DNA from: a bacterium
GTDB lineage: Bacteria; UBP18; UBA7526
Direction of reading: 5' to 3'
NCBI GenBank assembly: GCA_030619985.1
Contig: JAUXAI010000001.1
Coordinates: 9,272 to 73,271, forward strand
DNA: 64,000 nucleotides
The position numbers and the translations under genes were made by a program. Shown here piece after piece: positions 1-64,000 of the stretch (positions are counted from its first letter, which is position 1; every line of letters starts with the position of its first letter). Below the pieces are notes generated by a model that was given only the letters and a program-made list of their open reading frames with translations, ran no database searches and was not told the origin of the DNA.

Positions 1-1
1 T

Positions 2-502
2 TTGAGCATCTATGGAAAAAGTAAATTAGAGGGAGAGAGATATATTTCTTCCCTTTTAGATAAATACTTCATCATTCGCACTTCTTGGCTATTCGGTAGA
101 CATGGAAGAAACTTCGTTAATACTATATTAAAACTCGCTCAGGAAAAGAAGGAACTAAGAATAGTAAATGACCAAATCGGCTCACCCACCTATACCAAAG
201 ATCTCGCCCAATCGATCAAAAAACTGATCACCGATCACTGTTCACAGAGCACCGACTTCGGTATCTACCATATTTCCAATAGTGGTTCCTGCTCTTGGTA
301 TGAATTTGCTCAAGAGATATTAAGGGTTAAGGGTTATGGGTTAAGGGTTAAAGGTATTAGTTCCGAGGAATTGGAACGGCCGGCGAGAAGGCCAAAGTTT
401 TCTGTCTTAGATAACAGTCGCTATATCAAAACTGTGGGTAAACCATTAAGGCCGTGGCAAAAAGCCCTGAAAGAATATATTGGAAAAATTGAGGCAACAT
501 AA
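2..502 (+). CDS. rmlD: dTDP-4-dehydrorhamnose reductase, C-terminal part (5' end outside window)
   Basis: Last step of dTDP-L-rhamnose synthesis: NADPH-dependent reduction of dTDP-4-keto-rhamnose in the cytoplasm. The visible 166 residues begin just before the catalytic Y-x3-K motif (YGKSK, residues 4-8), so the Rossmann half lies upstream and the first TTG is probably internal. The middle has the family's YHISNSG...SWYEFA segment and the end has RPARRPKFSVLDNSRY, typical of RmlD. Two low-complexity inserts are seen: a short run at 222-245 built from ATCACCGATCAC, and five copies of a TTAAGGG-like heptamer at 320-354, both read in frame. The identification is firm; the exact N-terminus cannot be seen. 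Confidence 0.9.
   Translation: MSIYGKSKLEGERYISSLLDKYFIIRTSWLFGRHGRNFVNTILKLAQEKKELRIVNDQIGSPTYTKDLAQSIKKLITDHCSQSTDFGIYHISNSGSCSWYEFAQEILRVKGYGLRVKGISSEELERPARRPKFSVLDNSRYIKTVGKPLRPWQKALKEYIGKIEAT
320..354 (+). repeat. Heptamer tandem repeat x5 inside rmlD
   Basis: Five consecutive 7-bp units (TTAAGGG, TTAAGGG, TTATGGG, TTAAGGG, TTAAAGG), 35 bp in total, translated as a Leu-Arg-Val-Lys-Gly-rich segment near the C-terminal domain. The unit is not a multiple of three, so gain or loss of one copy would shift the frame of rmlD. Confidence 0.85.
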
Positions 503-527
503 AATTAGTCCTATTGTAGGAGGTAAG

Positions 528-869
528 ATGAAAAATCTTAAATTCCTCAGTCCCAAAGAAGAAAAAGCAGTAAAGGAATTTTGCAAAAGCCTGAGGACGA
601 AATACAAAAAGAGAGTGAAGTTTATCAGGATATTTGGCTCAAAAGTTCACGGCAAAAGTGACAAATTCTCGGACATTGATATATTCATCTTACTGGATAA
701 AAAGGATAAGAGAATAAGGGATTATATTTCTCGGGCTGCCTGGGAGAGAAGCCTAAAGTATGATGTCGTTCTCTCTCCCATAGTCTATGAAGAGCGCCTA
801 TTTCGCAGGCCAGTCATCCAGATTACCCCTTTTATCAAGAATGTTTTAAAAGAAGGAGCTATGATATGA
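528..869 (+). CDS. MNT-type nucleotidyltransferase domain protein
   Basis: 113-residue minimal nucleotidyltransferase. The pol-beta-type signature is clear: Gly-Ser followed ten residues later by Asp-Ile-Asp (GSKVHGKSDKFSDIDIF). MNT proteins of this type are usually the antitoxin partner of a HEPN protein and can AMPylate it. The ATG at 528 is chosen because AGGAGGT lies 4 bp upstream; the open frame extends further back but without a ribosome site. Its stop overlaps the start of the HEPN gene (ATATGA at 864-869), the normal translationally coupled arrangement. Its partner is disrupted, so the pair may no longer work as a toxin-antitoxin system. Confidence 0.8.
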   Translation: MKNLKFLSPKEEKAVKEFCKSLRTKYKKRVKFIRIFGSKVHGKSDKFSDIDIFILLDKKDKRIRDYISRAAWERSLKYDVVLSPIVYEERLFRRPVIQITPFIKNVLKEGAMI

Positions 870-1335
870 AAAGGGAACTGGTGGATTTAGCAAAGCATAG
901 ATTAAAGAGAAGTAAGGAGGCTAAGAGAGACGCCCTCCTTCTCTTTAAGAAAGGGTCTTACGCCAGTGCCATAAATAAGAACCTGCTGAAGCAGAATCTT
1001 GTTTATTCCTTATTTAGATGAGGCAAGTAGAACGCGTCGTCATAAATAGAGCATATTACGCGATATTCTATGCTACACGCGCCTTACTAGCAACAAAGGA
1101 GCTGGATTCTTCTAAGCATTCTGGAGTAATCGCCCTTTTCAATCGTCATTTTGTTAAGAAAGGATTAGTTCCCAAAGAGTTAAGCAGAATACTCCACACT
1201 GCTTTTGAAAAGAGAATAGCCGGGGATTACAAGGACTTTCCTGAATTTTCTAAAGAGGAGACTAAAGAAATCCTTTCCAAATGTAAGATATTTTTGAATG
1301 GAATTGAAAAGGTTTTAAAGAAATTCCTATCTTGA
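866..1335 (+). pseudogene. HEPN-domain protein, disrupted by a 71-bp insertion
   Basis: Toxin-side partner of the MNT gene. The frame from ATG 866 codes for the first helix (start MKRELVDLAKH) up to Ala-Ile-Asn, then runs through foreign sequence to a TGA at 1019-1021. The HEPN sequence resumes in another frame as Ala-Ile-Asn-Arg-Ala-Tyr-Tyr-Ala-Ile-Phe and continues to the stop at 1335. Taking out the 71 bp between the two CATAAATA copies restores one unbroken HEPN protein of about 132 residues. The C-terminal half keeps the family pattern (HSGVIALFNRHF, RIAGDYKD). A downstream start at 1018 could give a 105-residue fragment. Inactivation is inferred; the direct repeats and frame break are seen. 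Confidence 0.85.
970..1048. mobile_element. 71-bp insertion with 8-bp direct repeats in the HEPN gene
   Basis: CATAAATA occurs at 970-977 and again at 1041-1048, bounding foreign sequence that breaks the HEPN frame, which looks like a target-site duplication. The insert holds a small hairpin (CTGCT-GA-AGCAG, 983-994) and flanking AATAAG (974-979) / CTTATT (1009-1014) inverted ends. Its first 40 bp closely resemble the minus strand of 55834-55871 in a distant intergenic array, so this is a repeated element rather than random sequence. It has no coding capacity. Confidence 0.75.
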
Positions 1336-1359
1336 TAGAATACTCTTGAGGACAAACTG

Positions 1360-2295
1360 GTGAAAGTACTAATAACTGGAGGAGCAGGTTTCTTGGGTTC
1401 GCATCTCGTGGACCTTCTCTTAAAAGAGGGCAACGAGGTCATCTGCCTGGATAATCTAATAACTGGAAGTATGGATAACCTTGCCCATTTACAAGACAAT
1501 AAAAAGTTTAGGTTCATTAAACAGGATGTAACGGAGTATATCAAAATAGATGGGCCGATTGACTATGTCTTACATTTCGCCTCACCAGCCAGTCCCATCG
1601 ATTATCAGAAATATCCCATCCAGACCCTCAAAGTTGGTGCCTTAGGAGCCCATAAGACTTTGGGTTTGGCAAAAACAAAAACAGCCAAATTCCTTCTGGC
1701 CTCGACTTCAGAGGTATACGGGGATCCATTGGTTAATCCCCAGAGAGAAAATTACTGGGGGAATGTTAATGCTATAGGGCCGAGGGGAATGTATGATGAG
1801 GCAAAACGTTTTGCTGAAGCTATGACTATGGCTTATCATAGGTATCACGGAATAGATACCAGAATCGCTCGCATATTCAATACCTTTGGAGAGAGGATGC
1901 GGAAGAAAGACGGTCGCGTAGTTCCCACCTTCATTACTCAGGCCCTAGCCAATGAGCCCTTAACCGTCTTTGGAGATGGTTCCCAAACAAGAAGTTTTTG
2001 TTATGTCTCGGATATGATTGAAGGACTATATAAGTTAATGCTATCCGTTATTCATGAGCCCATTAATTTAGGCAATCCTCAAGAGATGACCATCTTGGAC
2101 TTTGCTAAAAAAATAATTGAATTGACTAAGAGTAAGAGCAAAATAGTCTATAAACCATTGCCCCAGGATGATCCCAAGGTGAGAAGGCCCGATATCTCTA
2201 AAGCCAGGAAACTCTTAAAGTGGGAACCAAAAATAAGTCTGGAAGAGGGACTAAAAAAAACCATTGCTTGGTTCAAAAAGAGCAAAGAAGCATAG
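1360..2295 (+). CDS. uxs: UDP-glucuronate decarboxylase (UDP-xylose synthase)
   Basis: Short-chain dehydrogenase/reductase that oxidises and decarboxylates UDP-glucuronate to UDP-xylose using bound NAD. The 311 residues match the family length. N-terminal Rossmann motif GGAGFLG (7-13), the UXS-type HFASPASP segment (72-79), catalytic Thr/Ser-Ser region ASTSEVYG (114-121), and Tyr145-x3-Lys149 (YDEAK) with the following RIFNTFG. GTG 1360 is used with a GAGGA upstream (1348-1352). It lies between the toxin-antitoxin remnant and a repeat array and probably supplies pentose to the surface glycan. Other extended SDRs such as dTDP-glucose dehydratase are less likely because of the ASPASP and [11 protein letters not shown] signatures. 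Confidence 0.9.
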
Positions 2296-2410
2296 CAGAA
2301 TACAAGTTGACAAGGATACAAGAATACGAAAATAACTAAACTTGTTAACTTGTCAACTTATTAACTTGTTAACTTATCAACTAATCAGCTAATCAACTTG
2401 TCAACTAATA
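2296..2410. repeat. Inverted degenerate array (AAGTTGACAAGGATACAAG / CTTGTTAACTTGTCAACTT), no gene inside
   Basis: Begins straight after the uxs stop codon. A left arm with ACAAGTTGACAAGGATACAAG-like words is followed by about 20 unrelated bases and a longer right arm of repeated AACTTGTYAACT words in the opposite orientation. The same two arm types occur at 55784-55918 and around the gene at 59119-59493. It may form a long imperfect hairpin. Confidence 0.8.
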
Positions 2411-2428
2411 AGTATGGGGGTGGAAAGA

Positions 2429-2587
2429 ATGATTGACAAGGAATTGTTAGAGATTTTAGCTTGTCCAGTATGCAAAGCAAGTGTAAGATTAGAGCAGAAT
2501 AAAATTGTCTGTATCAAATGTGGCAGAAGGTATCCCATTCGGGACGGTATTCCCGTGATGCTGGAAAGCGAAGCAGAAAAAGAGTGA
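2429..2587 (+). CDS. Trm112-family small zinc-ribbon-like protein
   Basis: A 52-residue gene. It starts with the Trm112/YcaR-like pattern (MIDKELLEILACPVCK) and has two Cys pairs, CPVC near residue 12 and CIKC (CIKCGRRYPI) near residue 34, followed by Asp-Gly-Ile-Pro-Val-Met, the usual end of the family. Such proteins bind zinc and often activate partner methyltransferases; the methyltransferase at 15173 has the same module fused at its N-terminus. A weak ribosome site (GGGGGTGGAAAG) precedes ATG 2429, and the stop lies 4 bp before the flippase start, so the two are probably cotranscribed. Role here unknown. Confidence 0.8.
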   Translation: MIDKELLEILACPVCKASVRLEQNKIVCIKCGRRYPIRDGIPVMLESEAEKE

Positions 2588-2591
2588 CTGA

Positions 2592-3848
2592 ATGAAGTTT
2601 GTCGGCACCTTCGAGAGACAAGTCTCTTTCATATTCATTGCTCTCACATTGGGCAATATAGGTAACTTTATATTTCACATTTTTATGGGGCGTCATCTAC
2701 CAGAAACGGAATATGGAATCCTCTATAGATTGCTTGCCCTTTTAATGATCGTCTCTGTTCCCGCAACTACTATCCAGACAGTAATTACCAAGTATACTGC
2801 CCACTTCAAAGCCTTTAGCCAATATGGTAAGATCCGTTTTTTATTATTTAATCTTCTCAAGAGGCTCTTCTTCTACGGTTTCCTGGGCTCCCTTATATTT
2901 CTGACGGCAAGCGGTAGAATCGCTTCTTGGCAGCATTTTCCCTCTAGCAGGCCAGTTATGATCCTGGGAATACTTTTGTTGTTGAGTGTTATCGCCCCAG
3001 CAGCAGGAGGAATAATCCAGGGCCTGCAAAAATTTAATTACTTAGGATGGAGCACCATATTAGGCACCGCTTCCCGTTTAATATTTGGAATTATCTTTGT
3101 CTTCCTCGGTCTGGGAGTAAGTGGGGCTTTAGCTGCTTCTATTCTCGCCATGCTTGTCGGTATATGCATCCTCTTCTTTCCCCTGAAGTTTCTGTTTAAA
3201 TCAAAGGAAACAGAGGAGAGGGTAGACTTTAAAGAGATCTACAGATATTCTGCTCCGGTTATATTCAGCGTCCTCTTCTTCATGATTCTGACCAACATCG
3301 ATGCTCTATTAGTGGGAAACTTCTTTAGCCCGGTTAAAGCAGAAATTTATTCTGCTGCTGCCTTTGTGGGAAGGATGATATTATTTCTTCCCATGCCCAT
3401 TGTGATTGTCATGTTTCCTAAAGCCTCAGAACTATATGCCCAGAGAAGGGACTCTTCCCTTATCTTGAAAAAAAGTCTACTTTACGTTGGCCTCTTAGCG
3501 GGTGGAACAACCCTTGTTTGCCTTTTCTTTCCCTCTCTCATAATTAAGCTTATCTGGGCCGGTAAACATCAAGCAAGTACCCCATTAATTGGAAAGTTCG
3601 CCTTAGCCATGGCCCTATTTGGTCTAGTCAATATCCTTTTCTTCTATCAGCTCTCCATTCATAGGTTTAGATTTTTATATTTAGCAGGCGCTTTCACCCT
3701 TTTACAGATAATCGCTATCACTCTATTCCACAATACCCTCTCCCAGGTAGTCTGGATCTTGGTGGCCAATGGAGCGTTACTCTTTTTAATTAATCAATTT
3801 TTAGTTTGGACACCGAAAAAGATTTCTGAAAAAGTCAGAAATCTTTGA
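2592..3848 (+). CDS. Wzx-like polysaccharide flippase (MATE-type membrane protein)
   Basis: 418-residue integral membrane protein with roughly ten to twelve hydrophobic segments. The N-terminus reads FIFIALTLGNIGNFIFHIFM and the next stretch GRHLPETEYGILY has the Gly-Arg-x-Leu-x-x-x-x-Tyr-Gly pattern of O-antigen/teichoic acid flippases in the MATE fold. It would flip lipid-linked oligosaccharides across the inner membrane, consistent with the surrounding glycosyltransferases. The start at 2592 follows the Trm112-like gene almost directly. The last codons overlap an inverted repeat that can form a terminator-like hairpin. Confidence 0.8.
   Translation: MKFVGTFERQVSFIFIALTLGNIGNFIFHIFMGRHLPETEYGILYRLLALLMIVSVPATTIQTVITKYTAHFKAFSQYGKIRFLLFNLLKRLFFYGFLGSLIFLTASGRIASWQHFPSSRPVMILGILLLLSVIAPAAGGIIQGLQKFNYLGWSTILGTASRLIFGIIFVFLGLGVSGALAASILAMLVGICILFFPLKFLFKSKETEERVDFKEIYRYSAPVIFSVLFFMILTNIDALLVGNFFSPVKAEIYSAAAFVGRMILFLPMPIVIVMFPKASELYAQRRDSSLILKKSLLYVGLLAGGTTLVCLFFPSLIIKLIWAGKHQASTPLIGKFALAMALFGLVNILFFYQLSIHRFRFLYLAGAFTLLQIIAITLFHNTLSQVVWILVANGALLFLINQFLVWTPKKISEKVRNL
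3818..3846. terminator. Perfect 12-bp hairpin across the flippase stop codon
   Basis: AAAGATTTCTGA (3818-3829), a 5-nt loop, then TCAGAAATCTTT (3835-3846). The stem covers the last codons of the flippase and its TGA. There is no long T run after it, so an mRNA 3'-end stabiliser or a weak terminator is possible. Confidence 0.55.
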
Positions 3849-3868
3849 TTACAGTGATTAAAAAATAA

Positions 3869-3956
3869 GATTACACAGATTAGTTATTAACGACGAAATC
3901 TGTGTAATCATTCTCAAAATCTGTGTAGTCAGAGCCCTCTGAAGATTTTTTCAGAG
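3869..3956. repeat. Two further inverted repeats in the spacer before the next GT gene
   Basis: GATTACACAGATT (3869-3881) pairs with AATCTGTGTAATC (3897-3909) around a 15-nt loop; a partial third copy of the AATCTGTGTA word follows. CTCTGAA (3937-3943) then pairs with TTCAGAG (3950-3956). With the hairpin at 3818 this makes three consecutive stems in one 140-bp spacer. Confidence 0.7.
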
Positions 3957-3988
3957 ACCTCCGAAAAGAAGATTAGAAAGGATAGAGA

Positions 3989-4732
3989 TTGAAGGAGTTT
4001 AAAGGTAAGTTATCCATTCTGGTTCCAGCTCATAATGAAGGACCCCATATCTATGGTAATATCCGTGAGATTCAGAGGGTCTTCGATGAAATTGGTTGCC
4101 GGTATGAACTCATTATTATTGATGACGGCAGTAAGGATGAGACCCATGAGAATGCTCAGAAGGCGGCAAAGGGGTTCAAGAACATTATAGTAAAGAGGAT
4201 GCGCCAGAACCGGGGCAAAGGAAGAGCCTTGAAGTATGGCTTCCGCTTCGCTAAAGGAGATCTGGTGGCCTTTCTCGATGCCGATTTAGATCTCCATCCA
4301 GAGCAGATTCAAAACCTCTTCAGGATTATGAATAAAGAGGAGGTAGATGTAGTCATTGGTTCTAAAAGGCATCCAGAATCAAAATTGAAGTATCCTTGGC
4401 ATAGGAAAATTATCTCCAATGTTTATTTTTTCTTAGTCAAGATTATATTCGGTTTACCTCTCAGAGATACCCAGACGGGCATTAAACTCTTTAAATATGA
4501 GGTACTTAAGAAAATATTTCCCAAGGTACTTATTAAAAGATATGCCTTTGACTTAGAATTATTGGTCAATGCCCACCATCTGGGATACAAGATTGCAGAA
4601 GCACCCATAACCTTAAATTACCAACGCTTTATGGGACGTATTGGTTTAAGAGCCATTTATCACACTTGGTGGGATACCATGGCCATCTACTATCGTATGT
4701 ATCTCCTGAAATACTACAATGGAAAGAAATAA
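3989..4732 (+). CDS. Family 2 glycosyltransferase, polyprenyl-phosphate hexosyltransferase type
   Basis: 247-residue GT-A enzyme without obvious C-terminal membrane anchors. Motifs: ILVPAHNEG (10-18), DDGSKDET (45-52), NRGKGRAL (74-81), and the metal-binding FLDADLDL with DAD at 97-99; then DTQTGIKLFK, typical of dolichyl/undecaprenyl-phosphate mannosyl- or glucosyltransferases. It would charge a polyprenyl phosphate with one sugar to feed the GT-C enzymes found later in the window. TTG 3989 is the likely start with AAAGGA upstream. It overlaps the next gene by 14 bp. Confidence 0.85.
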   Translation: MKEFKGKLSILVPAHNEGPHIYGNIREIQRVFDEIGCRYELIIIDDGSKDETHENAQKAAKGFKNIIVKRMRQNRGKGRALKYGFRFAKGDLVAFLDADLDLHPEQIQNLFRIMNKEEVDVVIGSKRHPESKLKYPWHRKIISNVYFFLVKIIFGLPLRDTQTGIKLFKYEVLKKIFPKVLIKRYAFDLELLVNAHHLGYKIAEAPITLNYQRFMGRIGLRAIYHTWWDTMAIYYRMYLLKYYNGKK

Positions 4733-5690
4733 TTATCCTAAGGTCTCTATTATTATTCCAGTAAAAGAATCTAATGAAAATCTGCAGGAATGCCTTGAAC
4801 ATTGTTTGGAACTCGATTATCCGGATTATGAAATTATAGTATTACCAGATAAGATGGAGAGATTATCTTATTCTCAGGTGAAAGTCATCTCTACCGGGAC
4901 TATTGGGCCTTCTGAAAAGAGGGATATTGGGATTAAGCATGCTCGAGGGGAGATTCTTGCTTTCTTAGATGATGATACCTTCTCCACCAAGGATTGGCTC
5001 AAAAAAGCAATGAAAAACTTTGAGGAGACAAACGTGGCTGCTGTAGGTGGTCCAGCCGTTACTCCAGAGAGTGACGGTCTAAGACAGCGAGCAAGCGGCT
5101 TGGTCTATTCCTCTCTTTTAGCCAGTGGAGGATTCACTTACCGCTATATTCCCAAGGAGAAATGTTTGGTAGATGATTATCCTTCCTGTAATTTCCTAAT
5201 TCGGAAATCGATTATGGAGAAAATAGGAGGCTTTGGTTCTAAATTCTGGCCGGGGGAAGATACCAAACTCTGCCTTCATATTACTAAAAATTTGGGCAAA
5301 AAGATTATCTATGATCCGGAAGTCTTAATCTACCATCATCGTCGCCCCCTTTATAAAAAACACTTAAGGCAGGTAGCCAGTTATGCTCTTCATCGGGGTT
5401 ATTTTGCTAAAAAGTTTCCTGAGACCTCATATAAGATATCATACTTTATCCCTTCTCTCTTTGTCATTGGTCTATTCTTTGGTTGGTCATTAGGCTTTAT
5501 CCATCCTTTCTTTTTCAAGATTTATCTCGGCGTAATTTTGTTTTATCTTGTCTGCGTTCTACTTACTGGTTTTAAGCATAGAAATCCTAAACTGGCTTTT
5601 CTGGTATCCTCAGGTATTCTGGCTACTAACCTCTCCTATGGAATCTTCTTTCTTAAGGGTCTATTCTCCCGAAGGCTAAAAGAAGAATGA
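4719..5690 (+). CDS. Family 2 glycosyltransferase with C-terminal membrane segments
   Basis: 323 residues. The N-terminal catalytic domain has VSIIIPVKESNE, an Asp-Asp-Asp triad in AFLDDDTF replacing the usual DxD, and a downstream Gly-Glu-Asp (WPGEDTKL) as the likely catalytic acidic motif, followed by HHRRPLYKKHLRQ. The last 90 residues contain about three hydrophobic segments, so the enzyme is membrane-anchored. The layout resembles mycofactocin- or cellulose-type glycosyltransferases. Substrate unknown. Translationally coupled to the preceding gene; the stop is followed 4 bp later by the CCCCGCACC hairpin. Confidence 0.8.
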   Translation: MERNNYPKVSIIIPVKESNENLQECLEHCLELDYPDYEIIVLPDKMERLSYSQVKVISTGTIGPSEKRDIGIKHARGEILAFLDDDTFSTKDWLKKAMKNFEETNVAAVGGPAVTPESDGLRQRASGLVYSSLLASGGFTYRYIPKEKCLVDDYPSCNFLIRKSIMEKIGGFGSKFWPGEDTKLCLHITKNLGKKIIYDPEVLIYHHRRPLYKKHLRQVASYALHRGYFAKKFPETSYKISYFIPSLFVIGLFFGWSLGFIHPFFFKIYLGVILFYLVCVLLTGFKHRNPKLAFLVSSGILATNLSYGIFFLKGLFSRRLKEE

Positions 5691-5694
5691 TGAA

Positions 5695-5743
5695 CCCCGC
5701 ACCTTTAGGCAAGGGCAGAAAATGAATACAAAAAGGTGCGGGG
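5695..5743. terminator. CCCCGCACCTTT / AAAGGTGCGGGG hairpin, first copy
   Basis: 12-bp perfect stem (5695-5706 with 5732-5743) and a 25-nt loop. The same stem and part of the loop (AATGAATA...AAAAAGGTGCGGGG) recur at 58178-58240, also just after a glycosyltransferase stop. Here the right arm ends exactly at the probable GTG start of the next gene, so the hairpin could hide its ribosome site (AAGGTG) as well as end the upstream transcript. Confidence 0.7.
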
Positions 5744-7275
5744 TGAAGGTAATGATTTCTTATCCTCCCTTGAAAGGACCAGGATGTCCTTTATTGAGTC
5801 AGAACCGTCAGTTTCAATGGTTCCATAATCCTACTTATATCTATCCCGTAGTTCCGGCCTGGGCAGCGACGATGCTTAAGAACGCGGGTTATGAGGTCAT
5901 CTGGAACGACTGTATTGCAGAAAATTGGGACTATAAAAAGTTTTTGGATTTTGTCCAAAAGGAAAAGCCCGACCTCATTGCCTTTGAAACCAAAACCCCA
6001 GTAATAAAGCAGCACTGGCAAATCATCAACGATTTGAAAAGACCAATCACCAATCACCGATCACCGATCACCGTATTATTCGGTGATCACGTTACTGCTC
6101 TACCTGAGGAATCTTTCCACAATTCTCAGGTCGATTATGTTCTGACCGGTGGTGACTATGATTTCCTCCTCCTCAACCTCTGTAACTTTTTAGCTACCGA
6201 TAACCCGATTACCCGATCACCTGATCACCTGATAACCCGATTAGAACCCGGCATCTGGTATCGAGAAAGTGGCGAAATTAAGAATTCCGGTCTTTTCCGA
6301 TTAAATCATGATTTAGATTCTTTACCTTTCATTGATCGTGATTTAACTAAATGGAAACTCTATGCTTATGAAAATGGAAATTATAAATTAACCCCCGGGA
6401 CCTATATTATGGCGGGAAGAGATTGTTGGTGGCGAAAGGATGGTGGCTGTACCTTTTGCTCCTGGACCGCCCTTTATCCTACCTGGAGGGTGAGGTCGGT
6501 AGAGAATGTCTTGGATGAGATGGGCGAGCTTATTGAGAGATATAAGATTCGGGAGATAATGGATGATACCGGTACTTTTCCGGCTGGGGAGTGGCTGCGA
6601 GAGTTCTGTCAGGGGATGATTAAAAGAGGTTATAATGAAAGGATTAATTTCGATTGCAATCTGCGTTTTGGAGCATTAACCAGTAAAGATTATAAACTGA
6701 TGGCCAAGGCGGGATTCAGATTCCTCCTTTATGGGCTTGAATCGGCGAGCCAAGAAACAATTAATAGATTGAATAAGGAGATAAAGATTGCCGCCATTGA
6801 GGAGGAATTAAGAGAGGTCAAAAGGGCAAATAGAGAGATTAAAGGACATCTCGAACCCCATGTCACCTGTATGGTTGGCTATCCCTGGGAGACAAAAGAG
6901 GAGGCAGAGAAGACGATTCAGATGACAAAGGATTTGTTCAGTAAAGGCTTGATAGACACCCTTCAGGCAACCATTATGATTCCCTACCCAGGAACGGCCC
7001 TCTTTAAGGAATGCAGGAAGAATGGATGGTTAAAGAACGAGGATTGGGATGGGTTTGATATGAGTCAGCCGGTCATGAAGACTCCTCTGAAGGATGAGGA
7101 AGTAATGCGACTCACTCAGGGCATTTATAAATCCTTTATTACCCCACGCTTCTTATTTAGGAAAATAATATCTATCAGGAATATTGATGGCTTAAAGTTT
7201 TTCTGGCGTGCTGGAAAGGCAGTTTTGGGCCATCTCCGGGACTTTATGAAAAAACAATCTAAATTTTTGACATAG
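5743..7275 (+). CDS. Cobalamin-binding-type radical SAM protein with unusual Cys spacing
   Basis: About 510 residues: an N-terminal B12-binding-like Rossmann region (MISYPPLKGPG start, Gly-Asp-His near 115), then a radical SAM TIM-barrel core. The cluster motif reads DCWWRKDGGCTFCSW, a Cys-x7-Cys-x2-Cys instead of Cys-x3-Cys-x2-Cys (about residues 228, 236, 239). Later blocks LYGLESASQETINRLNK and MVGYPWETKEEAEKT are standard for the class. GTG 5743 (product MKVMISYPP) is preferred to the ATG at 5722, which lies in a repeat loop. Two repeat-derived inserts (near residues 102-118 and 152-166) add length in frame. Likely a methylase or other radical tailoring enzyme; substrate unknown. Confidence 0.75.
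   Translation: MKVMISYPPLKGPGCPLLSQNRQFQWFHNPTYIYPVVPAWAATMLKNAGYEVIWNDCIAENWDYKKFLDFVQKEKPDLIAFETKTPVIKQHWQIINDLKRPITNHRSPITVLFGDHVTALPEESFHNSQVDYVLTGGDYDFLLLNLCNFLATDNPITRSPDHLITRLEPGIWYRESGEIKNSGLFRLNHDLDSLPFIDRDLTKWKLYAYENGNYKLTPGTYIMAGRDCWWRKDGGCTFCSWTALYPTWRVRSVENVLDEMGELIERYKIREIMDDTGTFPAGEWLREFCQGMIKRGYNERINFDCNLRFGALTSKDYKLMAKAGFRFLLYGLESASQETINRLNKEIKIAAIEEELREVKRANREIKGHLEPHVTCMVGYPWETKEEAEKTIQMTKDLFSKGLIDTLQATIMIPYPGTALFKECRKNGWLKNEDWDGFDMSQPVMKTPLKDEEVMRLTQGIYKSFITPRFLFRKIISIRNIDGLKFFWRAGKAVLGHLRDFMKKQSKFLT
6042..6090. repeat. ATCACCG array with inverted end inside a radical SAM gene
   Basis: Repeated ATCACC(A/G) heptamers end in a perfect inverted repeat GATCACCG (6066-6073), loop TATTATT, CGGTGATC (6081-6088). 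It is translated in frame. The same CGATCAC word makes up the array at 50347-50374. Confidence 0.8.
6198..6244. repeat. Second heptamer array in the same radical SAM gene
   Basis: A run of CCGATAA, CCCGATTA, CCCGATCA, CCTGATCA, CCTGATAA and CCCGATTA words, about 47 bp, translated as a Asn-Pro-Ile-Thr-Arg-rich segment. It resembles the array 150 bp upstream, so two expansions have occurred in one gene. Confidence 0.75.
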
Positions 7276-7340
7276 GGCATTCAAGATGTTATGCTAAATC
7301 TGGAAAACCGAACTTTATTTCGGAAATCCAAATCATTAAA

Positions 7341-7420
7341 AGGACGGGAAATATACTCCATACCTAGACGCAGATATAATATCATCAGAAAATGTTATAT
7401 CTGAATGCGTAGAAAAATGT
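7341..7420 (+). pseudogene. 80-bp fragment of a family 2 glycosyltransferase
   Basis: Aligns without gaps to 9261-9340 inside the next glycosyltransferase (about 74 percent identical by eye) and still reads Leu-Asp-Ala-Asp-Ile-Ile...Val-Ile-Ser-Glu-Cys-Val-Glu-Lys-Cys. Similarity stops at 7420, right after the Cys codon, where the upstream region of the ATPase gene begins. No other part of the glycosyltransferase is visible between 7276 and 7341. Confidence 0.75.
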
Positions 7421-7430
7421 GGAGAGTAAG

Positions 7431-8798
7431 ATGGATATAAAAGCACTAATTAAAGAAGGCGAGTCTGAAGCCTTAGAATTTAAAGAATCTACAGGAGAGT
7501 GGAAAGAGATAGTTTCAACTATCTCTGCTTTTGCTAATACTAAAGGTGGTAGGATAATTATTGGAGTTTCTAAATCGGGTAAACTATTTGGTGCAGAAAT
7601 TGGCAAAGATACTATTGAGCGTCTAAGCAATCAAATCTCTCAGAATACCGACCCCAAAGTTCATCCCCGCATTACTACAGAGAAGATAAAAGGCAAATCC
7701 ATAATCATTATTGAAGTAAAAGAGTCATCCGACCATTTGATTCTTGCATTTGGTAGGCCATTCAAAAGGGTAGGCAAATCAACTGTCAAAATGTCCAAGG
7801 ATGAGTATGAAAAGTTGATTTTAGAAAAGCATAGAGAGAAATTATATTTTGATTCTCAAATTTGTAAAGGTGCGAAGCTAAAAGATATCAATAAGGAAAG
7901 ATTATTATGGTTTGTTAAGGAAGCAAGGGTTCATAGGGGTTTGGATGTAGAAGATATGCTTCCCACAGAAGAAATTTTAGAAAGATTAAAACTTTTAAAG
8001 GAAAGGAAGTTAACCAATGCCGCTATATTGTTATTTGGAAAAAATCCTCAGAAGTTTTTTCTTCAGACGATAATAAAAGCAATCAGATTCAAGGGGACTG
8101 ATGTAACGGAAGATATGCTAGACTTTAAGACCATAGAAGGAGATATCCTGATTCAGCTTAAGAGGGCTGAAGACTTTATCTTTGAACACATTCCGAAACA
8201 GGCATGGATAGAAGAAGGTAAACTTCAAAGACAGGAAAAATGGTTATACCCGCCTAAAGCGATAAGGGAGGCTTTGGCAAACGCATTAGCGCATAGAGAT
8301 TATGAGACAACATCAAGTGTTCAGGTTAGAATTTTTGATGATAGGTTAGAAATATGGAATCCAGGAGGTTTGCCATCAGGACTTACAGTGGAAAAACTAA
8401 AGAGAAAACATACTTCCATCCCTCGCAATCCTCTTATTGCGAGAGCCTTCTTTTGGGTGAAATACGTAGAAGAAGTTGGCACAGGAACAAATAAGATTAT
8501 CAAATGGTGTAAAGAGTGGGAGTTACCTGAGCCAGAATTTGAAGATACAGGAACAAGTTTTGTATTAACTTTCCGAAAATTCTATGTGAGTGAAAGTTTA
8601 TTAGAAGTATTGAATGAACGTCAGAAAAAGGCTGTAGGGTATCTTAGGGAAAAAGGCAAAATAACAAATAGAGAGTATCAAAAACTTTGCGCTGGTGTAA
8701 ATAGAGAAACCATAAGAAAAGACCTAAATAATTTAATTAATAAAAAAATTATTATTAGAAAAGGAGAAAAAAAAGGGGTTTATTACGAACTTATATGA
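7431..8798 (+). CDS. Schlafen/AlbA_2-type ATP-binding protein with HTH (COG2865-like regulator)
   Basis: 455 residues. An N-terminal AlbA_2 (Slfn) domain with Glu-Phe-Lys-Glu (LEFKES) and FANTKGGRIIIGV, a central GHKL-like ATPase part (PPKAIREALANALAHRDY, DDRLEIWNPGGLP, FFWVKYVEEVGTGTNKI), and a C-terminal winged helix (TNREYQKLCAGVNRETIRKDL). ATG 7431 with GGAGAG upstream is preferred to GTG 7419. Members are DNA- or RNA-associated regulators, some linked to defence or mobile DNA. It is AT-rich and unrelated to its glycan neighbours, and sits between a glycosyltransferase fragment and a glycosyltransferase, so it looks inserted. Exact role unknown. Confidence 0.8.
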   Translation: MDIKALIKEGESEALEFKESTGEWKEIVSTISAFANTKGGRIIIGVSKSGKLFGAEIGKDTIERLSNQISQNTDPKVHPRITTEKIKGKSIIIIEVKESSDHLILAFGRPFKRVGKSTVKMSKDEYEKLILEKHREKLYFDSQICKGAKLKDINKERLLWFVKEARVHRGLDVEDMLPTEEILERLKLLKERKLTNAAILLFGKNPQKFFLQTIIKAIRFKGTDVTEDMLDFKTIEGDILIQLKRAEDFIFEHIPKQAWIEEGKLQRQEKWLYPPKAIREALANALAHRDYETTSSVQVRIFDDRLEIWNPGGLPSGLTVEKLKRKHTSIPRNPLIARAFFWVKYVEEVGTGTNKIIKWCKEWELPEPEFEDTGTSFVLTFRKFYVSESLLEVLNERQKKAVGYLREKGKITNREYQKLCAGVNRETIRKDLNNLINKKIIIRKGEKKGVYYELI

Positions 8799-8799
8799 T

Positions 8800-8832
8800 A
8801 TGCCAACTTTATGCCAACTTTATGCCAACTTT
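8800..8832. repeat. ATGCCAACTTT x3 direct repeat
   Basis: Three exact tandem copies of an 11-bp unit lie immediately after the stop codon of the ATPase gene, as the other intergenic arrays do. No inverted partner is visible nearby. Confidence 0.85.
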
Positions 8833-8936
8833 AAAGATAGTTGTAAAGGAGGGAAGGGTAAGGGAAAATGGTAAACAGAGCATTAAACGGGTGCGAGTTC
8901 TCCGCTATCGTGGGGAAGCCGCCAGATAATAATTAT

Positions 8937-9011
8937 GCGTCAGATTTGCGCCAGATAGCAGAAATAAAGAATACACGAATTTCACTTTGCGAAAAAGTGA
9001 AAATCTGACGC
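8937..9011. repeat. Nested hairpins before the glycosyltransferase start
   Basis: GCGTCAGATTT (8937-8947) pairs with AAATCTGACGC (9001-9011). Inside, TTTCACTTT (8980-8988) pairs with AAAGTGAAA (8994-9002). The structure ends about 15 bp before ATG 9026 and could influence its translation. Confidence 0.65.
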
Positions 9012-9025
9012 TGAGTGATAAAGGG

Positions 9026-9994
9026 ATGGAAGAATATCCAGTGGTTTCTGTAGTAGTTACAACTAAGAATGAAGCAAAGAGCATCGAAAATTGCTTGAGG
9101 AGCATAAAAAAACAGACCTATCCACAAAAAAAGATAGAGATAATCATAGTGGATAATAATTCAACCGATAAAACGAAGGAAATTGCTAAAAGATTTGCAG
9201 ATAAAGTCTACAATAAAGGTCCAGAAAGATCAGCCCAAAGGAATTTTGGAGTAGAGAGGGCAAGAGGGAAATACATCTTATACCTTGATGCAGATATGAT
9301 ATTATCAAAAGATGTAATTTCTGAATGTGTAGAGAAATGCCTGCCCCGTAGGAAGCCAACCTGCCCCGTAGCTTCCGCCTCGGCGGGATGGTATGGGGAG
9401 GCTTTCCTTCGGGGTGAAAACGAAGACTGCGTTGCCCTATATATTCCCGAACGAATAGTAAATTTATCTTCCGATCAGTTAAATAATCGGTGTAATCTAA
9501 ATTTTAATCTGCGTAATCAGCGTTTCTGGATAAAGGTAAGAGATTTTGAGAGAAATTTCTATAATGCCACAGTAATAGATTGTGTGAGATTTATTCAGAG
9601 AGATAAATTTTTAAAAATTGGTGGATTTGATGAAAAATTAACTGGTCCTGAAGATTGGGATTTTGATCGAAGAATCAAGGAGAAGGGAAAAGTGGACATA
9701 ATAAACGCTCCTCTGTATCACAACGAAGGAGAATTTAATCTCAAAGAATATCTAAAGAAAAAAAGTTATTACTCTCGATTTTTCAATAAGTACATTCAGA
9801 AATGGGGTAAGGATGATTCTATTATAAGAAAGCAATTAGGCCCTTGGTATCGTTTATTTGGAGTTTTTATTGAGAATAGAAAGTGGAAAAGATTCATCAG
9901 TAAACCTCATTTAGCTTTTGGCATAATTATATTGAGATGTTCAGTTGGGCTAGTATTCTTAGTTTCTAAGATTTCAAAAATTACTCGGCGTTAG
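9026..9994 (+). CDS. Family 2 glycosyltransferase carrying an in-frame palindromic insert
   Basis: 322 residues from ATG 9026 (product MEEYPVVSVVVTTKNEA); an upstream TTG at 8987 lies in a hairpin and is less likely. GT-A motifs: VVVTTKNEAKSIENCL, DNNSTDKT, ERSAQRNFG, and the metal site YLDADM; later GGFDEKLTGPEDWDFDRRI gives the catalytic Glu-Asp. After Cys of VEKC an insert of about 26 residues (from codons at 9341-9418, rich in Pro, Arg, Gly and Ala) interrupts the expected continuation to Glu-Asp-Cys-Val-Ala-Leu-Tyr-Ile-Pro. The C-terminus has one hydrophobic stretch. It probably adds a sugar to the surface glycan; activity with the insert is uncertain. Confidence 0.8.
   Translation: MEEYPVVSVVVTTKNEAKSIENCLRSIKKQTYPQKKIEIIIVDNNSTDKTKEIAKRFADKVYNKGPERSAQRNFGVERARGKYILYLDADMILSKDVISECVEKCLPRRKPTCPVASASAGWYGEAFLRGENEDCVALYIPERIVNLSSDQLNNRCNLNFNLRNQRFWIKVRDFERNFYNATVIDCVRFIQRDKFLKIGGFDEKLTGPEDWDFDRRIKEKGKVDIINAPLYHNEGEFNLKEYLKKKSYYSRFFNKYIQKWGKDDSIIRKQLGPWYRLFGVFIENRKWKRFISKPHLAFGIIILRCSVGLVFLVSKISKITRR
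9341..9418. mobile_element. GC-rich palindromic element inserted in frame in a glycosyltransferase gene
   Basis: About 78 bp, much more GC-rich than its host gene. CTGCCCCGTAG occurs twice (9341 and 9361), and CCCCGTAGGAAGCC is nearly complementary to GGCTTTCCTTCGGGG at the other end, so the segment can fold on itself. It keeps the reading frame and has no stop, in the manner of protein-coding palindromic elements known from Rickettsia. Edges are approximate. Confidence 0.6.
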
Positions 9995-10027
9995 ATAAGA
10001 AAAATAATAAGATAGGAGAGAAAGAGT

Positions 10028-10747
10028 ATGAAGAAGAGAATAGATGTTGTGATTCTATGCGGGGGTAAGGGAACCCGTCTCTATCCCCTGACTACCAAGG
10101 TCCCCAAACCTATGGTTAAGATCGGTGATTTCCCGGTTCTGGAACATCTAATAAAGTATTATCAGTATTATGGCTATAAGAACTTTAAATTACTTCTGGG
10201 TTATAAAGGAGAGACCATTAAGGATTATTTTAGCAATTGCTATAAAGATTTGCATATCGAATATTTGGATACCGGTATTGATAGTGGAACGGCAGAGAGA
10301 ATTTGGCAGGTAAGAGAAAGGCTCTCCAAGATTTTTCTACTATCCTACACTGATGTTTTGGCTGATATCAATTTAGAAGAGAAAATGGCGTTTCATTTAT
10401 CCCATAAAAAGGTGGGAACCATGAGCATTGTTCCCTTAAAAACCTCCTATGGCGTGGTGGAATTTGATTCTCACAGTATAGCCACTGATTATCTCGAGAA
10501 ACCAATCTTTTACGATAAATGGATTAACGCCGGTTTCTTCATCTTTAACTCCACTCTTTTTAATTACTGGAGTTGGGAGAGTAAAAACTTTTCCCGAGGT
10601 ATGCTGGTGAAGTTGGCTAAATTAGGATTATTGGGATGTTTTAAGCATTATGGTTTCTGGGGCAGCATGGATACTATCAAAGAGAATAGCATCTTAAATG
10701 AACTCTGGAATAAAGGGGAGGCAAAGTGGGCTCTCTGGCGAAAGTAA
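10028..10747 (+). CDS. rfbF: Glucose-1-phosphate cytidylyltransferase-like nucleotidyltransferase
   Basis: 239 residues. Nucleotide-binding signature LCGGKGTRLYP near the N-terminus, then KVPKPMVKIGDFPVLEHLIKYY, LSYTDVLADI (metal-binding Asp), NAGFFIFN, and the end YGFWGSMDTIKEN...LWNKGEAKWALW, which parallels the RfbF ending. It would make CDP-glucose from CTP and glucose-1-phosphate. AGGAGAG precedes ATG 10028. It overlaps the next gene by 22 bp and is followed by RfbH and an RfbG-like dehydratase, which supports CTP rather than dTTP specificity; that is contextual inference. Confidence 0.8.
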   Translation: MKKRIDVVILCGGKGTRLYPLTTKVPKPMVKIGDFPVLEHLIKYYQYYGYKNFKLLLGYKGETIKDYFSNCYKDLHIEYLDTGIDSGTAERIWQVRERLSKIFLLSYTDVLADINLEEKMAFHLSHKKVGTMSIVPLKTSYGVVEFDSHSIATDYLEKPIFYDKWINAGFFIFNSTLFNYWSWESKNFSRGMLVKLAKLGLLGCFKHYGFWGSMDTIKENSILNELWNKGEAKWALWRK

Positions 10748-11694
10748 GGATCTTGGTAAGTGGAGCCAGTGGTTTTATCGGTGCCCATCTTACTTGGAGA
10801 CTGATTCAGGAAGGGGCTCAAGTCTTTGCTTTAACAGAAAAGAATCAACTGGGCAATCTTCCCATTTTTCTAAAGGAGCAACTGAAAAAGGTTAACATTT
10901 TTCAGGTTGATTTAAAAGATTATCCACAGCTTAAATCTATAGCAGAGAAGGTCAGGCCTCAGAAGGTATACCATCTGGCAGCATTTGTTAATCTGGAACG
11001 AACTTTCTCTAATGTCCAAAGATGTATTGAAACTAATATCAAAGGAACGGTCAATCTCTTACAAGCCTTCGAAAGAGTAGGATGCGAGGTCTTTATTCAT
11101 TCCGGGACATGTGAGGTCTATGGTAATGGACCTATCCCCTTTAGGGAAGAGCAACCCATTTATCCCATTTCTCCCTACGCCATTTCTAAGGCCTGCGGAG
11201 AGTTCTTCTGCCAAATGTACCAGCAGTTATACCAATATCCAGTCGTTATGTTGCGTCTCTCCACTGTTTATGGACCGGGACAGAACCCAGAAAGGCTAAT
11301 TCCCTCAGTGATCCTTTCGTGCTTAAGAAAGGAGAAGATTGAGGTAAGTTCTGGTAAGCAGAAAAGAGACTTTACTTATGTTAAGGATATGGTTGATGGT
11401 TTTATTCGGGCCTCGACTACTGAAAGAGCGATTGGCCAGATTATTAACTTAGGAGACAAGAAAGGATGTAGTATAGAAAGCATAGTAAATAGAATTGTGA
11501 GAAAGATAGATCCTTCCTTGAGGCCTGTCTTCGGAGCCAGAAAAGAGCGTCCGTTTGAGGCCCGGAATTGGTGCTCCAGTAATGATCGAGCTTGGGAACT
11601 GCTTGATTGGAAACCCAGGATTAGCCTGGACGAGGGGTTAGAGAGAACCATTCGTTATTATCGGGAAGTCTCCAGGTGGGGTGAGGATGAATAA
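10726..11694 (+). CDS. NAD-dependent epimerase/reductase of the CDP-dideoxyhexose set
   Basis: 322-residue extended SDR: GASGFIG Rossmann motif, HLAAFVNLERTF, HSGTCEVYG, and Tyr-x3-Lys in SPYAISK, followed by LRLSTVYGPGQNP. GTG 10726 has GGGGAGG upstream and overlaps the cytidylyltransferase. By position it may reduce or epimerise the CDP-4-keto-3,6-dideoxy sugar (an abequose-, paratose- or tyvelose-type final step); the exact sugar cannot be decided from sequence. The neighbouring RfbH overlaps its end by 14 bp, indicating one transcription unit. Confidence 0.75.
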   Translation: MGSLAKVRILVSGASGFIGAHLTWRLIQEGAQVFALTEKNQLGNLPIFLKEQLKKVNIFQVDLKDYPQLKSIAEKVRPQKVYHLAAFVNLERTFSNVQRCIETNIKGTVNLLQAFERVGCEVFIHSGTCEVYGNGPIPFREEQPIYPISPYAISKACGEFFCQMYQQLYQYPVVMLRLSTVYGPGQNPERLIPSVILSCLRKEKIEVSSGKQKRDFTYVKDMVDGFIRASTTERAIGQIINLGDKKGCSIESIVNRIVRKIDPSLRPVFGARKERPFEARNWCSSNDRAWELLDWKPRISLDEGLERTIRYYREVSRWGEDE

Positions 11695-13003
11695 GGGTGA
11701 GAAGGTTCGGAAAGAGATCCTGGATAAAGTAGCAGAATTTTATCGCTGGCGTAAAAGTCAGGAAAGTTTCATCCCGGATAAATCAAAGGTTCATTATGCA
11801 GGTAGAGTCTACGATGAAAAAGAGATGATGAGTTTAGTAGATGCTTCACTTGACTTTTGGCTAACCGCGGGAAGATTTGCTAATCGGTTCGAAAAAGAAT
11901 TTGCAGAATTCTTAGGAGTAAAATATTGCCTTCTGACCAATTCTGGTTCCTCAGCTAATCTTTTAGCAATTTCTGCTTTAACTTCATCAAAATTTGGAAG
12001 CAGAAGACTAAAACCTGGTGACGAAATTGTTACTACCGCCTGTGGATTTCCTACTACGTTAAGTCCCATTATCCAGAACAATTTGGTTCCCGTTTTTATT
12101 GATGTTGACTTAGGAACATATAATATTCAGGTGGATAAAATTGAAAAAGCGATAACAGAAAAAACAAAAGCAATTTTTATTGCTCATACATTAGGCAATC
12201 CAGCAAATTTAGGTAAAATTATGAAGATTATAAAGAAATATAATCTTTGGTTTTGCGAAGATAACTGCGATAGTTTAGGTTCTAGATATAAAGGCAAATA
12301 TACCGGTACCTTCGGGCACATTTCTACTTGCAGTTTTTATCCCGCCCATCACATAACTATGGGAGAGGGTGGGGCGGTTTTAACTAATGACCCTTTATTA
12401 AAGAAAATCATCCTTTCCTTTCGCGATTGGGGAAGAGATTGTTGGTGTGAACCAGGCCATGACAATACCTGTGAAAAAAGATTCAGTTGGCAATTGGGTA
12501 AACTTCCCTTTGGCTACGATCACAAGTATATTTATTCTCACATAGGTTACAATCTTAAAGTTACCGATATGCAAGCAGCAGTTGGTGTGGAACAACTAAA
12601 AAAACTTCCCGAATTTATAGAAAAAAGAAAAGAAAACTTTAAAATACTTTATGATGGATTAAGAAAATATGAAAAGTATTTTATTCTCCCTCAAGCAACA
12701 AGAAATTCTGAGCCCAGTTGGTTTGGCTTTCCAATTTTGGTAAGAGAAGGCACCTCCTTTACACGGGATGAAACTGTGAAATATTTAGAGGAGAACAAAA
12801 TTGCCACTCGAATGCTTTTTGGTGGAAATTTGACAAAACAACCTGCTTATGAAAATATAAAATATAGAATCTTCGGGCCATTAGAAAATACCGATTTAGT
12901 GATGAATAATCTCTTCTGGATTGGAGTATATCCCGGTATCAGTCAGGAAGAGATAAGTTTTATCTTGAATAAAATAGGGAAATTTATGAAAGGTTATCGT
13001 TAA
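11681..13003 (+). CDS. rfbH: CDP-4-dehydro-6-deoxyglucose 3-dehydrase (E1)
   Basis: 440-residue PMP-dependent [2Fe-2S] dehydrase that removes the C-3 hydroxyl, the committing step to 3,6-dideoxyhexoses. Decisive features: the usual PLP lysine is replaced by histidine in SFYPAHHITMGEGG (His224), and the iron-sulfur ligands fit Cys-x57-Cys-x-Cys-x7-Cys exactly (Cys196, 254, 256, 264). Also DNCDSLGS and GYNLKVTDMQAAVG. Start GTG 11681, or ATG 11687, inside the end of the previous gene. The reductase partner (E3, RfbI) is not seen in this window. Downstream of an SD-led RfbG-like gene. Confidence 0.93.
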   Translation: MRMNKGEKVRKEILDKVAEFYRWRKSQESFIPDKSKVHYAGRVYDEKEMMSLVDASLDFWLTAGRFANRFEKEFAEFLGVKYCLLTNSGSSANLLAISALTSSKFGSRRLKPGDEIVTTACGFPTTLSPIIQNNLVPVFIDVDLGTYNIQVDKIEKAITEKTKAIFIAHTLGNPANLGKIMKIIKKYNLWFCEDNCDSLGSRYKGKYTGTFGHISTCSFYPAHHITMGEGGAVLTNDPLLKKIILSFRDWGRDCWCEPGHDNTCEKRFSWQLGKLPFGYDHKYIYSHIGYNLKVTDMQAAVGVEQLKKLPEFIEKRKENFKILYDGLRKYEKYFILPQATRNSEPSWFGFPILVREGTSFTRDETVKYLEENKIATRMLFGGNLTKQPAYENIKYRIFGPLENTDLVMNNLFWIGVYPGISQEEISFILNKIGKFMKGYR

Positions 13004-13018
13004 TAGGAGGATAATGAA

Positions 13019-13999
13019 ATGGTGAAGAGGAAGTATTGGAAGGAGAAAAATGTTTTAGTAACTGGAGCTACGGGCATGCTTGGTTCCTGGCTGACGGCAC
13101 GCCTGGTAAAGGAAGGAGCCAATGTGGTCTCCTTGATCCGGGACTTAACCCCTAAATCTAACTTCTTTTTACTTGGTCTGGATAAGAAAGTAACCATCAT
13201 TTATGGTGACCTGTGTGATTACCAGATTATAGAGAGGACTTTGAACGAATACGAAATCGATACCTGTTTCCATTTAGGGGCTCAGGCTCTGGTTCCGGTA
13301 GGGAATAGAAATCCTTTATCTACTTTTGAGTCAAATATCCGGGGCACCTGGAATGTACTTGAGGCTTGTCGAAATAGTAAGTTATTGAAGGGGCTGGTTG
13401 TTGCCTCAAGCGACAAGGCTTATGGTTCTACTGACCAGCTGCCCTATACTGAGGAGACCCCCCTCAGGGGATTATATCCTTATGATGTTTCTAAAAGCTG
13501 TGCCGATCTTTTAGCTCAGACCTATTTTAATACCTATGGCGTGCCCTTGGGCATTGCCAGAAGCGGTAATTTTTTTGGAGGTGGAGATTTTAACCTTAGC
13601 AGAATTGTGCCAGGGACGATCCGTTCGGTGCTTAAGAATGAAAATCCCATTATTAGAAGCGATGGTAGCTATGTTCGTGACTACATATATGTTAAGGATG
13701 TTGTAGATGCTTATCTTTGTTTGGCTCAAAAATTAGATGATCCATCTATTCAAGGCGAGGCATTTAACTTTAGCAATGAATGCCATTATACGGTTCTAGA
13801 ACTTGTTAATCTGATATTAAAGTTAATGAATCAAAAAGACCTAAAGCCAATCATTTTAAACAAAGTCTCACATGAGATAAAGAAGCAGTATCTTTCGGCA
13901 AAAAAGGCCCATTCACTTCTAGGATGGAAATCCAAATATGATGTTGAAAAAAGTCTTATTGAAACGATAGATTGGTATAAGAGATATCTTAAATGGTAA
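13019..13999 (+). CDS. rfbG: CDP-glucose 4,6-dehydratase-like SDR
   Basis: 326 residues. GATGMLGSWL Rossmann motif, CFHLGAQALV, ASSDKAYGS as the Ser/Thr-containing catalytic segment, and YDVSK for Tyr-x3-Lys; then ARSGNFFGGGDFNLSRIVPG and RDYIYVKDVVDAY. The SDKAYG and RIVPGTIRS pattern fits the dehydratase group that includes CDP-glucose 4,6-dehydratase. It would make CDP-4-keto-6-deoxyglucose, the substrate of the adjacent RfbH. A strong AGGAGG lies 8 bp before ATG 13019. GDP-mannose dehydratase activity is the main alternative. Confidence 0.8.
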   Translation: MVKRKYWKEKNVLVTGATGMLGSWLTARLVKEGANVVSLIRDLTPKSNFFLLGLDKKVTIIYGDLCDYQIIERTLNEYEIDTCFHLGAQALVPVGNRNPLSTFESNIRGTWNVLEACRNSKLLKGLVVASSDKAYGSTDQLPYTEETPLRGLYPYDVSKSCADLLAQTYFNTYGVPLGIARSGNFFGGGDFNLSRIVPGTIRSVLKNENPIIRSDGSYVRDYIYVKDVVDAYLCLAQKLDDPSIQGEAFNFSNECHYTVLELVNLILKLMNQKDLKPIILNKVSHEIKKQYLSAKKAHSLLGWKSKYDVEKSLIETIDWYKRYLKW

Positions 14000-15183
14000 A
14001 CTATTTTTCAAATAAAAACTTTCGAATAGTTGTCTTTAACCATACCCAGTATAGAAATCATAAACCAATACATGGCCCTTCTGACACCATCGTTGATTTT
14101 TTGAAGGATAATGTTTCAGGAAGGATTTTTTATGTAATGCATTCTATTTATAAAGGTGATGGCTCTTTGCTTCAGACCTATCAAAATGGCCAGGTTCAGA
14201 AAGTTGAAAGAAGTGTTTTTTCTAAAAACTTCCCGAATATTATGCGTTATGCTATAGACTTTTTTTCTACGTTTAGGTGGTTTATATTTGAGAAACATTT
14301 CCATCTTGCCATCGCTGTTGACCCGTTAAATTTTTTTTATGCCTATGTTCTTAAAAAATTTAGGAAGGTGGATAAGATAATTTATTATACCGTTGATTAT
14401 GCTTATCGACGTTTTGACAACCCATTTCTTAATAAGGTTTATCACTGTTTAGATTTGTTTGCCGTTAAAAGGGCAGATATGCTCTGGAATTCTTGCAAAA
14501 AGATAAGAGAAGTAAGAAGGAGACAGGGAGTTCATGATAGAAAAAATATCTATCTCCCTAACACTCCAATCTCACATGGGGTAAACATAAAAAACGAAAA
14601 TGAAATTGATAAATTTTCGCTGGTCAATATTTTTTCAAATCATAAACAGGTTGATTTTGACATCATGTTTGAAGCCCTTTCCCGCCTAATTGAACATTTC
14701 CCCCAAATAACCCTCAAACTAATAGGGAGAGGAGATTTCGCAAAAGAAGTTATACCCCAGATAAAAGACTCAGGGATACGAGGCCACGTAAAATTTATGG
14801 ACATATCCTCTCATACTCAAGCTCTTGAGGAAATTAGTCGAAGTGCAATTGGGTTGGAATGTAACCCTCAGACGGAGTCTCGGAATGAATTTAGGGAGCC
14901 AATAAAGATTATGGAGTATATAACTTTCGGTCTTCCGATTATTTCCAAACCTGGCCACGGAGTTGTAGATGTAATCGTTAGGGAAAAAATTGGCTTTGTG
15001 GTCAATAGTTCCAGAGACTTTTTTGAAGCAGTCAAGGCGTTTTTGAGTGATTATAATTTTTACTGCAAGATGAGAGAAAAAGTGTTAAGGTTAGCGGAAA
15101 AGTATAATAAAGAAAAAATTCTGTTTGATGCTTTTACCAAACTCGGTATTACGTTAGAGGCAAGGGATCATCATGTTGGATAG
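13993..15183 (+). CDS. GT-B glycosyltransferase (family 4-like)
   Basis: 396 residues, no membrane segment that stands out. The C-terminal domain has LKLIGRGD, the acidic/nucleotide-binding block EPIKIMEYITFGLPIISKPG and terminal AEKYNKEKI, which fit the GT4/GT1 fold, though the usual Glu-x7-Glu is reduced to Glu...Glu in FREPIKIMEY. It overlaps both neighbours (7 bp and 11 bp). The region becomes clearly AT-richer from here to 20400, suggesting a separately acquired glycan block. Donor and acceptor unknown. Confidence 0.75.
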   Translation: MVNYFSNKNFRIVVFNHTQYRNHKPIHGPSDTIVDFLKDNVSGRIFYVMHSIYKGDGSLLQTYQNGQVQKVERSVFSKNFPNIMRYAIDFFSTFRWFIFEKHFHLAIAVDPLNFFYAYVLKKFRKVDKIIYYTVDYAYRRFDNPFLNKVYHCLDLFAVKRADMLWNSCKKIREVRRRQGVHDRKNIYLPNTPISHGVNIKNENEIDKFSLVNIFSNHKQVDFDIMFEALSRLIEHFPQITLKLIGRGDFAKEVIPQIKDSGIRGHVKFMDISSHTQALEEISRSAIGLECNPQTESRNEFREPIKIMEYITFGLPIISKPGHGVVDVIVREKIGFVVNSSRDFFEAVKAFLSDYNFYCKMREKVLRLAEKYNKEKILFDAFTKLGITLEARDHHVG

Positions 15184-16093
15184 CAAATTGTTAAAAATGT
15201 TGGTCTGCCCTGTTTGCCGTAATGGTCTAGATTTTAAACACGGGCAACTTAGATGCAGGAATGCTGCCTGCGGGGCAACCTATACCATTAATGAGGATAT
15301 TCCGATTATGATACCGTCCCATAAATTAACAAGCGATTTAGAATTGACATGGGAAAGATGGGAAAGAAGTTATTCCCATGCCTCTCTTGCTGTCGATTTG
15401 GAACATGACCGCGGTCTGCAGGATAGTAACAGATTTATTCGTCAATACGCTAATTCCCGGAAAAAGGGGATATATTTTGAAGCTGGCTGCGGACTGGCTA
15501 AAAATGCTTTGTTATTGGCCCGTGATGGGTTTACGGTTGTGGGCTTGGATATTTGCATAGGTGCTTTAAAGAAAGCAAAAGAGATCTTTCAAAGAGAAGG
15601 CCAAAGAGGTTTTTTCGTCTGTGGCGATATGAACTGTATGCCCTTTAGGGATGACTTATTCGGTACCATTTATGCCGGAGGCTCAATCGAACATTTTTCG
15701 GATACCTTAAGTTCAGTAAAGGAACTGCATCGGGTTCTGGCAAAAAACAGTATTTTGATTGCTACAGTTCCATTGGTCTCGTTAAGTACCTTGACCTATG
15801 GACAGCTTTCCGGGAACATACCAGATGTGCCATTCTTGCGCCAGCTGGCCGAGTTTATCCAGATAAGATTATTCAAAAAACGATTAATGATTTATGGGTA
15901 TGAAAAATCATTTACTATAAGAAAGATATATAATATTTTCCAAAAAGCCGGTTTTTCCGAGATCGAATACGGCCCCTATCATACGCATTGGGAAATTAAA
16001 TTTTTCCGGAATAATTATGTCAAGCGTATAATCCGGAGAATCTCACGCTGCCGGCCGTTTTGGCCGTTTATTTATATCTTGGCGGAAAAATAA
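15173..16093 (+). CDS. Class I SAM methyltransferase with N-terminal Trm112-like zinc ribbon
   Basis: 306 residues. The first 45 form a Trm112-like module with Cys pairs CPVC and CRNAAC (LVCPVCRNGL...ATYTINEDIPIMIP). The methyltransferase core follows: motif I YFEAGCGLAKNALLLA, GLDICIGAL as the acidic post-I, CGDMNCMPFRDDLFGTIYAGGSIEHF as motif II/IV, then HRVLAKNS. The fused zinc ribbon echoes the stand-alone gene at 2429. Its place among glycosyltransferases suggests methylation of a glycan or lipid carrier; substrate is not evident. Confidence 0.8.
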   Translation: MLDSKLLKMLVCPVCRNGLDFKHGQLRCRNAACGATYTINEDIPIMIPSHKLTSDLELTWERWERSYSHASLAVDLEHDRGLQDSNRFIRQYANSRKKGIYFEAGCGLAKNALLLARDGFTVVGLDICIGALKKAKEIFQREGQRGFFVCGDMNCMPFRDDLFGTIYAGGSIEHFSDTLSSVKELHRVLAKNSILIATVPLVSLSTLTYGQLSGNIPDVPFLRQLAEFIQIRLFKKRLMIYGYEKSFTIRKIYNIFQKAGFSEIEYGPYHTHWEIKFFRNNYVKRIIRRISRCRPFWPFIYILAEK

Positions 16094-16096
16094 GAT

Positions 16097-17614
16097 ATGA
16101 GAATTACCTTTGTACAATCCGAAAGTGAAAATTTAGCTGTCGAATACTTATCAAGTATCTTGAAATCTCACGGACATTCGGTATATTTAGCCTTTGATTC
16201 CAAACTATTTAGTACCACTATCATAAAAAATACTCTCGGGAAGAAACTATTAGATATAAAGGATATTTTGATAAAAGAGATCGTTTTATCTAAGCCGGAT
16301 TTGGTTGCCTTTTCCGTCCTTACAGGTGATTATTTATGGGCAATAGATACCGCTAAGTCTCTCAAAGAAAAAATTAATACCCCAATTATATTTGGCGGTA
16401 TCCATCCGACCTCGGTACCCGAGGAGGTAATAAGCAACGAATGTGTTGATATAGTCTGCATTGGAGAAGGTGAGCATCCCTTAGTTGAATTAGCCGATAG
16501 CCTTAAATCAGGTCTTGATTATAGTATAAAGAATTTGTGGTTTAAAAAGAACGGTAAGGTCATCAAAAATGAAATGAGACCCCTTTTAGATTTAGATAGC
16601 CTTCCATTTCTTGATAAAGAAATCTTCTATAGCAAAGTGCCACTTTATAAAAAGATCTATGTCACGATGGTCAGTCGGGGCTGTCCTTACGAATGCACAT
16701 TCTGCTGCAACAATATTTTAAAAAAGATTTATAAAGGGAAAGGCAGATATTTCAGAATTAGAAGTGTAGAAAATGTAATGGAAGAACTTAATGTAGCCAA
16801 AGAAAAGTATAAACCTAAATATTTTTCTTTTCCTGATGATATATTTACGTCGAATAGAGCGTGGCTTGAACAGTTTATTACAAGATACAAAAAAGAAATC
16901 AATAAGCCGTTTCTTTGTTATACCCATACCAAATTCATTAATGAAGAAATCGCCAAATTATTAAAATACGGTGGATGTTTCTGGTTAAATATCGGTATTC
17001 AGACAGCTTCGGAGAATAATCGTCGCAAGATCTTAAAGAGAATTGAATCCAATGAAGAGATAGCCCAAGCAGCCGAGAGTTGTCATAAAGCAAAATTAAA
17101 ATTCTCTATCGACCATATCTTTAACATTCCTTACGAGGGAGAAAAAGAATACATCGAAGCACTTAATTTTTACAATAAATTGCGTCCCAGCATAATAAAT
17201 TCTTTTTACTTAAGATATTATCCTAAAACAGAAATTATCGATGTGGCCAAAGAAGCAGGAATTATTAATAATGATGTAGTCAAAGATATTGAGAGAGGTA
17301 GGTATTTTATACCTTTTACAGTTAGTATTGGTGGGGGTTCTCAGTCAAAATTCTATAACAAAGAAAAGACACATAATAATTTCCTTTTCCTTTTTTCTGC
17401 ACTCCCTTTAATTCCTAAAAAGTTAATGGATAAGATAATCGAAAAAAAATGGTATAATTTATTTTCATCATTTCCTGTGGCTTTTGCTATTTTGGTAAAG
17501 TTTATCGTGAGATTAAGAATCAATCAATGGTATCTATATACAGATGAAATAAAAAGATTAGTCTACTTTGCTTTTCAAAATTTAAAACTAAAGACCGCAT
17601 CCCGTAATTTTTAG
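16097..17614 (+). CDS. Cobalamin-binding radical SAM protein (class B-like)
   Basis: 505 residues. N-terminal B12-binding-like domain (ITFVQSESENLAVEYLSSIL; FGGIHPTSVPEEV; CIGEGEHPLVEL) without the classical Asp-x-His-x-x-Gly. Radical SAM cluster Cys196-x3-Cys200-x2-Cys203 in SRGCPYECTFCC, then SVENVMEEL, SFPDDIFTSN and a GIQTASE block. About 200 further residues include FFFLFSALPLIPKK-like hydrophobic parts. The family performs methylation or rearrangement on inactive carbon; partner genes suggest a sugar or lipid substrate. No SD is obvious, and the gene starts 3 bp after its neighbour. Confidence 0.82.
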   Translation: MRITFVQSESENLAVEYLSSILKSHGHSVYLAFDSKLFSTTIIKNTLGKKLLDIKDILIKEIVLSKPDLVAFSVLTGDYLWAIDTAKSLKEKINTPIIFGGIHPTSVPEEVISNECVDIVCIGEGEHPLVELADSLKSGLDYSIKNLWFKKNGKVIKNEMRPLLDLDSLPFLDKEIFYSKVPLYKKIYVTMVSRGCPYECTFCCNNILKKIYKGKGRYFRIRSVENVMEELNVAKEKYKPKYFSFPDDIFTSNRAWLEQFITRYKKEINKPFLCYTHTKFINEEIAKLLKYGGCFWLNIGIQTASENNRRKILKRIESNEEIAQAAESCHKAKLKFSIDHIFNIPYEGEKEYIEALNFYNKLRPSIINSFYLRYYPKTEIIDVAKEAGIINNDVVKDIERGRYFIPFTVSIGGGSQSKFYNKEKTHNNFLFLFSALPLIPKKLMDKIIEKKWYNLFSSFPVAFAILVKFIVRLRINQWYLYTDEIKRLVYFAFQNLKLKTASRNF

Positions 17615-17625
17615 AAAACAGAAAA

Positions 17626-18618
17626 ATGAAATCAAAAGATCCTTTAGTAAGCATAATTATTGTGAATTATAATGGACGAAGATTTTTAAAAGAATGTTTT
17701 AATTCGTTGAAAAACATAAGTTACCCAAATTATGAAATCTTATTTGTTGATAATGCTTCAACTGATGGAAGTATAGCTTTCATTAAACAAAATTATCCAC
17801 AGACAAAAATAATAAGAAATAGAAAAAATCTTGGTTTTACTATTGCAAATAATAATGCTTCATATATGGCAAAAGGGAAATACTTGTTCTTTCTAAATAA
17901 TGATACAAAAGTTGATCCGAAAGTACTCTCAAGATCAGTAGAAAAGATGGAAGAGGATCCTACTGTTGGTATTTGTGCCTGCAAAATCATGACTTATGAT
18001 GGAAAGAGCCAGTTTCATGCTGGCACGGGACTGGATATTTATGGTTACCCTGTAGTGGGCAGGAAAATTTTTTACGCAGAAGGGTCTAGCCTGATGATAA
18101 GGAAAGTATTATTTCATAGGTTGGGCGGTTTTGACCCAAAATATTTTATGTTCCATGAGGATATAGACCTTGCCTGGAGGACTTGGTTGATGAACTATCA
18201 GGTAGTCCCAATTCCTGAGGCCATTATTTACCATATGCATGGAGGTAGCGCTGGCGGTGCAGTAGTAGGAGGCAGATATGTTTCAACGCTATTTAGAAGA
18301 TATCTATCAGAGAGAAATAATATCAGGACAATATTAAAGAATTACAGTCTAAAGACTCTGGCAACAGTTCTACCCAGGTATATTCTGATAAATCTATGTG
18401 AAATATTCTTATTTTTGGTTACTTTGCAATTTAAGGCGGTGCTTTGCTATCTGAAAGCATATTACTGGAATATGACCAACCTTAGGGATACTATAGAAAG
18501 AAGAAGAGAGATCAGGCAGATCAGGCAAATTTCTGACAGAGAGCTTGTGAAAAGAATGCATAAAGGCAGTGGGAAATTTCTCGTGTTTAAAGAAACTGGT
18601 ATTCCAAGGTTTAAATGA
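17626..18618 (+). CDS. Family 2 glycosyltransferase, rhamnosyltransferase-like
   Basis: 330 residues. VSIIIVNYNGRRFLKECFNSL, DNASTDGS, NLGFTIANN, FLNNDTKVD (metal site DT variant of DxD), SSLMIRKVLFHRLGGFDPKYFMFHEDIDLAWR with the His-Glu-Asp catalytic triplet. This pattern matches the WbbL/rhamnosyltransferase-type GT2 group. The C-terminal part has a hydrophobic stretch around ILINLCEIFLFLVTLQF. Low GC. The acceptor is probably the lipid-linked glycan; the sugar could be rhamnose given rmlD nearby, but that is inference. Confidence 0.8.
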   Translation: MKSKDPLVSIIIVNYNGRRFLKECFNSLKNISYPNYEILFVDNASTDGSIAFIKQNYPQTKIIRNRKNLGFTIANNNASYMAKGKYLFFLNNDTKVDPKVLSRSVEKMEEDPTVGICACKIMTYDGKSQFHAGTGLDIYGYPVVGRKIFYAEGSSLMIRKVLFHRLGGFDPKYFMFHEDIDLAWRTWLMNYQVVPIPEAIIYHMHGGSAGGAVVGGRYVSTLFRRYLSERNNIRTILKNYSLKTLATVLPRYILINLCEIFLFLVTLQFKAVLCYLKAYYWNMTNLRDTIERRREIRQIRQISDRELVKRMHKGSGKFLVFKETGIPRFK

Positions 18619-18622
18619 TTTA

Positions 18623-19234
18623 ATGCTCAAGAAAGATTATAAAATAGATCGTTTTGTAAATAGTAGCCACAGTATAATCTTTAACCTGATAGGGAATGGC
18701 GTTAAGGTATTAGATGTTGGCTGTGCGAGTGGTTTTTTAGCAGAACGACTAAAAAATGAAAAACAGTGTACAGTCGTAGGAATAGAGTTTAACCCAGAAT
18801 TAGCAAATCAGGCAAGAACATATTGCAAAGAAGTATTTAGTGGCGATGTGGAAGAAATAGACATTCGTTATCCTGAGGATTACTTTGATACTATTATCTT
18901 TGGCGACATTTTAGAACATACCAAGGATCCTAAAAAGGTAATTATGAGGTATAAGAAGTATGTAACAAAAGATGGAAGGATAATAATATCACTCCCCAAC
19001 ATAGCTTTTTGGAGTATAAGGTTGAATTTATTATTCGGCAGGTTCGATTATCGGGAGAAAGGTATCCTGGATAAAACTCATCTGAGGTTTTTTACTATTA
19101 AGTCTGCCCAGAGACTGATCCGAGACTGCGGATTAAAAATCTTAGAAACTAAATATGCCGGCAGAATGATATATTATCTAAGGTTATTTCCCACCCTATT
19201 TGCTTACCAGAGTATTAATGTGTGTAAAAAATGA
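18623..19234 (+). CDS. Class I SAM-dependent methyltransferase (MetW/UbiG-like)
   Basis: 203 residues from ATG 18623, which lies 5 bp after the previous stop; the longer frame from 18569 would overlap that gene and adds no recognisable sequence. Motif I VLDVGCASGFLAERL, GIEFNPELA, motif II FDTIIFGDILEHTKDP, then ISLPNIAFWSIRLNLLFGRFDY, typical of methyltransferases in polysaccharide loci. It overlaps the next gene by ATGA. Probably methylates a sugar or polyprenyl-linked intermediate. Confidence 0.8.
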   Translation: MLKKDYKIDRFVNSSHSIIFNLIGNGVKVLDVGCASGFLAERLKNEKQCTVVGIEFNPELANQARTYCKEVFSGDVEEIDIRYPEDYFDTIIFGDILEHTKDPKKVIMRYKKYVTKDGRIIISLPNIAFWSIRLNLLFGRFDYREKGILDKTHLRFFTIKSAQRLIRDCGLKILETKYAGRMIYYLRLFPTLFAYQSINVCKK

Positions 19235-20400
19235 CAATCAAACCTTATATAGTTTATTTAAGTGGTGGTGGTAGAAAGACAAACAGAGAGAGATTACTAA
19301 CCCTATGTTGCTTTTGGTCAAAAATCAGTAGCCGGGTTAGAATTTTGACAACGGAGGCAACAGCCAATGTTCTCTATAACGAGATAAAGGGATTGAGGTC
19401 AAATATAATGATTGATCGGATTCTTTTTTCTAATAGAGAACCAGCTGCATATTGGGAGATATTTTTGGAGACGATTAAAAGGGCTATCCTGGGAAGCATC
19501 AAAAAGGTTCCTAAAGATATAAATTTGATTTATTCTATGACTGGAATAATCACAGAGGTTATGCCCGGATTTTTCTTTAAGATGAGAAATTCAAAATTAA
19601 GATGGGTAGTCTTAATGGATAACCTCGTACTCCCCCCTTCCCAAAGGCCCGGGAATTATTTCGTCAATCTGTTAGCATATTTAGGATTTAGGCTCTCAGT
19701 TTTGCTATCAAAAAAGGCGGACATTATTTTACAATGCAATTCATCAGTTAAGAAAGAGTTATTGAAGCTTGGAATTACTGAGGAAAAAATTAAGCCGACC
19801 AGCAATGGTATTATGTTGAATGATATCAGGCAAATTGCCGAGCCTATTGTCAAGAAATATGAGGCGGTTTTTTTGGGCAGATTACATTATACCAAAGGGA
19901 TTTTTGATTTGGTAAAAATATGGGCTAACATTATCAAAATTAAACCCCGAGCAAAATTAGCTTTAATTGGGGACGGAGAAAAAGCGATAGTTATAAAATT
20001 AAAAAGAGAGATTAAAAAAAATAATTTAGAAAACAACATTCTATTTCTGGGATATCTAATCAGAAAAGAGAAATTCAAGGCTTTAAAAGAGGGAAGGATT
20101 TTTGTCTTCCCCAGCAGTGACGAAAGTTGGGGCGTAGCCGTTATGGAGGCCCTGGCCTGTGGATTACCAGCAGTCGTCTATGATTTAGCGATATACAGAG
20201 AAATTTATTCTCCTCACTTATTACAGAGGGCGCAGATAGGGAACCTTGAAAAGTTTACTAATCAAGTATTAACTCTATTAAATAATAGAAGAATGAGAGA
20301 GAAGCTATCAGATGGGGGGAAAGAAGAAGTAGAACATTTCAGCTGGGATGCCATAGTGCAGAAAGAGATAGTTCTTCTCCGAAGACTCTTAAAGGATTAA
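19231..20400 (+). CDS. GT-B glycosyltransferase, family 4
   Basis: 389 residues. N-terminal acceptor domain begins KPYIVYLSGGGRKTNRERLL; C-terminal donor domain has AVFLGRLHYTKGIFDLV, ALIGDGEKA, FLGYL, and FVFPSSDESWGVAVMEALACGLPAVVYDL, the Glu-x7-Glu-related signature of GT4 (Glu of ESWGVAVMEA). ATGA overlap with the methyltransferase implies coupling. Last gene of the AT-rich block before a 200-bp spacer. Substrate unknown. Confidence 0.82.
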   Translation: MTIKPYIVYLSGGGRKTNRERLLTLCCFWSKISSRVRILTTEATANVLYNEIKGLRSNIMIDRILFSNREPAAYWEIFLETIKRAILGSIKKVPKDINLIYSMTGIITEVMPGFFFKMRNSKLRWVVLMDNLVLPPSQRPGNYFVNLLAYLGFRLSVLLSKKADIILQCNSSVKKELLKLGITEEKIKPTSNGIMLNDIRQIAEPIVKKYEAVFLGRLHYTKGIFDLVKIWANIIKIKPRAKLALIGDGEKAIVIKLKREIKKNNLENNILFLGYLIRKEKFKALKEGRIFVFPSSDESWGVAVMEALACGLPAVVYDLAIYREIYSPHLLQRAQIGNLEKFTNQVLTLLNNRRMREKLSDGGKEEVEHFSWDAIVQKEIVLLRRLLKD

Positions 20401-20611
20401 CTTGAGAATAATTGTCAAAATGCTTCAATTATACTACTAATTGCCAGTTAGGATGGAGAAAACCAACTTTTATAAGATTAGAAATATATCTTTAGTAAGA
20501 AGGCCGAGGAGGTTGCGAAACCTAATATTCTCAGAACGGTTGGTATGCCTAAATTTGAATGAGAGGGCTCAGTTTTAGTGCACCATTCTTTAAGAGAGAG
20601 GAGTGAATGAG
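20401..20611. other. Spacer with no recognised gene
   Basis: About 210 bp. A short open stretch near 20502-20560 reads Ala-Glu-Glu-Val-Ala-Lys-Pro-Asn-Ile-Leu-Arg but has no start or match that I recognise. No tandem array is present. A break between transcription units is possible because the next gene has its own good ribosome site (GAGGAG, 20598-20603). Confidence 0.5.
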
Positions 20612-21493
20612 ATGGATCCGACGGTAACTGTAATTGTCCCCTTTTTTAACGAAGAGAATGCCCTACCAAAGGTCTTAAAAGAATTAAAGGCTTTGAATAG
20701 AAACTATGAGGTTATTCTGGTAGACGATGGTTCGACAGATAAAAGTTATATGCTGGCTGAACGATCTAAACTAAAGATCGTACGTCATCATAGGAATAAG
20801 GGGTATGGGGCTTCCCTGAAGAGTGGAGCAAAAAAGGCAAAAGGAGATCTATTGGTTTTCTTTGACGGCGATGGTCAACATAAAACAGAAGGCATCTCTA
20901 AGCTTGTGGAATCGATAAAGGAAAATGATTTAGTCATCGGCCAAAGAATTAATCAAAGAAAGGTTGCCCCTATGAGGGCCCCAGCAAAATTCATATTAAA
21001 CCGCATTGCCAACTATCTGACAGGTGAGAAGATACTCGATCTCAATTCGGGATTTAGAATCATAAAAAGAAAACTTTTTTTAAGATTTATGCATCTCTTT
21101 CCTGACGGTTTTTCTTGTTCCACCACCATGACTATATTTTTCAGCAAATTCGATTATAAAGCCGCATATTGTCCAATAACTATCAGGAGACGTTATGGCA
21201 GAAGCACGGTCAATCCGTTAGTAGATGGATATAACACCATTCTTTTGATAATGAGATTAATTGCCCTCTTCGATCCCCTGAGGATTTTTTCTCCGGTGGC
21301 CATTTCCCTAATTGTTAGTGGTTTTGCATACGGCTTCTATAAACTTTTACGTAATCAGTTTGGTTTCACTGTTGGCGCCCTACTCCTCTCTTTATCGGGG
21401 GTGGTAATCTTCTTTTTCGGAATTCTATGCGATCAGGTCTCCAGCCCCAGGTTGCATAAATTCATTGAACATGATTCCAAGCATCAGGATTAG
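20612..21493 (+). CDS. Family 2 glycosyltransferase, polyprenyl-phosphate type with membrane tail
   Basis: 293 residues from ATG 20612, 8 bp after GAGGAG; a GTG at 20603 lies too close to that site. VTVIVPFFNEENAL, VDDGSTDKS, NKGYGASLKSGAKKAKGDLLVFFDGDGQH (metal site DGD), then LDLNSGFRIIK and SCSTTMTIFF, typical of the DPM1/GtrB-like group. Two C-terminal hydrophobic segments (ISLIVSGFAYGFY; LLLSLSGVVIFFFGILC). It opens a module shared with an amidotransferase and a SPASM radical SAM enzyme. A close paralogue lies at 24544. Confidence 0.85.
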   Translation: MDPTVTVIVPFFNEENALPKVLKELKALNRNYEVILVDDGSTDKSYMLAERSKLKIVRHHRNKGYGASLKSGAKKAKGDLLVFFDGDGQHKTEGISKLVESIKENDLVIGQRINQRKVAPMRAPAKFILNRIANYLTGEKILDLNSGFRIIKRKLFLRFMHLFPDGFSCSTTMTIFFSKFDYKAAYCPITIRRRYGRSTVNPLVDGYNTILLIMRLIALFDPLRIFSPVAISLIVSGFAYGFYKLLRNQFGFTVGALLLSLSGVVIFFFGILCDQVSSPRLHKFIEHDSKHQD

Positions 21494-21495
21494 AA

Positions 21496-23382
21496 ATGTG
21501 TGGTCTTTGCGGAGTCTTTAATTTCAGAAAGGGCGTTCCTGTTATCCCATCTTCTATAGAGAAGATGGTCAACATCCTTAGACATCGCGGACCGGATGAG
21601 AGTGGCTTATATTGTCGAGGTAGAATTGGGTTGGGGTCTTGTCGATTAAGCATTATCGACCTAAAAAAGGGGCATCAGCCACTCCATAATGAGGATAACT
21701 CTATCTGGATTGTATGTAATGGCGAAATATATAACTATCTGGAGTTGAGAGACGAACTGAAGAAAAAGGGTCACACTTTCTATACCAAAAGCGATACCGA
21801 AGTTATCGTCCACTTATATGAGAAGTATGGGGAAAGATGCTTAGATTATTTGAATGGAATATTCGCCTTTGCTATCTGGAATAAAAGAAAGAAAAAACTT
21901 TTTCTCGCTCGCGATCGATTAGGAGTAAAGCCCTTATTCTACTATCGCGACAAAGATAAATTAATATTTGCCTCCGAGATTAAAGCCATTCTTCAAGAAC
22001 CAACCCTAAAGAGAGAAGTCAATCAGGAAGCCCTTTATCACTTTTTGTCCCTTAATTATATACCTTCACCTTTGACTATATTTAAAAATATATATTCCCT
22101 TCCCGCAGGACACATGCTCATGTGTTCTGATAAAAACTTCAAAGTTTTGAAGTATTGGGACGTCTCTTTTGAAGAGACATATGATTTGGGCAAAATGGAA
22201 TTTATTGAACAGCTCAAGGATTATTTAGATAGATCGATAAAGATGCAACTGATAAGTGATGTTCCTATCGGGGCATTCTTAAGTGGTGGGATTGATTCCA
22301 GCACTATCGTTAATTTTATAAGAGAAAATTCCAATGAAGCAATTAAAACTTTCAATGTAAGGTTCCAAGAACCATCGTATGACGAATCCTGCTATGCGAC
22401 CCAAGCTTCTAAATTATTTAACACGCAGCATTATGAAATATTCTGTAAGCCTCAGGACTATATAAATTTTTTACCAAAGATTATCCGGCATGCAGATAAT
22501 CTTACTACGGATGTCTCAATGCTTCCCTTATATTTAGTCTCCCAATTGGCAAGTCAGCATGTAAAGGTAGTCTTATCTGGAGATGGAGCAGATGAGTTAT
22601 TTGCGGGTTATTCAACCTATGCAGCAGATAAATTAGCCTGTCTTTATCGATACTTACCAGGAGTTGTTACTACCAAACTTATTCCTTCTTTGGTTAGCAG
22701 ATTACCTCTTTCAAGCCGGAAAATGAGTTTCGAATTTAAAGCCAAAAGATTTATCCAAGGAGTAAATTTATCACCGGAAGAGGCACATTACTCCTGGCGG
22801 ACAATTTTTTCTGAGGAGGAAAAGAAAAAACTCCTTGTCAAAGATTTTTTGAATGATAGTTTTAGAGACACTTTCCAGGTCTACCGGAAATTTTATCAAG
22901 ATACTTACTCCTGGGAAACTTTAAGTAGACATCAATATGCAGATATGAAGGTCTGGCTGGTAGATAGTATTTTAGCTAAAGTAGATTCTATGAGTATGGC
23001 AAACTCCTTAGAGGTGCGGGTTCCCTTCCTTGATCATCGATTAGTTGAATTTGCGGCGAAAATACCAGCCAAACTTAAACTGAATGGTTTGGTCAATAAA
23101 TACATTCTTAAAAGGGCAATGAAGGATAAACTACCGAGTTCTATATTGAAGAGAACCAAGGCTGGTTTTGATATTCCGATAGGAAAGTGGCTCAGGACGG
23201 ACTTAAAAAAATTAATGACCGATATCTTAAACAAGACAACTGTAGATAGGGTTGGTTATTTTAATTGGGAATACATAAAAAAACTAATGGACGATCACTC
23301 ATCCCTGAAGAGAGATAATGGCTTTAAACTGTTAGGTTTGATTCATTTTTCTCTATGGCATGATTTTTATATTAAGGGATAG
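21496..23382 (+). CDS. asnB: Glutamine-hydrolysing asparagine synthase-like amidotransferase
   Basis: 628 residues. Class II amidotransferase domain with catalytic Cys2 (MCGLCGVF), RHRGPDESG, and NGEIYN; synthetase domain with PP-loop LSGGIDSS near 258, SGDGADELFAGY and KRTKAGFDIPIGKWLR. The chemistry is ATP-dependent amide formation with Gln-derived ammonia. In polysaccharide loci, AsnB-like enzymes often amidate uronic acids or related carboxylates rather than Asp; that reading is favoured here because it is embedded among glycosyltransferases and radical SAM genes. The start is fixed by Cys2. Confidence 0.88.
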   Translation: MCGLCGVFNFRKGVPVIPSSIEKMVNILRHRGPDESGLYCRGRIGLGSCRLSIIDLKKGHQPLHNEDNSIWIVCNGEIYNYLELRDELKKKGHTFYTKSDTEVIVHLYEKYGERCLDYLNGIFAFAIWNKRKKKLFLARDRLGVKPLFYYRDKDKLIFASEIKAILQEPTLKREVNQEALYHFLSLNYIPSPLTIFKNIYSLPAGHMLMCSDKNFKVLKYWDVSFEETYDLGKMEFIEQLKDYLDRSIKMQLISDVPIGAFLSGGIDSSTIVNFIRENSNEAIKTFNVRFQEPSYDESCYATQASKLFNTQHYEIFCKPQDYINFLPKIIRHADNLTTDVSMLPLYLVSQLASQHVKVVLSGDGADELFAGYSTYAADKLACLYRYLPGVVTTKLIPSLVSRLPLSSRKMSFEFKAKRFIQGVNLSPEEAHYSWRTIFSEEEKKKLLVKDFLNDSFRDTFQVYRKFYQDTYSWETLSRHQYADMKVWLVDSILAKVDSMSMANSLEVRVPFLDHRLVEFAAKIPAKLKLNGLVNKYILKRAMKDKLPSSILKRTKAGFDIPIGKWLRTDLKKLMTDILNKTTVDRVGYFNWEYIKKLMDDHSSLKRDNGFKLLGLIHFSLWHDFYIKG

Positions 23383-23386
23383 ATAG

Positions 23387-24475
23387 ATGATAGATTATGC
23401 TGCTTGGTATAAAAGAATTTTAAAGCTATATTCGTTTCTACCTTATTCTTTATTCAAAGGATATGCCTTTCCCCCTTTAACAGTTCAGATGGAAGTTACT
23501 CATCGGTGTAATCTCAATTGCTCCTTCTGTTTTCTAGAGAAAAGTGCCAACTCCTCCTTAGAATTAACTTATGAAGAAATTAAAGAAATCATCGACCAAA
23601 TACCTCCCTGGTCCCTTTTAACCTTTACTGGTGGCGAGCCCTTTGTAAGGAAAGATTTTTTTAAAATATTACAGTATGCTTTAGATAAAGGTAAATGTAA
23701 TGTGGTAACCAATGCCGATTTAATAACCGATGAGTTTATTGATCTATTTCTTAGTAAAAATTTATTATTAATGGGGATATCCTTGGATGGTGTGGGAAAA
23801 ATTCATGATAAGTTAAGGGGTAAGAATGGGTTATTCGATGTTGTAATTGACGCCATTAAAAGAATTCAAATAGCAAAGAAGAAACAAGGGAAGCGGTATC
23901 CACTAATTGATATAAAGACTGTTATCCTTGAGCAAAATTTGACCTGCCTTTTCAAAATCCTAGAATTAGCCGATAAATTAAAAGTTGATTTTTTTACAGT
24001 TTCATTACCCAAACTTTCTGATATCCAATTTACCCCTCCCTATTATGATGAATTTCGACAAAATAAATTTTTCTCCCCTCCCTACAAAAAAGGCATCAAT
24101 AAATCTGTAAACCTTAAGATATTAAAAGAAGAATTAGATTTAATCAGAGAATATTCTGGTTCTGTATCAGTGCGATTTTATCCCTATAATATGCTAAATG
24201 ATTATGCTATCAGGCAATATTATAATGGCGAATTAAAAATTAGCGATTTTTACCCTTGTTTTGTACCCTGGACCACAGTTTGTATTTCACCATATGGGGA
24301 TATGTATCCTTGTTTGGCCTATCGGATTGGGAATTTAAGGGAGCACAGATTTAAAGAATTATGGAACAGTCAGCGTTTTAGAACGTTCAGACAATCCTTA
24401 AGAAAAGCAGGTATCTTACCAAGTTGTCTGGGGTGTTGCTATTCAGAGTTTAAATCCGAAGTTATTCCTGAATAA
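23387..24475 (+). CDS. Radical SAM protein with SPASM-type C-terminal cluster region
   Basis: 362 residues. [4Fe-4S] motif Cys41-x3-Cys45-x2-Cys48 (HRCNLNCSFCF), SAM-binding Gly-Gly-Glu (TFTGGEPF), GISLDGVG. The C-terminus has CISPYGDMYPCLAYRIGNLRE and the pattern Ser-Cys-Leu-Gly-Cys-Cys, i.e. SPASM-type auxiliary cluster cysteines. It starts 4 bp after asnB with AAGGGAT upstream. SPASM enzymes modify peptides, sugars or cofactors; here a sugar or lipid-linked substrate is more plausible because no precursor peptide is seen nearby. Remains of a second copy lie at 25426. Confidence 0.85.
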   Translation: MIDYAAWYKRILKLYSFLPYSLFKGYAFPPLTVQMEVTHRCNLNCSFCFLEKSANSSLELTYEEIKEIIDQIPPWSLLTFTGGEPFVRKDFFKILQYALDKGKCNVVTNADLITDEFIDLFLSKNLLLMGISLDGVGKIHDKLRGKNGLFDVVIDAIKRIQIAKKKQGKRYPLIDIKTVILEQNLTCLFKILELADKLKVDFFTVSLPKLSDIQFTPPYYDEFRQNKFFSPPYKKGINKSVNLKILKEELDLIREYSGSVSVRFYPYNMLNDYAIRQYYNGELKISDFYPCFVPWTTVCISPYGDMYPCLAYRIGNLREHRFKELWNSQRFRTFRQSLRKAGILPSCLGCCYSEFKSEVIPE

Positions 24476-24543
24476 AGAATTTAGTGTGGCAGAGAAATGG
24501 TAATAGCTGGTGTGGATACGCCCAAAAGATAAGGGGGTAAAAT

Positions 24544-25410
24544 ATGGGTGGTAAAGGTGTTTCTATCATTATTCCCGTTTACAATGAAGAGAAAGGGTTG
24601 GCCGTTATGCTTGACGAACTTAAGGCTTCAGTTAAGGATTGGCCTTTTAAGCCCGAGATTATCGTAGTAGACGATGGCTCTGATGATAACACTAGTTTGG
24701 TGGCAGAAAAGAGAAAAGTGAAAGTAATCAAGCATCCTCGTAATTTTGGATACGGTATGGCAATCAAAACTGGAATCTTAGCCGCTAACCATAATTATCT
24801 TGTCACGATAGATGGTGATAATAGTTACTCTGTGGAAGATATACCCAAATTAGTAGCAGAATTAGACAAATATCATTTAGTATTAGGGACAAGGAGTGGA
24901 AAACATTATTGGGATAGATTTTTTAAGTATCCCATGAGATTTATTTACAGTTCCTTAGTGAGATATGTTACTGGAGAAAGGGTTCCAGATGCCAATACTG
25001 GTCTACGCGCCTTCCGTAGAGATATAGCCTTAAGATTTTTAGGGCGTCTTTGCACAGGATTTTCTTTCTCTACTACCATGACCCTCGTCTTCATGCTCAA
25101 TACTTATTTTGTAGGTTTTGTACCAGTAGATTATAAAGGTAGAATTGGTAAATCAAAGATAAGACTGGTTCACGATACCTTGAGAACCAGTCAGATTTTG
25201 ACCTCAGCGATAATGCTTTATAACCCGATAAAAGTATTCTTACCTATCAGCCTCTTAGCCTTCTTATTTGGCTTAGGTTTTTTAATTAGATATATAATTT
25301 TACCTGAGAAAATAATTTTACTAATTGGCGTTTTACTCATATTAGCATCACTTTTATTCTTTGCTTTTGGACTTTTAGCCGATCTGATAAGTCAATTAAG
25401 AAAAAAATAG
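24544..25410 (+). CDS. Family 2 glycosyltransferase, polyprenyl-phosphate type with membrane tail
   Basis: 288 residues. VSIIIPVYNEEKGL, VDDGSDDN, NFGYGMAIKTGI, TIDGDNSYSVEDI (metal site DGD), DANTGLRAFRR and SFSTTMTLVFML. Two or three C-terminal hydrophobic segments. It is a paralogue of the gene at 20612, sharing order and the STTMT segment, so this module may carry two lipid-sugar synthases of different specificity. GGGGGT lies before ATG 24544. Confidence 0.85.
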   Translation: MGGKGVSIIIPVYNEEKGLAVMLDELKASVKDWPFKPEIIVVDDGSDDNTSLVAEKRKVKVIKHPRNFGYGMAIKTGILAANHNYLVTIDGDNSYSVEDIPKLVAELDKYHLVLGTRSGKHYWDRFFKYPMRFIYSSLVRYVTGERVPDANTGLRAFRRDIALRFLGRLCTGFSFSTTMTLVFMLNTYFVGFVPVDYKGRIGKSKIRLVHDTLRTSQILTSAIMLYNPIKVFLPISLLAFLFGLGFLIRYIILPEKIILLIGVLLILASLLFFAFGLLADLISQLRKK

Positions 25411-25425
25411 TCCAAAGAAAAACAT

Positions 25426-25470
25426 TTTCCAGCCTGCTTGGGATGTTGTTATCTTAAACAGAAGAAATAA
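25426..25470 (+). pseudogene. 3' remnant of a SPASM radical SAM gene
   Basis: Reads Phe-Pro-Ala-Cys-Leu-Gly-Cys-Cys-Tyr-Leu-Lys-Gln-Lys-Lys then TAA, nearly the same as the end of the SPASM gene about 1 kb upstream (Pro-Ser-Cys-Leu-Gly-Cys-Cys-Tyr-Ser). Only about 15 codons survive. Confidence 0.6.
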
Positions 25471-25471
25471 A

Positions 25472-26878
25472 ATGAAGATTGTTTTAATTAATCCAGCAAG
25501 CCAAGAGAAAGTTTACGGTAAAATCCATAAACATCTTCCTCCAACAGCACCCTCTCTAGGTGTGTTGTATTTAGCTGCCGTTTTAGAGGAAAACAAAATT
25601 CCTGTTTATGTTATTGATGCTTACGGAGAAAATTATAATTTAGAGAGGACAGTAGAAGAAATTAAAAGATTAAAACCTGATATCGTTGGTTATACTGTAA
25701 TGACGACTGTTTTGGGAGTGGTGGTGGAGTTAGCAAGAAGAGTCAAAGAAGACCTCCCTTGTAGTTTAAACATAGTTGGCGGGCCACATATAACAGCGAT
25801 GCCAGTCGAATCCTTGATAAATTATCCCTTTTTAGATATCAGCGTTATTGGGGAAGGTGAATATACACTTTTAGAAATTGCCCAGGGAAGAAATTTAAAT
25901 GAAATTAAAGGCATTGCTTACCGTCAAAAAGACGGAGAGGTGGTTTTAAATCCTCCTAGGGAAGGATTTATTGATGTAGATAAACTTCCCCTTCCAGCTA
26001 AACATCTTATTGACCTTGCGAAATACCACCATGCTTTATTCGAAAGTTATGGAAAACCTCTAACCACTCTTTTGACGAGCCGAGGTTGTCCCTACCAATG
26101 CACTTTTTGTTCCTCTCAGGTGACTTTCGGCCGAAGAATTCGCTTTCGGAATGTGGAAAGCGTAATGGCTGAGGTCGATTCTTTGATCGAAAAATATAGA
26201 ATTAAAGCAATTGAATTTCGGGATGATGTCTTTACAGTGAATAAAGCAAGAGTTATTAAACTTTCGGAAGAGTTAGGAAAGAGAAAGATCGCTTGGATTG
26301 CTAATGCTCGGCTGGATATAATTGATGATGATATGGTAAAGGCGATGAAGGAAGGTGGTTGCAAACTTTTAGAAGTAGGAGTTGAATCCGGGAGCCAAAA
26401 AATTCTTGACGAGTACCGGAAGGGAATAAAAATTGAGCAGATCCTGAAAGCTTTTGAGATTTTTAACCGTTACAAAATTGACACATTAGCTTTTTTTATT
26501 TTTGGGGCCCTTTCAGAAACTGCTAAGACAGCCCAAAAGACGATTGACCTTGCCAAAAAAATAAAGCCCACCTTTGTAGAGTTTTTCATTCTTAACCCAA
26601 TGCCTGGTTCCCCCGCTTATAAAACAGCCTTAGAGAAAGGAATGATGAAATCGATTGACTGGACGGAGGTTTCTTCGCCCCAGTTTTTTAAACCAATTAT
26701 TAAACATCCAAATTTCTCAGAAGAGGAATTAGTCGGGCTAATTAAACGTGCTTACAAGGAATTCTATTTGCGTTTTTCTTATATTTTAAAAATCGCTCTG
26801 AGGATGAATTCTCCTTTAAGGATACGAACTTATGTAAGGCTTCTGCCGGCAATTTTGAAATTGTCAGGAGTAGAATAA
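25472..26878 (+). CDS. Cobalamin-binding radical SAM protein (BchE-like)
   Basis: 468 residues. N-terminal B12-binding domain: KIVLINPAS start, PPTAPSLGVLYLAAVLEE, VYVIDAYGEN (position of the Asp-x-His motif, here Asp-Ala-Tyr), GGPHITAMP, VIGEGEYTLLEI. Radical SAM cluster Cys206-x3-Cys210-x2-Cys213 in SRGCPYQCTFCSS, then FRNVESVMAEVD, EFRDDVFTVN, LLEVGVESGSQKIL. Very typical of the B12-dependent class B methylases and cyclases. Start ATG 25472 lies just after the SPASM remnant; ribosome site is poor. Probably tailors a lipid or glycan; exact reaction unknown. Confidence 0.85.
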   Translation: MKIVLINPASQEKVYGKIHKHLPPTAPSLGVLYLAAVLEENKIPVYVIDAYGENYNLERTVEEIKRLKPDIVGYTVMTTVLGVVVELARRVKEDLPCSLNIVGGPHITAMPVESLINYPFLDISVIGEGEYTLLEIAQGRNLNEIKGIAYRQKDGEVVLNPPREGFIDVDKLPLPAKHLIDLAKYHHALFESYGKPLTTLLTSRGCPYQCTFCSSQVTFGRRIRFRNVESVMAEVDSLIEKYRIKAIEFRDDVFTVNKARVIKLSEELGKRKIAWIANARLDIIDDDMVKAMKEGGCKLLEVGVESGSQKILDEYRKGIKIEQILKAFEIFNRYKIDTLAFFIFGALSETAKTAQKTIDLAKKIKPTFVEFFILNPMPGSPAYKTALEKGMMKSIDWTEVSSPQFFKPIIKHPNFSEEELVGLIKRAYKEFYLRFSYILKIALRMNSPLRIRTYVRLLPAILKLSGVE

Positions 26879-26880
26879 TT

Positions 26881-27018
26881 ATGAAAATTTCAATTACTAT
26901 CCCTGCTTTTAATGAAGAAGAGGGAATTGAGGAGATTCTTGATGAGGTTATGGAAGTAAACGACCTAACTAAAAATCATTTAATATGTTTTCTGAAAAGT
27001 TTGGTTCTCACTCACTGA
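26881..27018 (+). pseudogene. N-terminal remnant of a family 2 glycosyltransferase
   Basis: ATG 26881 opens with ISITIPAFNEEEGIEEIL, a standard GT2 start, but after about 30 residues the sequence loses resemblance and stops at 27016-27018. No catalytic Asp region follows. The spacer to 27119 holds a short open stretch ending Ser-Phe-Gly-Leu-Phe-Arg-Ile-Phe-Ala-Arg-Gly-Arg and a GGGAGG ribosome site for the next gene. Confidence 0.75.
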
Positions 27019-27119
27019 ATTTGGGAACAAACTGAGAAAAAGGTTACCATGAATCTTGGTCTAACGCTGTGGTCTTTTGGACTATTCCGCATATTTGCTC
27101 GAGGGAGGTAAAGAAAAGC

Positions 27120-29204
27120 ATGTTAAGAAGAAAGTTATTTAGTAAATATTTAATATTGATACTCTTAATCTTTATTATATTGAAGAGCTGCCTTGGATGG
27201 CCTATGGAAAAGGTGATTCAGGTTATAAGATATTTTGGTTTTACTTTAATCCCGGAGTTGTTTATTCTATTTTTTATCATCTCCTTATCGTTTCTTATAG
27301 GTAATAAACTACTGAGCGTTTTTCGTCTCAATTGGAACTCTTTTTTAGAAGAATCCTTAATATCCTTGGGTCTGGGGTTTGGCATTATTGCTTTTGCAAA
27401 TTTTATTCTTGGTCATTTTGGGCTTTTATATAGTTGGTTGTATTGGGTCATTTTAATCATTCTCCTTCCCAAGACATTTTCGCATATATATTCCTTTGGG
27501 TCTCGTCTCAGAGATAAAATACCTGACTTAACCAGTATTAAGAGATCAAAATTTGAATTGGGTTTAATAATTATCCTTTTAATACATATATTTATGGCTG
27601 TTACTCTGAGTATGGTTCCTGATCGTGGAGAAGGATCTGCTGTCCACTTGGCCATGGCAAGTTATTACAGAATGCATCATGGAATAGTTCATATTCCATT
27701 TATGTTCTATGGGGAACAGCCTCATCTGACGGAGATGATTTGGCTGAGTTGTATTATGTTATTGAAGAGTTCTGTCCTCTGTAAATTGATGAATTTTACC
27801 GCTTATCTTTTAGTCCTGGGTACTATCTACGCCATCTCAAGAAGGATTCTTTCCAGGAAGTATGCATTATTAGGTTGTGCTATTTTTTCCATAACTACTG
27901 AAATAATTTTTGTTTATTTTCATACTTGCAAAGAGGAATTTTTCTTAACCTTCTTTACTCTTCTCAGCTTTCTCGTTCTACTCTCATATTTCAAAGAAAG
28001 AAAAATAGGATATCTATTCCTCCTGACTATAATTCTTGGCTATGCTACCGGCTGTAAGCTTCTCTTCGGTTTCATTCCCAGCTTGGCGATCATTCCCTTA
28101 CTCCTGTCAAGAGAAATAGTCGCTCATAAAAAACACAGATGGAAGGTAATCTCCAGTTGTATCCTAATATCAGTATCTGTAATTATTTTAGCTTTTCCCT
28201 GGTATATGAGACAGCAGATTTATCATCATAGCCTATTTTATCCCTTAAAACCAATCAAGACGGTAACTACTGGAGATCGTTCTTCTGTAGGCTTTATTGA
28301 AGAAGATCAGGAAGCCTTTACTGTCAAATCGGACCAATTGGTCTTTAGACACACTATCCCTTTCCGAGGGTCAAGGGGAGATAAAGTTAAGGGAATCGTT
28401 AAGGGTTATTTTCTATTTCTCTGGCGCATGGTAAATGAGCCAAAATCCTTTGGGGGAACCTCAGCCAGCATCCTCTTCCTCATCCTCTTGCCTGGCCTAC
28501 TGTTCTTAAAGCATCCTTTACCCAACGAATATAAATACCTTCTACTCTTTGGACTGTTATTGTATACCTTGAATTTCTTATGTCCAGCAATGATTCAAAG
28601 ATTCTTCCCCTTAATGGCAGTGTTATCAATGATATGCGCCTACATTTATTACAACCTGTCAAAAGCTTCAAGAGCAATTAACCTTTTCCTGCTTCTGATA
28701 GTGGGGACGATTTTAATAACATTGACAATTACTAAAAATATAAATCATAAGGTCATCAGTGGTTTCAAAAGCTATTGGCCAGTCGCCTTTGGGGCAGAGA
28801 CCAGAAAAGAACACCTGGAGAGGACAACGTATGGTACATGCTCAACGGCTAATTTTATTTCTGAGAACTTGACTAAAGATGCGAAGCTGTTTTTCTATGC
28901 TCTAGCGCAAGGATTTTATTATGAAAACGATTACATATGGGGAGATAAGTTGCATGCCGGGGAATTTATGCAGTACTCCAGAATGAATTGTGCAGAGGAT
29001 CTGCTTAGGCGATTACATTCTCTGGGGATTACCCACTTAGTCATCAGTGCTGGATACTGGCCCCCCCGGAAAGGATATAATGAAGAGAATATACACGCCT
29101 GGGTGAAGCAAATTGCAGCACAATACTCTACCAAGCTCTTCGAAGATAAGTATATCTCCCTCTATGAGATTGATTATTCGAAAAAGGTTGGGGCAGGAGA
29201 ATAG
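27120..29204 (+). CDS. Large multi-pass membrane protein, GT-C glycosyltransferase-like
   Basis: 694 residues from ATG 27120, 11 bp after GGGAGG; the upstream 17 codons of the frame are not needed. Many hydrophobic segments (for example ILILLIFIILKSCLG and LILLIHIFMAV), and a loop after an early membrane pair carrying VPDRGEGSAVH and PHLTEMIWL, where GT-C enzymes keep their catalytic acidic residue. The C-terminal 150 residues are soluble and probably periplasmic. Enzymes of this layout (PMT/ArnT/YfhO relatives) use polyprenyl-phosphate sugars. Family assignment is by architecture only. Confidence 0.65.
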   Translation: MLRRKLFSKYLILILLIFIILKSCLGWPMEKVIQVIRYFGFTLIPELFILFFIISLSFLIGNKLLSVFRLNWNSFLEESLISLGLGFGIIAFANFILGHFGLLYSWLYWVILIILLPKTFSHIYSFGSRLRDKIPDLTSIKRSKFELGLIIILLIHIFMAVTLSMVPDRGEGSAVHLAMASYYRMHHGIVHIPFMFYGEQPHLTEMIWLSCIMLLKSSVLCKLMNFTAYLLVLGTIYAISRRILSRKYALLGCAIFSITTEIIFVYFHTCKEEFFLTFFTLLSFLVLLSYFKERKIGYLFLLTIILGYATGCKLLFGFIPSLAIIPLLLSREIVAHKKHRWKVISSCILISVSVIILAFPWYMRQQIYHHSLFYPLKPIKTVTTGDRSSVGFIEEDQEAFTVKSDQLVFRHTIPFRGSRGDKVKGIVKGYFLFLWRMVNEPKSFGGTSASILFLILLPGLLFLKHPLPNEYKYLLLFGLLLYTLNFLCPAMIQRFFPLMAVLSMICAYIYYNLSKASRAINLFLLLIVGTILITLTITKNINHKVISGFKSYWPVAFGAETRKEHLERTTYGTCSTANFISENLTKDAKLFFYALAQGFYYENDYIWGDKLHAGEFMQYSRMNCAEDLLRRLHSLGITHLVISAGYWPPRKGYNEENIHAWVKQIAAQYSTKLFEDKYISLYEIDYSKKVGAGE

Positions 29205-29206
29205 GA

Positions 29207-29938
29207 ATGGGTAGTGAAGGAATTATTTTGTCCATAGTTGCTCCAGTTTACAATGAAGAGAGGAACATTGAGGAAGTAGTCAGATACTGGAACAAAGTCT
29301 TAATGAATAGCAAATTAACCGGAGAGATTGTGGTGACTAATGATGGCTCAACGGATAGAACAGGTGATATCTTAAGTAGGCTCGAGAACGAATTAGCCAA
29401 CCTGGTTGTAATAAATAAGGAACACGGCGGATATGGCCGGGCATTAGCAGCCTCCGTTTCTGCTTCAAGGGGGAGATACGTCATGACCATCGATTCCGAT
29501 GGGCAGTTCGATGCTGGAGAGTATCACCTACTATTGACCAAATTAGAGGAAGAGAATTTAGATCTGGTGACCGGTTATCGCAAGGGAAAGAAGGACTCCC
29601 TCTTTAAGGTGGTGGCCGACAGGATTCTCAACCTGATAATCAGGATTTTATTCGGTTTAAGATTAAAGGATACTAACTGTGCCTTAAAGCTTGGGAAAGG
29701 GGAGATATTAAGGAAGATCGATATCGAGGCCATGGGATATCCTACCCCCACAGAAATTATCATAAAGTTGGCCGCCTCAGGGGCTTCCCTTGGGGAGGTG
29801 GGGATTAGTCATCTTCCCAGAGCAGGTGGTATCTCTAAATTAAGACCGGTAAAAACCGCAATTGAGATGTTAAAGTTCCTCCTCTATTTAAAGTTTAAAC
29901 TTCACCTCTCCAAATCCAGAGTCATCGCTAAAATCTAA
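29207..29938 (+). CDS. Family 2 glycosyltransferase, DPM1-like
   Basis: 243 residues, soluble. LSIVAPVYNEERNIEEVV, TNDGSTDRTG, GGYGRALAASVSASRGRYVMTIDSDGQFD (metal site DSD), GLRLKDTNCALKL and PTPTEIIIKL. It begins 2 bp after the membrane glycosyltransferase stop with AGGAG and TAGGA upstream, so it is likely to supply that enzyme with polyprenyl-phosphate sugar. A closely similar gene is at 42025. Confidence 0.85.
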   Translation: MGSEGIILSIVAPVYNEERNIEEVVRYWNKVLMNSKLTGEIVVTNDGSTDRTGDILSRLENELANLVVINKEHGGYGRALAASVSASRGRYVMTIDSDGQFDAGEYHLLLTKLEEENLDLVTGYRKGKKDSLFKVVADRILNLIIRILFGLRLKDTNCALKLGKGEILRKIDIEAMGYPTPTEIIIKLAASGASLGEVGISHLPRAGGISKLRPVKTAIEMLKFLLYLKFKLHLSKSRVIAKI

Positions 29939-29950
29939 ATTGAAGGATGG

Positions 29951-30913
29951 GTGACAGAAATGAAGGAGAAGATAGTTGGCGTTATCTTGGCGGCCGGGAA
30001 GGGGACCCGCCTTACCCCCTTAAGCATTAAGTATCCCAAGCCCCTGCTGCCCGTTTGCAACAAGCCCATTATGCAGTATCAAATCGAGTTAATGAAGGAA
30101 GTGGGCATCAAAGAGATTATCATTGTAGTCGGTCATCTCAAAAAGGAGATAATCAACTATTTCGCTGACGGGGCAAAGCTGGGGGTAAAGATTACTTACG
30201 TTAAACAAGGCGAGACGCTGGGCCTGGCCCATGCGGTGGGTCGCTTAGAGGAGTATATCAAGACCCCCTTTCTCCTATTTCTTGGGGATATCTTCTTGAT
30301 TCCCAGAGATTTTTCCCGAATGATAGCCGGTTTTGAAGGAAAGAATATGGCGGCGGTCCTCGCTGTCAAGACCGAGCCAGACACTGAAGCAATCAAGAAA
30401 AATTTCGCCGTAGTATTAGATAAGAACGACCTGGTTAAACAGGTCATAGAAAAACCGAGGTATGTAGTCAATAGATTAAAGGGTTGCGGTGTCTATCTTT
30501 TTGACCTTCCTATATTCGACGCCATCAGACAAACCCCGAGAACTGCCATGCGCGATGAATACGAAATTACTACCTCTATTCAGATCCTTATCGGGGAAGG
30601 ATATGGGGTATGTGCTAGAAAAGTCGTGGACTGGGATATGAATGTGACTGTGGTCTGCGATATTCTGGAGTGTAACCTGAAACAACTCTCCCTGCTTAGA
30701 AAGAAGAATCTGATATCCTCCTCCGCTAGAGTACATCCTAAAGCTCGGGTGGTGAATTCAATAATAGGGGAGCACTCCCAGGTTGTCTATCCCATCGAAA
30801 TCAGGGATTCGGTTATTTTCCCCAGAATAAAAGTTAATACTAGGGATTCTATTTCTCAAAGCGTGGTTATCCCCCACATGACCGTGAAGTGTCCCCAGGA
30901 GAGGAAAAGATGA
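29951..30913 (+). CDS. Sugar-1-phosphate nucleotidyltransferase with left-handed beta-helix tail
   Basis: 320 residues. N-terminal pyrophosphorylase domain LAAGKGTRLTPLSIKYPKPLLPVCNKPI, then GDIFL for metal binding, VIEKPR, and GVYLFDL. The C-terminal 80 residues have hexapeptide-like repeats (ARVHPKARVVNSIIGEHSQV...IRDSVIF). The layout fits long-form glucose-1-phosphate thymidylyltransferase-like (RmlA) proteins; UTP or other NTP use is possible. GTG 29951 or ATG 29960. Ends in ATGA overlap with the epimerase, suggesting one pathway. Confidence 0.82.
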   Translation: MTEMKEKIVGVILAAGKGTRLTPLSIKYPKPLLPVCNKPIMQYQIELMKEVGIKEIIIVVGHLKKEIINYFADGAKLGVKITYVKQGETLGLAHAVGRLEEYIKTPFLLFLGDIFLIPRDFSRMIAGFEGKNMAAVLAVKTEPDTEAIKKNFAVVLDKNDLVKQVIEKPRYVVNRLKGCGVYLFDLPIFDAIRQTPRTAMRDEYEITTSIQILIGEGYGVCARKVVDWDMNVTVVCDILECNLKQLSLLRKKNLISSSARVHPKARVVNSIIGEHSQVVYPIEIRDSVIFPRIKVNTRDSISQSVVIPHMTVKCPQERKR

Positions 30914-31869
30914 GGTATAAAAAGGCATTAGTGACTGGAGGGGCAGGGTTTATCGGTTCTCACCTCGCCCGGGAACTATTGAGGCATAATTTAGAGGTAG
31001 TAGTCATAGATAACCTCCTCACTGGCAAGCGAGAGAAGGTTCCTCCAGCAGCAGAGTTTATCAAGGGAGATATTCTCAATACCGAATTAATAGAAAGGAT
31101 TACCTCTCAGGTTGATATTGTCTTCCATCTAGCAGCCGTGGTGAGTGTGCGCTCCTCAGTTAGAGAATTTTACCCTGATGCCCAGACCAATATTATGGGT
31201 ACTCTAAATCTGCTCCAAGCCGCTATCAAGAGTAAGAGGGTCAGAAAATTTATTTACGCTTCTTCTATGGCGGTCTATGCCGATTCTTCCCATCCTTCCC
31301 CCATTGATGAAACATATACTACTGAGCCTCTTTCTCCTTACGGGGTTTCCAAGCTGGCCAGCGAGAAATATGTGCTTCGAGTGGGCCGGCAAAAGAATTT
31401 TGACACGGTCATTTTGCGCTACTTCAATACCTATGGACCAGGACAGACTTTTACTCCCTATGTAGGGGTGATTACCATCTTCATCAATCGTCTTTTAGCC
31501 GGCAAACCACCCATCATCTTTGGTGACGGAGAACAGAGAAGAGATTTTATTTATGTGGGCGATGTGGTGGAGGCCACTATCCAGGCTATGGAGGAGGATG
31601 TCACTGGGGAGATCTGCAATGTCGGTACCGGGATAACCACCTCGGTCAACGAAATCGCCCAGTTACTTTGTGCAAAGATAGCCCCGGGGATCAAACCAGT
31701 ACATGCTGAGGAACAACCAGGTGAGTTAAGGAACTCTATAGCCGATATTTCAAAGGCAAGCAGAATATTGAAGTTCTCCTCCAAATTTAGGATAGAGGAA
31801 AAGATTGATGAAGTAATAGAATCAATCAGAAATCGCAGGCGAAGAATAGGAGGAAGCGACTATGTTTAA
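30910..31869 (+). CDS. UDP-glucose 4-epimerase-family SDR
   Basis: 319 residues from ATG 30910, with GGAGAGG upstream and ATGA overlap; a longer GTG frame from 30889 is less likely. TGGAGFIGSHLAREL, DNLLTGKREKV, FHLAAVVSVRSSV, ASSMAVYAD and Tyr-x3-Lys in SPYGVSK, then ILRYFNTYGPGQ, GDGEQRRDFIYVGDVV. This is the GalE/WbpP-like group; substrate may be a UDP- or dTDP-sugar from the preceding nucleotidyltransferase. Confidence 0.85.
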   Translation: MRYKKALVTGGAGFIGSHLARELLRHNLEVVVIDNLLTGKREKVPPAAEFIKGDILNTELIERITSQVDIVFHLAAVVSVRSSVREFYPDAQTNIMGTLNLLQAAIKSKRVRKFIYASSMAVYADSSHPSPIDETYTTEPLSPYGVSKLASEKYVLRVGRQKNFDTVILRYFNTYGPGQTFTPYVGVITIFINRLLAGKPPIIFGDGEQRRDFIYVGDVVEATIQAMEEDVTGEICNVGTGITTSVNEIAQLLCAKIAPGIKPVHAEEQPGELRNSIADISKASRILKFSSKFRIEEKIDEVIESIRNRRRRIGGSDYV

Positions 31870-34800
31870 ATTTGATACTAAAAATTTAATCTGTATCGTT
31901 TTTCTCCTCCTTCTCTGTTCTCTCTTTTTCCTCTCCCCCTGGCCCAATGATTTGGGGGATATAGGGATGAGCTTTTTCTCCAACAATTCCCTTTTATTGA
32001 AAGCCCACCAATCCAAAATCCCCTTTTCCAAGTTTGTAATCGAAAAATATGGTGAACCCTCTCGTGGTTATGCCTTAACCTATTATCAGACCACTTTTGC
32101 CTATGCTCTCGGTGTTATCGTCCCTTATCTCATCAGTGCTTTCCTCCATATCTCACCATTTCATAGCCTTCTGATAACTATGATACTTTGTGCCTTTGCC
32201 ACAGTCTTGGTCAGTTTTTATCTTGGATCGCTTCTATATAACCGTCTCTTTGGTTTAGTCTTCGCCATATTAATAGGCACAGACATATACTTCAATATTA
32301 ATATCAGAACAGGGGCACCAATCTTCGTCTTGCCCATTCCTCTTATTCTCCTCACTTGTTATTTCTTTTTGAGGGCCCACCTTAATGGGGAGAGAAAGAT
32401 AATCTGGATTATTGCCGCTGGCCTCTTCTCATCCCTCTGTCTACTTCACGGATATCCTGAGACCTATATCGTATTCCCCATCTTAATCCTGTTTCTCATC
32501 CTCGCATTGGCCATTAAGCCTCTGATGAAGTTAAAAATCCTAAAATCCTCCCAGCGAAGTTATCGCCTCTTACCAGTTACTTATTATCTTCTCTTTTTCC
32601 TCTTGACCGCTACCCTCTACCTTTCTTTCTCCTTCGCCTGGGATGCTTATAACCAGGTTCCATTATTGACTACTCATCAGTGGATCAGCAAGTGTAATTG
32701 GGGCCGTTACTCTGGAATGTTCTCTATCGGCTTACCAGAGTTGAAGACCAGGGTCGCAAAGTTCTTAGAATGTATCTTTATTGATATGGATAAGAACGCC
32801 TACTTTGCTGGAGGCGGTGTCCACTCAGATACCTCTTTCCCTGGCCAGCCTGTTCTGCCTTTCTTCTCCTCCCTCTTCTTTATCCTGGGCATGATATCCA
32901 TATTTAGAAAGAGGAGAGAAAATGACCTCTTCCTTTTTCTGCTCTTTATCCTGACCTCTTTCGTTTTAATATTTCTATTTAAACCCTATACTCCGAGGGT
33001 CTACATCTTTTCTACCCCGTTTCTCTTACTGGTCTCAAGTTTAGGATATGTGGAGGTACTAAATCACCTCTCAGCGAGAATTAAGTTTCTTAATAAATAT
33101 CCCAATATAGCTCTGTCCTTTCTCATTGCCTGTTTCCTACTAATCAATATTCCCCACTACCATAAGATTAGTAGAACCTTTGTAATTGACCGAGGTGGCC
33201 AGAAAATCTGGCATAATGGATGGCCAAGGATCTATCGCTATCTGCAGAAGGAAAGAGTTGATGATAAGAATCTAGTGGTCTTTGGTATCGGCTTTAGTGG
33301 TGTTTACGACTGGCTGCAGGAGCTTTATGTAGATGGCCATGGAATTGAGACCCAATTCTTTTATAAAGAAAAGGAGATGAGGGAAAGATTTCATCACTGG
33401 AGAAATAAACAACTTGAGACTTATGAAAGCATCTACTTCATATTTCCCTCCGAATATTATCATATGGAGAAGCCCGGGCTAAATTACGCCTTTATTAGCA
33501 TGCGAGGGGCCCGGGATTCATTCCGTGAATCAAACCCAAACCTGCAGCCGATTAAGACAATCTATTCAAGAAAGGGTATACCTCTGCACTATATCTATAA
33601 ATTAGAAAAAGAACCCAGGCAATTGACTAAGAAAGTAAGATTAGCCATAAGCAGAGGGGAAGCCGTTAGAATAGGGACAGATAAGGTCTATTCTGGAAAG
33701 GCGATCTATATAAGAGGGCCGGCTAAGAGCATAGTATTCAAGAGTGATGGTGGAGAGCAGAGGATTCCGCTAAATATCACTCGCAACATGGGTATCTACC
33801 TCAATTTTAAGGGCAACAGCTGGGTAGAATTCTTTCCCAATTTCGATGAGGAAAGAGAGGCCTTTGAGAATGTATATAGTAGAGAACGTATTCAACTGAA
33901 AAGGGGAAGAGGGGGATTTAACTGGCTGGAGATTATGCCTCCCCATAACCAGGGCACACTGACCTATAAAATAGAGTTACCCTACAGAATTATTAGGTTA
34001 GATCTGCGCACTAACCCCAGGATATTCAACGATTATCTAAAAAGAAATAGGGTCGAGGCCTACTATTCTCTAAATGGCAAAGATTATGAAAAAATATATG
34101 AAATAATTAGCAATGGCAATGGACGATACGGAAAACTAATCCTTCCCGGACGGGGCGGAGACCGGGATACAAGAATAGATCGGGCTGGGTTTGATGAATA
34201 CTCCACTTATGATATCCTATATCCAGATTCAGGAATACTGTATATAAAGTTCATCTTAAAAAGTCCCTTCTCCGGTAGCAATGCTCAGTTGATATCCCAT
34301 GGGAAGACGATGTTCCTCAGGGCCAGGATAGATACCCAGGATATGGAGGAACCAATTATCGAAGATGATACAGAAATCACGATTGAAAGAGACGATGAGT
34401 ATGAGACAAAAACAGAGGTGGCTATCACTCTATGCGAAATGGGTTATACCTCGGGATTAATGGAGGGTAAGAAGAAAAGCGAGACAATAAAGAATCTCCT
34501 ACCTAACGGAGATTTTGAGGTATGGTCAAACTACTCTGGTCCGGGAAAGAATATTGCCCCTGATGGGTGGAAACCCGGAGGTGATGTCATTGTCTCTCGT
34601 GAGGAGGAGGTTACTCTCACTGGAAACTCTGCCCTAAAACTTAGCGGTGCCCCATCCGGTGCTGCTAATATTAGTTACCCTTACTACAAGATCCAAACTC
34701 TGGCGGGAAAGATTATAAATTTAGATGCCTATGTAAAGACGAATGTAGCCAATATAGCCAGACTGAGACTATCTGAGGTCACGAAGCAGGGGGAGGTCAC

Positions 34801-34996
34801 TACGGTTTATTCGGACTTTCATTCAGGTTCTGGCAATTGGGAGCTCCTGAGAGTTTCAAAGAGGTTAGGACAATCCCCAAGTATGATTCTAGTCACCATT
34901 TTCAATAGTAGTAGCTTTCCCGAAGATTCTGTGTACCTCGATAAAGCTGTCTGTTATAAGGGCAAACCAAGAAGAACGGTTTACTATCTGGATTAA
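31862..34996 (+). CDS. Very large membrane protein with periplasmic C-terminal domains
   Basis: 1044 residues. The first 420 or so contain about ten hydrophobic segments, with GDIGMSFFSNNSLLL and KYGEPSRGYALTYYQ in the early loop, consistent with a GT-C-like membrane enzyme. The remaining 600 are hydrophilic and should lie outside the inner membrane. Near 890-1030 a block with LLPNGDFEVW, SALKLSG, and SVYLDKAVCYKG matches the general pattern of carbohydrate-binding jelly-roll domains (CBM4/9-like). It overlaps the epimerase gene by 8 bp. A glycosyltransferase or ligase that also grips the glycan is plausible; no catalytic residue is proven. Confidence 0.6.
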   Translation: MFKFDTKNLICIVFLLLLCSLFFLSPWPNDLGDIGMSFFSNNSLLLKAHQSKIPFSKFVIEKYGEPSRGYALTYYQTTFAYALGVIVPYLISAFLHISPFHSLLITMILCAFATVLVSFYLGSLLYNRLFGLVFAILIGTDIYFNINIRTGAPIFVLPIPLILLTCYFFLRAHLNGERKIIWIIAAGLFSSLCLLHGYPETYIVFPILILFLILALAIKPLMKLKILKSSQRSYRLLPVTYYLLFFLLTATLYLSFSFAWDAYNQVPLLTTHQWISKCNWGRYSGMFSIGLPELKTRVAKFLECIFIDMDKNAYFAGGGVHSDTSFPGQPVLPFFSSLFFILGMISIFRKRRENDLFLFLLFILTSFVLIFLFKPYTPRVYIFSTPFLLLVSSLGYVEVLNHLSARIKFLNKYPNIALSFLIACFLLINIPHYHKISRTFVIDRGGQKIWHNGWPRIYRYLQKERVDDKNLVVFGIGFSGVYDWLQELYVDGHGIETQFFYKEKEMRERFHHWRNKQLETYESIYFIFPSEYYHMEKPGLNYAFISMRGARDSFRESNPNLQPIKTIYSRKGIPLHYIYKLEKEPRQLTKKVRLAISRGEAVRIGTDKVYSGKAIYIRGPAKSIVFKSDGGEQRIPLNITRNMGIYLNFKGNSWVEFFPNFDEEREAFENVYSRERIQLKRGRGGFNWLEIMPPHNQGTLTYKIELPYRIIRLDLRTNPRIFNDYLKRNRVEAYYSLNGKDYEKIYEIISNGNGRYGKLILPGRGGDRDTRIDRAGFDEYSTYDILYPDSGILYIKFILKSPFSGSNAQLISHGKTMFLRARIDTQDMEEPIIEDDTEITIERDDEYETKTEVAITLCEMGYTSGLMEGKKKSETIKNLLPNGDFEVWSNYSGPGKNIAPDGWKPGGDVIVSREEEVTLTGNSALKLSGAPSGAANISYPYYKIQTLAGKIINLDAYVKTNVANIARLRLSEVTKQGEVTTVYSDFHSGSGNWELLRVSKRLGQSPSMILVTIFNSSSFPEDSVYLDKAVCYKGKPRRTVYYLD

Positions 34997-35049
34997 ATAT
35001 GCTTCTTCAGTAACTCTTCCCAAATTTTAAGGATGGTGAACTCTTCATT

Positions 35050-37152
35050 ATGAAGATATTGTTCATTATGCCCCTGGATTACTCCGTCTATCCCTTTCAG
35101 ATAGGGGCACTATCTGCCTTTCTAAAAAAACATAAACACAAGACAGATTATTTAGAACTCATATTAGGCAGAGAATTCAACCAGGATGATGCCCTCCTGG
35201 TTGCCCGTAAAATAGAATCGTTTCAACCTCATCTGATAGGTTTCAGTTCCTATGAAATGAGTTTTGAATGGATCAAGGATATTGCAGGTTTCATTAAGGC
35301 AGAATATAATCTACCGATTATTGTTGGTGGATATCATGCTACCTTAGTGCCTGAGGAGGTGATTAACCACTCTTCGATTGATATGGTCTGTCGTGGAGAA
35401 GGGGAATATGCCCTCTTAGAACTATTGGAAGGAATGGAACAAGATAGAGAGACGGTAGCCATCAAGAATATCTGGTTCAAGAGGAATGGGAAGATCATTA
35501 GAAATGGAATGAGACCACTCATTGAGGATTTGGACAGGTTACCTTTCTTAGATAGAAACTCCTTTAATTATCAAGAGCAACTTAATAGATATGGGCCAAA
35601 GAGATATTTAGGAATGATGGGCAGTCGGGGATGCCCCTTTAACTGTAGCTATTGTTCTAACCATGCCTTTAGAATGCTCTACCCCAACAAGGAAAGATAC
35701 TTTCGCTGGAGGTCTGTCGATCATGTCCTGAATGAAATTGAAGAATGCCGAAGAGAATTTCTCTTTGGGGGAATTAGCTTTGAAGACGATATTTTTACTG
35801 GAATCGGGGGTTGGCTTGAAGAATTCTGTGAAAAATACCCCAAGAGGTTTGCCCTTCCTTTTCGCTGTAATGCCCGACCGGAGACAGCCACCTTTGAAAG
35901 AATGACCATGCTCAAGGAGGCGGGCTGCGAGAGCGTCTCTTTTGGTATCGAATCGGGAGACGAAAGGATTCGAAAGGAGGTGCTACGCAGAGACATTTCC
36001 AATTCTCAGATCAGAGAGGCCTTCAGAAACGCTAAGAGGGCGGGATTGAAGGTGAGGTCATACAGTATGGTTGGCCTGCCCCACGAGACCCGTTCTTCTC
36101 TACTGAGGACCATTCTCCTGAATTTCAAGGTGGCTCCCCATGAGGTTCAAACCACGGTCTTTTATCCCTTCCAAGGCACCTCCCTAGGTAAATTATGTTA
36201 TGAGAAAAACTGGGTAGACTGGGAAAGAAAAAAAGAGGCAAAAATATACGCCAATGATTCCATCTTGAATCTGCCCACTATTTCCCGCCGGGAGATCCAG
36301 ATAGCCAAGTGGATAAATTCTGCTACTGCCTTGCGGAGTGGCAACCTTAAGATTGCCAAGGCAGGAATAGGTCTTATTATCTCCAGGTTGAAGACAGTGT
36401 TGAGGAGAAAGAAGGTAGGGGGATGGAAAGAAAACGACAGCTATAAAGTTGAAAAAAAGAGATTAATGTTGATGAAGAGCACTAATAAATTTTCTGAGTT
36501 CAATGTCCAGAAGTTCACCAAACCTATTAATTATTCCTCTTCAGATTTTAGGCTAAAGGAAGTTCTCGATTTGATTGGTACCGGGAAAAAGGTTTTGGAT
36601 ATTGGCTGTTATGATGGTACGGTTACAAAGTTGATTAAGGATAAAGGGAATGATGTTACGGGTCTCGAAATTTCGGATGAGGCAATAGTTTTGGCGAAAG
36701 TAAAAGACCTGCAAATTATTAAAGCAGACCTTTCACAAGAATTTCCTGTGCCTGATAATGCTTTTGATGTGGTTTTCGCAGGAGAGGTTATAGAGCATAT
36801 TTTTGACACAGACGGCTTTCTGCAGGAGATAAGTAGAGTATTAAAAAACAATGGCCATTTGGTCTTGACCACCCCAAACTTAGCTACCTTTGGCAGAAGA
36901 CTGCTTTTGTTATTTGGCAAGAACCCTCTTATTGAAAATTCTATTCGAGACAAAAACTCTTCAGGTCATATTAGGTATTTTACTAAAGGTAGTTTGTCAG
37001 AATTGTTGTGCTCTAACGGGTTTAAGATAGATAAGTTAGTATCGAATGTTGTGAATTTTAATTTAAGCGGAACATTGAGGAGCAGGTTATTAGCTAAGCT
37101 TTTTCCAACCTTAGGAAGCATACTTATACTCAAAGCATCTAAGAGGTTTTGA
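35050..37152 (+). CDS. Fusion: cobalamin-binding radical SAM enzyme plus class I methyltransferase
   Basis: 700 residues. Residues 1-130: B12-binding domain (GGYHATLVPEEV, CRGEGEYALLEL). Residues 185-400: radical SAM core, Cys195-x3-Cys199-x2-Cys202 (SRGCPFNCSYCS), then SFEDDIFTGI, SVSFGIESGDERI, VGLPHE. Residues 475-700: a second SAM enzyme, motif I VLDIGCYDGT (515-524), GLEISDEA, FDVVFAGEVIEHI, TTPNLATFGRRL. The second part starts with Met-Lys-Ser-Thr-Asn-Lys like a stand-alone methyltransferase, so two neighbouring genes may have fused. AAGGATGGTGA precedes the start. Reaction unknown. Confidence 0.82.
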   Translation: MKILFIMPLDYSVYPFQIGALSAFLKKHKHKTDYLELILGREFNQDDALLVARKIESFQPHLIGFSSYEMSFEWIKDIAGFIKAEYNLPIIVGGYHATLVPEEVINHSSIDMVCRGEGEYALLELLEGMEQDRETVAIKNIWFKRNGKIIRNGMRPLIEDLDRLPFLDRNSFNYQEQLNRYGPKRYLGMMGSRGCPFNCSYCSNHAFRMLYPNKERYFRWRSVDHVLNEIEECRREFLFGGISFEDDIFTGIGGWLEEFCEKYPKRFALPFRCNARPETATFERMTMLKEAGCESVSFGIESGDERIRKEVLRRDISNSQIREAFRNAKRAGLKVRSYSMVGLPHETRSSLLRTILLNFKVAPHEVQTTVFYPFQGTSLGKLCYEKNWVDWERKKEAKIYANDSILNLPTISRREIQIAKWINSATALRSGNLKIAKAGIGLIISRLKTVLRRKKVGGWKENDSYKVEKKRLMLMKSTNKFSEFNVQKFTKPINYSSSDFRLKEVLDLIGTGKKVLDIGCYDGTVTKLIKDKGNDVTGLEISDEAIVLAKVKDLQIIKADLSQEFPVPDNAFDVVFAGEVIEHIFDTDGFLQEISRVLKNNGHLVLTTPNLATFGRRLLLLFGKNPLIENSIRDKNSSGHIRYFTKGSLSELLCSNGFKIDKLVSNVVNFNLSGTLRSRLLAKLFPTLGSILILKASKRF

Positions 37153-37153
37153 T

Positions 37154-39598
37154 ATGTATTTTATATTTAGAAAGGCGAAATTATTTTTTCTTTTTTGCAA
37201 GGTACACCCGGTAGTTGATTTAATATTTATCCTCCTGGTTGGATTACATATTTTTAGTTGGTTCCATGGAGACTTTTTATATATCGGAGGTGACTACCTC
37301 ATTCCTCTTAATCCCATTGAAAATTTGCAGCACCTCTATACCTGGAAGACCCAGCTGGGCGGTGTTGAATCCTGGGGCTTAAATCAAATCTTAGTAAATG
37401 GGTTCTTTGCTCTCTTCCATTTTCTTGGTTTTTCCCTGCCAACCATACAGCAATTCTATATCTATTTCAGTCATATTTTAGCTGGTTTATTTATGTATTA
37501 TTTAGCGTCAACCTTTGCCTCTGGTGAGAAGGATAGACGAGCGGTGAGCCTGATAGCCGCCTTTTTCTATATGTTTAGTCCCTTTATGCTCGGCCTGGGC
37601 CAGATAAATGTCTACCTTCCCTATGTCTTCATGCCCCTGGTGCTGGCTTTCTATGTAAGAGGGCTGTCAGATAGAACAAATCAGATTAGATATGCTTTCT
37701 TTACTGCCTTAGCCTTATTAGGCTTTATCGGGGAGCTTCCTCAGTATAAAATGCTTAGTATAGCGATTGCTTTAATTCTCTTATATACCTTATTTCATAT
37801 CCTTTTCCTTAGAGGAAGTATCCGGCATTGTGCTAAATTTTTACTGATTATTATCGTCTTGGCATTCGCCTTGACTGCCTGGTTTATCCTCCCTTATTTT
37901 CGAGTCATTACCTACACCGGCCTGATCGAGACTGCCCGGGCTGCAACATCGAGGATAGGATCAGTAAGAGGCTTTGGAGACTATGGCTTTGCCACATTGA
38001 AGGAGCTTTTCAGAATATTGGGTAGCGCTGGATTCTACTATGGGTCAACCTATTCCCGACCCTATTTCCATAATCCATTTCTAATTCTAATCAGCTATCT
38101 CATTCCTCTCTTAGCGTTTAGTTCTCTGATATTCAAACCTAAATCCAAGAACGTTATCTTCTTCGCTACTGTTTCATTATTCTTTCTCTTTTGCGCTAAA
38201 GGCACCAATCCACCCTTTGGCTACATCTATAAATGGATTGTAAATTATATTCCCTTTGCCAGGGTTTACAGGACTTCCTGGACTCTACTTCTGGGCGCAG
38301 TAATAGGATACGCTTTCCTCATAGGAGTTGCTACAATAAGCATCTATAATAAGTTACGTCACCGTAAACCTTACCTGGCCAGAATTTTTATCTTAGTAGT
38401 TATCGCCGTTATTCTTACCAATGCCTGGCCATTAGTAACCGGGGCTTACCTCGAAAATCTCAATAATCCCCCTGATTATAAAGGAGTGGAAATTCCTCCA
38501 TCATACTATGCGGCCAATGTCTTTTTGAATACCCAGGGCACCGAGGATTCTAAATTCCTGGTATTACCACCGAGCGCTAGTTATCTGATCACAGATTGGG
38601 GCTATCTGGGCAGTGCCCATTTGCTACCCTTTATTTTCTCAAAGCCCCTGATATACGGTTACCACACAATAACCTTGACTCAGGCCGTTACCAAGCTCGC
38701 CTATCATTCATTCATCCAAGAGGATTTTAATCAAGCCAGTAAGATCTTAGGCCTGCTCAACGTTCGCTATTTGCTCTTGGATAATAGTATCGATACCGCC
38801 AGCAAGATTATTATTGCGGAATATCCCTTAGAAAGATATCGAGAAGGGTTGAAGTCGCAGAAAGGAATCCATTTTAAGAGAAGTTTTGGAAAGTTAGACC
38901 TCTATCGGGTTGACAATTGTTTACCCCATATCTTTGCCTCCTCTCACACTACATTAGTAGACGGGAGCAGCGAGGCTTTGGTTCCCCTGAGTAATACCAA
39001 GTATCTAAGGGAAAAACCATGCCTCCTCTTCTTAGAACAGCTCCCTGGCTACCAGCAGAGAAAACTTATGAATAGAACAGATGTTCTAATTACTTTCAAG
39101 AAGGAAAGTCTAAAAATAAAACCAGTTACCTTTAAGAAAAAAACACCCCCTGAAGTCTCTTTTGAAAGGATTAATCCCACCAGGTATGTGGTGAAGTTGA
39201 GGAGGATAAAGGAGCCTTTCTGGTTGGTCTTTTTGGAGAGTTTTCATAAGGGGTGGAAGGCATACATGCTTCAAACTCCAAACTCTAAGCTCAAAACTCA
39301 AAATAGACGGGAATGGTCGGCGTTGGTGAGTGCTTGGAAGGATAGGGGGAGGAGGATTGAACTGAAAGAGCATTATGTAGTGAATGGGTATGCTAATGGA
39401 TGGTGGATAGATCCGTCCAAAGTCAAAGAAATAGAGATTGTGTTGGAGTATATGCCTCAAAGACTGGTTGAAGTTGGAATTCTAATATCAGGATTGACTT
39501 TTTTGGGATGTATTGGATATTTAGCGGGGACTGGAATCAGGAGGAAACGGAGAAAGTTAGCTGATGAAAAAGTTAGCGATCGAGCGGAGAATTTCTAA
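37154..39598 (+). CDS. Large multi-pass membrane protein, YfhO/arabinofuranosyltransferase-like
   Basis: 814 residues. A first membrane segment (LIFILLVGLHIFSWF) is followed by an acidic periplasmic loop FLYIGGDYLIPLNP, which fits GT-C enzymes. About ten more hydrophobic segments follow up to residue 430, then a soluble periplasmic part, then a final membrane segment (LVEVGILISGLTFLGCIGYL). Near residue 705 a low-complexity insert (Gln-Thr-Pro-Asn-Ser-Lys-Leu-Lys-Thr-Gln-Asn) is coded by an AACTC-rich repeat. It starts 1 bp after the fusion gene and ends in a TAATG overlap with the next one. Confidence 0.65.
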   Translation: MYFIFRKAKLFFLFCKVHPVVDLIFILLVGLHIFSWFHGDFLYIGGDYLIPLNPIENLQHLYTWKTQLGGVESWGLNQILVNGFFALFHFLGFSLPTIQQFYIYFSHILAGLFMYYLASTFASGEKDRRAVSLIAAFFYMFSPFMLGLGQINVYLPYVFMPLVLAFYVRGLSDRTNQIRYAFFTALALLGFIGELPQYKMLSIAIALILLYTLFHILFLRGSIRHCAKFLLIIIVLAFALTAWFILPYFRVITYTGLIETARAATSRIGSVRGFGDYGFATLKELFRILGSAGFYYGSTYSRPYFHNPFLILISYLIPLLAFSSLIFKPKSKNVIFFATVSLFFLFCAKGTNPPFGYIYKWIVNYIPFARVYRTSWTLLLGAVIGYAFLIGVATISIYNKLRHRKPYLARIFILVVIAVILTNAWPLVTGAYLENLNNPPDYKGVEIPPSYYAANVFLNTQGTEDSKFLVLPPSASYLITDWGYLGSAHLLPFIFSKPLIYGYHTITLTQAVTKLAYHSFIQEDFNQASKILGLLNVRYLLLDNSIDTASKIIIAEYPLERYREGLKSQKGIHFKRSFGKLDLYRVDNCLPHIFASSHTTLVDGSSEALVPLSNTKYLREKPCLLFLEQLPGYQQRKLMNRTDVLITFKKESLKIKPVTFKKKTPPEVSFERINPTRYVVKLRRIKEPFWLVFLESFHKGWKAYMLQTPNSKLKTQNRREWSALVSAWKDRGRRIELKEHYVVNGYANGWWIDPSKVKEIEIVLEYMPQRLVEVGILISGLTFLGCIGYLAGTGIRRKRRKLADEKVSDRAENF
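39271..39304. repeat. AAACTC-type degenerate repeat within a membrane protein gene
   Basis: CAAACTCCAAACTCTAAGC followed by TCAAAACTCAAAAT, about five imperfect 7-mers, read in frame. It resembles the other intragenic arrays in unit length but not in sequence. Confidence 0.65.
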
Positions 39599-41736
39599 TG
39601 ACGTTAGCTAAATTACGCAATATAATGGATATATTTCCAAAAAAAGTAATATACCTATTGACAATAAAAGTGTTGCCTATAGCGCATAAAACTCTTCGAT
39701 TCCTTCTCCATAAACAGAGGAAGATTGAATTATTTCTGGTGCTATTGTTTGTTCTATTTACTCTTTTAAATGGCATTAAACTAATTGACAAAATTTTTGA
39801 GCAAAATATTGGCTACGCAGATACTATGGCTAAGATTCGTAGTTCTGACATAATCCTTGATGGCCAGGTTCCTTTCAGGGATTTCTATCGTCCCCGGGGA
39901 CCGCTCCTTCTCTACCTGGAGACCCCATTATATAAGGTGTTTGGGAGAAATCATTTCGCCAGTTTCTTTAGCCATTTTTCTCTGCTTCCTGCCATTTCTC
40001 TCATCCTTCTCTATCTCTGGGCAAAGATATTCCTGAAGAGTCCCTTCCTCCCCATAGCATTTCTTATCGCTGTCTCACTCCAGAACCTGTTCTGGGCTGG
40101 TGATCCTACCCTCCGTATCTTAGCCGCTGCCTTTGCCTTAGGACTATTTCTCCTCGCTCGGCAGAGACTAAAAAAGAGATACTTCTATCTTTCTGGCTTT
40201 CTTTGCGGCTGTTCTTTATTGATTGATCTTGGATTCGGCATTGCTGCCCTGCTTACCATTATGCTCCTGCTAATTGGTGAGGGATTAATGAGGAAATTTC
40301 CTTTTAGGTTTTCTTTCCTCTGGATATTGGGTATAGTATCCATAGTATTGCCCTTTTCCATCTTTTTTCATTATCAGGAAGCATTATTCCCCTATCTAAG
40401 ATATACCCTGAAGTTTATGCATCGCTTCGCAACCGGTTATGCAAAGCCTTTCCCTTTTCCAGGAGAAGACTTCAGATTCTATCTGCCGCCCCTTCTCTAT
40501 TTCTTCTCCTTTCTACTGGTAATCTTTACCATTAAAAGGAAGGGCTGGGAGGAACTCAGGCGTTCCCTATTAGCACTTACCATATTTGGACTCCTGATTT
40601 ATAAAAGAGCATTTTCTACTCCAGAATTTGGCTACCTTCTCGCAGTCATACTTCCCGCCACCACTATCTGTTTCATTCTGATTGAGAGGACATCCTTCGG
40701 GATTAAGGACTGTCTCTCCCATAAGAAGATAGGAAGACTATCCCTCTCCTTTCTTTTTATCTTTATCCTCCTTTTCGGGATATATGCTACAAAAGAGAAA
40801 TTAAGGGTATATAATCTTTTAAAGATACACCAATTAGCCAACCCAAAATTTTGGATTTCTAAACATAGGGATTTAGTATTTTATGACCGGGTAGGTTACT
40901 TTATATCCCAAGGGGCAGCTAAAGAATATGAAAGAATAATAGAATATATCCAACTTCACACTGATAAAGACGATTTTATCTATGTTTTCCCCTGGGGACC
41001 ATATAACCATTTTACCGGAAGGCCCAGCCCAGTAAAAATGGAGGTCCTTCTATGTAATGTGGCAGATCCGGAATACTACAACCGCGAAATAGTAGAAGAA
41101 CTGGAGAAGAACAAGCCTAAATATGTTATTCTCAACCTGTACAATGGCCAGGGAATGGTGGGCTGGAATAAGAGAAGGAATGTGCAGGATTATATCGGCT
41201 GGAAGACAGAAGATAGCCCAAATTTCGTTGTTTCTATTGAGCAAGAACCGATTGTTGAAGAATATATCCTTGAGAATTATCATACAGAGGCCAGGTTCAG
41301 ATACGCAGCAATTATGGTCAGGAACGAGAAGAGGAAAGAGTACCACCGCTGCTTCGAGAAAGTATTCTCTCAGGGTGGATTCCAGATCGAAAGGAAGCAT
41401 TCTTACATTTTGATAAAGACCGGAAAAATAGTCGAAGCCACCCATCTGGAATTGAAATACAAGATGGACATTCCCAAATTGATGAAATTTCTCAGCCACA
41501 AGTACCTTGTCAAGTTAAAAATCTTCTTTTTCCTTCCGGGAGAGAAAGGCGAATGCGTGGGGAATCTAAACCTCTCTGCTGATGGTAATTTTCATACCCT
41601 TAGACTTGGCTTCTACGGTATACATAAAAAGACAGATACGATTATGTTGAGTCTCGAGTCTCCTGGCGCTTTTAACTTCCTACCAAGAACCTTTGAGGCG
41701 GAATATCTGAATCTTTGCTGTGAAAAGGAGGACTGA
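39598..41736 (+). CDS. Multi-pass GT-C glycosyltransferase (PMT_2-like)
   Basis: 712 residues. After the first membrane segment (LVLLFVLFTLLNGIKLI) come an acidic loop with GYADTMAKIRSSDII and the FRDFYRPRGPLLLYLETPLYKVFG segment, a layout typical of dolichyl-phosphate-mannose protein mannosyltransferase relatives. Around nine further hydrophobic segments, then a 250-residue soluble tail with FPWGPYNHFTGRPSP. It would transfer a sugar from a polyprenyl carrier outside the inner membrane. TAATG overlap with the previous gene shows coupling. Confidence 0.75.
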   Translation: MTLAKLRNIMDIFPKKVIYLLTIKVLPIAHKTLRFLLHKQRKIELFLVLLFVLFTLLNGIKLIDKIFEQNIGYADTMAKIRSSDIILDGQVPFRDFYRPRGPLLLYLETPLYKVFGRNHFASFFSHFSLLPAISLILLYLWAKIFLKSPFLPIAFLIAVSLQNLFWAGDPTLRILAAAFALGLFLLARQRLKKRYFYLSGFLCGCSLLIDLGFGIAALLTIMLLLIGEGLMRKFPFRFSFLWILGIVSIVLPFSIFFHYQEALFPYLRYTLKFMHRFATGYAKPFPFPGEDFRFYLPPLLYFFSFLLVIFTIKRKGWEELRRSLLALTIFGLLIYKRAFSTPEFGYLLAVILPATTICFILIERTSFGIKDCLSHKKIGRLSLSFLFIFILLFGIYATKEKLRVYNLLKIHQLANPKFWISKHRDLVFYDRVGYFISQGAAKEYERIIEYIQLHTDKDDFIYVFPWGPYNHFTGRPSPVKMEVLLCNVADPEYYNREIVEELEKNKPKYVILNLYNGQGMVGWNKRRNVQDYIGWKTEDSPNFVVSIEQEPIVEEYILENYHTEARFRYAAIMVRNEKRKEYHRCFEKVFSQGGFQIERKHSYILIKTGKIVEATHLELKYKMDIPKLMKFLSHKYLVKLKIFFFLPGEKGECVGNLNLSADGNFHTLRLGFYGIHKKTDTIMLSLESPGAFNFLPRTFEAEYLNLCCEKED

Positions 41737-41739
41737 GTT

Positions 41740-41820
41740 ATGGAGATTTCAATAGTTGTCCCAGCTTTTAATGAAAAGAAAAATCTTAAGTTGCTCTATA
41801 TGGAGCTAAAAGATGAGTAG
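41740..41820 (+). pseudogene. GT2 N-terminal remnant (26 residues)
   Basis: AAAAGGAGG followed by an ATG frame reading ISIVVPAFNEKKNLKLLY, a normal GT2 start that ends in TAG after 26 residues. Confidence 0.75.
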
Positions 41821-41996
41821 ACTCTCATTTAATTTAAGTTTAATCGTTCCCTGTTATAATGAAGAGAAAAATACTGACAGAGAGCATGGTTCAAGTGTGC
41901 GATGTTCTTAACCTGACTAAATTGAAATACGAAATTATTTTTGTTGACAATATCGTCAATGGCAATATGCTTGCCCTGAAAAAGGGAACAAATTAA
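41813..41996 (+). pseudogene. Second, frameshifted GT2 remnant
   Basis: One frame reads LSLIVPCYNEEKN; a second frame, from an ATG near 41886, continues as MVQVCDVLNLTKLKYEIIFVDN, which is the next part of a GT2 fold before the DGS motif. The two are separated by a deletion or frameshift, and the rest of the enzyme is missing. An intact family member starts at 42025. Confidence 0.75.
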
Positions 41997-42024
41997 GGAA
42001 AATTCCCGCAGAAAAGAGGAAGAG

Positions 42025-42741
42025 ATGGTCCCCAAAGGTGAATCAATCTCCGTTGTTTTACCTGCCTATAATGAGAGAGATAATATTGAGAAAGCAGTGA
42101 GGAATGCTCAGGCAGCCCTTAAACTGATAGGCAGAAGATATGAGATTATCATTGTTGATGATGGCTCAACTGATGGAACAAGGGAAATCTGTGATGAAAT
42201 AAGAAAAAAGGATCCAAGCAGAATAAGAGTAATTCATCACCAGAAAAACATGGGCTACGGCGCTGCCTTGCGCCATGGTTTTGCCCAAGCTAAGTACGAG
42301 CTTATCTTCTATACCGACTCTGATAACCAGTTTGATATCTTTGAGTTGCGCTACTTCTTGCCCTTGCTCGATAGCTATGATATTGTTGTTGGTTTTCGTA
42401 TCTTTCGTAAGGATAACAGACTGCGCAAGTTCATCTCCTGGGGATATGATAGAATTATTGGTAGATTACTCTTTAAACTGCAGATGCACGATATAAACTG
42501 CGCCTTCAAGTTATTTAAAAAGAAGGTTCTGGACCAGATTGAGATAGAATCAGATAATTTCTTCGTCGATCTTGAACTCCTGGCCAAGGCAAGGAAGCTG
42601 GGTTTTAAAATAAATGAGGTTGGGGTACGCCATTTTCCCAGACTAAAGGGACGGACCACCGTTGGTCACCACCATATTCTCAAAACTATAAGAGAGACCA
42701 TTAAAATCTGGCGCAGCCTGCGTTCAAAAGATGAGAAATGA
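42025..42741 (+). CDS. Family 2 glycosyltransferase, DPM1-like
   Basis: 238 residues, soluble. ISVVLPAYNERDNIEKAV, VDDGSTDGT, NMGYGAALRHGFAQAKYELIFYTDSDNQFD (metal site DSD), HDINCAFKLFK, FVDLELLAKA. GAGGAAG lies before ATG 42025. Likely a polyprenyl-phosphate sugar synthase feeding the membrane glycosyltransferases upstream. Overlaps the next gene by ATGA. Confidence 0.87.
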   Translation: MVPKGESISVVLPAYNERDNIEKAVRNAQAALKLIGRRYEIIIVDDGSTDGTREICDEIRKKDPSRIRVIHHQKNMGYGAALRHGFAQAKYELIFYTDSDNQFDIFELRYFLPLLDSYDIVVGFRIFRKDNRLRKFISWGYDRIIGRLLFKLQMHDINCAFKLFKKKVLDQIEIESDNFFVDLELLAKARKLGFKINEVGVRHFPRLKGRTTVGHHHILKTIRETIKIWRSLRSKDEK

Positions 42742-43463
42742 AGAGACAGAGAAGATATTATGAAATGGGAGAGGATTACTGGTGGTTTGCCAATAAATAT
42801 AATATTGTCTCTAAATACCTTGATAGGTTAGCTAAAGGCGGTTCCCAGAGAATCCTTGATTTTGGTTGTGGCCCGGGAAACCTGATAATGCGGCTCTTAA
42901 AATATGGAGAAATCTATGGAGCAGATATCTCTCTGGATGCTCTGCGCTACTGCAGAAATAAGAGGCAGCATTATGTCTTTCAGATAGAGGAAGGGGCAAG
43001 AGTTCCCATCAGAGCTAACTCCTTTGATTTTGTCATCGCTTTAGATGTCTTGGAACATATTGAGGATGATTTCCACGCATTATTAGAGTTGTATCGTATC
43101 TGTAAAGTGGGTGGAAGAATAATGCTCACTGTTCCCGCCTATCCCTTTCTCTGGGGAAGTCATGACGAATTAGATGGCCATAAGCGAAGATATCAGAAAT
43201 CCAAATTGGAAAGGATGATGAAAAAAGCCAATTTTAAAGTAGAGAAGATTTCTTATGTTTATATTCTATTCTTCATTCCCCTTTATCTCTTAAGGAAGTT
43301 TAAGAAATTTTTAGGGATTAAGAAAGACGATTTTACTAAGGTCTCTCCGGGCTTAAATAGATTATTACTCTGGCTCAATGGTCTGGAGTTACATTTTCTG
43401 ACCAAGTTCAATCTCCCCTTTGGAACCTCAATATTCTGTATTGGTGAAAAGGTTAGGGAATAA
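42738..43463 (+). CDS. Class I SAM-dependent methyltransferase
   Basis: 241 residues. Starts MKRQRRYYEMGEDYWWFANKYNIV; motif I ILDFGCGPGNLIMRL, ADISLDAL, motif II FDFVIALDVLEHIEDD, then MLTVPAYPFLWGSHDELDGHKRRY, a segment common in methyltransferases next to GT2 genes. Its last 80 codons are duplicated, in damaged form, at 45258. Acceptor unknown, probably a glycan or lipid-linked sugar. Confidence 0.85.
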   Translation: MKRQRRYYEMGEDYWWFANKYNIVSKYLDRLAKGGSQRILDFGCGPGNLIMRLLKYGEIYGADISLDALRYCRNKRQHYVFQIEEGARVPIRANSFDFVIALDVLEHIEDDFHALLELYRICKVGGRIMLTVPAYPFLWGSHDELDGHKRRYQKSKLERMMKKANFKVEKISYVYILFFIPLYLLRKFKKFLGIKKDDFTKVSPGLNRLLLWLNGLELHFLTKFNLPFGTSIFCIGEKVRE

Positions 43464-43464
43464 C

Positions 43465-43866
43465 ATGAGATTCAAAAATCCAATTTTCTCCATCCCATGC
43501 TATGATTATAATAAAGAATACTATTCTACGCTGGGGACTAAAGAGGGAATCCTGAAGAAAGTTAAAGAAGTGATGCGCTTTGTGGGACTAAAGGAGGGGA
43601 TGAATGTTCTGGGCATCGGCACGGGAAGGGGCGAATTGGCCATAGAGTATCCTAGAAAAGGATACTGGGTGAAGGCCATCGATTTCATCTCCCAGGCTAC
43701 AGAACTGGCTAAGGAGAATCTGCAGGAATCCGACTTTGCCATGACGAGACCGGGTTTCTGGAATGATCTCTTTGCCCGGGTATTCTCCTTTGAAAGACAT
43801 TTTATGGGAAGAATCAGGTTTCCCCTGGGGGTATCGATCATCATCGTGGCGGAGAAGAAGCTATGA
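43465..43866 (+). pseudogene. Methyltransferase with internal deletion
   Basis: 133 residues from ATG 43465. The first 75 look like a class I methyltransferase (KEYYSTLGTKEGILKKV, VLGIGTGRGELA, AIDFISQATELAKENL), but the sequence then jumps to a typical C-terminal piece (FAMTRPGFWNDLFARVFSFERH, GVSIIIVAEKK). About 80-100 residues of the expected core, including motif II, are missing, so it is probably inactive although the frame is open. The Gly-Ile-Gly-Thr-Gly of motif I also replaces the usual acidic residue. Confidence 0.7.
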
Positions 43867-45248
43867 GGATTGCTCTTATCCGTCCTCCACGGCCGTTTGA
43901 CCGTGCATTTCTTTCGATTCAGACCCCTATCAATCTGGCCGCCCTTGCCGCCTACTTAATCCGGGAGGGACACGAATGCCGGATCTGGGATTTTGAGGTG
44001 GAATCCCGGGATTTACTGGGGGAGAAGATCGCGGCATTTCAGCCTGATTTTGCGGGTATAACCTGTATGACTCATTCCGTGGTGGAAGGGGCCCGAATAG
44101 CAGAGAGAATAAAAGGCCTTGATCCTTCGATCCGGATTGTAACTGGCGGACCACACCCCTCGGCCCTGCCTGAACGCACACTCAAGGAGTTTGAAGCCTT
44201 TGACATAGCTGTGGTGGGGGAGGGGGAGATTCCACTGGCAGATCTCGCAGGAGGGAAAGACCTGGAAGAGATACCGGGGGTCGTTTACAGAAAAGAAGGA
44301 GAAATTGAAAAAGGGCCCGATCCCCACCTGATAGAGGATCTCGATTCTCTTCCTTTTCCTAACAGGAGTCTTTTCAGCACCGGGGGTAAGGGCTATCGCC
44401 ATCCTACGCGGGGGATTTCCTTTTCTGCCCGTAAAATCACGCAGGTGTTTACATCCAGGGGCTGTTCCTTCAAGTGTATATTCTGTGCCATTCACCCGAC
44501 CCTTACTCACAGGGTCAGGTACAGAAGCGTGGATAATGTTATGGCGGAAATTGAGGAGTGTATAAAGGAATGGGGGATTGAACATTTTATCTTCCAGGAT
44601 GATATCTTTACGCTTATGCGGGAGCGGACGCTTAAGATATGCCGGGCATTGAAGAAGTTGGGAATCTCATGGTCATGTGACGGCCGTGTGGATACAGTCG
44701 ATCTGGAAATGCTTGAAGAGATGAAGAATGCAGGATGCAGGAAGATAACCTTTGGTGTAGAGGCAGGAAGTCCTCGGATCCAGGAACTGAACAGGAAAGG
44801 TATTACGAGCGAACAAGTGAGGGACGCATTCCGTTGGGCAAGGACCGCAGGTATTGAATTGATTGAGGGTTCCTTTATGCTCTGCAGCCACCCATCCGAG
44901 ACAGAAGAGGAAATAAGGATGACCATGGACCTTGCAAGGGAGGTGGAACCGGATATCTTTTTTTTATCCGTGGCGGTACCATATCCTGGAACAGAACTCT
45001 ACAGGATCATGACCGAAAAGGGATATATTCATGAACTCAACTGGCCCTCCTTCACCATGTATGCGGAGAAACCGTGCTGGAAGACAGAACATTTTTCTTC
45101 CATGGACCTTGTCCGGTCTCAGAGAAAATATCTGAATATCTATTATTTTAGACCGAGGTATATTTTGAATAGAATAAAAAAGACAAGGAATATGAAAGAT
45201 TTAGCCTATTGGATAGCACAGGGGATGAGGTATTTATGGAACCCATGA
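43863..45248 (+). CDS. Cobalamin-binding radical SAM protein, GC-richer than neighbours
   Basis: 461 residues. B12-binding domain: RIALIRPPRPFDRAF, TPINLAALAAYLIREGH, GGPHPSALPE, VVGEGEIPLADL. Radical SAM cluster Cys201-x3-Cys205-x2-Cys208 (SRGCSFKCIFCAI), then YRSVDNVMAEIEE, FQDDIFTLM, ITFGVEAGSPRI. Codon use is visibly richer in G and C than flanking genes, suggesting later acquisition. The gene lies between two direct copies of a 400-bp methyltransferase segment (43205 and 45258). ATGA overlap with the preceding fragment. Reaction unknown. Confidence 0.85.
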   Translation: MRIALIRPPRPFDRAFLSIQTPINLAALAAYLIREGHECRIWDFEVESRDLLGEKIAAFQPDFAGITCMTHSVVEGARIAERIKGLDPSIRIVTGGPHPSALPERTLKEFEAFDIAVVGEGEIPLADLAGGKDLEEIPGVVYRKEGEIEKGPDPHLIEDLDSLPFPNRSLFSTGGKGYRHPTRGISFSARKITQVFTSRGCSFKCIFCAIHPTLTHRVRYRSVDNVMAEIEECIKEWGIEHFIFQDDIFTLMRERTLKICRALKKLGISWSCDGRVDTVDLEMLEEMKNAGCRKITFGVEAGSPRIQELNRKGITSEQVRDAFRWARTAGIELIEGSFMLCSHPSETEEEIRMTMDLAREVEPDIFFLSVAVPYPGTELYRIMTEKGYIHELNWPSFTMYAEKPCWKTEHFSSMDLVRSQRKYLNIYYFRPRYILNRIKKTRNMKDLAYWIAQGMRYLWNP

Positions 45249-45257
45249 AATCCAGGG

Positions 45258-45760
45258 ATTGGAAAGAATGATGAAGAAAGCCAGTTTTAAAGTAGAGAAG
45301 ATTTCTTATATTTACATTCTGCTCTTTATTCCCCCCTATCTCCTGAGGAAAGCAAAAATTTTTTTGAGAGTTTAAAAGGATGATTTTACAAAAGTTCCTC
45401 CAAGCTTAAATAAACTATTACTCTGGCTCAATGGTCTGGAGTTACATTTTCTGACCAAGTTCAATCTCCCCTTTGGGACCTCAATATTCTGTATTGGTGA
45501 AAGGGTTGGAAGATAATATGAGAGTAACGAATCCGTCCCCAGATTCTTTTTATGATAAAGAATACTATTCTACCTCGAGTACCAGGAAAGAGACCCTGAG
45601 AAAAGTAAGGGAGGCACTAAGTCTGGTAGAATTGAAGGAGGGGATGAGATCGCAATTGAGAAGGGTTCGTAAAATAATTGATAAAGTTAAGAAGCGATGT
45701 CAGGAAAAAATGAAAAAAGAAATTAAAGTAGCTTTTGTAGGTTGTGGTAAACATTCCTGA
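45258..45760 (+). pseudogene. Degraded duplicate of methyltransferase segments plus an oxidoreductase start
   Basis: 45258-45515 repeats the last third of the methyltransferase at 42738, with a stop and frameshifts; 45517-45650 repeats the start of the gene at 43465 (KEYYSTSSTRKETLRKV). A stretch of about 90 bp (45417-45508) differs from 43364-43455 at only about two positions. The final 15 codons read Ile-Lys-Val-Ala-Phe-Val-Gly-Cys-Gly-Lys-His-Ser then stop, the usual opening of a Gfo/Idh/MocA oxidoreductase. The spacer to 45865 holds TATCCGG and GATCACCGG words but no gene. Confidence 0.75.
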
Positions 45761-45865
45761 TATCCGGGTATCCGGCTATCCTAGTTCCTGATCACCGGTT
45801 CGTCAGCTGACCTTAACTGTTCAGCAATAACCGGCAAACTCACAAAAGTTAGTTGTTAACTTTGG

Positions 45866-47023
45866 GTGAGGGAGATGAAAGAGATAATTGAGTTTCTAAG
45901 ACAGAGGCGGAATGTGAAATATTCTGTCTGGATGATTATTTTTGGGTTAATATTTGCTTTTAGTTTCCAGGCGAATAAAGTCCAGATTCCCCAAATTTTA
46001 GAGAAACCTATCAGAATAGTTCCCGGTACCAAAGGAAGCAAGCAGTATTTAGTTTCTGGCTGGCAGGGTGCTTATGCTAAAGGAAGAAGATCTATTCTTA
46101 GAGTTTCACTTCCCGAAGAAAAAACTTATCCGATGGTTATAAGGGCCTTTTCCTGTAGTCCTCCTGATGCCCGAGATCAAAGAATGGAGGTGCATTTTAA
46201 TGATGTTGCTCTTGATAGACTGAAATTCAGAAAAACTTCCAAGTGGCAAAAGTTTTCGGTAGATATTCCTTCTTATCTTATCAAAGAGACCAATACCATA
46301 AAGTTTGTCTATACTCAGGATACTCATCTATCTCCAATTGCTTTTGATTATCTTGAATTTAGAAACTATATCTTCCGTATTAAAAGCCTCTATCTTTTGT
46401 TTGATCTTCCGGGACGGATTAATTATTTAACCTCTCGAGCGATTGGTTATTCCTTTGCCTTTGCTCTTTTCTTTCTATTCTTCTGGCTATTCTATTCTCG
46501 TTTTCTTTCCTTTGCTGTCAAGATAAAATTTTCCCGAGCAATAAGAATCGATTTTTTGAATTATCTTCCCAGTATTATCCTTCTTTCTACCTTCGCCTTA
46601 TACTCTTTCTTTTCTCCTTGTCATTTCGTTTATTCCCTTAAGACCTTCTTCGTTCTGGCTATTGTTCCTACCGCGGTCTTAAAACTTTTCCCCTACAGAG
46701 ATTTACCTTTACGGCTTGCCAGGATTGTCTTTAGATTTATTCTCCGCAATATAGAAAAAACTTTCCTGGAGGTTAAAAGGGCTTTTTCTTTTTTGAAAAC
46801 CCAAGGCAATACTTTTAGAAAGTTTCTCATTCGATATCATAAGAAAAACTATGCTCTCGCCTTCATCCAAGATTTTATGATTTTGCTTCTTTTGTGTCTC
46901 CTCCTATCAATAATGAGAGCTAAAAAAATTGCTGAAGGGGTAGCCATTCTGGCCTATTTTCTATTGGTTATGGGGGTGGCTGTCAGGCTGAAAGAACTAT
47001 TTAGGGAAAACAAGAGAGAGTAG
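45866..47023 (+). CDS. Membrane protein with periplasmic domain, unknown function
   Basis: 385 residues (GTG 45866; ATG 45875 also possible). One membrane segment near residues 20-36 (WMIIFGLIFAFSF), a soluble part of about 150 residues that looks beta-rich (LVSGWQGAYAKGRRSILRVSLP, RMEVHFNDVALDRLKF), and then about five hydrophobic segments in the C-terminal half. The soluble segment resembles a small carbohydrate-binding or jelly-roll fold. Possibly a glycan-related membrane protein, but I recognise no family. Confidence 0.6.
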   Translation: MREMKEIIEFLRQRRNVKYSVWMIIFGLIFAFSFQANKVQIPQILEKPIRIVPGTKGSKQYLVSGWQGAYAKGRRSILRVSLPEEKTYPMVIRAFSCSPPDARDQRMEVHFNDVALDRLKFRKTSKWQKFSVDIPSYLIKETNTIKFVYTQDTHLSPIAFDYLEFRNYIFRIKSLYLLFDLPGRINYLTSRAIGYSFAFALFFLFFWLFYSRFLSFAVKIKFSRAIRIDFLNYLPSIILLSTFALYSFFSPCHFVYSLKTFFVLAIVPTAVLKLFPYRDLPLRLARIVFRFILRNIEKTFLEVKRAFSFLKTQGNTFRKFLIRYHKKNYALAFIQDFMILLLLCLLLSIMRAKKIAEGVAILAYFLLVMGVAVRLKELFRENKRE

Positions 47024-47028
47024 TATCT

Positions 47029-47997
47029 ATGAGAAGCAAGAAGCCCTTTAAAAAAGTAACTTTAAGGACGATTGCTGCCTTAGTTGCAATGATAATGGGC
47101 TTATTCATCTGGTTAATTCTGCCCAGTAAGGGGATCGAAATAACCCAGCTCGTTCCTCAGGAGACATTTACCTTTCTCTCCTTAAAGATAGACTCGAAGG
47201 ATTCTGGGACTTCTGAGTTGCTCAATAATTTCAACTGGAGGATTAGGTGGGGGGTACGCCTTCTGGGCCCGGTGGAAATTGCGGCCCTTGCTGCCCCGAC
47301 GGTTAACAAAGAAGAACCAGACTATCTCTTTCTGGTCAAGAATGGCCGGCTCATTAGAGTTGTCCGACTCTTCAGAAGATCAATAGATAAAGCAATGATT
47401 GATGAGGAGTCGTTTGAGAGAATCGATTATAGGGGCTGCCGCATCCTTCACCTGAAGGGTTTAGGGAAAGAGGATGAAGTCTCTTCCTACACCCTCTTTA
47501 GAGATATTGCCCTTGCTTCAAATAATCTTTCTTTGCTCAAGGCCTCCTTAGACCAATATGGAGGAGAGGCTACCTTCATATCTGGGGAGGCCTTGGACGA
47601 CTTCGGGAAATGGAGAGAATTAGGGGATGGCATGCTCTTTATCAGTAACATTCATTTTGATCTCTCATATCTTATAAAAAGTCTGGAAGAAAAAAGCGTC
47701 TACGCTATATTTCCATCTGTGAATTCGGTGCAATGGCTGGGGGGCTACTTTGATATTCTCGATGCTGATAATTCAAGGGGGGCTTTAACCTTTAAATATA
47801 AAGAGGAAGCAGATATGAAAAAGGGTGAGGGAGATGTCCGTTTTTTAGCTGGAATCCTGCGACGATTATGTAAAGCTCATGATATAAATTTCACTTACGG
47901 AATAATGACAGACAATAATTATATAAATTTGAATTTTAAGATTTCTGGATTGAGATTACTAACCACCAATCTTTTAATAAAGGAGGAGAAAAAGTAG
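47029..47997 (+). CDS. Membrane-anchored secreted protein, unknown function (paralogue of next gene)
   Basis: 322 residues. A basic N-terminus and one membrane segment (TIAALVAMIMGLFIWLIL) anchor a soluble periplasmic body. The C-terminal DNNYINLNFKISGLRLL corresponds to DEEYVTLNFEVMGLKPL at the same relative place in the following gene, and both contain a FDI-(L/V)-D segment followed by Asp-x-x-x-(S/A)-Arg-Gly, so they are distant paralogues. DUF3352-like proteins have a similar layout. No enzyme motif seen. Next gene starts directly at its stop. Confidence 0.6.
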   Translation: MRSKKPFKKVTLRTIAALVAMIMGLFIWLILPSKGIEITQLVPQETFTFLSLKIDSKDSGTSELLNNFNWRIRWGVRLLGPVEIAALAAPTVNKEEPDYLFLVKNGRLIRVVRLFRRSIDKAMIDEESFERIDYRGCRILHLKGLGKEDEVSSYTLFRDIALASNNLSLLKASLDQYGGEATFISGEALDDFGKWRELGDGMLFISNIHFDLSYLIKSLEEKSVYAIFPSVNSVQWLGGYFDILDADNSRGALTFKYKEEADMKKGEGDVRFLAGILRRLCKAHDINFTYGIMTDNNYINLNFKISGLRLLTTNLLIKEEKK

Positions 47998-49221
47998 ATG
48001 AAGAGTAAAATCTTTGTTAGTATTCTGTTTATTTTGATAGCTACCTTAAGGCTATCTGGAGCGAGTAGAGCTGGGGAAGACTTGGTTAGTCTCATACCTG
48101 ATGATGTAATGGTTGTTATGGCCATAAATAGTATCAAAAGTGATCTTGGACTGTCTTACCTAATGGAGTTAGGAAGAGAGCAATCAAAACGCAAAGAAAG
48201 CAGTCAAAATGTGGCGGCCATAGAGAAAGTATATGCCAGAATGGACCCTCTTCAGGTTGTGGGGGCAGTATTGGCTGAACCTGAAGAAAATATTTTCAGG
48301 TATATCATCGCTGTGAACATAACCGACGCTAGCAAGGAACAAGAAAAATATAGGATTTTGCTCCAGGCCCTGAATACCCTGCTAACAAGGGAAGTGGAAC
48401 TTCAAACCCTAACTTACCAGGGCCATAAAATTACCTATAGTGTTGATCGGTGGCAAAGAGATCCTGAGGATATATCGGCCTATACTTGTATCAATGGAAA
48501 TGTGATACTGGGTTCAGGCATCGATGTGCTCAAGAGAGTAATTATGGTCGTTGAAGGTAAGGACCGGCCGGTACTGCAGACTAAGAAGTTTATTAATATG
48601 AAGACGAGACTTGCTAAAGGGTTGGACGGGTTTATATATCTAAATAATAGGGATAGAAAATTTACTAAGATTTTGCGCCAATGGGAAAAAGAATGGCATA
48701 TGACCTTGTTACTCTCTGCAGAGTCTATAGAGTCCATGGGCCTTTCATTTGATATAGTTGACCCAGATACAGCCAGAGGAAAGATGGTATTTGAATCTGG
48801 TAATGAGCAAGCCCTACCCGATATTCGGGATGATGCAGAGTTCGTAGGAGAAGCAATAATGCGGAAATTCATTGCAGAAAAGATCGAGTATACCCGCAGG
48901 GTGGCCATCGATGAAGAATATGTTACCCTGAATTTTGAAGTCATGGGACTAAAACCATTATGGGCAAGAGCATTTGGGAAAGAACCAGAGATAAAAGTGG
49001 TAGAACACAGAGAAGAACCAAAGATGAAAGAAAGAAAGAAAGAAGTTGAGAAAGAACCAGAAATAAAAGAGGTGGCAGAGGAGGAGGTTGAACCTGTTTC
49101 TGAGGAGACTCCAGAGAAAATAAAGAAGACCTCATATTTACCAAAAGTGATGCTTCTCTTATGGATGCTCGTCATAGCATTGGTAATTATTTTAGTGAAA
49201 AGGGAGAGGTCACGGAAGTAA
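47998..49221 (+). CDS. Secreted protein with signal peptide, acidic-basic linker and C-terminal anchor
   Basis: 407 residues. Signal peptide ILFILIATLRLSGASRA, a body of about 310 residues (LIPDDVMVVMAINSI), a Glu/Lys-rich linker near 325-375 with repeated KEPEIK words, and a C-terminal membrane segment (VMLLLWMLVIALVIILV) followed by basic residues. It would hang from the inner membrane into the periplasm. AAGGAGGAG in the previous gene drives ATG 47998. Function unknown; conserved pairing with the upstream paralogue suggests a shared complex. Confidence 0.65.
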   Translation: MKSKIFVSILFILIATLRLSGASRAGEDLVSLIPDDVMVVMAINSIKSDLGLSYLMELGREQSKRKESSQNVAAIEKVYARMDPLQVVGAVLAEPEENIFRYIIAVNITDASKEQEKYRILLQALNTLLTREVELQTLTYQGHKITYSVDRWQRDPEDISAYTCINGNVILGSGIDVLKRVIMVVEGKDRPVLQTKKFINMKTRLAKGLDGFIYLNNRDRKFTKILRQWEKEWHMTLLLSAESIESMGLSFDIVDPDTARGKMVFESGNEQALPDIRDDAEFVGEAIMRKFIAEKIEYTRRVAIDEEYVTLNFEVMGLKPLWARAFGKEPEIKVVEHREEPKMKERKKEVEKEPEIKEVAEEEVEPVSEETPEKIKKTSYLPKVMLLLWMLVIALVIILVKRERSRK

Positions 49222-50328
49222 GTGAAAATGCCAATATTAGCTAAATTCAAACACCAGCGAACTGAAATCCTAATTTTCTCATTTTTTGGTATTCTGAGTC
49301 TAATGGCTACCCATCCTATGATCTTTAAAATGAAGAGTCATATCTACGGATATCCTGGTGATCCCTTAGGAAGTATATGGAGAATTTGGTGGTATAAATT
49401 TTCCTGGGTACATCATATTTCTTCTCGGTTTATTATCATAATAGCCCATCCCTTTGGAGTTGATTTGAGTCAGGAAATAAGCAGTGCTCCTTTTAATTAT
49501 TTAGTTTTCTTAATGGCTTTACTTAGTAATGAAATCTTTACTTATAATTTTATTCTTCTATGTGGGTTTCTACTATCAGCAATTACTATGTACTTCTTGG
49601 TTTACCACTTGACCAGAAATAGGGGAGCAAGTACTATGGCTGGAGTGCTCTATGCCTTCTGTCCTTGGCACTTTGCTCATGCCGGGCAACATCTTTCCTT
49701 GGCTTCTATTCAATGGCTACCCCTTTACGGACTATTTCTCTTTAAACTGTTTAATAAAAGAACCTATAGAAATGCCTTTCTCTGTGCTCTGGGATTTTCC
49801 TTAGTCATTTTTACTGATTTTTCCTATGTCTTTCTAATTTCGATTTTTACTACTGCCTTCATTGTATGGGGGTTATGGTTTACCTTGGGTCCCAACCGTA
49901 GATTCTACCCTACAAGTTCTAAGGCCTCACTTTTAAAGACAAGTATAGTAATTCTGGTAACTTTTCTCATTGCTTTGGCTATGATACTTCCTTTTACCTA
50001 TTCTACTTTTAAGACCGCTCTTACGCTGCCTAAAGTAGAGTCCATGGCTATCTTAAGATACGCCAAGCCTTTTCGAGATCTTACTTCTAATTCTGCCCGG
50101 CCTTTGGGTTATCTTTTACCCTCTCAAGATAACCCATTTTTTGGCAGGGTCACTAAAAAATTCATTAAAAGTCCCTTCTATGGTAGCCATCCTACGGAAC
50201 ATACCCTTTATCTGGGATGGGTGGGGATTGTGCTTTCGATTGTCGCGATAAGGGAATGGAGGAGAAAAAATAGGAAGCAGAGGATAGAGAAAAGAGGTCA
50301 TCAGGTCATCAGGTCATCAGGTCATTAA
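49222..50328 (+). CDS. YfhO-like membrane protein, N-terminal half of a split gene
   Basis: 368 residues (GTG 49222 or ATG 49228) with about eight hydrophobic segments (LIFSFFGILSLMATHPMI, YLVFLMALLSNEIF, ILVTFLIALAMILPF) and the loop YGYPGDPLGSIWRIWWYK typical of this GT-C-like group. The frame runs into the octamer array at 50296 and stops at 50326-50328. The rest of the expected protein continues in another frame from 50288 on, so this looks like half of an approximately 620-residue gene. Confidence 0.7.
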   Translation: MKMPILAKFKHQRTEILIFSFFGILSLMATHPMIFKMKSHIYGYPGDPLGSIWRIWWYKFSWVHHISSRFIIIIAHPFGVDLSQEISSAPFNYLVFLMALLSNEIFTYNFILLCGFLLSAITMYFLVYHLTRNRGASTMAGVLYAFCPWHFAHAGQHLSLASIQWLPLYGLFLFKLFNKRTYRNAFLCALGFSLVIFTDFSYVFLISIFTTAFIVWGLWFTLGPNRRFYPTSSKASLLKTSIVILVTFLIALAMILPFTYSTFKTALTLPKVESMAILRYAKPFRDLTSNSARPLGYLLPSQDNPFFGRVTKKFIKSPFYGSHPTEHTLYLGWVGIVLSIVAIREWRRKNRKQRIEKRGHQVIRSSGH

Positions 50329-50374
50329 GAGGAATAGACAGACAGACCGATCACCGATCACCGATCACCGATCA
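50296..50374. repeat. GGTCATCA x4 and CCGATCA x4 arrays at the split point
   Basis: Octamer GGTCATCA at 50296, 50304, 50312 and (last base variant) 50320; heptamer CCGATCA at 50347, 50354, 50361 and 50368. The reverse complement of the first unit (TGATGACC) resembles the second (GATCACC), so they are rough inverted arms. Adding one octamer (+8) would join the two coding halves. Confidence 0.85.
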
Positions 50375-50410
50375 CGGAAAGGGATAAGCTTCTTTCTCTT
50401 TGCTGGGATT

Positions 50411-51094
50411 GTGGCTTTGCTATTTTCTCATTCCCCCTATACAGAAATTGGTCCTTTTCGAATACTCTTCCCTTCTTACTTTATGTATAGAATTGCTCCT
50501 ATGTTTCGCTGTTATGCCCGATTTGGTATTGTTGTTATGCTTTGTGTGAGTGCCTTAGCAGGGATTGGTCTTGCTTCAATTTTAGAGAAGATAAGGAGTA
50601 GTAAAAGAAGAAGAATTTTTCTTTCTGTAATTTTTTTACTTATTTTTATTGAATTTGCTCCTGCTCTGCCAGCCCCCATGGTTAATGCAGTTGATCCTCC
50701 TCCAGTCTATGAATGGCTCGCTAAACAAGAAGGCGATTTTACTATTGCTGAGTATCCCTTAGAAGATGATCAGGAGTACTTCTTTTGGCAGAGGATCCAC
50801 CAGAAGAGATTAGTCAATGGTGCTCAACCAGGAACCTACGCTGATGAGGTAAGGAAAGAGATCATTGATATCTTGAAGCCAGAAACTCCGGGTATTCTAA
50901 AATATTTAGGAACGAGGTATATCATTTTTCATCCTGATAAGTATCTGAAGAGTGAGGATGTCCCAGTAATTGGCGAGGTTCCAGATGTAAGCAAGCAAAG
51001 GGGGCTAAAACTCATTAAGACTTTTGAAGATGCGGGAGTCTATGAGGTGGTAGTGGAGCCGATTAAGCCCAAGACGCGAATTAACGCGAACTGA
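50411..51094 (+). CDS. YfhO-like membrane protein, C-terminal half of a split gene
   Basis: The frame is open from 50288 and reads Phe-Phe-Leu-Phe-Ala-Gly-Ile-Val-Ala-Leu before the GTG at 50411. It has RILFPSYFMYRIAPMFRCYARFG, a normal YfhO-type continuation, two hydrophobic segments and a soluble tail (FTIAEYPLEDDQEYFFWQ). The last codons, giving Thr-Arg-Ile-Asn-Ala-Asn, come from the next ACGCGAAT array, which also supplies the stop. Independent translation from 50411 is doubtful, since there is no ribosome site. Confidence 0.65.
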   Translation: MALLFSHSPYTEIGPFRILFPSYFMYRIAPMFRCYARFGIVVMLCVSALAGIGLASILEKIRSSKRRRIFLSVIFLLIFIEFAPALPAPMVNAVDPPPVYEWLAKQEGDFTIAEYPLEDDQEYFFWQRIHQKRLVNGAQPGTYADEVRKEIIDILKPETPGILKYLGTRYIIFHPDKYLKSEDVPVIGEVPDVSKQRGLKLIKTFEDAGVYEVVVEPIKPKTRINAN

Positions 51095-51290
51095 AAAGCG
51101 AGGACGCAAGATAATCGGCACGCGAATTATCGCGAATTAAAAGCAGTTACCAAGCTATCAAGTGATTGAGCTATCGAATTGGATGGTTGGATGGTTAGCC
51201 TGTTAACCAGTTTGCTGGTTAGCCAGTTTGCCAGTTGAATTTGGGGGAGAGCAGAGAAAAGAGCTACCAAGCTATCGAGCTATCAAGTAA
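51072..51290. repeat. Spacer filled with ACGCGAAT and CCAGTTTGC / CAAGCTATC arrays
   Basis: ACGCGAAT units start over the stop codon of the split gene (51072 on). A 35-bp word at 51084-51118 is identical to 52295-52329 on the other side of the lipoprotein gene. From about 51150 the words change to CAAGCTATC, GGTTGGATGG and CCAGTTTGC, with a second CAAGCTATCGAGCTATC run near 51270. Confidence 0.75.
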
Positions 51291-51309
51291 GGAGTAGTAA
51301 GATAATAAA

Positions 51310-51338
51310 TTGTGGTTGAGTCAGAAATATGGTATATT
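51310..51338 (+). promoter_or_regulatory. Candidate sigma70 promoter for the lipoprotein gene
   Basis: TTGTGG (51310-51315), 17-bp spacer, TATATT (51333-51338), 36 bp before ATG 51375. AGAGGAGGAG lies just before the start as ribosome site. Confidence 0.55.
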
Positions 51339-51374
51339 AAGTAGTAATCACAAAGAGAAGAGGAGGAGTGATTT

Positions 51375-52208
51375 ATGAGAAGGACATTAGGTTTTGTTTT
51401 AATCTTGGGTGTTTTAGTGGTAAGTGGATGCGTGAGAAGGGAACTTCTTGTTCTCCCTGAGGCACCAGAGGTAGGGGTGTTAAAGCCGGTTACCAGGCCA
51501 GGGACAGCGGCCTTCAGGGGAGGGGAAAAACTAACCTTCTTAGCTAAGTTCCGGTTTATTCCTGCTGGAGAGGTGACTATGGAAGTAAGGGAGATGAGAT
51601 ATAGGGGCCATGAGGTCTACAGTCCTTTAATAACTATGAAGGCGGCTAAGTTATTTTCTTTTTTCTGTCCAGCAGAGGTAAATATCAGGTCCTATCTCGA
51701 TGCCCGTACCTTAGATAGTCTACGTTATGAGGAGCATACCATAATGGGTCGCCATACCTATGAACGCTTGACGGTCTATGACCAGAGGAATCGATTGGCG
51801 ACGTATGATGCGCCAGTCTATGATAGAATGGGCAAGACAATCAGGATTTATAAGAAGAAGGTAAGGATTCCACCCCATACCCAGGATATGTTATCTGCCT
51901 TCTATTATATTCGAACCCAGGAATTAAAAGAGGGAAAGATTCTAACCATCAATGCCAATGAGCGACACAAGAATTATAGAGTGAAGATAAAGGTCTTGAG
52001 GAAAGAGAAGGTTACTGTTCCAGCAGGAACCTTCCTCACCTGGGTGATAGAGCCGATTTCCATACAGAGATTGGATAAAGAAAAAGAAGGGGAAAAAGGA
52101 ACAGGTCTTATCTATCTCAGCGCAGATGAGAGGAAGCTACCAGTCTTAATGAAAGCCAAGACAAAATTAGGCTCGGTTACTGTTCAACTAATAGACGTTA
52201 AACTTTAA
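51375..52208 (+). CDS. Outer-envelope lipoprotein, DUF3108-like
   Basis: 277 residues. Signal peptide with lipobox Val-Val-Ser-Gly-Cys (Cys19), so lipid-anchored. The mature part opens with FRGGEKLTFLAKFRFIPAGEVTMEV, the DUF3108 hallmark, and has YEEHTIMGRHTYERLTVYD and TVPAGTFLTWVIEP. DUF3108 proteins are periplasmic and of unknown biochemical role. Own promoter upstream; bounded on both sides by the ACGCGAAT arrays with a shared 35-bp word. Confidence 0.8.
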   Translation: MRRTLGFVLILGVLVVSGCVRRELLVLPEAPEVGVLKPVTRPGTAAFRGGEKLTFLAKFRFIPAGEVTMEVREMRYRGHEVYSPLITMKAAKLFSFFCPAEVNIRSYLDARTLDSLRYEEHTIMGRHTYERLTVYDQRNRLATYDAPVYDRMGKTIRIYKKKVRIPPHTQDMLSAFYYIRTQELKEGKILTINANERHKNYRVKIKVLRKEKVTVPAGTFLTWVIEPISIQRLDKEKEGEKGTGLIYLSADERKLPVLMKAKTKLGSVTVQLIDVKL

Positions 52209-52346
52209 CGCGAATAATCGCGAACTGCAAAGCAAAGAACGAAACAAAGTAAACAGGACGCGAATTAACGCGAATAAAAGAGGGACGCGAATAGACGCGA
52301 ACTGAAAAGCGAGGACGCAAGATAATCGGGACGCGAATCAACGCGA
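52207..52346. repeat. ACGCGAAT array between the lipoprotein and GxxExxY genes
   Basis: Begins on the lipoprotein stop codon. About eight ACGCGAAT/TCGCGAACT-like units with GAACGAAAC filler; contains the 35-bp word also found at 51084. A single inverted unit (ATTCGCGTTT) marks the end of the following gene at 52732-52741. Confidence 0.8.
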
Positions 52347-52742
52347 ATGAAAACAGAAACAAAAATATTATATAAGGAGTTAGCTTACCAAATAGTAGGA
52401 GCTTTTTACGAAGTATATAATACTCTGGGGCCAGGTTTTAAAGAGTCCATTTACCATAACGCTTTAGCCATTGAATTTACTTTACGGAAAATATCCTTTG
52501 AAACTAATAAGAGACTCACCATCAAGTATAAAAAGCAAAAGGTTGGAATTTATGAACCAGACTTCGTTATAGATAATAAGATTCTTGTTGAAATCAAAGC
52601 TGTTCCCAGGATGCCCAGAGTTTACGAAAAGCAGTTATATTACTATCTGAAGGGTACAGAATATAAATTGGGTTACTTAGTAAATTTTGGAGCTGATAAA
52701 TTAGAAATCAAGCGTAGAATCTACGAAAGGATTCGCGTTTGA
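52347..52742 (+). CDS. GxxExxY family protein
   Basis: 131 residues. The naming motif is present as Gly30-Phe-Lys-Glu33-Ser-Ile-Tyr36 after NTLGPG, with the later VGIYEPDFVIDNKILVEIKA that has the Glu/Asp...Glu-x-Lys look of PDDEXK nucleases. These proteins occur in many copies in environmental genomes and have no proven function. ATG 52347 follows directly on the repeat array, with no clear ribosome site; the last codons (Ile-Arg-Val) are coded by an inverted repeat unit. It is unrelated to its neighbours and looks like a repeat-borne orphan gene. Confidence 0.82.
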   Translation: MKTETKILYKELAYQIVGAFYEVYNTLGPGFKESIYHNALAIEFTLRKISFETNKRLTIKYKKQKVGIYEPDFVIDNKILVEIKAVPRMPRVYEKQLYYYLKGTEYKLGYLVNFGADKLEIKRRIYERIRV

Positions 52743-52754
52743 AGGAGGTTTGAG

Positions 52755-53183
52755 ATGGCTTTTGTATTACTCTTTGCTTCTATATTTTTGGCAGTGGTGG
52801 GACAGTTATTGCTGAAGAAGGGGATGTGGACGGTGGGGATTGTCTATTTCCATTTCTCCCATCTCTGGTCTACCTTCCTTAAAGTCTTTTCTAACTGGTA
52901 TGTTATCTTTGGATTCGTCTTTTTTGTTTTAAGTGCCCTTCTGTGGTTGGCGGTCTTATCAAGATTGGATATTAGCAAGGCCTATCCCATGGTGGCCGCG
53001 GGCTATATTCTGGTTCTTTTAGCTTCCAGGTGGGGAATAATTGTGACTAGAGAACCAGTCTCTCCCATCAGATGGATAGGGGCCCTGGTGATTTGTTTCG
53101 GTGTTTACCTTATTTCGCGCACTGATTTCGCGCAGTTGATTAAGGACTTATCAACTTTAATCTTCTGGAGGAAGCATGGTTAA
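52755..53183 (+). CDS. Four-pass small transporter, EamA/SMR-like (ArnE/ArnF type)
   Basis: 142 residues with four membrane segments (LLFASIFLAVVGQLLLKKG; WYVIFGFVFFVLSALLWLAVL; YPMVAAGYILVLLAS; WIGALVICFGVYLIS). GQLLLKKG and SKAYPMVAAGY fit the half-size EamA/ArnE-F group, which move polyprenyl-linked sugars or small molecules. A strong AAGGAGG precedes the start and the end overlaps manC by 8 bp, so it may help flip a mannose-derived lipid carrier. Confidence 0.78.
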   Translation: MAFVLLFASIFLAVVGQLLLKKGMWTVGIVYFHFSHLWSTFLKVFSNWYVIFGFVFFVLSALLWLAVLSRLDISKAYPMVAAGYILVLLASRWGIIVTREPVSPIRWIGALVICFGVYLISRTDFAQLIKDLSTLIFWRKHG

Positions 53184-54255
53184 GGCGGTCATTATTGCTG
53201 GGGGGAGGGGAGAGAGGTTTTGGCCTAAGAGTAGGATTAGAACACCGAAGCAACTCCTTCCCATAGCCTCTAAAAAGAGTATGATCTATGAGACGGTGAA
53301 GAGGATAAGCCCTTTGGTGACATCAAAGGATATTCTGATTATTGCCAGAAGAGGTTTGGGGGCAAGAATCAAGAAAGATCTTCCTAAGATCCCCACTAAG
53401 AATATTATCTCCGAGCCCTTTGGGCGGGATACTGCAGCAGCAGTCGGCTTAGGAGCAATATTAGCGGAGAAGAAAGACCCAGATAGCGTTATGGTTGTCT
53501 TACCCGCAGATCATGTAATTGGTGAGCCGAAGAAGTTTCTAAAAACTTTAAGAGTGGCCATCAAGGCTGCCCGAGATACAGATAATTTAGTGACTATGGG
53601 AATCAAACCTAACAGGCCAGAGACGGGGTATGGGTATATAGAAATTGGTTCGCCAGTTCGCCAGTTCGCCAGTTCGCCAGTTTATGAGGTGAAGAGGTTT
53701 GCAGAAAAGCCGGATAGGAAAAAAGCATTAAAGTTTATGAAGAGCGGGAGGTATCTCTGGAATAGTGGAATGTTTATCTGGAGAACCTCTGTTATCCTGA
53801 AAGCGATGAGAAAACATATGCCCCAACTATATAGAGGCCTTTTGGAGATTCAGGAGGCCTTGGGTACTTCTCAAGAAAAGAAAGCGATTGAAAAGGTCTA
53901 CAAAAAGTTGGACAAAATATCCATAGATTATGGTATAATGGAGAAGGCAAAAAATACATTGGTGGTGAAGGCAGATTATCTCTGGGATGATGTGGGGAAC
54001 TGGCAGGCCCTGGAAAGAATCTCAGTTAAAGATAAAGAGAGGAATATTACCAAGGGAGAAGTCTCTTCTTTAGATACGAGAGATTCCATTATTCTCTGTG
54101 ACAAAGGAATGGTAGGAACAATCGGTATAAAAGATTTAATCATCATCTCAACAGAAGATGCTACTTTAATCTGCCCTAAAGATAGGGCCCAGGAAGTAAA
54201 GGAACTGGTCCACAAGCTTGGTAAGAATAAGAAATTAAAGAAATACATTAAGTAA
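53176..54255 (+). CDS. manC: Mannose-1-phosphate guanylyltransferase
   Basis: 359 residues; single-domain GDP-mannose pyrophosphorylase (no isomerase half). IIAGGRGERFWPKSR nucleotide motif, TPKQLLPI, EPFGRDTAAA, VLPADHVI, ETGYGYIE, VKRFAEKPD, YLWNSGMF, DDVGNW. It supplies GDP-mannose for the mannosyl- or glucosylglycerate and glycan steps nearby. After GYGYIEIG an 11-residue insert is coded by four GTTCGCCA octamers (53648-53679), in frame as sequenced. Followed by a terminator-like hairpin and the mutase gene that makes its substrate. Confidence 0.93.
   Translation: MVKAVIIAGGRGERFWPKSRIRTPKQLLPIASKKSMIYETVKRISPLVTSKDILIIARRGLGARIKKDLPKIPTKNIISEPFGRDTAAAVGLGAILAEKKDPDSVMVVLPADHVIGEPKKFLKTLRVAIKAARDTDNLVTMGIKPNRPETGYGYIEIGSPVRQFASSPVYEVKRFAEKPDRKKALKFMKSGRYLWNSGMFIWRTSVILKAMRKHMPQLYRGLLEIQEALGTSQEKKAIEKVYKKLDKISIDYGIMEKAKNTLVVKADYLWDDVGNWQALERISVKDKERNITKGEVSSLDTRDSIILCDKGMVGTIGIKDLIIISTEDATLICPKDRAQEVKELVHKLGKNKKLKKYIK
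53648..53679 (+). repeat. GTTCGCCA x4 octamer repeat inside manC
   Basis: Four exact consecutive 8-bp units (32 bp). Loss or gain of one unit would frameshift manC in the middle of the catalytic domain. Confidence 0.9.
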
Positions 54256-54256
54256 G

Positions 54257-54308
54257 GTTCACGGTTAACGGTTTACGGTTAACCGTAAAAAAACGGTAAA
54301 CGGTAAAC
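54257..54308. terminator. Inverted GGTTTACGG array after manC
   Basis: GTTTACGGTTAACCGT (54271-54286), short A-rich loop, ACGGTAAACGGTAAAC (54293-54308): nearly complementary 16-bp arms. It starts within a few bases of the manC stop codon. Terminator or RNA-stabilising role possible. GAGCGAAGCGAGGAG follows before the next start. Confidence 0.6.
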
Positions 54309-54368
54309 AGCGACAAACAAGGTGAGGAGCGGGTAAACTGTAAACTATCCGAGCGAAGCGAGGAGAGA

Positions 54369-55781
54369 ATGGAGAGAATAAAGTTTGGTACTGATGGCTG
54401 GAGAGGAGTGATCTCAAAGGATTTTACCTTTGAGAATGTCAAGATCGTCTCCCAGGCCATGGCCGATTATCTAAAGAAAGAAAAGATTGGGGAGAGGGAG
54501 ATCATCATAGGATATGATGCTCGTTTTCTCTCTAAGGAGTATGCCCAGCTTGTGGCCTCTGTCTTAGCCGGGAATGGAATAAGGGCTATCTTGAGCGACA
54601 GAATCCAGCCCGTTCCTTGTGTCTGTTTCGCCATAAAGGATAGGGAGGCTGCTGGGGGGATAATGATTACTGCCAGCCATAACCCCTTTCAATATAATGG
54701 AATAAAGTTCAAAGGAGAGTATGCGGGAAGCGCAGATGATACAACAACTAAGAAGATCGAGAATTTCTTGTATAAGAATAAACCGAAAGAAATAGATTTT
54801 GAGGCGGAAGAAAAGAAAGAACTCATCCGGACAATAGATCTTACTCCGCCCTATCTCCAGTTTCTAAAATCCTTCGTCAATTTGGAATTAATAAAAGAAG
54901 CGTCGCTTAAAATAATTGTTGATTCCATGTATGGTGCAGGAAAGGATTATACTGCCCAGGTCTTAAAAGAAGGGAAGTGTCAGGTCATCACTATTCGGGG
55001 CGAGGAGAACCCCTCTTTCAGGGGAGTGAACCCCGAGCCCATTGCTCAGAACTTAGGCGCCTTAATAGATAAGATAAAGGAAGAGAAGGCAGATTTAGGA
55101 CTGGCCACAGATGGGGATGGGGATCGGTTAGGAGTCATGGATAGTGAAGGCAACTTTGTCAATCCCCATCAGGTTCTTTCATTACTTACCCTTCATTTGA
55201 TTGAGAGCAGGGGATGGTCGGGAGGAATAGTGAAGACCATATCTACCACCTCCTTGTTGAATAAAATAGCAGAAAAGTATAAGAGAAAAATCTATAAGAC
55301 CCCGGTAGGCTTTAAGTATATCTGTGAGTTGATGCTAAAGAAGGATATCCTGATTGGAGGAGAAGAATCAGGAGGGATCGGAGTCAAGAATCATGTTCCG
55401 GATAGGGATGGTCTATTATCTGGTCTACTTCTTCTTGAGATGTTAGCCTTGAAGAAGAAACCCTTATCCCAGATTCAGGAGGAGATGAGAAAAGAGTTTG
55501 GCACCTATCTTTATCAAAGGATTGATAGTGAGTACCCTCTGGACAAAAGAGACATCTTGATTTCTACCTTAAAGAAAAATCCACCAAAAGAATTGGCGGA
55601 TATTGAGGTAAGAAAAATAGATGCTTCAGATGGAATAAAGTTTATTCTGGAGGATAATAGCTGGCTCTTGTTTCGCACCTCGGGGACAGAACCCATCATT
55701 AGAATCTATGCTGAATCAGACGAAGAAGGAAAGTTAGAAAAGATTATGGAAGCAGGAAAGGAGTTGGCCTTCTCTATCTAA
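54369..55781 (+). CDS. manB: Phosphomannomutase/phosphoglucomutase
   Basis: 470-residue alpha-D-phosphohexomutase. IKFGTDGWRG start, catalytic Ser in TASHNPFQYNG, metal loop ATDGDGDR, sugar-binding GGEESGG, and phosphate-binding RTSGTEP near the end; all four domains intact. It interconverts hexose 6- and 1-phosphates; being next to manC it probably makes mannose-1-phosphate, glucose use also possible. GAGGAGAG precedes ATG 54369. Confidence 0.9.
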   Translation: MERIKFGTDGWRGVISKDFTFENVKIVSQAMADYLKKEKIGEREIIIGYDARFLSKEYAQLVASVLAGNGIRAILSDRIQPVPCVCFAIKDREAAGGIMITASHNPFQYNGIKFKGEYAGSADDTTTKKIENFLYKNKPKEIDFEAEEKKELIRTIDLTPPYLQFLKSFVNLELIKEASLKIIVDSMYGAGKDYTAQVLKEGKCQVITIRGEENPSFRGVNPEPIAQNLGALIDKIKEEKADLGLATDGDGDRLGVMDSEGNFVNPHQVLSLLTLHLIESRGWSGGIVKTISTTSLLNKIAEKYKRKIYKTPVGFKYICELMLKKDILIGGEESGGIGVKNHVPDRDGLLSGLLLLEMLALKKKPLSQIQEEMRKEFGTYLYQRIDSEYPLDKRDILISTLKKNPPKELADIEVRKIDASDGIKFILEDNSWLLFRTSGTEPIIRIYAESDEEGKLEKIMEAGKELAFSI

Positions 55782-55783
55782 AG

Positions 55784-55918
55784 TTAACAAGGATACAAGT
55801 TAACAAGAAACTTATCAACTTATTTCTGAGTGGTAACGAAGAAACAAGGTTCTGCGAAGCAGGTTCTTATTAACTTGTCAACTTGTCAACTAATCAACTT
55901 GTCAACTTTTTAACTCAC
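55784..55918. repeat. Inverted AACTTGT array holding a 38-bp palindrome
   Basis: Left arm of GTTAACAAGGATACAAG words starts straight after the mutase stop; right arm of AACTTGTCAACT words ends near 55915. Between them (55834-55871) is a palindromic segment TTCTGCGAAGCAGGTTCTTA-like whose minus strand matches the first 40 bp of the insertion in the HEPN gene (974-1010). The arms match those at 2296 and 59064. Confidence 0.8.
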
Positions 55919-55936
55919 TGAGTAAGGAGAATTCGC

Positions 55937-57178
55937 ATGAGATACAAAGTGGCTCTACGCAATGAGACCAGGCACAGGCTGCGTACCAAGATAAAGAGGG
56001 CAGACATCGTGGTTGGTATTCCCTGTTACTATGATGAGGATACCATCGGCTATGTCATCCAGCAGGCAGCAGAAGGATTGGCCAAGTATTTCCCTAAGTA
56101 TAAGAAGGTCATCCTGGTCTCTGACGGTGGCTCCTTAGACGATACCAGGGAGATCATCATCGCTGCCCCAGTTCCCAAGGTAGTGGATAAGATGTTCTTC
56201 ATCTATAGGGGCCTTCCAGGAAAGGGGACCGCCTTCAGATCTGTCTTCGAAGCAAGCAAGATATTAGGAGCAAAGGTCGTTCTAACCCTGGATTCTGATT
56301 TAAGAAGCATTACTCCCCTCTGGATAAAGCTCATGGCCCATCCCGTCTTAAGCGGGAAGTATGATTATGTTACTCCTTACTATCTTCGCCATAAATACGA
56401 CGGAACGATATCGAATAACATCACCTATCCCTTAATCAGGGCCTTATATGGCCTAAGGATCAGACAGCCCATGGGAGGAGACTTCGCTCTCTCTGGAGAC
56501 TTAGCCAAGGCCTACCTCATAGAGGATGTCTGGATGGGGGTTGTGGCTCGCTTCGGTATTGATAGCTGGATGACTACTGAAGCCATAAATAAGGGATATA
56601 GGATATGTCAAGTAGCCCTGGGAACAAAGATTCACAATCCCAAGGAGCCTTCCCTGAAATTAGGTTCTATGTTTCGAGAAGTGGTGGGAACCTTATTCAG
56701 CCTAATGGAGAAGTATGAATATAATTGGATGCAGGTAAAGGGTTCCCAACCAGTAAAAACCTATGACCATCGCCAGATTGTGGAACCCGAAGCACTCTTA
56801 GTAGATGTAGAAGGGATGATCGGCCAGCTTGCCCATCACTACTCCGACTGTCATGACATCTGGAGGGAGATCATGCCTGAGGATAACTTTCGGGCGGTAA
56901 GGGAACTGGCCCATACCAAAGAGATAAGAAACTTTAAGTTCCCTCTCGACCTCTGGGCAAGGATTGTCTATGACTTTGCCGTTGCCTATCATCAGAAGGA
57001 AATCTCCCCAGATGATGTTTTGGACCTTTTTGCCCCCCTCTACTTTGCCAAGACCGGCTCCTTTGCTCAGGAGACCTTGAGGATGAGCAGTAAGGAGGCG
57101 GAGAGGGTAGTTGAGGCCCAAGCCAAGGCCTTTGAGAAAGAAAAACCCTATTTGATCGAGAGGTGGGAAGAGGTATGA
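55937..57178 (+). CDS. GT-A glycosyltransferase, mannosylglycerate-synthase-like
   Basis: 413 residues. VVGIPCYYDEDTIGYVIQQA, VSDGGSLDDT, GLPGKGTAFRSVFEA, LTLDSDLRSI (metal site DSD), RQPMGGDFALSG and ARFGIDSWMTTEAI, the last two recalling GT78 mannosylglycerate synthase. The C-terminal 130 residues are helical and soluble. It overlaps the GpgS-like gene by ATGA, so both probably act on a glycerate glycoside, this one perhaps adding a second sugar. AAGGAG upstream. Substrate is inference. Confidence 0.7.
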   Translation: MRYKVALRNETRHRLRTKIKRADIVVGIPCYYDEDTIGYVIQQAAEGLAKYFPKYKKVILVSDGGSLDDTREIIIAAPVPKVVDKMFFIYRGLPGKGTAFRSVFEASKILGAKVVLTLDSDLRSITPLWIKLMAHPVLSGKYDYVTPYYLRHKYDGTISNNITYPLIRALYGLRIRQPMGGDFALSGDLAKAYLIEDVWMGVVARFGIDSWMTTEAINKGYRICQVALGTKIHNPKEPSLKLGSMFREVVGTLFSLMEKYEYNWMQVKGSQPVKTYDHRQIVEPEALLVDVEGMIGQLAHHYSDCHDIWREIMPEDNFRAVRELAHTKEIRNFKFPLDLWARIVYDFAVAYHQKEISPDDVLDLFAPLYFAKTGSFAQETLRMSSKEAERVVEAQAKAFEKEKPYLIERWEEV

Positions 57179-58167
57179 GCAAGGTAGAAAAGTGGTTTAA
57201 GAACCGCACCTTCCATCACTCCCAGTTCTCTGACATCAAGGAACTGGTGAGATTAAAGAGGAAGAAAAACCTAACCATAAGCGTAGGCCTTCCCACCCTG
57301 AATGAGGCAGAGACCATTGCTACGGAGCTTATCGTGATCAAGAGTGAGCTCATGGATAAGCATCACTTAATAGATGAGTTAGCCATCATAGACTCTGGCT
57401 CAACAGATAAGACCAGAGAGATTGCAGCAAAGTATGGGGCAGATGTCTATTTGACAGACGATTATTTAAAAGAGGAAGGAATCTATTCTGGCAAAGGAGA
57501 GAACCTTTGGAAGAGTCTCTATCTCCTAAAAGGAGATATCATCCTATGGCTCGATGCCGACATTAAGAACATCCATCCCAAGTTTGTCTATGGGTTACTG
57601 GGTCCCCTTCTAACCAATAGTCGAATAGGTTATGTCAAGGCCTTCTATGAGAGACCAATAAAGTTAGAGACAGAGAAGACCCTGAGGGCTTCTGGAGGAG
57701 GGAGGGTGACAGCACTTATGCTTCGTCCTATCTTCAATCTTTTCTTTCCTGAACTTTCGGGACTTATTCAACCCTTAAGTGGAGAGTATGCCGGAAGAAG
57801 GGAAATACTAGAGAAAGTTCCCTTCTTTATCGGCTATGGGGTAGAGACAGGACTGTTAATCGACATCTATAAGAAGTTTGGTTTAAACTCCATTGCCCAG
57901 GTCGACCTGGATCAACGCATCCACCGGAATCATACCCTTCCCACATTATCTAAGATGGCCTTCACTATCCTGCAGGTGGCTCTAAACCGTGCTGGGGATC
58001 TGTGGAAACTGAAGATGTTAGAAGAATTAAATCCCAGCATGAGGCTCATTAAAAGGAAGGGGAATAGGTATTCCTTTGAGATCTTTGAGAGGAAGGTCGT
58101 GGAGCGCCCCCCCATGATTACTGTGAAAGCCTATCGGGAGAAAAGGAAGAAGCAAAAGAGATCCTAA
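57175..58167 (+). CDS. gpgS: Glucosyl-3-phosphoglycerate synthase (GT81)
   Basis: 330 residues from ATG 57175. LTISVGLPTLNEAETIATEL, DSGSTDKT, LWLDADIKNIHPKFVYGLLGPLL (metal site DAD), VKAFYERP, GGGRVTALMLRPIFNLFFPELSGLIQPLSGEYAGRRE (broken here into its recognisable parts: GGGRVT, NLFFPE, QPLSGEYAGRR) and GYGVETGLLIDI. These are the GpgS signatures. It makes glucosyl-3-phosphoglycerate from a nucleotide-glucose and 3-phosphoglycerate, precursor of the compatible solute glucosylglycerate. Its stop is followed by the CCCCGCACC terminator. Confidence 0.88.
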   Translation: MSKVEKWFKNRTFHHSQFSDIKELVRLKRKKNLTISVGLPTLNEAETIATELIVIKSELMDKHHLIDELAIIDSGSTDKTREIAAKYGADVYLTDDYLKEEGIYSGKGENLWKSLYLLKGDIILWLDADIKNIHPKFVYGLLGPLLTNSRIGYVKAFYERPIKLETEKTLRASGGGRVTALMLRPIFNLFFPELSGLIQPLSGEYAGRREILEKVPFFIGYGVETGLLIDIYKKFGLNSIAQVDLDQRIHRNHTLPTLSKMAFTILQVALNRAGDLWKLKMLEELNPSMRLIKRKGNRYSFEIFERKVVERPPMITVKAYREKRKKQKRS

Positions 58168-58177
58168 TAAAAAAGAA

Positions 58178-58240
58178 CCCCGCACCTTTTATCTATTCAA
58201 AGTAGCAACCTAAAGAAATGAATATTAAAAAGGTGCGGGG
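58178..58240. terminator. CCCCGCACCTTTT / AAAAGGTGCGGGG bidirectional terminator, second copy
   Basis: 13-bp perfect stem (58178-58190 with 58228-58240), 37-nt loop, A run before and CTTTTCT after, so it can serve the + strand gpgS and the convergent - strand small gene. Stem and part of the loop match 5695-5743. Confidence 0.8.
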
Positions 58241-58262
58241 CTTTTCTCTATCTAAATTCTGA

Positions 58263-58373
58263 TTATCTTCTTTTCTTCTTTCCCTTCCTTGCCTTTTTCT
58301 TCTTTCTCCTTACAACCTTCTTTCTTTTCACAACCTTCTTTTTCCTCTTCGCCTTCTTCTTTCTTTTCGCCAC
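58263..58373 (-). CDS. Tiny Lys/Arg-rich basic protein (histone H1-like)
   Basis: 36 residues, 27 of them Lys or Arg, from GTG at 58373 to TAA at 58265-58263: opens Met-Ala-Lys-Arg-Lys-Lys-Lys-Ala and has two Val-Val pairs (14-15, 20-21). AGGAGGG lies 5 bp upstream and a near-consensus promoter before that, which argues it is a real gene and not low-complexity sequence. Such proteins usually bind nucleic acid (H1/Hc1-like, or a ribosome-associated tail). It is the only gene called on this strand. Its transcript would end at the shared terminator. Confidence 0.75.
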   Translation of the reverse strand: MAKRKKKAKRKKKVVKRKKVVRRKKKKARKGKKKRR

Positions 58374-58403
58374 TTTTTCCCTCCTCTCCTTAAATTTAGT
58401 TTA

Positions 58404-58433
58404 ATAATATCACACTAAATCTCCATTTGTCAA
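58404..58433 (-). promoter_or_regulatory. Strong sigma70 promoter for the basic protein gene
   Basis: On the - strand: TTGACA (58433-58428), 18-bp spacer, TATTAT (58409-58404). The ribosome site AGGAGGG follows at 58385-58379. Confidence 0.75.
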
Positions 58434-58490
58434 GCCTTTTTTTGATTTTTATTGAATTTATTGATAGAATGGAAAAGGAAAGAGAATGAG

Positions 58491-59066
58491 ATGACCAAGA
58501 TCATCCTGGTGCGCCATGGGGAGACGGCCTGGACTCCAGTAAATAGGATTCAAGGTTGGCTGGATATAGAGTTAAATGAGCGAGGGCTAAGACAGGCAAA
58601 AAGAATTGCAAGAGAATTAAAGAGAAAGAAGATAGACGCCATCTATTCTAGTGAACTCTCTCGGGCTTATGAGACAGCAAAGATTATTGCCAAACCACAT
58701 AAATTAAGAGTAAAGAAGGATATTAATCTCAATGAGCTTAACCAGGGAAAGTGGCAAGGGCTTCTGGTAAAAGAGGCCAGAAGAAAGTATAAGGAACTTT
58801 ACCGAAGATGGGAAGAAGAACCCTTAAGCGTCAGGCCTCCTGGAGGGGAGAGCATCCTGGACCTTTACGAAAGGGCAATCCATATTTTAAGAGAGATTAC
58901 CAAGAAATATCCCAAAGGGAAGGTAGTCATCGTGGGACATAAGGTGATAAATACGGTATTAAAATGCTATTTGTTGGGAATAAATCTCTCTAATGTCTGG
59001 AAACTACTGCCTAAGGAAGCAAGCTGGGAGGAAATCAAAATTCCCCAATCAAGAGTCAGAAAATGA
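58491..59066 (+). CDS. Histidine phosphatase family protein, possible glucosyl-3-phosphoglycerate phosphatase
   Basis: 191 residues from ATG 58491, AAGGA upstream; a longer TTG frame from 58452 is less likely. LVRHGETAW with the catalytic His, SELSRAYETA, GESILDLYERA and VGHKVINT with the second His: complete phosphoglycerate-mutase-like phosphatase. Mycobacterial GpgP belongs to this superfamily, and the gene follows gpgS, so dephosphorylation of glucosyl-3-phosphoglycerate is a reasonable guess; alpha-ribazole phosphatase and other roles are alternatives. Confidence 0.8.
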   Translation: MTKIILVRHGETAWTPVNRIQGWLDIELNERGLRQAKRIARELKRKKIDAIYSSELSRAYETAKIIAKPHKLRVKKDINLNELNQGKWQGLLVKEARRKYKELYRRWEEEPLSVRPPGGESILDLYERAIHILREITKKYPKGKVVIVGHKVINTVLKCYLLGINLSNVWKLLPKEASWEEIKIPQSRVRK

Positions 59067-59108
59067 GTTAACAAGTATACAAGTTAACAAGGATACAAGT
59101 TGACAAGG
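59064..59108. repeat. Left repeat arm (GTTAACAAG / GATACAAG) before a four-helix-bundle gene
   Basis: Overlaps the phosphatase stop codon and consists of GTTAACAAGTATACAA, GTTAACAAGGATACAA and GTTGACAAGG. Its inverted partner is at 59492-59530. Confidence 0.85.
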
Positions 59109-59118
59109 AAGGTGGAAG

Positions 59119-59493
59119 ATGGAAAGAGGTTTTGAAGGTTTAAAGGTTTGGCAATTGGGAAGGAAATTCCGCAAAAAGATTTATGAGATAAGTAGAAAGT
59201 TCCCAAAGGAAGAGATATATTGCCTAGTTCAGCAAATTCGTAAAGCAGCAATATCCATAACTGCCAATATCACAGAAGGTCATGGTAGGTATCATTATCA
59301 GGAAAATATTCAGTTTTGTCGGGTTTCAAGAGGCTCGATAAATGAAGTCTTAGATCATCTATATACTGCTATAGACGAAAAATATATTGTTGAAAAAGAG
59401 TTCCAGCAATTATACTCTCAGGGCAGAGAAGTAGAAAAAGTGCTCAACGGTTACATCGGTTACCTTCACAAAAGACTCAGCGAGAAAAGTTAA
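59119..59493 (+). CDS. Four-helix-bundle protein (S23 / rRNA intervening-sequence type)
   Basis: 124 residues, all-helical. Typical pattern: FEGLKVWQLGRKFRKKIYEIS, then FPKEEIYCLVQQIRKAAISITANITEGHGR and the C-terminal helix with EVEKVLNGYIGYLHKRL. The family was first found inside 23S rRNA intervening sequences; an Avd-like relative binds RNA in retroelements. Here no rRNA or reverse transcriptase lies nearby; the gene is bounded by inverted repeat arms that are also found elsewhere without it. GGAAGGTGGAAG precedes the start. Function unknown. Confidence 0.87.
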   Translation: MERGFEGLKVWQLGRKFRKKIYEISRKFPKEEIYCLVQQIRKAAISITANITEGHGRYHYQENIQFCRVSRGSINEVLDHLYTAIDEKYIVEKEFQQLYSQGREVEKVLNGYIGYLHKRLSEKS

Positions 59494-59530
59494 ACTTGTC
59501 AACTAATCAACTTGTTAACTTATCAACTAT
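59492..59530. repeat. Right repeat arm (AACTTGTCAACT) after the four-helix-bundle gene
   Basis: Begins on the stop codon of the gene; AACTTGTCAACTAATCAACTT words, inverted relative to 59064-59108 and the same as the right arms at 2341 and 55870. Confidence 0.85.
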
Positions 59531-59546
59531 CTGAAAGGAGTTTATC

Positions 59547-60767
59547 ATGTCTAAACCAAGAATTGCTATCGTTCATTATTCCTCTCCTCCAGTAATCGGA
59601 GGGGTGGAGTTCATCTTGGAGGCTCATGCCAGAGAGATGCTCAAGCATGGCTATAAGGTGAAGGTTGTTGCAGGGAGAGGGGAGAAATTTCATAAGAAGA
59701 TCCCGATTGTTATTATTCCCGAGGCGGATTCTCTCTCAAAGACGAATAAGAGAATAGATGCGGAACTTGAGAAGAATCTTGTGAGTGCTAAATTTCATCA
59801 ATTAACAGATAGAATCTACGGGAAACTAACTCGAGAGTTTAAAAATGTCGATCTTGTCATCATCCATAATGTCCTGACCATGCACTTCAACCTCCCCCTT
59901 ACTGCTGCTTTAGAGAGATATATTAGAGAACATAAGAAGAAAAAGTACATCGCCTGGTGCCACGATGCCACCTTCAAGGACCCGGTCTATAAGAAGAAGG
60001 CCAAGAATAAATACCCCTGGAATGTGATCTCCAAGCCCATTCCAAAAGTAAGGTATGTTGCCATCTCTTGTGAGCGCCAGAAGCAGCTCTCTCACCTCTT
60101 CCGAGTCAATCCCAAGAAGATAACCGTGGTTCCTGACGGAATCGATCATAAAAGCTTCTTAGATTTAAATGGGGATGCCCTGGAAGTCTTCAAGAGGTTT
60201 AATCTCTTTAATCAGGATCTGGTTATGCTTCTGCCCACCAGGATTGTGAAAAGAAAAAATCTGGAACTGGCAATAAAGATCACTAAGGAATTGAATAAGA
60301 TACTCAAGGCTGTTTTAATTATTACTGGGCCTCCTGATCCCCATAATATCGACTCTATGAGGTATTATCGCTCTCTGAAAGACTTAAGGAATAAATCCCG
60401 GATGAAGAGGAAGGTCATCTTTCTCTATGAGGAGGGAATAAAGGTAGGATATTCTATGCTGAGGAGCCTCTATCTATTATGTGATATGCTCCTATTTCCC
60501 AGTGCCCAGGAAGGCTTCGGCATCCCCCTATTGGAATCTGGATTGGTTAACCTTCCCATCGCTTGTGCCAACATCCCTCCCTTGAAGGAAGTGGGAGAGA
60601 AAGACGTTCACTATCTTGACTTAAAGAAGAACCCCAGAGAACTTGCCTCAGGGATAATTAAGTATTACCAAAGACAGCCCACTATCCCTATGTTCAAGAA
60701 GGTATTGAGGAACTATACCTGGGAATCCATCTTCACGCAAAAGATAGAACCATTGTTAAAGGGGTGA
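59547..60767 (+). CDS. GT-B glycosyltransferase, family 4
   Basis: 406 residues. RIAIVHYSSPPVIGGVEFILEAHAREM at the acceptor side (GGVE turn), VPDGIDHKSFLDL, LLPTRIVKRKNLELAIKI, and FPSAQEGFGIPLLESGLVNLPIA for the donor-binding Glu-x7-Glu (Glu-Gly-Phe-Gly...Glu-Ser). GAAAGGAG upstream. It may extend the glucosylglycerate product (for example with mannose from GDP-mannose) or act on a polysaccharide; context allows both. Its stop lies in the next repeat arm. Confidence 0.85.
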   Translation: MSKPRIAIVHYSSPPVIGGVEFILEAHAREMLKHGYKVKVVAGRGEKFHKKIPIVIIPEADSLSKTNKRIDAELEKNLVSAKFHQLTDRIYGKLTREFKNVDLVIIHNVLTMHFNLPLTAALERYIREHKKKKYIAWCHDATFKDPVYKKKAKNKYPWNVISKPIPKVRYVAISCERQKQLSHLFRVNPKKITVVPDGIDHKSFLDLNGDALEVFKRFNLFNQDLVMLLPTRIVKRKNLELAIKITKELNKILKAVLIITGPPDPHNIDSMRYYRSLKDLRNKSRMKRKVIFLYEEGIKVGYSMLRSLYLLCDMLLFPSAQEGFGIPLLESGLVNLPIACANIPPLKEVGEKDVHYLDLKKNPRELASGIIKYYQRQPTIPMFKKVLRNYTWESIFTQKIEPLLKG

Positions 60768-60799
60768 CAGGGGTGGCAAGGGTGACAGGGGTAACAGGG
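60764..60799. repeat. Left repeat arm (GGGGTGACAGG) before a second four-helix-bundle gene
   Basis: GGGGTGACA, GGGGTGGCAA, GGGTGACA, GGGGTAACA units, overlapping the stop of the glycosyltransferase. Inverted partner at 61169-61212. Confidence 0.8.
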
Positions 60800-61168
60800 A
60801 TGAAAAGTAAAAGAGAGCCCGGCTATAAGAGATTAATTGTCTGGCAGAATACCTATAAACTGCGCAAATTAATCTATAAGATAACCGCTCACTTCCCAAG
60901 AAGTGAAATGCGACGGGTCAGTCATATGAGAGATAGTGCCCGCTCAGCAAAGCAGAATATCCAAGAGGGTTATAAGCGTGCCTCTCGTGGAATATATATT
61001 CACTTTTTAACCATTTCTCAGGGCTCTTTAGGAGAATTGAAGGGCGATGTAGAAGATTCTTTTGAAGATGGATTGATGAGTAAGGAAGAATATGAAGAAG
61101 TAGATGCTTTAATCTGCAAAACCGATTATTTATTTACTCGCCTGATCAATTCATTAAGGAAGAAATAA
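60800..61168 (+). CDS. Four-helix-bundle protein, second copy
   Basis: 122 residues from ATG 60800, just past the repeat; a GTG at 60764 would translate the array and is less likely. YKRLIVWQNTYKLRKLIYKITAHFP, MRDSARSAKQNIQEGYKR, and helix 4 DALICKTDYLFTRLINSLRKK follow the same plan as the gene at 59119 but with low sequence similarity, so they are old paralogues. It is also enclosed by inverted arms, of different sequence. Function unknown; RNA binding is the family expectation. Confidence 0.82.
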   Translation: MKSKREPGYKRLIVWQNTYKLRKLIYKITAHFPRSEMRRVSHMRDSARSAKQNIQEGYKRASRGIYIHFLTISQGSLGELKGDVEDSFEDGLMSKEEYEEVDALICKTDYLFTRLINSLRKK

Positions 61169-61212
61169 ACCCTTGTACCCCTTATATCCCTTGTTCCCCC
61201 CGTAACCCCTGT
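61169..61212. repeat. Right repeat arm (CCCTTGTTCCCC / GTAACCCCTG)
   Basis: Begins just after the stop codon of the gene: ACCCTTGTACCCC, TTATATCCCTTGTTCCCC, GTAACCCCTG. Inverted relative to 60764-60799. The lepA start follows 12 bp later. Confidence 0.8.
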
Positions 61213-61223
61213 GGAGTACTAGA

Positions 61224-62999
61224 ATGACTACCGAGAGGATTAGAAATTTCTCTATTATTGCCCATATCGACCATGGAAAGAGCACCTTGGCAGATAGACT
61301 ATTGGAGTATACCAAGACCCTTCCTTCCCGAAAGATGAGGGAGCAGGTATTGGATGAGATGGAACTTGAGAGGGAGAGGGGGATTACCATAAAGGCCAAA
61401 GCGGTGAGACTGAGGTACAAAGATTATATATTAAATCTCATAGATACTCCGGGCCATGTGGACTTCTCCTATGAGGTCTCCAGGTCTCTTGCTGCCTGTG
61501 AGGGAGTCTTATTGATCATCGATGCCAGCCAGGGGGTTCAGGCCCAGACCTTAGCCAATGCCTACTTAGCAAGGGAAGCCAACCTCGCCATCATCCCCAT
61601 TATAAATAAGATAGACCTTCCCAATGCCCGGCCAGAAGAGACAGAGAAACAGATAAAAGATGTCCTGGGATTAGAGGACCCCATCTTTACCAGTGCCAAG
61701 AAGGGAATGGGAACAGAGGATGTCCTGGAAGCAATAGTTGAGAGGATCCCCCCACCAAAAGGGGAGATCAATAAGCCCCTTCAGGCCTTGATCTTCGACT
61801 CTATCTATAATCCCTATCAGGGGGTAGTGGTCTATATCCGGGTTGTTCAGGGTTCCATTAAACCAAGAGATAGGATTAGGCTTATGGGAAGGGGCAGGGA
61901 TTTTGAAGTGAATGAAGTGGGGATCTTCTCTCCAGAGATGAGAAAGGTGGAGGGGCTCTCTCCAGGTGAGGTGGGCTACCTAATGGCGAATATAAAGAAC
62001 CTTCAAGATGCCAAGGTGGGGGATACTATTACTGGTGCCCAAAATCCGGCCCAGAAGTCTCTTCCCGGATATAAGGAGGTGAAGCCCTTTGTCTTCGCCA
62101 GCCTCTATCCTGTAAGAAGCGAGGATTTTGGATCACTGAAGGAGGCTTTGGAGAAGCTGAAACTGAATGACGCTTCCTTTAGTTATATAGAGGAAAGCTC
62201 CCCAGCCTTGGGCCCTGGTTTCAGATGCGGATTCTTAGGCCTCTTACATATGGAGATCGTCCAAGAGAGATTGGAGAGGGAGTATGACCTGGATCTGATA
62301 ACTACGGCACCCAGCGTGGTCTACAGAGTAATCACCAAAGAGGGTGAAATTAAAAGGGTAGAGAACCCTTCTAGACTCCCTTCTCCCGCTGAGATTAAAG
62401 AGATTCAGGAGCCCTATATTAAGGCGATCATCATTACTCCCGCCGAATACTTAGGACCCATTATGCAGTTAGTTCAGGGAAGAAGGGGAGTATATAGAGA
62501 TACCAGGTATCTGGCCCCCAATACCGCCTCTTTGACCTATGAATTCCCCCTATCTGAGGTGATCCTCGACTTCTATGATAGGCTGAAGTCTGTCTCCCGA
62601 GGTTATGCCTCCTTTGACTATGAGCATATCGGTTATCGAAAGACGGATTCGGTAAAGGTCGATGTCCTCTTAAATAATGAGAAGGTGGAAGGATTATCCT
62701 TCATTACCCATAAGGAAAAGGCCTATCATAGGGCAAGCGAGTTGGTAGCAAGATTAAAGGAGGTCATTCCTCAGCACCTCTTTCCTGTTGCCATACAGGG
62801 GGCGATAGGGAAGAAAATCATCGCCCGGGAGACAGTAAAAGCTTTGAGAAAGGATGTCACCGCTCCCTTATACGGAGGGGATGTCACCCGGAAGAGGAAG
62901 CTTTTGGAGAAGCAGAAGAGGGGTAAGAAGAGAATGAAGAGAATTGGAAAAGTCTCTCTTCCCCAAGAAGCTTTCTTAAGCATTCTGAAGGTGGATTAG
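61224..62999 (+). CDS. lepA: Elongation factor 4 (translational GTPase LepA)
   Basis: 591 residues, the normal LepA length. G1 [28 protein letters not shown]3 [21 protein letters not shown] split as DTPGHVDF, G4 NKIDLP, and the LepA-specific C-terminal region [16 protein letters not shown]...[32 protein letters not shown]. It back-translocates stalled ribosomes. GGAG lies before ATG 61224. The stop codon is part of a GGATTAG repeat unit. Together with hrcA it marks a conserved chromosomal segment. Confidence 0.96.
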
Positions 63000-63000
63000 G

Positions 63001-63150
63001 AAATTAGGTGGACTAGGATATTAGGTGGATTAGATTTAGTATACTGGTTAAATTAGGATACTAGTTGGATTACACCCCTATTCCAACTAATTCACCAATT
63101 TCCTAATATACTAAACCAATCCAACTATTCCACCAAATCCAACTATTTCA
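63001..63150. repeat. Long imperfect palindrome (TTAGGTGGATTAG arms) between lepA and hrcA
   Basis: Left arm 63027-63068 and right arm 63083-63122 pair over about 40 bp with a 14-nt loop; outer units (63001-63026 and 63123-63150) extend the complementarity less exactly. It starts on the lepA stop codon and ends about 9 bp before the hrcA -35 box, so it could end lepA transcription. Confidence 0.8.
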
Positions 63151-63158
63151 CTAAAAAC

Positions 63159-63187
63159 TTGACAGGTGATTTTTTTTGTGCTAAATT
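63159..63187 (+). promoter_or_regulatory. Promoter of hrcA
   Basis: TTGACA (63159-63164), 17-bp spacer with a T run, TAAATT (63182-63187). The CIRCE operator lies 5 bp downstream, over the expected transcription start. Confidence 0.8.
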
Positions 63188-63191
63188 ATTG

Positions 63192-63218
63192 TTAGCACTC
63201 TTATTTAATGAGTGCTAA
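63192..63218. promoter_or_regulatory. CIRCE operator (HrcA binding site)
   Basis: Perfect match to the consensus: TTAGCACTC (63192-63200), 9-bp spacer, GAGTGCTAA (63210-63218). HrcA bound here represses its own operon under non-stress conditions. Confidence 0.97.
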
Positions 63219-63229
63219 GGGAGCTAGGA

Positions 63230-64000
63230 ATGCTTAACGAGAGGAAAAAGAAGATATTAAAGGCCGTAGTTTATAACTACATTACTACTGCTATACCTGT
63301 GGGCTCGAGAACCGTTGCCAAGAAATACAGATTCGACCTCTCTCCAGCTACCATAAGGAATTGTATGGCGGATTTGGAAGAGTCGGGCTATCTTACTCAC
63401 CCCCATACCTCGGCAGGAAGGATCCCTACAGATAAGGGATACCGCTTCTATGTGAATAGTTTAATGGAGCGAGTGGACCTCTCCTTAAAAGAGAAGACAA
63501 GGATTGAGAGAGAATACTCCCACAGGATGAATAGGATCGACCAGATAATGGAAGAAACCTCCCAGGCCCTCTCCCTTTTTTCCCGTTATACTGGCCTCGT
63601 CCTGGCCCCCAACTTAGAGAAGTCTATCTTCCATCACCTAGAACTCGTCTCCCTGGAAAATGGAAGAATCTTGAGTATCCTGATCACTGGCTCGGGATTG
63701 GTAAAAAATAAGATAATAGAAACAGAAGAAATTCTTCCCAAGGAAAGACTGGGAGAGATTCTGAATCTCATTAATGATCGACTCTCTAACCTGCCTTTAA
63801 AAAGAATTAAAGAATTCATCTCTGACCAATTAGAGATCGAGGCCTCAAGCGTCAAAATTTGGGAATTGATGAATCAGATCTTCACCTGGGATGGGGTAGA
63901 GGAACTCTATCTTGGGGGAAGGATTAATATCCTTGAGCATCCGGAGTTTAAAGACTTAGCCAGGTCAAAGTCCATTTTCCAGGCCTTAGAGGAGAAGAGA
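63230..64000 (+). CDS. hrcA: Heat-inducible transcription repressor HrcA (3' end outside window)
   Basis: First 257 residues visible. N-terminal winged helix MLNERKKKILKAVVYNYI, PVGSRTVAKKY, LSPATIRNCMADLEESGYLTHPHTSAGRIPTDKGYRFYV (recognised by its parts SPATIRN, GYLTHPHTSAGR and TDKGYR), then the GAF-like dimerisation region (LVSLENGRILSILITGSG). It represses the hrcA-grpE-dnaK type operon through the CIRCE site just upstream. AAGGGAG precedes ATG 63230. grpE, dnaK and dnaJ are expected beyond the window by analogy. Confidence 0.95.
   Translation, partial: MLNERKKKILKAVVYNYITTAIPVGSRTVAKKYRFDLSPATIRNCMADLEESGYLTHPHTSAGRIPTDKGYRFYVNSLMERVDLSLKEKTRIEREYSHRMNRIDQIMEETSQALSLFSRYTGLVLAPNLEKSIFHHLELVSLENGRILSILITGSGLVKNKIIETEEILPKERLGEILNLINDRLSNLPLKRIKEFISDQLEIEASSVKIWELMNQIFTWDGVEELYLGGRINILEHPEFKDLARSKSIFQALEEKR

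Follow-up and report, generated by a model that had tools for sequence, protein, structure and literature searches.

The window analysed here, 64,000 nucleotides of a contig from a bacterium of the UBA7526 lineage (GenBank JAUXAI010000001.1, positions 9,272 to 73,271; positions below are those of the window), carries arrays of short tandem words between and within its protein genes (Table 1). Two array pairs, at 59066/59493 and 60760/61169, bracket genes for the 23S rRNA intervening-sequence protein (IVP, or S23; PF05635), and a long array at 52208 lies directly 5′ of a gene encoding a GxxExxY nuclease. Other arrays, such as those at the end of lepA, enclose no open reading frame (ORF).

Table 1 Repeat arrays, arms and enclosed genes in the window
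Feature	Position	Strand	Context	Evidence
ORF-less element, AACTTGTC word, short loop	2296..2412	+		TRF (2339–2406); inverted arms, P 0.001
Two arrays (ACCGATC, CCGATAAC)	6042..6241	+	Within B12-binding/radical SAM ORF	TRF
TATGCCAACTT ×3.2, direct repeats, without inverted arm	8799..8833	+		TRF (8799–8833); inverted-arm test
AGGTCATC and ACCGATC arrays	50295..50376	+	Across stop of ORF 49222–50328	TRF; inverted arms weak, P 0.017
ORF-less ACGCGAAT array	51072..51140	+	Word is that of the GxxExxY element (52208)	Sequence
GTTAGCCA and AAGCTATCGAG arrays	51145..51290	+	After the 51072..51140 array	TRF (51194–51236)
Long left array, ACGCGAAT words	52208..52353	+	Starts at stop of ORF 51375–52208	TRF (52208–52353)
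GxxExxY protein gene (PD-(D/E)XK nuclease superfamily)	52347..52742	+		TIGR04256, E 6.1e-38; PF13366, E 6e-37
Minimal right arm (GGATTCGCGTTTGA), single copy	52728..52741	+		Inverted-arm test weak, P 0.046
GTTCGCCA array	53648..53682	+	Within mannose-1-phosphate guanylyltransferase-like ORF	TRF
ORF-less element, GGTTTACGG word family	54257..54350	+		TRF (54256–54283); inverted arms weak, P 0.017
ORF-less element, AACTTGTC word	55784..55915	+		TRF (55872–55908); inverted arms; fold z −3.3
Left arm (AGTTAACAAGTATACAAGTTAACAAGGATACAAGTTGACAAG)	59066..59109	+	Starts at TGA of ORF 58452–59066	TRF (59066–59109); inverted match to 59493–59528
IVP/S23 four-helix-bundle protein gene	59119..59493	+	Within element	PF05635, E 2.8e-34; TIGR02436, E 6.7e-32
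Right arm (AACTTGTCAACTAATCAACTTGTTAACTTATCAACT)	59493..59530	+		TRF (59493–59528); inverted-arm test
Left arm (GGGGTGACA words)	60760..60803	+	First unit contains stop TGA of ORF 59547–60767	TRF (60760–60803)
Second IVP/S23 protein gene	60800..61168	+		PF05635, E 1.9e-20; TIGR02436, E 2.1e-18
Right arm (CCCTTGTACCCCTTATATCCC...CCCCTGT)	61167..61213	+		Inverted-arm test
ORF-less hairpin element (TTAGGTGGA / TCCACCTAA)	62986..63155	+	End of lepA	TRF (62989–63033 and 63118–63155); fold z −3.9

Repeat arrays and their arms

The short-repeat arrays are real: TRF recovered nearly all of the sites listed in an initial annotation, and the arm at 61169 was recognized by eye. Our statistics are based on 712 kb of sequence from this genome and 513 kb of congener sequence, with genes taken from simple ORF calls. 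The genome holds 330 arrays in 712 kb (464 per Mb), whereas a Markov shuffle control yielded 23 rows, or about 32 per Mb. Approximately 60% of the arrays fall in spacers, which make up 13% of this DNA.

Most arrays had been described as two-armed and inverted, an acceptable statement given five clear and two weak cases among nine sites, with random window pairs as the control. Inverted arms are strong at 2296, 55784, 59064/59492, 60764/61169 and 63001 (P of 0.001 or less) and weak at 54257 and 52207 (Table 1); in the same test, no inverted arm was found at 8800, which has direct TATGCCAACTT repeats only, or at 51072. Across all arrays, 10–14% are matched by a strong inverted partner no more than 400 bp away, against an expected 1–3%, so many would be single-armed or decayed, and the kinship of ORF-less arrays with the ORF-bearing elements is one that we infer.

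The fold of the second IVP element (60755–61215) has a z score of −4.8. The ORF start listed for its gene, 60764, falls within the left arm. Sites that the initial annotation had overlooked comprise in-gene arrays at 6042, 6197 and 53648 and the array pair 50295/50346, together with the ORFs enclosed by arms.

Recurrent words and their movement with the ORF

The initial annotation held that each locus has its own unit. Large word families instead recur at several sites: AACTTGTC is common to 2296, 55784 and 59064/59492, and ACGCGAAT to 51072 and 52207. Genome-wide, 225 of the 330 array regions have a second copy of at least 45 bp elsewhere; word families count up to 63, 36, 22 and 16 members, and the GGTTTACGG family has 16 array members.

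The genome contains ten IVP and four GxxExxY genes in total, and in 12 of these 14 the complementarity of the flanks reaches at least the 95th percentile obtained with mismatched pairs. We extended the analysis to 80 named IVP loci in GTDB genomes that cover many phyla, found with a three-row IVP alignment that biases the set towards one IVP branch. Inverted arms exceeded the 95th percentile at 55 of the 78 loci tested, compared with 4 of 78 in the direct-orientation control, and consist of complementary tandem 7–8-bp words; about a quarter of these 78 loci lack clear arms. Inverted arms also flank 16 of 24 GxxExxY genes. In one genome (G013), some matches represent a different kind of IVP-like ORF that occurs in pairs.

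Arms and ORF move as a unit. Two loci (L006 and L007) have 450 bp in common, including both arms, at unrelated sites. Furthermore, words agree in seven of ten pairs with at least 75% protein identity and unlike flanks, and in 1–3% of pairs below 60%. In tandem contexts the IVP gene is oriented as its neighbours (53:2). Array density follows the combined density of IVP and GxxExxY genes (rho 0.93) across 13 genomes, which represent few lineages and were mostly sampled by 12–40 kb.

These observations bear on the idea, put forward first in the initial annotation, that a templated process duplicates a locally occurring word, in both directions, close to the 3′ ends of genes. Words at the same site do differ between species, as in the mannose-1-phosphate guanylyltransferase-like ORF (ManC) and in 26 of 49 shared spacers, and the single-arm array of one relative resembles its own stop-proximal sequence (AAGTAAGAAGTA beside the stop AAGTAA; L106), the sole hint of local copying. 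However, words that are found at numerous unlinked loci and accompany the enclosed ORF leave such a process unsupported, and largely refute it already; furthermore, a search of six genomes from the window's family (G000–G005, each incomplete) gave no reverse transcriptase (PF00078). We regard templated copying as the least probable of the readings considered here. The word at the end of lepA, TTAGGTGGA (GGTGGATTAG), was likewise considered as a copy of the end of that gene and rejected, since it recurs in other arrays.

Empty sites and insertions within genes

Among 238 spacers shared with a congener, 55 have an array in one genome only. The site of the 60760 element is empty in the congener G001 (L123), and that of the lepA-end element is empty in G001 and G005, whereas the G002 counterpart of the spacer at 55784..55915 carries another word. 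Clean empty sites also come from near-identical plasmids. In a cyanobacterial example, one plasmid carries a 428-bp insert, with GTAAT repeated across a stop codon, where a 98%-identical plasmid is empty. This 5-bp target duplication is the sole clear case; the remaining empty sites have 0–3 bp, none or are too diverged.

Six IVP elements lie within protein genes, and all of them leave the host reading frame open through the IVP gene, with 0 stops in the host frame against 17.7 expected; their hosts include leucyl-tRNA synthetase (LeuRS). Residence in rRNA had been considered for seven IVP loci with distant neighbours and was rejected, as Rfam shows no rRNA there; most of the seven lie in protein genes (L177, L178, L180, L183 and L187), as does L232.

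Ordinary heptameric simple sequence repeats (SSRs) that arise by replication slippage, are possibly regulatory or G-quadruplex-forming and never move would account for part of the data. Heptamers are over-represented among bacterial SSRs, and the Xanthomonas and Nostoc repeats near stop codons are reported as unlinked to mobile elements (PMC4692102). In addition, in-gene arrays swap their word at a fixed site, as slippage with homogenization would produce: G002 and G003 hold other words at the same ManC codons. Slippage cannot, however, build a complementary array 400 bp away, beyond an ORF, and it leaves unexplained the shared families with conserved interiors, the clean 0.4–0.5-kb inserts and the co-orientation. 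We consider this origin unlikely overall, and it is already hard to sustain for the ORF-bearing pairs.

The small, intergenic, palindromic and multi-copy sequences, their empty sites and the single 5-bp duplication also recall REP/RAYT-like, MITE or ERIC/NEMIS-like elements moved in trans by a host transposase. This seems distinctly improbable, given that Y1 transposase (PF01797), the transposase family searched, was absent from the six genomes G000–G005 (each incomplete), that the interior ORF encodes IVP or GxxExxY and no transposase, and that the ends are variable tandem words; neither invariant terminal inverted repeats nor a target duplication of constant length, as expected of MITEs, was observed. 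With neither Y1 transposase nor reverse transcriptase in G000–G005, retro-mobility through either host enzyme was rejected.

Position and folding

The initial annotation described the arrays as anchored on stop codons, a pattern that short spacers mostly account for. In tandem spacers, array clusters start within 10 bp of a stop in 32% of cases in this genome and 40% in G002, and random placement in the same spacers gives near-equal proximity (36% and 30%), so the stop codon was rejected as a specific anchor. Divergent spacers are equally affected: array rates per tandem, convergent and divergent spacer are 0.28, 0.31 and 0.28 in this genome and 0.37, 0.51 and 0.32 in G002. Overlap with stop codons (46/136 and 38/117) exceeds that with start codons (19/136 and 14/117).

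Folding was rejected as a distinguishing feature, as spacers with and without arrays have nearly the same median fold z score (−2.02 versus −2.01) and structure alone therefore does not set arrays apart. Although the arms are foldable and often lie 3′ of genes, it is very improbable that they serve as transcription terminators or as RNase-resistant 3′ ends under selection for folding: terminator anatomy is absent, arms also occur in divergent spacers and within genes, and array spacers fold no better than others. The alternative proposal of the initial annotation, that structure is what selection acts on in a class of elements, comes close in that these are insertable elements with complementary arms.

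Discussion

We conclude, with a probability of about 0.76, that the arrays are mostly arms or arm remnants of small mobile elements that belong to the intervening-sequence (IVS) class and reside outside rRNA. A complete unit spans ~0.4–0.6 kb and comprises a left arm of tandem 7–8-bp words, one small ORF encoding either the IVP/S23 four-helix-bundle protein or the GxxExxY PD-(D/E)XK protein, and a reverse-complement right arm; ORF-less versions may be deletion derivatives or non-autonomous siblings. The elements enter DNA by clean insertion, in which IVP or GxxExxY may participate, and would persist where harm is small, selection being the probable cause of their siting. Tolerated sites would be the interval from a stop codon to the ribosome-binding site of the next gene, in sense orientation; the interior of a gene, provided that its frame is left open across the element; and, according to published work, loops of 23S rRNA. 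The transcribed arms would form a hairpin cleaved by RNase III, as for the rRNA members (PMC4990558), and by this analogy cleavage may also occur outside rRNA. The genome has an RNase III gene. The arrays would then alter by slippage and turnover, with words consequently diverging fast between species.

Intervening sequences of 23S rRNA with an S23/IVP ORF are reported from Leptospira and Coxiella (Ralph and McClelland, 1993; PMC4990558). The elements studied here resemble them in the S23/IVP ORF (PF05635), complementary ends, a length of ~0.43 kb, sporadic presence and ORF decay. Their location differs: those in the window lie between protein genes and others elsewhere within protein genes, and Rfam gave no match above the gathering score in the window, rRNA included. 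They also differ in occurring in many copies per genome, in the number of different words and in GxxExxY, which can take the place of IVP as the ORF. The Coxiella IVS has two or three tandem heptamers (GACAGAT) and a degenerate copy before S23, and a 28-bp stem that RNase III cuts at the first repeat (PMC4990558); tandem heptamers thus adjoin the ORF there as well.

MITEs, ERIC, NEMIS and REP are small intergenic hairpin elements with a fixed sequence per family, and the STRR repeats of cyanobacteria are, like the TAACTGA repeats, intergenic tandem heptamers. We know of no MITE, ERIC, NEMIS or REP with an IVP or GxxExxY ORF or tandem-word arms; the present elements are likewise small intergenic hairpins but have variable tandem-word arms and such an ORF. 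The TAACTGA repeats found in Beggiatoaceae, cyanobacteria and Bacteroidetes are also intergenic tandem heptamers containing stop codons, with suspected horizontal transfer, but are mostly direct and upstream of starts, and an ORF cassette is not described (PMC4679880). The GGGAATC (Xanthomonas) and GGGGA(C/T)T (Nostoc) repeats share 7-bp units, a location between aligned ORFs, where they overlap stops or lie no more than 50 bp from them, and some inverted pairs; they differ in being reported as one word per genome and as G-quadruplex SSRs unlinked to mobile elements, in a paper that makes no reference to S23, intervening sequences or helix bundles (PMC4692102).

The elements are widespread in bacteria, although descriptions of them so far seem to be piecemeal; among open-licence PMC papers, we found none that links IVP or GxxExxY to heptamer arms in locations other than rRNA. 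More tentatively, it is conceivable that IVP and GxxExxY power a class of mobile element that is very widespread in bacteria and has ends set by structure and not by sequence. The terminal arms would then be rewritable tandem words, altering rapidly while remaining mutually complementary at every locus. Coding in one frame and open in another, the same unit could reside in rRNA loops, at stop codons and, as a read-through insert, within essential proteins. The IVS-class reading offers a single origin for bacterial heptamer repeats, for multi-copy 'four helix bundle' and 'GxxExxY' proteins and for the IVP genes reported in cas operons, and bears on the mobility of rRNA intervening sequences, which becomes testable through base-exact empty sites on plasmids that culturable cyanobacteria carry. 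Further predictions are that RNase III cleaves mRNAs and that proteins such as leucyl-tRNA synthetase contain frame-neutral inserts. Unlike diversity-generating retroelements, the six genomes of the window's family have no reverse transcriptase; IVP is nevertheless distantly homologous to the Avd protein of those retroelements (PMC10053308), which we also observed (bAvd model, E 5e-5).

Short-repeat arrays form a shared vocabulary

From the sequence alone, the initial annotation had described arrays of 7–11-bp units on or within a few bases of stop codons, most with two opposed arms and each with a unit of its own. Tandem Repeats Finder recovered such arrays at nearly every position listed, together with further arrays at several positions in the window that had been missed; an inverted partner was clear at some positions and weak or absent at others (see table). 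The 712 kb sampled from the 1.25-Mb draft genome of the window's bacterium contain 330 arrays, roughly 15 times as many as shuffled sequence would give. Spacers, 13% of this DNA, harbour approximately 60% of them. The units are not private to their loci but form a vocabulary shared across the genome, with word families of 63, 36, 22 and 16 arrays and another genomic copy for 225 of the 330 array regions.

The stop-codon anchoring follows mostly from the shortness of the spacers, because 32–40% of clusters start within 10 bp of a stop, as compared with 30–36% under random placement in the same spacers, and divergent spacers, which contain no stop, hold arrays as often as others. Stops are nevertheless overlapped two to three times as often as starts, and the best-resolved insertion, described below, strikes a stop codon.

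Arrays and associated features in the window
Position, initial annotation	Position, this analysis	Inverted partner	Feature
2296		clear	
	7419–8798		Schlafen/AlbA_2, RecG-C-like and DeoR-HTH protein; stop codon adjoins TATGCCAACTT x3.2
8800		absent	
51072		absent	
52207	52208	weak	ACGCGAAT array before GxxExxY gene (TIGR04256, PD-(D/E)XK superfamily)
	53648–53682		In-frame array within ManC-like (mannose-1-phosphate guanylyltransferase-like) gene
54257		weak	
	54350–54370		Shine–Dalgarno-like stretch at element 3′ end
55784		clear	
59064/59492	59066/59493	clear	Two sides of one element; IVP gene (PF05635, TIGR02436) between arms
60764/61169	60760/61169	clear	Two sides of another element; IVP gene (PF05635, TIGR02436) between arms
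63001		clear	

Arms flank IVP and GxxExxY genes

The genome of the window contains ten genes for the 23S-rRNA-intervening-sequence protein (IVP, or S23) and four GxxExxY genes. For 12 of these 14, the match of the upstream flank to the reverse-complemented downstream flank reaches at least the 95th percentile of mismatched pairs. Each arm pair has its own word (for example, AAAATCAAAAAT, CGAAATCC, GATTACAGTGAT and AACGGATAACGC). The 3′ end of an element often provides a Shine–Dalgarno-like stretch (GAGCGAAGCGAGG) directly before the next start codon, in the window and in many spacers of genomes G000 and G002 of the same family.

The arm–ORF–arm anatomy of IVP loci is general. We surveyed 80 named loci in GTDB species representatives, spanning Bacteroidota, Acidobacteriota, Planctomycetota, Chloroflexota, Nitrospirota, Omnitrophota, Elusimicrobiota, spirochaetes, cyanobacteria, Patescibacteria and others. 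Among the 78 scored for arms, 55 exceeded the 95th percentile in inverted orientation and 4 in direct orientation, and the arms consist of tandem words such as AGTTGACG, GGGACTAA, AGTGGTT, TAGGCAT and TAGCGTT. GxxExxY loci passed in inverted orientation in 16 of 24 cases and also in direct orientation in 10 of 24, since some of them have an entire hairpin on either side in direct orientation. Strong direct repeats flank the GxxExxY genes of loci L012, L258 and L255; in L012 the repeats are two copies of a complete hairpin, an arrangement resembling a composite transposon. Array density correlates with the combined density of IVP and GxxExxY genes (Spearman 0.93 over 13 genomes, six of them from one family and most samples being 12–40 kb), and 144 kb from four genomes lacking both genes contained no arrays. 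One genome (G013) has 19 IVP-like matches, many of them paired back to back, divergently, with a few hundred bases between the two, an arrangement unlike that of the arm-flanked units.

Elements move as whole units

Comparisons between loci and between species reveal that the arm–ORF–arm unit moves as a whole. Loci L006 and L007 share 450 bp, including both arms, between unrelated flanks. Elements at unlinked sites have matching words in 7 of 10 pairs when their proteins are at least 75% identical, but in only 1–3% of pairs when protein identity is below 60%; the word is therefore a property of the element lineage, and one that changes fast. Among 238 spacers shared with the congener G002, 134 lack an array in both genomes, 23 have one only in the window's genome, 32 only in G002 and 49 in both, with different words in 26 of these 49. 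The spacer preceding lepA is empty in the relative G001; the window's genome has an IVP element there, G002 an ORF-less GGTTTACGG element and G005 a short AAGTAAG array. The ManC-like array looks as if it had been rewritten in place, as arrays of similar length occupy the same codons in G002 and G003, giving three words in three species.

Cyanobacterial plasmids provide base-exact insertion sites. In the cleanest pair (98.1% identity over shared parts), the empty site of Microchaete NIES-3275 reads AAAAAGTAATTAAC, and the filled site on Trichormus variabilis plasmid C reads AAAAAGTAAT, followed by the element (AAATCAGAATTCAGAAGTCAG...IVP...CTCCTGAGTTCTTCTTT) and GTAATTAAC. This 428-bp insertion carries a 5-bp repeat, GTAAT, over the stop codon of the upstream gene. 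A second site has a 506-bp insert at a TAATG stop–start overlap with a 3-bp repeat, and at a third (6b) inspection by eye suggests TTCT or TTCTA at both ends; at the remaining plasmid sites, end repeats were absent or the flanks were too diverged. Two unlike ORF-less hairpins (L316 and L317) occupy a plasmid site that holds an IVP element in other plasmids, making it a repeated target.

IVP genes in cas loci were reported previously (PMC3936711). Those that we examined (L310 and L325), in the orders cas6–IVP–cas4 in Anabaena sp. 90 and cas10–IVP–cmr3 in Picosynechococcus PCC 7003, look like insertions of this kind rather than CRISPR functions, a different reading of that report; Picosynechococcus PCC 7002 has the same cas10–cmr3 spacer without the IVP gene.

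Sense orientation and in-gene elements

In tandem contexts, 53 IVP genes run with their neighbours and 2 against, and in 68 of 79 cases the next gene upstream has the same direction. Since an inverted-repeat element has no orientation preference of its own at the DNA level, this points to selection, or insertion, acting on the transcript.

Six of the 80 loci sit inside protein genes. Two are in the editing domain of leucyl-tRNA synthetases from Treponema, one is in a CoA-enzyme activase and three are in restriction-modification or DNA-methylase proteins; the six are not all independent, as L178 and L180 share one host gene. The host frame, which is the +2 frame of IVP, crosses all six IVP genes without a stop, where synonymous shuffling would give 17.7; among the 73 other IVP genes, a single one is open in the +2 frame. 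The host frame of L183 is apparently shifted within the right arm. Translation of the host proteins thus apparently continues across the element, and this speaks against RNA splicing at these sites. The compact unit inserts cleanly, lies in the sense direction and occurs within genes only where the frame stays open.

Relation to intervening sequences and proposed mechanism

The Coxiella 23S intervening sequence (IVS) is 428 nt long and has a stem of 28 bp; two or three tandem GACAGAT heptamers and a degenerate copy precede its S23 ORF. The heptamer number differs among strains, and RNase III cleaves at the first repeat (PMC4990558). IVSs were named possible mobile elements from 1990–1993 on, in work cited there. 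Our elements share this anatomy of S23/IVP ORF, complementary arms and heptamers but not the 23S location, and we therefore class them as a variant of IVS rather than 23S IVS. Heptamers were also reported in Xanthomonas (GGGAATC) and Nostoc (GGGGA(C/T)T), between aligned ORFs and within 50 bp of stops or over them, some as inverted pairs, and were judged unassociated with mobile elements (PMC4692102); TAACTGA repeats occur in Beggiatoaceae, cyanobacteria and Bacteroidetes (PMC4679880). The layout noted initially was therefore partly known. A term search of both texts found no S23 or helix-bundle wording, and the literature searched contained no link of IVP or GxxExxY to arrays outside rRNA.

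In the transcript, the arms would form a hairpin that RNase III, whose gene is present, could cut, so that damage would be small. IVP or GxxExxY may act in mobility or arm binding; no reverse transcriptase or Y1 transposase was found in the six genomes of the family. ORF-less arrays would be remnants, spreading or decaying, and slippage may homogenize words, as in the ManC-like gene. Candidate routes for the joint change of two distant arms are arm-to-arm template switching and nesting of one element within another.

Follow-up and report, generated by a model that had tools for sequence, protein, structure and literature searches.

Three loci in the 64,000-nucleotide stretch analysed here (the window), at positions 2296–2410, 55784–55918 and 59064–59530, carry common left-arm and right-arm words, as the sequence-only reading of this DNA had described. 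Each arm is not a single word but a series of degenerate 8-mers. These arrays face inward, the 5′ arm being built of AGTTAACA/AGGATACA and the 3′ arm of the complement. All window features are given here on the forward (+) strand. The locus at 59064–59530 comprises a 5′ arm (59062–59107; words GTTAACAA GTATACAA GTTAACAA GGATACAA GTTGACAA), the gene of a 124-residue four-helix-bundle protein of the S23 family (P0001, 59119–59493; assigned by PF05635, TIGR02436 and an AF2 model) and a 3′ arm (59493–59532; words AACTTGTC AACTAATC AACTTGTT AACTTATC). Its neighbours are a histidine phosphatase gene and a glycosyltransferase gene. The locus at 55784 is an arm-only element with a 5′ arm (55783–55808), an interior made of a short 3′-type array and the dispersed palindrome GAAGAAACAAGGTTCTGCGAAGCAGGTTCTT (55809–55871), and a 3′ arm of six 8-mers (55872–55919; RNA fold z −2.40). 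At 2296 the 5′ arm (2300–2332; GAATACAAGTTGACAAGGATACAAGAATACG; RNA fold z −3.40) and a 3′ arm of nine 8-mers (2339–2410) are separated by almost no loop, and the arm words are present with one change each (left GTTGACAAGGATACAAG, right word ending AACTTGTCAACTAATA). The contents of the three loci are those originally noted, namely almost nothing, a palindrome and a four-helix-bundle gene, except that the palindrome is itself a dispersed repeat with many separate matches in relatives (query 1520–1572).

The protein encoded at 59119–59493 matches PF05635 with an E-value of 2.8e-34 (117.9 bits; curated cut-off 33.8) and TIGR02436 with 110 bits (cut-off 24). The best Foldseek match of its AF2 model (pLDDT 96.9) is 2GSC (TM 0.85–0.97), followed by the DGR protein Avd (8UB7; TM about 0.76, ~9% identity). 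The bAvd profile also gives a weak match (E 5e-5). Proteins of the S23, or IVP, family are widespread and their structures have been solved; we know of no function for them. The gene at 59119–59493 is the only S23 gene found in the source genome with 8-mer AACTTGT arms; the other nine of the ten have different arms, free of AACTTGT words. An Rfam search of the window gave no match, and the cassette at 59064–59530 is located outside rRNA genes.

A second S23 cassette lies a short distance downstream. Its gene (60764–61168; PF05635 E 2.5e-20, TIGR02436) is bracketed by a 5′ arm of 9-mer words AGGGGTGAC/AGGGGTGGC (60759–60806) and a 3′ arm of CCCTTGTAC words (61170–61212). Another type of cargo gene, coding for a GxxExxY/PD-(D/E)XK protein (52347–52742; PF13366 E 6e-37, TIGR04256 E 6e-38), is found in the same kind of site as S23. 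It is preceded by repeated words GACGCGAATTAACGCGAAT (52208–52352) and retains a lone 3′ counter-word GGATTCGCGTTT (52729–52740), the arm being mostly lost.

With at most one mismatch, the pattern AACTTGTYAACT matches the window 15 times relative to 0.5 expected, a number reached in none of 100 shuffles, and all 15 fall within the three loci. Across the whole genome a 20-mer pattern (at most two mismatches) gives 146 matches, compared with three for the reversed control, and 8-mer arm arrays occupy ~50 places of the source genome, mostly intergenic: 46 of 50 clusters lie outside ORFs and 33 in gaps between co-directional genes. Among 41 genomes searched, the arm pattern (at most one mismatch) is restricted to the source genus and a single sister genus. 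The arm words are not scattered at random without paired orientation, since adjacent arm pairs face inward in 20 of 21 cases in genome G000, 13 of 13 in G002 and seven of seven in G001. The predicted folds of the arms are more stable than those of shuffled sequence. A detector of AG-anchored inverted arrays found eight elements in genomes that bear S23 (652 kb) and none in genomes free of it (570 kb; five and none when the window is excluded; p about 0.03), which is no more than suggestive of inverted arrays being commoner where S23 is present. Intergenic gaps with arms are only slightly less conserved than those without (median 0.57 versus 0.72, p 0.05, by a second measure adopted after an uninformative global one).

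The same layout recurs at most S23 loci across phyla, so the original description of a four-helix-bundle gene held between arms was correct and understated. The complementarity between upstream and downstream sequence has a median of 35 at 77 S23 loci from many phyla, while 254 control ORFs taken from these loci have a median of 18 (Mann-Whitney p 2e-31; 60 of the 77 exceed the control 95th percentile). In a second set, 29 of 33 loci score at least 28 under slightly looser scoring. Of 60 arms beside S23, 44 have 7 as their best period and 14 have 8. Among the 46 that are periodic, AG is found at a single recurring phase in 42, the next dinucleotide reaching 17. S23 is co-directional with its upstream gene in 68 of 73 cases and with its downstream gene in 60 of 73. 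The element is defined by these properties: inward-facing complementary arms of tandem 7- to 9-base words, the typical 5′ word being AG followed by five to six variable bases, placed mostly between a stop codon and the start of the next gene, usually in a co-directional pair. In the complete form the loop holds an S23 gene (PF05635), oriented as the flanking genes, and many copies lack it. Arms and gene occur together at sites that are unrelated to each other, and the word set tracks S23 lineage across phyla (Mantel p 2e-4); AGTGGCC words, for instance, are common to S23s in MAGs with the labels Synergistaceae, Victivallales, Chlorobiota and Akkermansia. A search for S23 in phages by tblastn found none. 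Selection for pairing as RNA was not detected, the asymmetry between G-U and A-C mismatches being 68:48 at 60 loci (p 0.08) and sense versus antisense G-U counts 155 and 144 at 95 loci (p 0.56).

The arms with their variable cargo had been likened to a cassette or non-autonomous element, and the comparison of occupied and empty orthologous sites supports this: such sites hold different elements, nested elements or none. At the position orthologous to 59064–59530, four related genomes carry three S23 lineages with three arm words, or are empty. The nearest relative of each of the three lineages is an S23 located elsewhere, and in G001, where the element is absent, gain and loss are indistinguishable. 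The original description understated the variability of the arms, whose words also change from site to site and from genome to genome; at site 49 they differ although the flanks are 98% identical. At sites 4, 16, 17, 19 and 2296, common outer arms enclose a different inner layer. One S23 cassette of 450 bp is present at G000:C9, G000:C69 (91% identical) and G001:C76, that is, in three unrelated flanks of two genomes, and homology stops at the arms. The same sequence with defined ends is thus found at three non-orthologous sites, as expected of a mobile element, and in G002 these sites are taken by other elements. No target-site duplication could be defined among the genomes compared. Comparison of the sequences shows both movement of the element and linkage between arms and gene. 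Residence can nevertheless be very long, as S23 is retained at one place of the sdh/frd operon (sdhA–sdhB) in 18 Bacteroidota loci.

The three loci are probably members of a family of mobile hairpin elements that has S23 as its own protein and includes arm-only derivatives, a reading to which we give a probability of about 0.7. Points against it are the long residence of S23 in Bacteroidota, the undetected selection for RNA pairing, the small difference in conservation between gaps with and without arms, the lack of a mobilising activity in S23 and the failure to define a target-site duplication. The leading alternative, which we regard as unlikely, gives the arms a regulatory or processing function in the host: hairpins such as attenuators, mRNA stabilisers or RNase III sites would be kept by selection, with S23 as a resident RNA-binding partner. 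Their location between a stop codon and the next gene of co-directional pairs would suit such a role, as would the stability of the predicted folds, the long-kept S23 at sdhA–sdhB, and the fact that arms change in concert (p 5e-5 by arm-swap permutation, for one orthologous site). Against it stand the exchange of elements, or their absence, at orthologous sites and the presence of one S23 cassette, arms included, at several unrelated sites; the words, moreover, follow S23 lineage across phyla rather than the host gene. Replication slippage combined with hairpin template switching, with S23 merely tolerated among the by-products, agrees with the variable unit number of orthologous arrays (sites 23, 37 and 44), and copying between arms would account for their concerted change. 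It is very improbable, because it leaves unexplained the AG phase common across phyla, the enrichment of arrays around S23, the linkage of word to lineage and the moved cassette.

A retroelement in which S23 works like Avd of DGRs with a host reverse transcriptase draws on the fold and profile matches to Avd and is very improbable: PF00078 is absent from G000–G006, G021 and G023, which have 2 to 10 S23 matches each (family genomes 53–93% complete), so reverse transcriptase was rejected as mobiliser in the S23-bearing genomes of the source family. Least probable of all is a REPIN-RAYT system, or another MITE of a known kind that depends on a conventional transposase, which has a similar logic of dispersed inverted intergenic hairpins, a protein gene amid its own repeat class and co-divergence of the two (PMC3116915), whereas here the enclosed gene is S23, a four-helix bundle devoid of nuclease, the arms are arrays of 7- to 9-mer words, and the Y1 (RAYT) transposase PF01797 is absent from G000–G005 (53–93% complete), which led us to reject it.

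For the mobile hairpin family, a working scheme can be proposed. The S23 pentamer would recognise the hairpin formed by the arms of the element that encodes it, in RNA or single-stranded DNA form, and promote copying of the element into intergenic gaps or the loops of other hairpins. Copies that consist of arms alone, with matching words, might be served in trans; judging from word identity, the S23 of 59119–59493 could be the autonomous member for the ~50 AACTTGT places, those at 2296 and 55784 among them. Once transcribed into mRNA, the arms may form an RNase III-type duplex as in rRNA intervening sequences (IVSs), which would spare the host operon much of the damage. Nuclease, polymerase and ligase are all lacking in S23, and something else must therefore move the DNA. 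Our most far-reaching proposal is tentative, and we hold it to be somewhat less probable than its negation: that these are phylum-spanning mobile hairpin elements encoding neither transposase nor reverse transcriptase, in which a sequence-specific S23 pentamer reads words of AG plus variable bases in the paired arms and causes copies to insert into the loops of hairpins. The rRNA IVSs and the heptamers of cyanobacteria and Beggiatoaceae would then be special cases, and the PD-(D/E)XK (GxxExxY) cassettes would form a companion class at shared sites.

The elements are best read as IVS-like mobile hairpins outside rRNA, with REPIN/MITE-like arm-only derivatives. IVSs with an S23p ORF are found in 23S rRNA of Leptospira and Coxiella, replace loops of rRNA helices 9, 25 and 45, and in Coxiella are excised from the RNA by RNase III (PMC4990558). 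IVSs and the present elements share the protein family, its place in a loop between complementary sequences and a sporadic distribution, and inner layers here lie in loops of common outer hairpins as an IVS does in an rRNA helix loop. The present elements differ by lying between protein genes, by arms of tandem 7- to 9-mers, by words specific to S23 lineage and by many arm-only copies. S23 shares the fold of Avd, a part of the DGR RNA-protein complex (8UB7), and the homology of Avd and PF05635 has been noted (PMC10053308); unlike Avd, S23 is found in genomes in which the search detected no reverse transcriptase, and identity in the structural match is only ~9%. The TAACTGA repeats of Beggiatoaceae and cyanobacteria are likewise tandem intergenic heptamers upstream of genes, a likeness of period and location, and their origin is unexplained (PMC4679880). 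Read on the opposite strand they give an AGTTATC unit comparable to the AG-type arm words, but they were described as direct repeats, with no link to S23 in that report (PMC4679880).

Our search of the open-access literature found no earlier description of S23 or GxxExxY hairpin cassettes. Cyanobacterial STRRs are tandem intergenic heptamers too, and Nostoc SDR5 and the P6b heptamers of the tRNA-Leu intron are tiny mobile repeats inserted in heptamer stems, for which we know of no protein gene. The S23 gene, previously known mainly from 23S rRNA inserts, generally lies between arms outside rRNA as well, so that the rRNA IVSs can be seen as a single landing site of a more general element. For short tandem heptamers between genes, earlier reports gave no mechanism (PMC4679880). 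Tying S23 to intergenic repeats gives both a testable role, as a word-specific nucleic-acid-binding protein and its cognate hairpin. It also raises the puzzle of how an element is copied without a recognisable transposase or reverse transcriptase, and identifies these elements as one reason why intergenic DNA turns over in some genomes.

The window lies on contig C42 of a bacterial draft MAG (G000; 1.25 Mb, 91 contigs, 84% complete), and all the genomes compared are likewise draft MAGs. The three loci picked out by the sequence-only reading (2296-2410, 55784-55918 and 59064-59530) are present as named. The arms at these loci consist of repeated copies of a degenerate 8-mer and not of a fixed sequence (5′ arms GTTAACAA, GGATACAA and GTATACAA; 3′ arms AACTTGTC, AACTTATT and AACTAATC). 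The pattern has 15 matches in the window (0.5 expected) and 146 in the whole G000 assembly (3 for a reversed control). With at most one mismatch it was confined, among 41 genomes searched, to the genus of G000 and one sister genus. The words are paired rather than random, as adjacent arm pairs face inward in 20 of 21 cases in G000 and in 20 of 20 in two congeners. In the extracted stretches 46 of 50 8-mer clusters fall outside ORFs of at least 100 aa; 33 occupy gaps between co-directional genes, four divergent and two convergent gaps. The palindrome of the 55784 locus (GAAGAAACAAGGTTCTGCGAAGCAGGTTCTT, positions 55825-55871) is an independent dispersed repeat with copies in the related genomes G001, G002, G004 and G005, found frequently, not invariably, within these arms. 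A second such repeat is CTCCGCCGAAGGCGGATC.

The cargo gene of the third locus (59119-59493) codes for a protein of the S23 (23S_rRNA_IVP) family (PF05635, E 2.8e-34; TIGR02436 match). Its AlphaFold model (pLDDT 96.9) is closest to the solved S23 structures 2GSC and 2RLD, followed by Avd of diversity-generating retroelements (DGR; TM about 0.76). G000 has ten S23 genes. The flanks of the other nine carry no AACTTGT words; nearly all of these genes are enclosed by inverted arrays of other short words that vary by locus, as are the S23 genes of relatives (e.g., GTCATTA GTCGATA / GACTATT GACTTTT; GGAGTAAC / CGATACCC). The second S23 gene of the window (60764-61168), 1.3 kb downstream from the first, has its own 9-mer arms (AGGGGTGAC / CCCTTGTAC).

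The same architecture is seen in unrelated genomes. It was measured at 77 named S23 loci taken from a single GTDB genome scan, a sample that consists of the best 80 matches of one query and is thus skewed to one part of the family; by record titles it spans Bacteroidota, Patescibacteria, Planctomycetota, Omnitrophota, Acidobacteria, Clostridia, Synergistaceae, Proteobacteria and others. Scored over 200 bp on each side, the upstream and downstream flanks have a median complementarity of 35, against 18 for 254 control ORFs from these loci (p 2e-31). In 60 of the 77 loci the score is above the 95th percentile of the controls, and 60 beat every one of their own 100 shuffles. The word period is 7 in 44/60 and 8 in 14/60. 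Among 46 arms of clear periodicity, 42 repeat AG at one fixed phase (runner-up dinucleotide 17/46), so the typical word is AG plus five or six locus-specific bases. S23 has the same orientation as the gene upstream in 68/73 cases and as the gene downstream in 60/73. A different arrangement is found in G013, whose nineteen PF05635 matches mostly form divergent pairs of short segments separated by a few hundred bases (e.g., C7:104028-104554, L056). Plasmid S23 genes (28 plasmid records) belong mostly to Nostoc, Calothrix and other cyanobacteria, a group known for heptamer repeats.

Comparison of orthologous positions, as the sequence-only reading had proposed, revealed varying content at all three loci. 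Site 59064-59530 has four states in four related genomes whose flanks are 84–92% identical: the S23 gene with 8-mer arms in G000, a different S23 with an in-frame stop and GGTTACTAG arms in G002, a third S23 with GTTAACCAGTGAGCCA arms in G005, and no element in G001, where the two flanking genes overlap at ATGTCTAA. The empty state may be a loss. Each of the three S23s is nearest to an S23 elsewhere (40, 58 and 66% identity), not to one another; the closest relative in the set of the second S23 of the window is the one held by G002 at this site. In-frame stops, as seen in the S23 copies G002:C35:26782-27084 (L151), L260:3001-3306, L052 and L066, are as expected of decaying element genes. Site 55784 has other words in G002 and G004 and is almost empty in G003, while site 2296 keeps its outer arms in G002 with an additional inverted layer inside. 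About 20 sites comparable with G002 or G001 were sorted by eye from printed sequences: a good part hold the same element with a changed number of units, several have common outer arms and a different interior, and the remainder are wholly different, even with both flanks 98% identical (site 49). A numeric control is weak (median gap identity 0.57 with arms in either genome versus 0.72 without, p 0.05).

The varying content of orthologous sites and the inward pairing of the arms support the proposal of a cassette or non-autonomous element with shared ends and variable cargo. The S23 genes on G000 contigs C9 and C69 belong to a single 450-bp cassette present twice; the two copies are 91% identical and lie in unrelated flanks. 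A third copy lies on G001 C76, and homology stops at the AT-rich arms. This distribution in the sequences provides direct evidence of movement, with no target duplication definable. In G002 the C69 site holds an arm-only element with other words, and at the C9 site a GxxExxY gene (PF13366/TIGR04256, PD-(D/E)XK superfamily) replaces S23 beside the same CACGGAT outer arm. PF13366 is present in all 10 tested genomes with at least four S23 profile matches; G001, with two such matches, has it as well, and it is absent from the other 10 tested (zero to two). Because six of the PF13366-bearing genomes belong to one family, the safer comparison sets five further families (G006, G021, G023, G025, G034) against the ten genomes without it (p about 3e-4). 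Of 24 GxxExxY genes examined, half have flanks whose complementarity is above that of their shuffles. The stretch 52208-52742 of the window, a GxxExxY gene with ACGCGAATTAACGCGAAT words upstream and a single counter-word downstream, is apparently a decayed cassette of this second kind. By family membership alone, GxxExxY is a candidate nuclease, and not every genome with one or two S23 genes has it.

Word and protein comparisons indicate that the arms belong to their S23 gene. Similarities of S23 and of arm words are correlated over 78 loci (Mantel r 0.20, p 2e-4). The signal is carried by pairs whose proteins are more than 60% identical, and a few of the nearest pairs have flanks in common as well. 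AGTGGCC words are common to S23 loci of MAGs labelled Synergistaceae, Victivallales, Chlorobiota and Akkermansia, and AGCGTAT words to those of Omnitrophota and Endomicrobiales. In Bacteroidota, 18 loci (L237:937-4181 and 17 further within L198-L275), from Bacteroidales to Flavobacteriales, have S23 at one conserved operon position between the flavoprotein and iron-sulfur genes, which from their sequence we take to be succinate dehydrogenase/fumarate reductase (sdh/frd), an unusually stable home for such an element. Their words differ between species, yet each 5′ arm matches its own 3′ arm (mean fit 38.7 versus 23.8 for swapped pairs; p 5e-5 by a permutation that ignores relatedness), the own partner being the best-fitting arm in 5/18 loci only.

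The element works like rRNA intervening sequences (IVSs) and like the REPIN-RAYT pair, but it lies outside rRNA and lacks a RAYT. The intergenic TAACTGA heptamers, read on the opposite strand, match the word grammar; their origin was left open and S23 unmentioned (PMC4679880). In literature covering few subscription journals, we found no publication tying S23 cassettes to IVSs, REPIN-RAYT or heptamer repeats. Profile searches of the genomes of the family of G000 (G000-G005 for Y1) detected neither a reverse transcriptase nor a Y1 transposase, making both unlikely mobilisers. A G-U test did not discriminate between an RNA-level and a DNA-level step. Shared outer arms enclose differing inner layers in their loops, in agreement with rRNA IVSs, which take the place of loops on helices 9, 25 and 45 (PMC4990558). 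We propose that the element is a hairpin carrying its own protein gene, S23, in the loop. The S23 family forms pentamers (X. campestris S23p; PMC4990558) and has its fold in common with Avd, a component of an RNA-protein complex. S23 would bind its cognate arms and promote copying. Arm-only copies would then be served in trans by S23.
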